NCBI GenBank assembly: GCA_000310025.1
Contig: FN649733.1
Coordinates: forward strand, 3,123,956-3,147,575
Direction: 5' to 3'
DNA: 23,620 nucleotides
Source of the DNA: Ectocarpus siliculosus
Taxonomy: Eukaryota; Sar; Phaeophyceae; Ectocarpales; Ectocarpaceae
Within the stretch, counting starts at the first letter, position 1. Every line of letters begins with the position of its first letter. A program made the translations under genes and the position numbers. Under the pieces are notes generated by a model. It was not told the origin of the DNA, did no database searches, and saw only the letters and a list, made by a program, of their open reading frames with translations. This document shows positions 1 to 23,620 of the stretch, one piece after another.

Positions 1-349
1 GTCGATTCGACAACGACAAGTTGCACTTGGTTTCTTCAACATGACCCACGTCGGACTGCAGCTGTCTTTATACAAGCCCCTAGACACGGAGCGAAAATGA
101 AGTGCTCTGAACCAAAAGAGACCCGAACCAGCTAGCTCCTACAGGCAGGTATCCGCGCGTGTACATGCCCATACCTCTTTGATATTCACGAGGGTAATCT
201 ATGCCCACCTATTCGAAGCATCATGTGTCGTTATCGTCCTTCTCCCTCTACATATGCATGTACTCCGCCAGGCAGGAGTCGAAAGAGGCGGCAGGAGTCG
301 AAAGAGGCGGTGGGATTAGTCTGCGCGCGCAAGCTCGCCACCCGGTGCA
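1..349 (+). promoter_or_regulatory. Upstream flank: presumed promoter and 5' UTR
   Basis: No coding exon is recognisable here. The segment ends at the ATG of the large gene and should hold its promoter and leader. A TATA-like string occurs near 67-74, but nothing shows that it is used. A 19-bp unit is duplicated in tandem at 272-290 and 291-309, just before the start codon. The true transcription start cannot be read from sequence alone. Confidence 0.35.
272..309. repeat. 19-bp perfect tandem duplication in the leader
   Basis: The unit beginning gcaggagtcg and ending aaagaggcg occurs twice back to back (272-290, 291-309). It lies 40 bp upstream of the inferred start codon, so it is probably in the 5' UTR. 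No function can be assigned. Confidence 0.85.
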
Positions 350-450
350 ATGGCTGGATCCAACAACGACAGCGGCGGGGGAGACGACATAGCGGCAGCA
401 GTGGCTCGAGAGCTGAACGATCTACGTCTTGTGTTCGCTAACATTGCCGG
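350..450 (+). CDS. Exon 1: N-terminus (residues 1-34)
   Basis: The exon opens with MAGSNNDSGGGDD, a Gly/Asp-rich start, followed by a short helix (VARELNDLRLVFANIA). The ATG context is gcaATGg. The donor is GTGAGG at 451 and leaves phase 2, which the first base of exon 2 completes as Gly. No acceptor AG lies close upstream, so this is read as the first coding exon. Confidence 0.75.
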
Positions 451-3400
451 GTGAGGTTGCTTTGCGCGCGAGAGAACATTACAACGTTCAAACCATGATA
501 CAAAATCTCGGAACATTTCAGTCGTCGATACATTGTACAAGCAGGGTTTGTACATGTAGTCCCTGCTCCGCTTCGCAGAAGAGGGAGGATGTGTCCATGT
601 TGCGGGCGTGAGAAGTAAATATGAGATGGTGCCATGCAGTGACATGTGCGCGCGTCTTGCGTTTTGAAGGGCCCAACAATCGCATCTCTGCTTCGGCAAA
701 TGGGCAGCGCGCAATACCATTCATTCCCACAGGAGTCAGTCATTTTTAGGGTGGAAGTGTTGCAAGTCGTCCGTGGAAATATTTTACTCTGCAGCTTTTA
801 GACTATAGACCACGTGCCGAAGAGACGAAGACGAAGCAGTATGCTCACATGTAGTCAAATCATAACTGTCTTGTCGAGCCTGTTACCCACAGGGGAGATA
901 TCGCTGTTTGCTGCTCGGGGAACCGTAGAAAAATAGAAGTTGGTCACCGTGCAACACCAGATGTACCACGGACTCTCAGACTGTCTGTGGAAGATATTGG
1001 ATTTGTTGTGTTCTTTGTATGCGTATGACAGATCCATCTACATACTTGTACATCTATGCATATGCCAAGAAAAAATGTGCCTGGAGCACATCTCTCTTGG
1101 TACATATGTTGGTCGCTTCAAGTAGACAGGCTCTTCAACGCTAGTGTGCATAATGTAATTAGTAGTCGACGTTTTTTATTGACACACACATCATTCTCAA
1201 AGCCCGACAGCGTGTTCACGGCTGTCTTGACGGGGCGCCAATCACCACTATTTACATCATCATTGTTGTGCGCTCGTGGCCCCGGCACTACTCGTGTCGC
1301 TGCATGCAAGCAATCTACGTTCTTGTTCCCAGTTTTATCACTTAAAACATCGCAATATGGCAGCAGTCGAGCACCATTTGCATTGTATTATTACCCCTGA
1401 AGTTCTCGACCAACATCGTCCGTATGTACACACACCACGAACGCCAGGTACAAAAAGTTTGTGGGACTTCGGAGCGTCCTCAAGCTTAAAGAGGTCAAGG
1501 CGCAGATCGCGGAGGGCGATGTCTACGTGGAGGATCTGGAGAGCGCCTGGCTTGAAGCGTGCGCTGTGAAGGTGACAGGTCGGCTGTGAGGTTTACCGAA
1601 GACCGTTCGTGCCCATGTTGCGTGGATTCAATCCTGCTGGCATTTCTTCCCCATACCATGGAGGCCAGACCGACATGATAGGAGTTTTCTGTGCGACCAC
1701 GGCTGGTCCACCCAAGCAAGCATACCGAAAGTTGTAGCCCCAGATTCCCAGGACATATTAATTCGATATGTTTTTCTTTTACGCACTTGTTGCCGCCATG
1801 AGACTCGGTATTGCTTGCAGCAGCGCCCATCAAGCATGAAAAAAGGCTTGGACGTCATACTCTTGGCTCTTCTCCTTCCTGTGCCAACCTGCATTCCGTT
1901 TCCATACGGGATAAACCCGACTTGAAATTTCAAACTGCAGCAGTAGGCTCTGATAACGCCTGACAAATCGTGGATCACACAATATTTTTGAGGCGTTCCC
2001 TCATGTGGCATGTGTAGCAGGGGTTGCTGGGGTTACAGTAGTTAGTTTTTCAACTTGCGGTGTGTAGTTTGTGTAGCAGGAGGCGAAAACTACATGGAGG
2101 TACAGGACATCCACGAAGCTCGGAAAACAGCCGTCAGTGTGGAATATCTTTCACTGAAGAGAACTCAACGGAAACCGCGACTTCTTTCCCCTTGCATGAA
2201 GTGCGGTATCTGTGAAAACGGTGGGAGAATACCATGCACTATTACTGAAGCATGCCAACATGTCTAGACCATGCCCCTTGTTTTTTTCCCCCTTTTTTTT
2301 TACCGAACGAAGGGGGTCTCGTCTGTGGACCCCGAGGACGGCAAGGGAGGCACGCACCACGTCCACCAGCGGTCATCGTGGGGGGTGTGCACGGAGCTAT
2401 CCTTCGAAGGCTTCGTGCACTTTCTTAGGCTGTGCGAGGAGAAGGCTTCGCTCTCAACCGGTGAATAACATCTGTTGCTAAACAAATGGCGGTATGTATT
2501 GCGCACAGACGCGTTTGTTTGCGTTGCGTTGTCGTCGACACCGGGATTGTTCCGGGAGAATGTAGTGGTGTGCAACAGCTCGCCCGAAGGGGTCCGTTTC
2601 GACGGATTCATGACAGAATGGCTAGTCCTTTTTCGTGGTGTGTCCTGCGTTGCGTTGACTTGATTTGTTGTGTCTCTCGTGTCATCGTGGTTTCGTATCG
2701 CAGTTGCTGGCATGCCTTGTCGATCAAACTGTTTGTCTGAACAAATACAACGAGGCTTTGTGTTTCGCCAAAACCCGTCAGTAACCCTTGTTGCGCAAAC
2801 CTTGCTGTGTCATAGAACGTTGAACCGGCTCCGTGGGTACATAGCCTGGCGATGTGACGCGGCACGTGTGTTGCCCCAATCCGCACGCTTGTTTTACCGC
2901 TTTGTGTGTGCTTTGCGGTTAATTTTCACATAATCTTCCTTTTCTTGAGCTTGTCCCGCCCACCCGTAAATTGTCGACAACACACAAGACTTTTCGAAGT
3001 GTTGACTATTCCCATTATGCAAGTTCTATTCCTCTTTCTGTTTTCGAAACCCGAAACGTCTTCAACACATGCACAACGCATCTTGTGTTCCCAAGAAAAA
3101 CAAAAGGTTGAGCTCGTTCGTCACACTCTGTACTTACCTTCTTACCACCTCTTTTCTTTTGTCGGATTAACACGGTTTTCGTACGTTTTCTTTTCTTTTC
3201 AGACCTGGCGACGGCGACTGAGGCTTCTCCCAAAGACCCTGCGACCGGGCGCGACCTCGTGGCGGCGAGGCACCGCATGGTCGGCCTGCTGCGCGCCACC
3301 CTCACGGTCCACCAACGGGGGGGGGGCGGAGAAGAAGAGGTGCGTTACCTTAACTTTTTTTGTGTGTTTTCAACTAATAGACAAGACAGATTGGACTACT

Positions 3401-6400
3401 GTTGGTCACCGAGGTGTATTTGGCACGTTTCGCACCCCCTAGCGTGCACCTATATAGCTGTGCATGCAGCTTGGCCGAAGGCAAGAATCAGTGTCTCAAA
3501 TTCCCATGTCCTCTGGCGACTCCGAGTCTCCCTTACTTCAGTAGCTGAGTCTCGCTAATTTTCCAACCAAGACTATTTAGTCACTTGGACTCCATCCCGC
3601 TACTACTGCTCTGATCCCGATTCCCACGTTCTTCTTCTTCGTCGTCCTACTCCCCCCCCCCCCCTAGGAGATCGAGCATCCCGCTGACCTGAACGCTCCG
3701 CTCGGAGAGACGCTGCACTCGTCGATGGTGCGCGCCGCCGTTGAGGAAGGTTTGGCGCACCACAACCCGGACGTGCTGCACGAGCTGATGAGGACTGGGG
3801 TGTACAAGGAGTCGGAGGAGGGAGTGCAGCTGGATCGGGATGAGAAAAAGGTAGCGTACTGATTCATGTCCTCAACGTCTCGGTGTACCTTAGAGGGAAA
3901 CGCGTTGACGCCTAAAGGCCGAGGTTTTGTGAAGATGAGCACGGCTGTGAGCTAGGGCGTATTGCTCTGCTTGGACGTTGTGGCGCCTCGCCAAGCGCGC
4001 CTCGCCAAGCGCATAAGGAAAGGCGATTCCTGCGTACATCTGTGGGACCAAGACGTTCGAAACGGTTTGCTGTCTCGCGAGTGGGGAACTTGTACTCAAA
4101 GAGCCGGCAGGCCATGCAAAAGCTGCATGGTGCTGCGTCTGTCTGTTCTCATGGGCCATCATATCTCCGCCTGTCTGTTTCTTTCTGTCTGTCTGCCTGC
4201 CTCTCTCTATTTCTCTCTCTCCGCCTTTACCTCTCGCTGTCTCGCTCTCCCTCTCTCCCTCTCTTCCTCTGTTTTTCTCTCTCTGCCCGTTCGCATGTAT
4301 ATATCGCTCTTCCCCCCCCTCTCTCTCCCGCTGTTGCGTGTCGGCTCCCCCTCGTTCCCCGCGTTCGACCAGGCCTCCCTGCGGCACGGCCTCCTAGACA
4401 GGAAGTTCTCCCACCACGACCTCGTCCGCTCGGGCATCATCCTCAAGGAGCAGACGCCGGGACAGCTCGCCGGCGAGAGGGCTCTAGCCGCCAGCCGCGT
4501 GTCACGGCACTTGCAACAGCGCAGCGCCGGGCAGTGCCGGGGATTTTCTCCTTGCCGGGGGCAGAAACGGGGTTTCTACTGCTGCGGCGGTGAGAGGGGG
4601 GGGGGGGGGGGCGTACTCATTTGTTGCTTGCCGTAGTCATTTGACCATTGACCACGCGTCCCTTTCGAGACGGAGCACCGTTCCTACCCCTACTAGAGAC
4701 ACCACCAACATTTGGGAGCTCTTTACGTTTCTGCCACAAACTCCATAAAAATTTCTTGCACATCTTATCCCCGTCCTCTAGGGCCTCTTGTGCCCACCAT
4801 CTATCCCCAATTATCGCGATCGTTTTTTCGCTGTTGTCTAATTTACCAAACTTGTCCATGTCACACCCTCTCTGTCTCATTTCCTCCTCGAGATCCTCTC
4901 TTTCCTTCCTGTACAACTCACACTGCGGGGGTGTACTCATAGTCGTGCATGCCGTAGTCGTTAGACCGTTGACCTCGCATCCCTACAAAGCCGGGACAGA
5001 GCACGCCGGGTTCTCACCGGACCAGGCTCTCGCATCACCAAGCGCGAAGCGCCGTGAGGTATTCGGCGAGTCGCATGAAGGGTGCCGCTGCATCCTGCTA
5101 AGGGTGTTCGGCATCTTGTGCTTACTTCCTTGCGTACGGATGACAGCTGCGTATGACTTAATTTATTTTCTGGTGCTTTCATTTCCAGAGACAGTTAAAA
5201 GCACTGTGTAACTGCCTCGAGGGTGCTTGACCAATGTAACACGACGTGGTGCGATCATCCCCTTTGCGCGGAGTGAGGGTTCTTGACCCCGCACAACATA
5301 ATCAACTCGACCACCATTCACAGTTACCGCAAAAAAGAAAAAACAAAGGCAAGAAAAAAGCGGTAACCTGGTTGTCGATCTCACGAAGTGATCGGCTTGT
5401 TTTACAACATCGCTGCCAAGCGACGAAAACGGAGGGGGGGGGGGGGGTACTAATGTTTTTCGCATGCCTTAGCTGTTGACCACGCGTTCTCGAGAGGAGG
5501 AGGGGTTTGTCGTTTTCGTTATTGTTGTGGCTGGCTGGTGTTAGTGTTTCGGATTGAAAAAGGCGCGGGCGAAGAGAACGAGAGATTTTTGTCAGGTTTG
5601 CTGAGTGTGCTGGTGGGGGCTGCTAACTCTTTGGCAACAACGGCAACAACGTAGTTTAGATCGCGATAGACGTGACAGTCGGAAACGTGAGGTCTTACTG
5701 ATTTGCAACGTGGTTGGGTGGTGATGCTGCTGTACATCAGGGCTGGAGGAAATAATTTGAGTCCGGGTACGGACAGCCAGTCAACCAGCGATCCAGCCCC
5801 TATCCGTCTGGATGTGTGTGGCGTTGTCGGGACCAGGGTTTTTTGTGGTATGTTTGCCACGAGCTGGCTAAACTGGAGAGGTACTTAGTATGTCCATTTA
5901 CAAAGGAACATCTTCCACTTGCTCTCAGCAATAATAACTTAAAACCCCCAATGTTAAAACGCGTACGGTCACAAGGAGGACAAGAAAACGATAAGTCTTG
6001 GGAAATGAATCAACTTGTTGTCCGTCAAACCTCTGTGACTACCGGAACACCACCAGCACGCTGAGGAGCATCGTTTGAGTGACGGCGTGCTCCTTTGTGG
6101 CGGCCCGATATTTTAGGCATTGAAGAGAGGGAAATCAAGAACCCCCGTCACACACGCGATGGGAGAATAGTTGAAGCCTTGTTGATCAGCTGAGACAAAA
6201 TAGTATAGAGGCGTTTTTTCCACCTTGGCGTTTCGTTGGTGGTCTCCGAAGGCAAGCGAAAATCGAGCAACTACTACATAATACCATGATCAGCTAAGGA
6301 ACTACAATATATTGTCCTGCTGTATTTCCTGATTTGGGGGTTTTCTAATCACAAACGCCTTGCTGTCTCAATCAAAAGCTAGAAGAATATTGGCCACGCG

Positions 6401-9400
6401 CCTAACACTATTCGCTTTGTGCTACGGACGCACGACAGGGCCAACATCGCCGCCACCCCTCCCTGGATGAGCTTAAGGCCCGGGGCATCTATCGCACCCC
6501 CGAGCAGCTGGTGGAAGACGAGAAGCAGCACAGGCTGGCGCGGGCCTTCCTCGAGCAGGGGCTTGGCCACAGGTGGGTGGACATGACCACGGTGCTAACG
6601 GTGTTGTCGTTGTTGGCTCTCGTTGTTGTTTTCGCTTCCTGGCACTTGTCCGTAGCTCCGTGGTAATCCTGAGGATGGAGAAACGACTTCCCTATGGTTG
6701 CATATGCGTGGTTATTCCGGCGAAGTGCGAGCCTTCGTTTCAACCTGCTCTCCCAGGGGGTATCACACCCGAATCGCTGACAACATATTATGGGTTTTGT
6801 AGCCGGTACGAATGCATCTTAGCTTTGCCTTCGTGGCCTACTTTGCCGCCCCTCGAACCCGTTCGGTAGTTGTACCCGTCAACAGAGACAGGAAGGCATC
6901 AAGAAAATACAGAGGCAATGTTAAATAAAAAACTGACGGAGACCCAGCAGAACAGATAAATAGACGGCAGAGAAAGCGGACCGAGAAAAGAAGCAAGCGA
7001 CAACAAGCACGTATGAAGGTCGGCGAGAGGGGTATTCGTGCATGTGCTGCTGCCTTGGACACATGTTCCGTGTGATATCTCCCCGCGAATGTTGACAGCC
7101 ATCACGAGAGCCTGGGCACAGGGAAAACGCGTAGATGTGCGTGCCAATAGAGAGCTGCACGATTGCTTCGTTGCTGTCAACTCCAGTTCAAGGCGAAAAA
7201 TGTTGTGATCGACCGCGCTAACCGGCTGACCAATGAAAAGACGTCAGCCTCAGTGTGTGTCTATGCGTGTTTTTTTTTTGTCGACCGCGTTAACCGGCTT
7301 ACCAACGTATTGTGTGTGTCTCTCGCGTTTTTGAGCAAGCAGGGCCAATATTTCCGACCTGAAGGAGAGAGGGATCTACCTCAGCCAGGAAGACCGGGCC
7401 AAGCAGAGCCTCCAGAGGGCCATGCTGGGCGATGTGATAAGCAAGTCGTTCAGAGAACGCCCCTACAGGTATAAAAAACAATTTCACACCCACACCTTTT
7501 GGCTTGGCTCTTGTCAACTTGGCATTCGTTTCTTGTTGGTCGTTGCTTTGTTTGTCGGCGAGAGAGGCGTTATTGCTTGGTTCTCCTGATCATACTTTAC
7601 CGATTTCATCGCGGGTGACCCCCCCTTCACGGCGGAAGGGGCGCTTCATATCGTATCTGGGAATTCTCTGTGATTCCCCCAACCGGGCGGCCCCCTGGAT
7701 GCATTGCTTGCCCTCAGGTTTGCTGCGACTATCGTGGGCCTCTGCCTGTTGATTACTCGCAGTTCGAATGTTGTCAGAGGTCGATTGGGTCAAGGAGGAG
7801 ATCTCACAAGTCTAGGTCATGCTGTAATGTGGTTGGAGGCGCCACAGCCGTGACGGGGATGTGGACACTACATGGCATGCATGCCCTTTCACCGCTCTTT
7901 CTCCGTGCACGTTCTAGAGAGCAACATGCATCAAACAAGCACGCAAGTACGGTGCTTTTTGTATTTGCTGTTGATAAATAGTGCTGTTGCTCCTCCACCT
8001 GCTGCTGTTGATTTTTTCTTCGCCACTGTTGTTTTTTTTATGACGATGGTGGTGATGGTGGCGGCGGTGGTGACTTATTTTTTGCCATGTGTTGGCTGTC
8101 GTGAATTGTACTCAAGAGAGGACCTGATGGACCGCGGGGTGCTGGAGGCGTCTCAGCTGAAGAGCGCCTTCGAGACTCTCGAGAAGGAGCAAGGCGGGCC
8201 GATCAAGACGGTCGACGACGTGCTGAAGTGGCCGCTCGTCGCCACCGCGGTCAAGGAAGGAGTGGTGGGTTCTTGTAGCCGCAGCCGCACAAATTCATGA
8301 GGAGCGTGTGTCTGTACTCGTGGCCGTACTTGTACATGCCGTGGGAGGGGGGGGGGGGTGCCAATGGTCATGAGTACCCCGGAGTCTTTTGACCTCGAGT
8401 AACGGCAGAGCAGGCATGAAGTAGGCCGTTTTTCGCACGCCAGGCTTGCAAAGCACCAAGCTCGTCGTAGCCCCGCTTGGGGTTCGCGAAAATTTGAATG
8501 AAAGGCGAGCTTCACCCTTGCAGGGACCGCTTGTGGGAGGTCTTCGATGACCTTCAGTTACTTTGTTTGGTTTGCCTGACACAGCCGTGCATGGCATAAG
8601 AAACGACCCTAAGCGAAAGGTGAGGGGGTCTTTAGTGTAGGTTGGACAATGTTGAGCGGCTCACGAATGTTAGACGGACCAAAACGAAAAGCATTAAGCA
8701 TTTGGGTCGGCGTGAACGGAGGTTCTCGTCACTCGTCATGTATGGAATTTTTGCCAATGAACGCACGTCCTCTCGGTATGGGTCGTCGGGAGTTAGCGTT
8801 ATTCAACGAGAATTTCCCGGGTACAGTCATGACGATGTGTACCACGTCCCGGTCCCGGCGAACGCAGAAGCCTTTTTTTTTTCGTCCTACTCTGACTTCT
8901 CTACAACGTACCGCTCAAGCCTGGCCAAGCAGAAGCTTGGTGTTTTGTGCGTATCCGAACCTCTCGAATTGCCTGGACGGACTTGAGTATTCTTGTCGGT
9001 GGTTCTATTGTCGTTGTTGCTTTCACGGGAAATGGTCGCCTTTCGCTGTACGCCGTCACCACGGCAGTATCAATCGTTCGAAGGTTATTAATTTTACCAT
9101 CGTGTCCTTTTCCGACTCATTTTTCCCTTCAAATGAACCCCGTCGGCAAGGAAAACGTAAGGTTTCGATTGGTCAACTCGAGCACACGTTGACTCACCGG
9201 CAAAACGTGGTCGAAAATTCAACCGACAGGTAAGAATGTCGGTCGTTAAGGACGCCTTTGCGATGGCCATGAAGACCCCCGATGGCGACGGCGACGGCGG
9301 CGGCGGCGGTGGTGGTGAAAGGCAGCAGATGAGCTACGAGGAGTTCGATAAGTTCCTGTCCTCGGCGGAGACCACACAGGTGAGTGAGTGGATGACTTCC

Positions 9401-12400
9401 CGCGTGAAGAATTTTTTTTTCTTTTTTTCTCCGACTCCGTGCAAAGACTTCAACACCCCCCCCCCCTGCGACTGTGGTGTTTGTCTCGAACGGGTTGTAT
9501 CTCAGCGATTGGATGTACACGCTCTGAAAGAAATTGCGTGCGTTGTCGGCGACAAGCAGCAACCGCTATTCTCTTGACGTTGGTTGCTATCGTTGTTGTA
9601 TCGTTTTTTGTTTGCCGTTTTCGACGTTTTTTCGACGAATCCTCTCGTCCTATTATAGTGCGCCCGTCCTCCTTGTTGTTCCATTCCTGGGCAGCTTGCT
9701 GCCCGTGGTTGTTTGATGATACACACTCTAATTGCCGCTGCTCTACCTTTGCTAATGTTCCTCGCTGCCGTTCTCGACGCCAGCAGTACTGATGGAAACT
9801 CGGGAATAGTGCTTCTAGAGCCACTTCATTTCCCCCTTTAGACTATTTACTACCTACTTCGTGCAGATGAAGCGATTCCCATGCTGGTTCATGTTGCTGT
9901 TTCTCCTCATGCTGCCGTCTGCTGTTCTGCCTCCGCCGTTTTGCTTTCGGCAAGGTGGAGGAGGAGCCTTGCTCCCTCAAGCTTTGGGCGCTCATGCGGA
10001 TGCGGCCAGAGTTGGAGGACCAGGAGCACCACGAGGGGAACCGCAGGTGTGGTGGTTGTACCATACGTATTCCACGCTATACGGAATTTACCACCCCCCA
10101 TATGATACCTTGTGTGTGTTTTGCCATCCCACTTTTTTTGGATGTCGATTTCACACCGTTTGGGGTATTACTTGGACGCACCCGCCGGGGTCTTACAGGG
10201 AGAAGGCCACGCAAAATTTTATTTTTCCTCACTTTCCTGCCGCGATGCTCGCCTTAACTTTCATCGCGAGAAGCATAAAGATCCAGCCTGTCCTCTTCCG
10301 CGCCAACCGTGAGGTCGAGTTAAGTGTACTCACGGATAGTTGGTTGTCCCTGGTTTGTTGGGGGCATGGTGCAGTGAGAGAAAAATCAACGCTCGTGTGG
10401 CTGTGCCGAGGTTCGAACTCCTGTTCAACCGTCAGAAGTGTGTGTGATCACATCATCCGACAAATACAAACGACTATCCATGCAGTTGTGATAGTGGGCG
10501 GTGACAGGATTGAAAATGCCTACTGCGTGCTTAGCGCCGCGCCGTCCCTATCCATCGTATAAGTAGAGCGTAGAGCAAGGTATGTAGGCTTGGCAGCAGT
10601 GCCGAGTTCGTTGGGCTAATCCTGCCACCTTTGACTTGGTTAGCTTTTGAGGCGCTGATTCGGCTCACTCTGATGCTACATACGTGCCTGATTCGACTCT
10701 ATCAACCATTTTCGGGCCATTCGGTGCAAACAACCCTCAGGAGAAACGCTTTGATTGCCCGCGGGCTGGAGGAGGAGCTTGGCAAGAGGGAGCCCCTCGA
10801 ACGCCTGGTAAGCTTGTTGCCGTACACACATTTTCAACACCTTCTCACCAATTGTATATTCTTCAAAATTTATATTTTGGATTGGCTACATGCTAGACGT
10901 TATCACGATTAGTACCTATGGTGACAGGGTAGCACATTCAACGCTCGCCACGCCAGAGAGGATCCGGCATGGAATTGGCTACCTTGGGTATGATATGTTT
11001 TGGTTCTTGCCGATCCGAAGTTCGTGTTGGTATCCGTTGTTATTTGGTTTATCTCCATTCAGTGGCCATGGGCAGGGGATACATCCACGAGCATGTTCAC
11101 GAGGCCAGGACTTCTGCCTTTCGAAACGCATGTTTCGCGTTGTATCTTTCTGTTGCCTCAATCTGCCCTACTTTGTTTGTTGCATTCCACTACTGTGCTG
11201 TACTGTTTTGCAGGCCAACAAGGGTATCTACCTGGAGAAGACCCCAACAGAGGGGGCCGTCGAGCGCGCCCACCTGACACACACGCTAGCACACGGCCTC
11301 GCCCACAGGCCGGCGCTTGCAGAGCTCTCGCACAAGGGGGTCTATCTCGATGTGGGTTGTCGTTTCGCATCATCAGTGTGTGGTGGGGGTGTTCTATCTC
11401 CGTTTTTTTGTCGCGTCTCTCTGGGTGTTCTGGCTGTGGGCATATTTCTGCGCTGATGACGACTAGCAAGTGCTCCACGCTTCTTCTTTTGTCTTCATTT
11501 GGTGAGCCGAATCGACAGAGGACACAGTACTGCCAACACGGCACCCCGTGCAGAGTGTACACCATGCCTGCACCCCTGTCCAGTCCTTTGCTCCCTCAGG
11601 CGCCCCCTCTTCTCGCTCAAAATGCTCATCATTCTGTTCCCTGTGCATTGTACGCTCATCATGGAGTACAGCCAGACGAGGACGAGAAGAGGCGCGTCCA
11701 GTTTTTTTGCCCCCTTGGGCTCCTGTTTTCGCTCAAAATGCGCATGATTCTGTTCTCTGTACGTTATGCACACAGTTTCTCAAGATGCGCATGATTCTTG
11801 TTCTCTGTACGTCGTGCACAAAGCCTCAAGAATCTCGTGATTCTGTTGCCTGACGTCATGCAGTCTCAAAATACCATTGAATTTGTTCCCTGTACGCGAA
11901 GCGCACAGTCTCAAGATGCTCATGATTCTTGTTCCCTGAATGTTAATCACACAGGGGGTCGCGCCAGATGAGCTCGAGAAGGCCCACCGCGATGCCCGCA
12001 ACTACCTGGAAGGGACCCTCTCTCTGCGGCCGACGATTGACACGCTCCAAGACAAGGGATACCTCGAGGTACGCACGCAAATAGGTGGTGGCAGTCAGCT
12101 TGGGTCACCTCAGCTCACTGCGTCAATCAATCCCTGGTTCGACATCACCCCTCGTTTTTTAGAGACCTCGAGCACCTACCTGCCTTGGAGGTAGAGGTGC
12201 TGCGCCTGATCATCCAGGCTCGATCTGTCGTACTAGACGTGACTGGGCGGAGGCCAGAGGTGCCGTTTATGAAGGTCTGTGTTTGGTGGGCGACGCTTGG
12301 AAAACTTCGGGCACCGACTGTGTGTTTTTCGGTAGGCAGGGGGGCTCTGATGTGTGATCCACTCGCGAGTATTTTTGCCTTGCCTCGGATAACCTGCACA

Positions 12401-15400
12401 ACGGCTGCTGCGGGGGGGGGGGAATCCGACCCGACTCCATCGTAGGAAGTCGACACTGTTACCAGATATTTGAACCGCTACACCTACACCTTACCCACGT
12501 TCATGCCGTCGATACCACTGGGATCACAAACACGTGCACACACAGCCACTGGCTCTTTTAATTGGTCAGCCGGTTAGCGCGGTCGATGCTAATAACAATA
12601 AAAATCACACGGTCACACGCAGGCGGACGAGCTCGAAGAGGCATTCACGGAACTGGTTCTCGAGTACAAGCACGACGCCACCGCTACCGCTAGCAGGGAG
12701 AACGACTGCGGCTCCGGCTCCAGGCTGCTGCTGCCGGGCAGCCGCCTGGCCGACTGGGCGCCCGTCCGAAAGATGCTGCGGTCCGGCACGGCCATGGAAG
12801 AAGACGTCGCCGCTGCCACGGCTAAGGCGCAGAAAGCTTCGTTTCACCGCCGCGGCCAACATCACCAGGCCGCCGGCGGCGGGGGGCAAGACGGCAAGGA
12901 CGCTGCAATGATTGATTTCGTGGGGTTCCTGGAGTTCATTCACACCCTGGACATCGCGGTGAGGAGCTACACACCCTAGTGTTTTATGGGTCGGTATTTT
13001 CGGTAAGGAGGCCGAACGGATTGGGGGGCGGGAGTCGATAGCAGGGAGACATTTTCCTCCCGGAGGCAAGCAAATGAGTTCTTCGTGCGCCTTCGCGTCT
13101 TCCCGTGCAAATCCAAGCCCCCCCCCCAGTCGGCCCCACTTACATANNNNNNNNNNNNNNNNNNNNNNNNNNNNNNNNNNNNNNNNNNNNNNNNNNNNNN
13201 NNNNNNNNNNNNNNNNNNNNNNNNNNNNNNNNNNNNNNNNNNNNNNACCCCCCCCCCCCCCCCCCCCCCCTTGTCGCCAACGGTCTAACAGCTAAGGCAA
13301 GCAAGTAATCCCCCCCCCCCGTTTTACAAATCGCTCCCCTCAAGCATGCAAACCCCGTTGCCCATGTTTTTGTCCCCGTCCAACGACGATCGATACCCGG
13401 TGCCGTGAAAAGGTGGACGGTCTGGGTGCTGATGCTTCGGCGGGGAAGACCGACGACCACGACGACAACGACCCGGAGGCGGCGGCGAACCACGCCCGCC
13501 GCCTGGAGATGAGGCGGAAACGTGCCACCGACGCCGCTGAAGAGGACAGCTACGGGTGAGTTAGTTGGAGAAGAGAAAGAGAACCGTCTGCTCCTCTCTC
13601 TCTCTGTCTCTCTTGTCTCTCTGTCGCTCTCTCTGCCCATCTGGTTTCGCACCTCGTTGTGTATTTCGTGAACACCCGTGACACAACAGTCGCGGGCGCA
13701 GCTACACCTTGCGTGCCGTGTTAAAACACCGGTAACACTTGGGGCCAAACACAAGGCACCTAACATTAAACAAGTTCCTGTTGACAGTCGATAGTTCAGT
13801 TGTTGCCTACACGTATGTGCGAATCTAACTCCCGCCGCTTCTCTCTACGATGTTCCACCGCATTATTCTCGACAGGACCTTGAAGGAGCATCTTCTCGCG
13901 CACTTACGGGCGAGGCCTAAAAAGGACGACCCGGAGACGCAGAGAATCGCCAAGGAGTTCCACAGCACCGAGGCCGTCGACCTGGAGAAAAGCCTCCTCA
14001 AGAATCGCTTGGAGGGCCACCTGCGATCCCGCGCCGCCGGTAAGAGGTTGGTCGATAGGGAGGGCCGATGAGGGCGGGGTGGCGTGCTCATGTTTTGCAT
14101 GCCTTAAGCGGGTAGACCAGTGACCACGCGTTGTCGAGAGGGCGGAGAACTGTTCCTCCAGGACCGATCACGGATGCTGGCAAGGGCGGGGGGAAGGGAA
14201 GAGGTGGACGACCTTGGGGGGGCATGGGGGAGGAGGATCTGCTTCCGTTGTTTGGTGTGAGGAAAGAAGGGGCACGATGGTGGGTGGCCTTGGGGGGGCA
14301 TGAGGGAGGAGGTTCTGCTTCCGTGATTTTATGTATCGCGCCACTCTGTCACGGGACAGGTGTCGGCCTGGATGGAAGGTCACACGTGGTGTTCTTGTAA
14401 CCATGCCCCCTGAGGCGCATCTGTGCTTGATGCACGTGCGCCTTTCCATGTGTTACCCTCGTTTCTTAGGGGACATTCCCCACTTCGTGCATCTTCGAGA
14501 AAAAAGTCAGGTCGGCAAAGACGGCATTGGCCCCTTCTGTAGCTAGAAATGATGCTGCGCGAATATACTTGTGTACCAGGTAGGTGTGTGCACACGCGTT
14601 TTTAGCGATAGTCAAACACGCACTCAATAGAGGCTTTGTTGTCGCTCGAACATTTTATGTGTCGGCACATGTTGACACGCCTTTGTAGCGATAGTAAAAC
14701 AATGTGGTGAATGACGTTTCGTTGGCGCTGATCTCGACCACGCTTGTTCTGGTCGATCGCTCGTGGCGCCGATGCTTTTCCCTACTTGTTGCGAAACGGT
14801 GGCCAGAGTCGGCAGCGGCAACGTCCGGGAGTTCCAAGGGCGGGGAGCGGACGGCAAGGATCAAGGAGCTAGAGCTCGCCATGAACCAGCGCATGATGAA
14901 GCACAGCCTCGCGGCCAGCGGCGGGGATGAACGCAGCGGCGGCGCCGGCGTTGGGTCAGCGCCGTCGACGGCAGAGGAAGGCCTGGATATGGAGGTGGCG
15001 AGAGAGGCCCTCGGGGGAAGCCTGGGCCGACGGTCCAGCTTGGAAGAGCTCACGAACCAGGGAATATTCCAGGTGTGCGTGTGTCCATATTACGCTAGGC
15101 TTGCAAAGAGAGAGAGAGAGAGGGGTGTGTGAGGGGCTGAGCCAAGGCGCCGGCTACAGCAGTTCCGACCTCCGAAGCGGCTTGCTGGAGTTCAGGATTC
15201 TGACCATCTCCCCCAACCCTGACTAGTCGCGTCACAACACAACAATGTGGTGCGGCGTCCATGTGCCCGCCCCTGCAGCAACCAGTCCTAGACAACGCTT
15301 CGTGCAAAGACAAGAACACGCGAAATATTGTCTGATCCGTCGAAAATACGTGCTGCACGACACATGTGCCAGAACGGTCAGTGCGTGTTCCTTACGAAAC

Positions 15401-18400
15401 GAACACAGGCATAGGCACCACCCATGAAACAGATACTGTAGATACGACGACGTTCTGGCCTTTATACGAAATCACACTTTTTTTTGCTCTCGCGTCCTCT
15501 CGCTGCCTCGTCACTACCGTATCTGCGAACTCTTTCGCGTTTTCCCTGGCGCAACAATGTTACCAAAGAGGACGACACCGCTGCAGCATGGCCTGGAGCG
15601 ACAGTTGATCGAGAAACGCCTTTCAAGATCTCTGCGAAATCCCCTGCGGCCCTCCAAGAAAGACCTGGTTGAACACGGTATCTACATCGACGCCACCCCC
15701 AGGGAGTTGCAGATGGAGGTAAATGGATCCCTTGGCGACAGAACATCAAGACTGTGTTCATATTACTATTCGTTCGATTCGCAGAAGAATTAACGCTTGG
15801 AGCACCGGGGGCGGGGGGGGGGCTCGCAAACGTGACCACAGCTTCAACCAATGTGCAACGATGGGCCTCTCTCTTGCAAATCGGTTGTTATTCGTCATAC
15901 CTTTTAATACCCGCCGCCTGCGATGTCTTCCGACCGTACAGTCTTGCCCGTGTTGACCATAGAACTTTTGCCGCCGCCCCCTCCCCTCTTGTGTTGCTAC
16001 GTACCAATAGATTTATCGCACAGCGTACCTCTGAGGTAACCACAGATCGGGTCCTACAGGAAGCTACAACAGCACAATATTGAAGAAATTGCCTGTGTAT
16101 CCGCTCCCCGTATCGTTCACACTTGTCGCACCTGTGTTCTGGTCCGTCTTGCGAGAAAGCATACTGGGGTTAACGGTAAGAAGAGCTAGAGACGTCTCTC
16201 GGTCGGTCGAGACTTCGGTTAAGCCGCGATTGCTGTTTATTCCACAGACGAACGAGCAAGGAAGATCACCCTTGACTATTATTCCATTCCTTGTCAGCAG
16301 GTACCACCGCGTTGTTGTAGACTCGTCGGTCGCATGGCCGACCCCTCCGTTCAAACCACACTCGTGCCACGGATTGTTGCTATCATGGTTGTGGTGTTCG
16401 CAGCACTACCTGGCTACTCGAAACCTCAAGCACGGCCTCGAGCGGCGGGAGTCGATCCAAGACCTGAAGGACCACGGTGTTTATCAGGTCAGACACGGAC
16501 GGTGTCGGGCAGTCTTTCTTGTACTCTTCGTTGCGCTTCTTTGCCCACCAGGGCGATGGTCTTCGCTCGTATTGTCCACGATGTCTTCATCTCTTTCTGT
16601 GACCATGGGCGATTGTCGTATCTCGTGTTGTCCACAATGTTTTTCATCTCTGTCTGTAACCTCGGGCGCCGGTCTTACCTCAATGTCTTCGTCTCCTTCC
16701 TTCTAGATCAGCAACAGCCGGCCTACTCGTACGTAGCCCATGGACATAAAACCGTTTTCGCCACCTTTTTGCATTTTGTTGTCTCGTTCTCCCGGCACAA
16801 AGCAACGTACACCGTGCCCTGCGCGCGGCTCACGAAAAGCAGGTCACTATTGTACGAAGGAAACGGTGCCGACCATGTCTTGGGCTCCTGCTGAATGCCT
16901 TAACACCGACACACCTCATTTTCTCATGCCCCAGCGAAAAGCACGTTTCCACGAAGGAAATGGTGCCTACCATGTCGTTGGCTCGGTTGCTTAATTGACA
17001 CACCGCGTTTTCTTGTGCCCCTAACGTTTACTTTTTTTTCCCTTGTTTTGCTTTGTCATCTTCGATGCGTCTCTTGTTCAGCCCGAGAACAGTCTGCGCG
17101 CGGCCCACGAGAAGCTGCTGATCAAGGCGCTCCTCCAGCGTAAGCTGTCGCACGCATTTTCGAGGGAGGAGATGGACCGCCTGAAGCAGAAGGGCGTGTA
17201 CAAGGAGGCCGAGCACGAAAAGCTAGAGGCGGAACGCCTCCTGGTCACACGCCAGGTAGGTCTCGTTCGAGGTGTTTGCCTTTTTTTTTTAAAGATCATG
17301 AGCTCTCTCACGACTTTCTATGAGTCTGACGACTTTCGAAGACGTCGGACACTAGATCAAAGATACTTGTGACCTACTATAATACAGCTACAGAAGAGTT
17401 GTCGCTACAAATATTCTCAGTCGTGGAACCCCCCCCCACCCCGGTCTAACAACTAAGACAGGCAAAACTTGAGACGACTCCCCCCCCCTCCCCACACCAC
17501 TGCATCCTGCTCGGCACGACACGATAAACAGCTTGCCCGGCTCGTCAGCAAGCGCCCGGACCCCGCGCAGCTGGAACAGGAGCACCCGGAGCTGATGAAG
17601 GCCGGGACCCTGGCCCTAGTCTTCGAGGAGAGGGTCATGCCCCGTGCGGCTGCCGGTAGCGGTGCTGGTGCTGGTGCTGCGACGGCCGCGGAAGCTGGTG
17701 AAAAGGAGGGGGAGGTTGTCGCTGAGAGCGGGGGCGGACCGGAACACCTGGTGTCGTTCGACGGGCTGTTGACCTGGCCGGACGTTCAGGTGATAGATAG
17801 CCTGGTGGGAAGATATGGCTGCTGGTAAATGGTTGTCGTTGTTGCTGGAGGTGGTTACTCGCAACTGCTGCCCGGGTATGCTGTACCTGGCGGAAGACAT
17901 GGCTGCTATTTAGTAAGGTTATCATTGTGGCTGCTATTTAGTAAGGCTATCATTGTGGCTGGAGTGGTTGCCTGCCACTGCTGTTGCTGACGCCTGTATG
18001 CACATAATCTGTAGACGCGCTGCTCTGTACCCGTCTGCACTCGGAATATCTCAGTGGAAAATTGCCGAAGCTTGAGTCGCACCCTTAATTATATTCTTGT
18101 ATTCCACAAGCCCGACGGTCGTTTACAGAATTGTGTCTCGCGCATGAACAACAGTTAGTTTGGCCTTCATCTCGCGAGCGATTACGGCGTTTCTTCGCGT
18201 TCGTGGTGCCCTTTCGTGTTTCGGCTCCATTCCGATCGGATCCATCGCAGATTTCGAACCTGCGACCATTCTTCCCCCACCCGGTGCTGTGTACACTCTC
18301 TTGCGTGTTTGGTTGGTCGGCCTTCGTTTGTCTCCGAGAACAACAGCAACAACCGACAACATGAGCTAAATAAACACCGAACAATAACACACATACATGC

Positions 18401-21400
18401 GACACATCGCCCACCAGGATCATCTTGTCGGAGAGGGCGGAGAGGACACCAAGCACGAGATGGCCCGGCACTTCGATCTGTGCGACTCGGACGGCGACGG
18501 TTACATTACCTTTAGCCAGTTCCTCCGCTGGGTAGAGCTGTGCGACCTCGACCCCGACGACCACCTGCAGGCGGGTGTCGTGCTCTGAACCCCCCCCCCC
18601 CCCGTCCCAATAACGCCATGTCTGAGAGGAGAGGACAGGGGTGCAGAAAACAGGATCTGGGAGGGGTGGTTGGAAAGACACGAATTTCGGCACGAGTCGG
18701 TGTGACTTTGTACGCAGCCCAATGTCCAAGCCTAGTCATTCCTGTTATTGGTGGAAACTTACGCCGAAATCCGAAACACAGCAGTGCAGAGGGCCCCGCC
18801 GCAGCCCCCCCCCCCCCACACACCGCTCTTTGAACCACAACGATGCTGTTTGGGAACACTCAATGTTCGCGCATGATACAGCGTCCCTGGGACCCCCACA
18901 AGCGACGGAGGTTACTGTTTCTCGTGACAAAAAACTGTTATTTCAGTGAGCGTTTTCTTGGAAGGAAGGAACACGCGCATTATTTCCTTGCTTGGCGCCC
19001 CCCGCCACTGCAAAACTGAAACAAGTGCTGCACTGGCATCGTATCACATGGGGTACGGTAGTCGTGGGTCGGCCCTGGCACCCAGCACGTCGTTGAAGGT
19101 ATCAGTGGGGACTGTCCTTCATGACAAATTTTAAGGCGAACGAGTTCATGGTTCAGCTGGGGTGCATGTTTGTTTCGCCTCCAATACTGCTGCAATTTTT
19201 GTCGTCGTCTGACCCCCTCTGATGTGTCCCTTTTCCCCCCTGCTCTCGGCGGACGGCGACTTCTCTACATTTTTTCAACTTGATATTTGCAGGTGACAGA
19301 CTCGAACCTGGATGCCGAGTACGCGCGGTTGGAAGGCGCCAGCGGAAAGTGGGGGTGAGTCAAAACCAAACATGGAAGAACACACGTCCAGAACATTTGT
19401 TTGTAGAAACGACGGACTGATTAGGCGTTCATTGCCTCCCTCGCCTTACCATCTCCCGGTCTTTGGGAATCAGCCAAATCGTGTTCAATGAAGACGGAGG
19501 CTGAACCATGCGGCGTTTCATGCAGGGCATCAACCGGGCCCCGTCCGCACGCCCCACATCTGACTTGAGCCCTCTTGGTTGTTTCCGTCTGCTGCACCCG
19601 CGTTTTTGGGCGGGGGGGTTGCTTCGCCAAAACACAAAACACAAAACACAAAACACAACAACAACCAATGACGACGACAACTTCGACGACGACGATGACT
19701 GCGACAGGGTTACCCTTGACCAAGCGCTGTCATACCCACTCGTCAAGCGGTGGGTCGCCTCGGCATCTCTCGATCGTGACGCCCTTAACGCCATGTGGGG
19801 GATGGGGGCTGGCGAGGGGGGCTCCGCCGAGGGGAACACGAAGCAGTTGGACGGTTTCAAGGTGGGATATAATAAAAAGAGCCGGTTTGATTGGTTTTTC
19901 CTTGTTTGCGGCACCCCGACAACGATTTGGCCGAGGGCACTTGGACAACAAGAGTTACTCTCACCTACCTGACTGGCTGCCGGATGCGGCAACGACATGA
20001 TGTCTAAATCCGCTTTGGTGGGGATAGTTGTCGACACGTACCGTCTCCTGCCGGGTGGGTCGAGAGCGGCGCGTTCTGCGTCACGCCGCTCAGGCGGATG
20101 GTCGGTTCGGACGCGCATGTGGAAGGAGATATGAGAATGCCTTGTTTGTGTTTTTGTGCAGCACAAGCACATAAGACAGTTTACGCATATAGCCATAATC
20201 AGATGATTTGGCGTGCGTGCTTTTATATCTAAGCGAGGGAGGGAGGGAAGGAGGGAGCGACCGCCAGATTCGCCATGGGCCGAGTCCTTTTCTCCATCTC
20301 TTCTTTGGGTTAAAGCCGACAAGAAAATTTCGCTCGGGTGCCTCCTTCCCTCCGCTCCCTCCTCCTAATGTTGCCCCCCCCGCCTGCTTGTATCGCATGT
20401 GCGGGATGGGAGAGGAGAGGTTGCCGAAAATAGTATGGGAGGCGAAGTGGGCAAACAAAAAAGAGGGGTAGACAACCCACGGAATGGGTCAAGGTTGTAG
20501 AGGACGTATGGAAGGGGTTAGACATCGACGAAGATGAAAAGCTGGAAACGGAGGGTCTACAGGGGTTCAAGGAGAAGATATCTGTTGCTTGTGCCGAGAG
20601 AGAAGAACAGAATCTAAGGAAAGGAACCAACGATAAGGAGGGTCTAGAAGTGTACGGAATGTTGAAAGAAGGAATAGGGTTCAAGGATTACCTACATGGA
20701 CCAATGGATGCAGGGACAAAGCTTGAGGTCAAATTCAGGACCGGGGACATAGGCCTTCGAGAACGTCGACGAAGACATAGGACGGTAGACGACGAAGACG
20801 ACGAGTTCAAATGTGATTACGGCTTCGAATGCGAAGACCGTGTTCATGTAGTCGCGGAATGTCCGTGGTACGAAGAGGAGAGGGAAGTGTACATGACTGA
20901 GCTGGGAAAAATACAAGGGACGTACAGGGAGATGTTTGAGGCATGGAATAGAGAGGAGAGGACGGTAGCTGTACTGGGGAGTAGGAAGTGGTTTGAAAAG
21001 GCGGGAAGGGATATCGTTAGGATAGACAGACTAGGGAAGACATTTTTGAACCACCTTTGGCAAAGTAGGAAGGAACGATTGGCCATCGGTGATCGGTCCT
21101 GTGGGAACAATGCTCCGTCCTCTCGAAGACGCGTGGTCAATGGTCTAACCGCTAAGGCACGCAAAACATAAGAGTACGCCCCCCCCCCCCGCCTGCTTGT
21201 CTCTGCTGTGTCCATCAGTCTTTCTGCAGGCATTGCGAGGCGAGGTCATCCGCTGCCCACCAGATGCGCCACAAGGAGCTCTTGGCCGACGCTGCAAAGA
21301 AGGAAGCCAAGGTAATCCCACTCTGCTGGACGCGAGTGCGGCAGGGCTCGGATTGCGTGCATGTCGGGAAGCGCAGTTTTTGCGTTGGTCACACACGTCT

Positions 21401-22447
21401 TTTGTCTCGTACTTTCGTACCTTGTTTTTGTTAAGTATTTGGACCACGGAAGTTGGATTTGAACTTGTTGGTTGCACAGGCATGGAGACGTGCACTTGGA
21501 GATCCGAAGATTGCCAGACACAGCATGCGAGTTTGCGTACTCACAGCAGTGCCCCGCATGTTACGAGACAACTCAACTTTGGACAAATGGCAAAGTTTTG
21601 GACACATGCAAAAGTGGCAAGCCTTTGGAAGCGTTTCCCGCATGATGCGTAACGTGCGCGCAGATCAACATCGTTCCCGTTGGCGTTAGACATACTCCCC
21701 TCACGTGCAGCACCTCGGAGAGGTCCTCGCGAACTGGTGAAAAGGTACCACGATAGCCGGAAATCCCTTCACCGTGTGTGCATTGAATAGAGTGCGCACA
21801 CACATACATCCGCCCGAAGCGGTGCCTTGAGCTCTTTTCTTCCTTCGTTTCTCCCCACGTGTGCCTGTTTCCTGTACGTGCCACACGCCACACCACGGCA
21901 CGCCACGCGTGCCACAGGCCAAGGAAGACCTCCGCGCCACAATGGCCGCCAAGTTGAGCGCCCGGCCTGACCTTGACAAGCTCAAGGAGAGCAGGTACAA
22001 ATGCACTGGAAGCACAGCCTACAGTACACAAGTTTGCATTGCTTTTTGCGGCACTGCTGTACTTGTTAGCGCGCGAATAAATATTTTGACCGCAAGCTAA
22101 CACCGCTCTTAATCTTGCACACCGTGTCCATTTCGGATCGAGTGGAACTCTTATTAACGTTCATGCGTGGCGAACAAACGACAATTTGAACGCACGTGGG
22201 TCTACCTGCCTCAACACACCTCCCCGTCTCCCCTACAAGCACCGATTCTCCCCATCCCTACCGATAATAACCACTATATGCAATGAACGAAAACAATGGC
22301 AGGATCTACCGGTCGGGCGGCCTTGACCCCGCCATGGTCCACTTGGAGCGCAATCTTATCGCCATCAGCCTGAAGGAGCAGCTGCTGGCGAGACCGGCGA
22401 TCGAGGACCTTGAGAAGCGGGGCATTAAGCCCAAGGACGGAACCAAG
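350..22447 (+). CDS. Giant 28-exon RPEL-repeat / EF-hand-like protein gene (3' end open)
   Basis: One multi-exon gene spans nearly the whole window. Joining the 28 exons listed below gives 4,026 nt in one open frame (1,342 residues), with matching intron phase at all 27 junctions. The protein carries about 18 RPEL-like motifs, for example RPALAELSHKGVYL (residues 544-557) and LLARPAIEDLEKRGI (1321-1335), and five EF-hand-like modules (about residues 22-120, 391-455, 597-708, 1106-1165, 1193-1244). In animals RPEL motifs of MRTF and Phactr proteins bind G-actin, and EF-hands bind Ca2+. The inferred role is therefore a Ca2+-linked multi-site actin-monomer scaffold. No signal peptide, membrane segment or catalytic domain is visible. 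The start was chosen because the ATG has a purine at -3 and G at +4 and its exon joins exon 2 in phase. The last exon is uncertain. I do not recognise a named orthologue. Confidence 0.85.
1448..1571 (+). CDS. Exon 2: first half of EF-hand-like module E1 (residues 34-75)
   Basis: The acceptor is ccag/GTACAA and the donor AAG/GTGACA, phase 0. It encodes VKAQIAEGDVYVEDLESAW. This aligns with the first-helix segments of the other E modules (hydrophobic residues, then x-x-G, then a Leu/Val and Ala/Trp-containing helix). There is no Ca2+ loop in this half. Confidence 0.85.
2313..2460 (+). CDS. Exon 3: second half of module E1 (residues 76-124)
   Basis: It encodes an acidic DPEDGKGG stretch, then LSFEGFVHFLRLCEEKA, the F-x-x-F helix typical of the end of the E modules. 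The DPEDGK segment stands where an EF-hand loop would be but lacks the D-x-D-x-D-G pattern. The donor CCG/GTGAAT leaves phase 1. The acceptor is acgaag after a T-rich tract. Confidence 0.85.
3203..3339 (+). CDS. Exon 4: linker between E1 and the first RPEL array (residues 125-170)
   Basis: A classic acceptor (ttttcttttcag) and the donor GAG/GTGCGT bound it. The first two bases complete Asp with the last G of exon 3. It encodes a helical segment (LVAARHRMVGLLRATL) and ends in GGGGEEE. The four glycines come from an in-frame run of ten G, a likely slippage spot. Confidence 0.85.
3340..4372 (+). other. Introns 4-5 (3340-3667, 3851-4372)
   Basis: Intron 4 (328 bp) ends in a 14-C polypyrimidine tract. 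Intron 5 (522 bp) has a long CT/CTGT-rich microsatellite from about 4140 to 4330. The opposite-strand open frames there (Arg/Glu/Gly-rich) are products of that simple repeat, not genes. Confidence 0.65.
3668..3850 (+). CDS. Exon 5: RPEL-like motif R1 (residues 171-231)
   Basis: R1 lies at about residues 190-218: VEEGLAHHNPDVLHELMRTG followed by VYKE. It matches the L-x-x-R-P-x-x-x-x-L-x-x-x-G-V-Y pattern, with HN in place of the usual RP. The exon is 61 codons, phase 0 on both sides. Its polypyrimidine tract is almost pure C (14 C before tag). Confidence 0.9.
4373..4498 (+). CDS. Exon 6: RPEL-like motif R2 and start of R3 (residues 232-273)
   Basis: R2 (about 234-255) reads LRHGLLDRKFSHHDLVRSGI. 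The tail GERALAAS starts the next repeat. The only donor that keeps exon 7 in frame is CGC/GTGTCA at 4499, a weak site. The frame stays open downstream, so the true end could differ. The large following intron holds retrotransposon fragments. Confidence 0.75.
4596..4925 (-). mobile_element. Retrotransposon 3' fragment in intron 6, minus orientation, C-terminal coding remnant
   Basis: On the minus strand an open frame (4940-4617) contains GDRWWAQEALED and FLWSLWQKRKELP. These align with GSRKWFEKAGRD and FLNHLWQSRKERL of the copy at 20392-21182. Both are followed by the RVVNG terminus and then the homopolymer (here 16 G at 4596-4611 on the plus strand). It lies antisense to the host gene. Confidence 0.8.
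4927..5010 (-). mobile_element. Second, abutting retrotransposon 3' end in intron 6
   Basis: The sequence gtgtactcat-agtcgtgcat-gccgtagtcg at 4931-4960, then ttagaccgttgacc, matches the family 3' end on the minus strand and has a 5-G run at 4927-4931. It sits directly behind the fragment at 4596-4925, so two copies are in tandem or nested. Confidence 0.7.
5434..5500 (-). mobile_element. Third retrotransposon 3' end in intron 6
   Basis: A 14-G run (5434-5447) is followed by tactaatg, gcatgccttagctg and ttgaccacgcgttctcgaga. This is the same terminal sequence on the minus strand. The homology stops after about 65 bp. Confidence 0.7.
6439..6572 (+). CDS. Exon 7: RPEL-like motif R3 and start of R4 (residues 274-318)
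   Basis: R3 ends as RRHPSLDELKARGIYRT, a good RPEL core. The exon then runs into LARAFLEQGLGHR, the first half of R4, and is cut by a phase-2 intron (AG/GTGGGT). The acceptor gacgcacgacag has only a modest pyrimidine tract. Confidence 0.85.
7208..7234 (+). repeat. 27-bp dispersed repeat, copy 1 (intron 7)
   Basis: The sequence starting atcgaccgcgctaaccgg is the exact reverse complement of 12561-12587. A diverged direct copy lies at 7281-7306 (tcgaccgcgttaaccggctt then accaac). Similarity to the distant copy continues weakly beyond the 27 bp. Confidence 0.85.
7343..7468 (+). CDS. Exon 8: end of R4 and start of R5 (residues 318-360)
   Basis: It completes R4 (ANISDLKERGIYLS) and starts R5 (MLGDVISKSFRERPYR), which has a true R-P pair. 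It has phase 2 on both sides. R4 and R5 are thus split by introns at equivalent points, just after the R of the motif. Confidence 0.9.
8117..8264 (+). CDS. Exon 9: end of R5 and first helix of module E2 (residues 360-409)
   Basis: It completes R5 (REDLMDRGVLEA), then a helix, then VDDVLKWPLVATAVKEGV, the W-P helix that marks the E modules. The donor is GTG/GTGGGT at 8265. A donor three bases earlier would also keep frame. Confidence 0.88.
9230..9379 (+). CDS. Exon 10: second half of module E2 with Gly-rich loop (residues 410-459)
   Basis: It encodes VVKDAFAMAM, then a loop PDGDGDG expanded by a run of Gly (GGC/GGT repeats), then MSYEEFDKFLSSAE. The position and spacing fit an EF-hand whose loop was stretched by trinucleotide expansion. 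Ca2+ binding cannot be assumed. The donor CAG/GTGAGT is close to consensus. Confidence 0.9.
9955..10046 (+). CDS. Exon 11: degenerate RPEL-like motif R6 (residues 460-489)
   Basis: It encodes LKLWALMRMRPELEDQEH. It contains R-P and upstream leucines but lacks the terminal L-x-x-x-G-I, so R6 is the weakest motif of the array. The acceptor is cggcaag after a C/T-rich tract; the donor CGCAG/GTGTGG leaves phase 2. Confidence 0.75.
10741..10807 (+). CDS. Exon 12: first half of RPEL-like motif R7 (residues 490-512)
   Basis: A 67-bp microexon enters in phase 2 and ends in phase 0. It encodes LIARGLEEELGKREPLERL. Exon 13 supplies ANKGIYLE, completing a full motif across the junction. That continuity supports the short exon. 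The donor is CTG/GTAAGC. Confidence 0.85.
11214..11351 (+). CDS. Exon 13: end of R7 and complete R8 (residues 513-558)
   Basis: After ANKGIYLE (end of R7) comes a spacer, then R8: LAHGLAHRPALAELSHKGVY, one of the two clearest RPEL matches. The acceptor has a long T-rich tract ending ttttgcag; the donor GAT/GTGGGT is phase 0. Confidence 0.92.
11610..11954 (+). repeat. Tandem repeat of about 45 bp in intron 13, reaching the exon 14 acceptor
   Basis: About six diverged units share a core like tcaagatgcgcatgattct followed by a ctctgtacgt-type stretch and a gcacacag-type end. Clear starts are near 11618, 11733, 11780, 11828, 11865 and 11912. The first two are spaced wider and belong to a longer unit. 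The last unit ends in the cacacag used as the splice acceptor of exon 14. Confidence 0.75.
11955..12068 (+). CDS. Exon 14: RPEL-like motif R9 (residues 559-596)
   Basis: R9 is YLEGTLSLRPTIDTLQDKGY plus LE, a near-consensus motif with R-P intact. The exon is 38 codons, phase 0/0, with donor GAG/GTACGC. Confidence 0.92.
12561..12587 (-). repeat. 27-bp dispersed repeat, copy 2 (intron 14, inverted)
   Basis: Perfect 27-of-27 reverse complement of 7208-7234, 5.3 kb away in the same pre-mRNA and close upstream of the exon 15 acceptor. It may be a relic of a dispersed repeat family. Confidence 0.85.
12623..12958 (+). CDS. Exon 15: EF-hand-like module E3 in one exon (residues 597-708)
   Basis: This is the largest exon, 112 codons. 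It holds a leading helix (ADELEEAFTELVLEY), a Ser/Gly linker, WAPVRKMLRSGTAMEEDV (equivalent to the W-P helix), a degenerate loop region GQDGKDAAM, and the closing helix IDFVGFLEFIHTL. The spacing matches E2 and E4, but the loop lacks a D-x-D-x-D series, so it is probably structural only. Confidence 0.9.
13147..13246. other. 100-N assembly gap in intron 15
   Basis: Exactly 100 N sit between a C-rich stretch and a run of at least 23 C. A round 100 usually marks a gap of unknown length, so sequence and possibly an exon could be missing. Exons 15 and 16 still join in phase 0, so no exon needs to be assumed. Confidence 0.95.
13248..13320 (+). mobile_element. Retrotransposon 3'-end remnant in intron 15
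   Basis: The core cggtctaacagctaaggcaa (13281-13300) followed by an 11-C run (13310-13320) matches the 3' end of the retrotransposon copy at 20392-21182. A longer C-run precedes it. Only about 45 bp of homology is visible next to the assembly gap. Confidence 0.6.
13413..13555 (+). CDS. Exon 16: acidic then basic linker (residues 709-756)
   Basis: It encodes an Asp-rich stretch (KTDDHDDNDPE), then RRLEMRRKR at residues 737-745, a basic cluster that could act as a nuclear localisation signal. In MRTF the nuclear signal lies within the RPEL region and is masked by actin; any parallel here is inference. The acceptor cgtgaaaag is weak, the donor GG/GTGAGT strong, phase 2. Confidence 0.78.
13585..13637. 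repeat. CT-rich microsatellite in intron 16
   Basis: Interrupted (CT)n/(CTGT)n sequence just after exon 16, of the kind also seen at 4180-4280 in intron 5. Simple-sequence DNA with no coding potential. Confidence 0.8.
13876..14039 (+). CDS. Exon 17: RPEL-like motifs R10 and R11 (residues 756-810)
   Basis: R10 begins LKEHLLAHLRARPKKDDPE, with R-P intact but an atypical second half (TQRIAKEF). R11 begins LLKNRLEGHLRSRAA and runs into an Ala/Ser-rich spacer in exon 18 instead of a normal second half. Entry is phase 2, exit phase 1 (GCCG/GTAAGA). Confidence 0.88.
14081..14180 (-). mobile_element. Retrotransposon 3'-end remnant in intron 17, minus orientation
   Basis: Read on the minus strand, about 100 bp matches the last part of the copy at 20392-21182, including the caggaccgatcac equivalent near 14158 and the gaccacgcgt element at 14123-14132. 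The homopolymer at the 3' end is short here, so this copy is probably older. Confidence 0.75.
14212..14324. repeat. 76-bp-period direct duplication in intron 17
   Basis: A stretch starting ccttgggggggcatg and ending ctgcttccgt occurs at 14212 and again at 14288 with few differences. It is a local G-rich tandem duplication in non-coding sequence. Confidence 0.75.
14600..14702 (+). repeat. Diverged direct repeat around tagcgatagt in intron 17
   Basis: acacgcgtttttagcgatagt (near 14592-14612) recurs as acacgcctttgtagcgatagt (near 14676-14696), about 84 bp apart, with neighbouring aaacac/aaaaca. A weak local duplication upstream of exon 18. Confidence 0.5.
14807..15072 (+). CDS. Exon 18: spacer helix and RPEL-like motif R12 (residues 811-899)
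   Basis: It has a low-complexity start (SAAATSGSSKGG), a helix KELELAMNQRMMKHSLAAS that resembles the first half of a repeat, a Gly/Ser linker, then R12: LGGSLGRRSSLEELTNQGIF. The 88-codon body keeps frame from phase 1 to phase 0. Donor CAG/GTGTGC. Confidence 0.9.
15569..15718 (+). CDS. Exon 19: RPEL-like motif R13 (residues 900-949)
   Basis: R13 reads LIEKRLSRSLRNPLRPSKKD then LVEHGIYID. R-P is present with a few extra residues before the final L-x-x-x-G-I-Y. The tail (DATPRELQME) resembles the post-motif spacers of exons 6, 7 and 13. Acceptor accaaag, donor GAG/GTAAAT. Confidence 0.85.
16404..16487 (+). CDS. Exon 20: RPEL-like motif R14 (residues 950-977)
   Basis: An 84-bp exon made of essentially one repeat: LKHGLERRESIQDLKDHGVY. 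Both phases are 0, so it can be skipped or duplicated without breaking the frame. Acceptor gttcgcag, donor CAG/GTCAGA (weak). Confidence 0.88.
16551..16705 (+). repeat. 56-bp tandem repeat (about 2.7 units) in intron 20
   Basis: Units start with gggcg at 16551, 16607 and 16664 and share a ttgtccac-atgt-ttcatctct core. The third unit is partial. Non-coding; no function seen. Confidence 0.75.
16833..17021 (+). repeat. About 102-bp direct duplication in intron 20
   Basis: Two diverged copies start with cgaaaagca at 16833 and 16935 and share acgaaggaaa-ggtgcc-accatgtc, then gacacac and a c/ttcatgcccc-type end. It lies just upstream of the exon 21 acceptor tract. Confidence 0.7.
17082..17255 (+). 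CDS. Exon 21: RPEL-like motif R15 and start of R16 (residues 978-1035)
   Basis: R15 reads LIKALLQRKLSHAFSREEMD then RLKQKGVYKE. An amphipathic Glu/Lys-rich spacer leads to RLLVTRQ, the beginning of R16. Good acceptor (cttgttcag) and donor (CAG/GTAGGT), phase 0/0. Confidence 0.92.
17424..17490 (+). mobile_element. Retrotransposon 3'-end remnant in intron 21
   Basis: The core ggtctaacaactaagacagg followed by caaaact and a C-run (17480-17488) matches the shared 3' terminus of the family. Another C-run precedes it. The copy is very short and diverged. Confidence 0.6.
17532..17789 (+). CDS. Exon 22: motif R16, Ala/Gly/Glu linker, first helix of E4 (residues 1036-1121)
   Basis: It starts LARLVSKRPDPAQLEQEHPE followed by LMKAGT, an R-P motif with a four-residue insertion. 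A low-complexity linker (about residues 1074-1104, Ala-Gly then Glu-rich) follows. It ends with LVSFDGLLTWPDVQ, the W-P helix of module E4. The intron falls just after that helix, close to where E2 is split between exons 9 and 10. Confidence 0.9.
17903..17958 (+). repeat. 28-bp tandem duplication in intron 22
   Basis: The unit starting ctgctatttagtaagg occurs twice (17903-17930, 17931-17958) with one mismatch. It belongs to a wider stretch of degenerate gctgct/gttgttgctg repeats. Confidence 0.85.
18418..18570 (+). CDS. Exon 23: EF-hand of module E4, the only near-canonical loop (residues 1122-1172)
   Basis: It encodes EMARHFDLCDSDGDGYITF followed by SQFLRWVELCD. The 12-residue loop (1144-1155) has D at positions 1, 3 and 5, G at 6 and I at 8, but Q instead of E at position 12. 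Ca2+ binding is plausible but probably altered. The exon most likely ends at CAG/GCGGGT, a GC donor, because exon 24 then continues in phase 0. GT donors at 18577 and 18580 would also keep frame, adding two or three residues. Confidence 0.88.
18571..18572 (+). promoter_or_regulatory. Probable non-canonical GC splice donor of exon 23
   Basis: The sequence CAG/GCGGGT differs by one base from the common CAG/GTGGGT donor. The first GT downstream (18575) would put exon 24 in a poor frame. Two later GTs (18577, 18580) keep phase 0 but match the donor consensus badly. Confidence 0.5.
19293..19354 (+). CDS. Exon 24: short linker before module E5 (residues 1173-1193)
   Basis: A 62-bp exon with acceptor atatttgcag and donor GG/GTGAGT, both good. 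It encodes VTDSNLDAEYARLEGASGKW and joins exon 25 through a split Gly codon (phase 2). Confidence 0.8.
19629..19660 (+). repeat. 7-bp microsatellite (AAAACAC)n in intron 24
   Basis: About four units of aaaacac followed by acaacaacaac, then a GAC-rich stretch up to the exon 25 acceptor. Simple-sequence DNA. Confidence 0.85.
19708..19861 (+). CDS. Exon 25: EF-hand-like module E5, truncated (residues 1193-1244)
   Basis: It encodes VTLDQALSYPLVKRWVASAS then LDRDALNAMWGMG, aligned with the W-P helix region of E2 and E4 with Y-P for W-P. A Gly-rich loop and QLDGFK follow. The closing F-x-x-F helix is cut short at the donor AAG/GTGGGA. Upstream GAC repeats would read as poly-Asp if an earlier acceptor (for example at 19570) were used. 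Confidence 0.85.
20237..20255 (+). other. Possible G-quadruplex sequence in intron 25
   Basis: Four GGG runs (20237-20239, 20241-20243, 20245-20247, 20253-20255) are separated by 1, 1 and 5 bases. This meets the usual G-quadruplex pattern on the transcribed RNA sense. C-rich sequence near 20340-20368 could compete by pairing. Confidence 0.55.
20392..21182 (+). mobile_element. 5'-truncated non-LTR (LINE-type) retrotransposon in intron 25
   Basis: About 790 bp between the direct repeats. It encodes the C-terminal part of a LINE-like ORF and ends gctaaggcacgcaaaacata-agagtacg followed by a C-run. It is in the same orientation as the host gene. There is no poly-A tail; either the element ends in C or it inserted into a C tract. 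It is the longest and best-kept member of the family in this window. Confidence 0.8.
20399..21171 (+). pseudogene. C-terminal fragment of LINE-type retrotransposon protein, frameshifted
   Basis: From 20399 one frame reads GEERLPKIVWEAKWANKK. A frame change near 20470 continues as RQPTEWVKVVEDVWKGLDID and stays open to the stop at 21169-21171. Near the middle is a Cys/His group (KCDYGFECEDRVHVVAEC, C-X5-C-X4-H-X4-C) followed by PWYEEER. This resembles the CCHC-like region that follows the reverse transcriptase in many LINE proteins. No reverse transcriptase core is present. The fragment is truncated at the 5' end and is not functional. Confidence 0.75.
21240..21311 (+). CDS. Exon 26: helical linker after E5 (residues 1245-1268)
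   Basis: It encodes AHQMRHKELLADAAKKEAK, a charged helix. Two acceptors are possible. The strong one (tttctgcag, exon from 21230) needs phase 2 from the previous exon. The weaker one (ttgcgag, exon from 21240) joins exon 25 in phase 0 and is used here. The conflict could mean an undetected exon upstream. Donor AAG/GTAATC. Confidence 0.65.
21918..21994 (+). CDS. Exon 27: first part of RPEL-like motif R17 (residues 1269-1294)
   Basis: It encodes LRATMAAKLSARPDLDKLKE then SR, a near-perfect RPEL core. The phase-2 donor (GCAG/GTACAA) falls before the final I-Y, which exon 28 supplies. Confidence 0.9.
22303..22447 (+). CDS. Exon 28: end of R17 and complete R18 (residues 1294-1342)
   Basis: RIYRSGG completes R17. 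R18 is LKEQLLARPAIEDLEKRGI followed by KP, the clearest RPEL in the protein. The donor AAG/GTGAGA is good and phase 0, so the gene should continue. If the intron were retained, the frame would stop at 22540. Confidence 0.9.
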
Positions 22448-22778
22448 GTGAGAAGAACACACACGTGCGCGATTTTGCGGCTCAAAGACGTACGTGCGTA
22501 CGTGATGATCCAACTCAAAGGGCTTTGGCTTGGGGCTTGATGCGCGCGGGCGGACTCAAGCCCGGCCAAAGGGGGGGAAGGAAAAGTAGGAAGAAAGAAC
22601 CACAAGGGGTTGGTTGCTGAAACGATTGGTGACATCGTGCTGTCCGTCCGGGCGAATGACGCCCGTCCCTGTCGCATTCACGTGCGGTCATTTTTGGCTA
22701 TTGTTGAGCCTGTGAGTCCAAGCATGACAGGGTCGAGGTCGGAGCCGTGACGGCGATATATAGAGGTACGGAATTTTA

Positions 22779-23050
22779 GCTCAAGGCTGAGGGCGCACCG
22801 CAGGCCTCCCAGCGGCCCCTCCGAGAGAAGCGGCGGGATTGCGCCTACTCTCAACTCGGTAAGATAGCGTCGAATTGCGGACCGCGACGCAGGGGCCGCC
22901 GCTCGCCCTCCCTCTCCTCGGAGACCGCGGGACGCCCTCTCTCAGCGAGACGCCGCCGCTCGGGGCTCCGGGCGTCCAGCGACGGGCGAGCTGCCCGCGC
23001 AGGCGGGACGGGTCAAAACCACGTCGTCGCACCTGCGTCTCCACGTCGGA
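22779..23050. other. GC-rich block with inverted repeats
   Basis: Base composition jumps well above that of the introns. Several potential stems are visible: ggacgccc with gggcgtcc (about 22930-22977), ggcgca with tgcgcc (about 22793-22843), gggc-gagct-gccc (22984-22996), and cgcaggcg with cgcacctgcg (about 22999-23038). A TATA-like gatatata lies just upstream at 22754-22761. It could be a structured RNA or a GC-rich repeat. I do not recognise a family. Confidence 0.4.
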
Positions 23051-23360
23051 CCCCTCCGCTCAGGACTGTAAAGAACAAGCGATCTTACTGGACGGGACTG
23101 TCTTCGGGGTATTTTTGAGAACTTGAGGTTATAAAAAAACTCGGAACATGTCTAAAATTAATGTAGCAACCATATATGCATAGCCCGCACATGTCTGCTT
23201 ACTACGAAATGGTTCGTAAGCGCTTTATGCACCATCCATCATGTGCCCATCGTGCGCTAGGGACTGCTGTGCAACACTGCTAACTTGCGATATGTGCGTA
23301 CGACCGCGCGGGCAAGCATCTCATCTCTCCCAAAAAGGTCAAAGGAACGGCAACTTGCAG

Positions 23361-23489
23361 GATACTCCGAGAATTATTTCTTCCAGAAATAATTGTCATT
23401 TTGTTTCAGAGAAGCCGGTAGCCTATGAGTGTATGATGACGCACGCTTCTCTCGACTTCGAACCTTCGTCTATCGTTAGTTTGCTGTAA
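23361..23489 (+). CDS. Candidate terminal exon (unproven)
   Basis: After the acceptor caacttgcag the frame that continues exon 28 in phase 0 is open for 42 codons (DTPRIISSRNN ... SIVSLL) and stops at 23487-23489. A stronger acceptor (attttgtttcag, exon from 23410) would add only Arg-Ser-Arg before a stop at 23419-23421. Neither piece has repeat character, so both are weak. Confidence 0.25.
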   Translation, partial: DTPRIISSRNNCHFVSEKPVAYECMMTHASLDFEPSSIVSLL

Positions 23490-23620
23490 CGAACACACGT
23501 CCCACTTGGTTTTATGTGTTTCAAATTTTCAAAAAACTGCTAGCTTACCTCATCACATAAATAGGTTACACCGTTCGTTTCGTATGCGCATCGAATCTCA
23601 AACGGGGGACGAGGGGGGCG

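Follow-up and report, generated by a model that had tools for sequence, protein, structure and literature searches.

A single gene of the brown alga Ectocarpus siliculosus probably encodes an RPEL protein that acts as a multivalent G-actin buffer, sensor or scaffold. It lies in a stretch of 23,620 nucleotides, the whole of which was analysed and is here called the window (contig 8, bases 3123956-3147575, of a genome assembly of 189 Mb in 492 contigs). The product would be a long chain, probably mostly helical, in which up to 19 RPEL-type units are arranged in tandem blocks separated by five modules resembling EF-hand pairs; its AF2 model is poor (pLDDT 43). Each RPEL block would hold several actin monomers next to one another, in the manner of the Phactr1 RPEL domain, and it is from such multiple occupancy that the proposed role follows. 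What we infer is G-actin binding, from the motif, together with multivalency in the cell and the buffering or sensing role.

The gene occupies positions 350-22447 of the forward strand. Its 28 exons, traced by eye and then checked by script, join in phase without a stop to give 1,346 residues. Every exon border has an AG acceptor and a GT donor, with the one exception of a GC donor after exon 23. The exons are as follows:

350-450, 1448-1571, 2313-2460, 3203-3339, 3668-3850, 4373-4498, 6439-6572, forward strand: exons 1-7
7343-7468, 8117-8264, 9230-9379, 9955-10046, 10741-10807, 11214-11351, 11955-12068, forward strand: exons 8-14
12623-12958, 13413-13555, 13876-14039, 14816-15072, 15569-15718, 16404-16487, 17082-17255, forward strand: exons 15-21
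17532-17789, 18418-18570, 19293-19354, 19708-19861, 21219-21311, 21918-21994, 22303-22447, forward strand: exons 22-28

The preliminary description of this DNA had read a single giant gene of 28 in-phase exons and 1,342 residues. The exon chain is borne out at the re-derived length, and this is one conserved gene, to which relatives align along nearly the whole length. tblastn searches with three of them (P0001, P0003 and P0004) recover the window exons individually. The acceptor of exon 26 was shifted from its place in the first model to fit the relatives, and a further in-frame exon at 22780-23118 was dropped because they have no counterpart of it. At exon 6, the tblastn match to the relatives extends past 4498 to 4531-4540, where the frame then disagrees with theirs. 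The model leaves this exon, whose 3′ end is uncertain, through a GT donor at 4,499, thus bypassing the frame break, and therefore lacks RPEL unit 3. Also missing are the relatives' conserved last ~86 residues, which include RPEL unit 19: apart from chance-level scraps, tblastn finds them neither in the window nor in ~57 kb downstream. They may have been lost or moved, or may fall in an assembly gap; the missing C-terminus and the frame break in exon 6 may each reflect an assembly fault, in a window that also contains a run of N (13147-13246), or real damage.

Nine relatives were found in all. An initial search yielded four (7,986 scored candidates); a profile of the full-length relatives then retrieved five proteins among 7,996 scored candidates, and a profile of the C-terminal half a further four among 7,998. 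They come from Scytosiphon, Ectocarpus, Pylaiella, Laminaria, Choristocarpus and EukProt, match the window protein wherever they overlap it, and carry unnamed-product labels or gene-model numbers in their database entries. P0001 (Scytosiphon promiscuus, 1,505 residues) and the two EukProt entries P0002 (1,453) and P0003 (1,461) reach 68%, 69% and 69% identity, respectively, in their best local alignments, over nearly the whole chain. Closer still are P0004 (Ectocarpus sp. CCAP 1310/34; 94% over 938 columns) and P0007 (Ectocarpus sp. 8 AP-2014; 96% over 320 columns). The relative from Choristocarpus tenellus, an early-branching brown alga, is 47% identical to the window protein, and in the Laminaria digitata model the N-terminal ~95 residues do not align. 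All seven species-named relatives are brown algae, the other two being the EukProt entries, in a search that scored only candidates sharing exact words and of a length in range, which limits inference on other lineages.

By profile, the repeats belong to the RPEL family. The Pfam RPEL model (PF02755) scores 28.9 bits against a cut-off of 23 (E 8.7e-07) in the first window model of 1,451 residues, the best stretch being residues 1313-1332 of that model, which is unit 18. Three relatives likewise exceed the cut-off (P0003, 36.5 bits; P0002, 29.5; P0005, 23.8) and five fall below it (P0008, 22.3; P0004, 22.0; P0007, 21.1; P0001, 20.6; P0009, 12.0), while P0006 has no RPEL match at E<=1. When pieces of P0003 are scanned singly, RPEL passes in blocks 4-6 (30.2 bits) and 17-19 (24.0), stays under the cut-off in block 12-16 (18.4), and has no match in blocks 1-3 and 7-9. 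The motif is short, and individual units here mostly score weakly. The most telling test ran the other way: a profile of 24 algal units, built without any animal sequence and run against the PDB (177,635 sequences), gave seven distinct matches at E<=10, every one a Phactr1 or MRTF/MAL chain, with a best E of 1.8e-06 as the sole match under 0.001 and the other six ranging from 0.017 to 9.7. The top phmmer match of the whole window protein is again Phactr1 (4b1z, E 0.0049). The expression R-x5-[LIM]-x3-[GRNS]-[IVYL], composed after the repeats had been inspected, has 11 matches within residues 1-1,339 of the first window model, where 2,000 residue shuffles gave 0.86 on average and 5 at most; one match per protein is off register in P0001-P0004. 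The RPEL identity first proposed from the letters alone is thus upheld by Pfam in the window and by the algal profile in the PDB.

There are 19 units in P0003 and 17 in the window model, which lacks units 3 and 19:

3761-3805, forward strand: RPEL unit 1, degenerate, HNPDVLHELMRTGVY (unit alignment)
4400-4441, forward strand: RPEL unit 2, degenerate, RKFSHHDLVRSGII (unit alignment)
6448-6492, forward strand: RPEL unit 4, HPSLDELKARGIY; its His is Arg in all four relatives that cover the unit
6568-7379, forward strand: RPEL unit 5, split by an intron (expression and unit alignment)
7455-8144, forward strand: RPEL unit 6, RPYREDLMDRGVL, split by an intron (expression and unit alignment)
10784-11231, forward strand: RPEL unit 7, split by an intron (expression and unit alignment)
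11304-11345, forward strand: RPEL unit 8, RPALAELSHKGVY (expression and unit alignment)
12024-12065, forward strand: RPEL unit 9, RPTIDTLQDKGYL (expression and unit alignment)
13910-13951, forward strand: RPEL unit 10, degenerate (unit alignment)
14027-14826, forward strand: RPEL unit 11, degenerate, split by an intron (unit alignment)
15028-15069, forward strand: RPEL unit 12, RSSLEELTNQGIF (expression and unit alignment)
15644-15685, forward strand: RPEL unit 13, RPSKKDLVEHGIY (expression and unit alignment)
16443-16484, forward strand: RPEL unit 14, RESIQDLKDHGVY (expression and unit alignment); Choristocarpus counterpart RETLEELKERRLF
17160-17201, forward strand: RPEL unit 15, REEMDRLKQKGVY (expression and unit alignment)
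17550-17597, forward strand: RPEL unit 16, RPDPAQL, without the GI end (unit alignment)
21960-22309, forward strand: RPEL unit 17, RPDLDKLKESRIY, split by an intron (expression and unit alignment)
22388-22429, forward strand: RPEL unit 18, RPAIEDLEKRGIK (best Pfam RPEL stretch)

The earlier count of about 18 RPEL-like motifs stands as a count of units, 17 in this model; only 12 of these keep the motif shape (units 4-9, 12-15 and 17-18), and five are degenerate (1, 2, 10, 11 and 16). Among the 12, the core Arg is present in 11 and replaced by His in unit 4. The core Arg and the hydrophobic end of RPxxxEL...(G/N)I occur together in 11 of the 17. Most units are spaced as in Phactr1, where both unit spacings in the 4b1z_M stretch are 38: neighbouring units of P0003 are 38-41 residues apart in 12 of 18 intervals. 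The remaining six measure 20 (units 3 to 4), 70 (11 to 12), 70 (18 to 19) and, across modules, 145, 198 and 249. For the degenerate units the register was assigned by eye, and the regularity of the spacing is therefore partly a matter of choice. Profile comparison of four repeat blocks relates five of the six pairs, at 72-96%; the sixth, block 12-16 with block 17-18, gives 6% or 22% depending on direction.

At units 5-9, 12-14 and 17-19, all rows with coverage have the core Arg, a count that omits P0006 at units 7, 8, 9 and 12 because the part aligned there is its unrelated N-terminus. Four of seven rows lack this Arg at unit 15, where P0003, P0002, P0006 and P0009 have Asn, Lys, Ser or Gly. 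Choristocarpus loses it at unit 15 and keeps it at units 14 and 16-19, with the Pro of units 17-18 lost. In Phactr1, substitution of the RPEL3 core Arg by Ala lowers G-actin affinity 18-fold, and replacing L519, a residue close to the hydrophobic ledge, by Arg reduces G-actin binding 3-fold, as described in PMC8629116.

The RPEL blocks are interrupted by five EF-hand-like modules:

410-2447, forward strand: module M1, residues 21-120, EF-hand-like; hhalign with M2 77%/46%
8127-9957, forward strand: module M2, residues 364-460, EF-hand-like; hhalign with M1 77%/46%
12623-12958, forward strand: module M3, residues 597-708, a single exon with weak resemblance to an EF-hand pair
17601-18570, forward strand: module M4, residues 1056-1169, an EF-hand pair by Pfam
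18484-18519, forward strand: the sole EF loop whose positions 1, 3 and 5 are all Asp, DSDGDGYITFSQ, with Gln at position 12
19293-21251, forward strand: module M5, residues 1170-1252, EF-hand-like, its predicted fold resembling EF-hand pairs

Module 4 is of EF type. Scanned alone, its copy in P0002 scores 32.4 bits with Pfam EF-hand_7 (cut-off 30). In the window protein it reaches 24.3 bits with EF-hand_6 (E 2.1e-05), under the cut-off of 25, and among full-length scans only P0004 attains an EF-hand cut-off (EF-hand_6, 25.1 versus 25). Module 5 resembles EF-hand pairs in its predicted fold, and the evidence for modules 1-3 is weak: Pfam has no match for M1 of P0003 or M2 of P0002 scanned alone, and a pooled profile of modules 1, 2, 3 and 5 matches only troponin C, in no case significantly. 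The preliminary description had five such modules, of Ca2+ type, in a set order among the RPEL blocks. Their number and order hold, with module 4 alone passing Pfam and only when scanned by itself; of the two profile families it had proposed to search, RPEL clears its cut-off in the window protein and EF-hand_6 does not. The designation as Ca2+-type applies at best to the one loop.

Position 12 of a Ca2+-binding EF loop is normally Glu, and changes from Glu to Gln there usually weaken Ca2+ binding strongly. Among the ten possible EF loops of the five pairs, Asp at positions 1, 3 and 5 is kept only in DSDGDGYITFSQ, where the three Asp and Gln12 are invariant in all seven aligned rows, Choristocarpus included, Gln12 being found in P0002 as well. 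None of the loops combines Asp1, Asp3 and Asp5 with the bidentate Glu12 of a Ca2+-binding EF-hand, and by eye the full ligand set is absent from the four other modules. Because only one loop has the three Asp, with Gln as its last ligand throughout, Ca2+ control of the protein is possible and doubtful, and is the weakest part of the earlier idea. Most likely, the EF-hand-like modules serve as structural spacers or protein-binding modules; module 4, at most, could sense Ca2+ or Mg2+. These loops make it unlikely that the protein is a Ca2+-gated sensor of actin monomers, whose EF-hand modules would change shape, switch RPEL occupancy and so couple Ca2+ gradients to the actin pool. Such gating would draw on the likeness of module 4 by Pfam, of module 5 by fold and, weakly, of module 3 to EF-hand pairs. 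It would also suit fucoid zygotes, in which an F-actin patch precedes the Ca2+ gradient and the gradient is itself actin-dependent, being blocked by actin-depolymerising drugs (PMC4261725).

Compared with known proteins, the algal protein is by its sequence an RPEL protein that is neither a Phactr nor an MRTF. It shares with Phactr1-4, whose RPEL domain is C-terminal, the RPEL repeats, the spacing of most units and the best PDB match. It has up to 19 units to their four, and EF-hand-like modules besides; Phactr proteins also bind PP1 (PMC8629116). An expression for RVxF-type PP1-binding motifs finds none in the window model, itself without its C-terminus; in P0003 it gives a loose match at residue 341 and another at 1209 (of 1,461), neither at the C-terminus; for this reason the protein is not assigned to Phactr. 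MRTF-A/MAL, MRTF-B and myocardin carry G-actin-binding RPEL motifs as the algal protein carries RPEL-type ones, and the algal repeat profile matches MRTF/MAL weakly (2yjf, E 0.31; 3tpm, 8; 3tpq, 9.7). MRTF and myocardin have two or three RPELs, a SAP domain and a role in transcription (PMC9900090). Since Pfam finds no SAP domain in the window protein (E<=10) or in P0001-P0004 (E<=1), the protein is not an MRTF either. Module 4 (by Pfam) and, tentatively, module 5 (by fold) resemble the EF-hand pairs of troponin C, calbindin D9k and centrin, from which they differ in that nearly all algal loops lack Ca2+ ligands and are set inside an RPEL protein.

Spire and Cobl are tandem WH2 proteins with several G-actin-binding motifs. 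The algal protein likewise has several tandem motifs of a G-actin-binding type, but the motif differs, and WH2 has no Pfam match at E<=10 in the window protein. A nucleator of this kind, with RPEL replacing WH2 in an array that aligns monomers to seed filaments and not to hold them, would account for the many tandem motifs and their mostly regular spacing of 38-41 residues. It is less likely again than calcium gating: to our knowledge, RPEL-actin assemblies are not filament-like, and RPEL and EF-hand are the only families that Pfam reports in the window protein at E<=10. RPEL motifs, moreover, are reported to occupy the hydrophobic cleft and the ledge that lie between subdomains 1 and 3 of actin (PMC9900090), which also counts against nucleation. 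Least likely are RPEL-like helical repeats that lost, or never had, actin binding and form a helical scaffold for another partner, a reading favoured by six degenerate units (1, 2, 3, 10, 11 and 16), modest Pfam scores and the scope for convergence in short repeats, and opposed by a repeat profile whose seven PDB matches are all RPEL chains and by the core Arg that Choristocarpus retains at all but one of units 14-19.

The preferred reading thus remains that of a multivalent protein that buffers, senses or scaffolds G-actin. A bolder version of it, speculative and unlikely as a whole, is a brown-algal reservoir of actin monomers that holds up to about 19 actins per chain, has its release tuned by the EF-hand modules, evolved apart from the Phactr/MRTF lineage of animals, and is tied to Ca2+-guided polar growth. 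The best reading is that an RPEL array interleaved with EF-hand-like modules is an undescribed architecture, as the preliminary description had supposed: no account of such an RPEL protein in brown algae, stramenopiles or oomycetes was found in a literature search whose scope left most subscription journals and preprints outside. The RPEL proteins treated in the available parts of PMC8629116 and PMC9900090 are mammalian and have two to four motifs. Brown algae acquired multicellularity independently, and a conserved protein with at least four times that number of units among them would extend the range of RPEL-based actin sensing, and research on brown-algal polarity would gain a concrete candidate G-actin regulator.

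The introns hold features of their own. Between exons 25 and 26 lies an open frame of 245 residues (20434-21171, forward strand) with a Cys/His-knuckle-like stretch; it has no Pfam match at E<=1 and by eye resembles what we take to be the terminal part of such a protein as non-LTR retrotransposons encode. Its own end belongs to a stretch, 21084-21193, of which 4598-4660, 5431-5477 and 14107-14176 are inverted copies, 78-86% complementary, so that the copies span the introns after exons 6, 17 and 25; they are possibly fragments of one retroelement family. A run of 100 N (13147-13246) in the intron after exon 15 adjoins a long C homopolymer, and a 46-nt tandem repeat in five copies (70% matches; 11732-11954) reaches the acceptor of exon 14.
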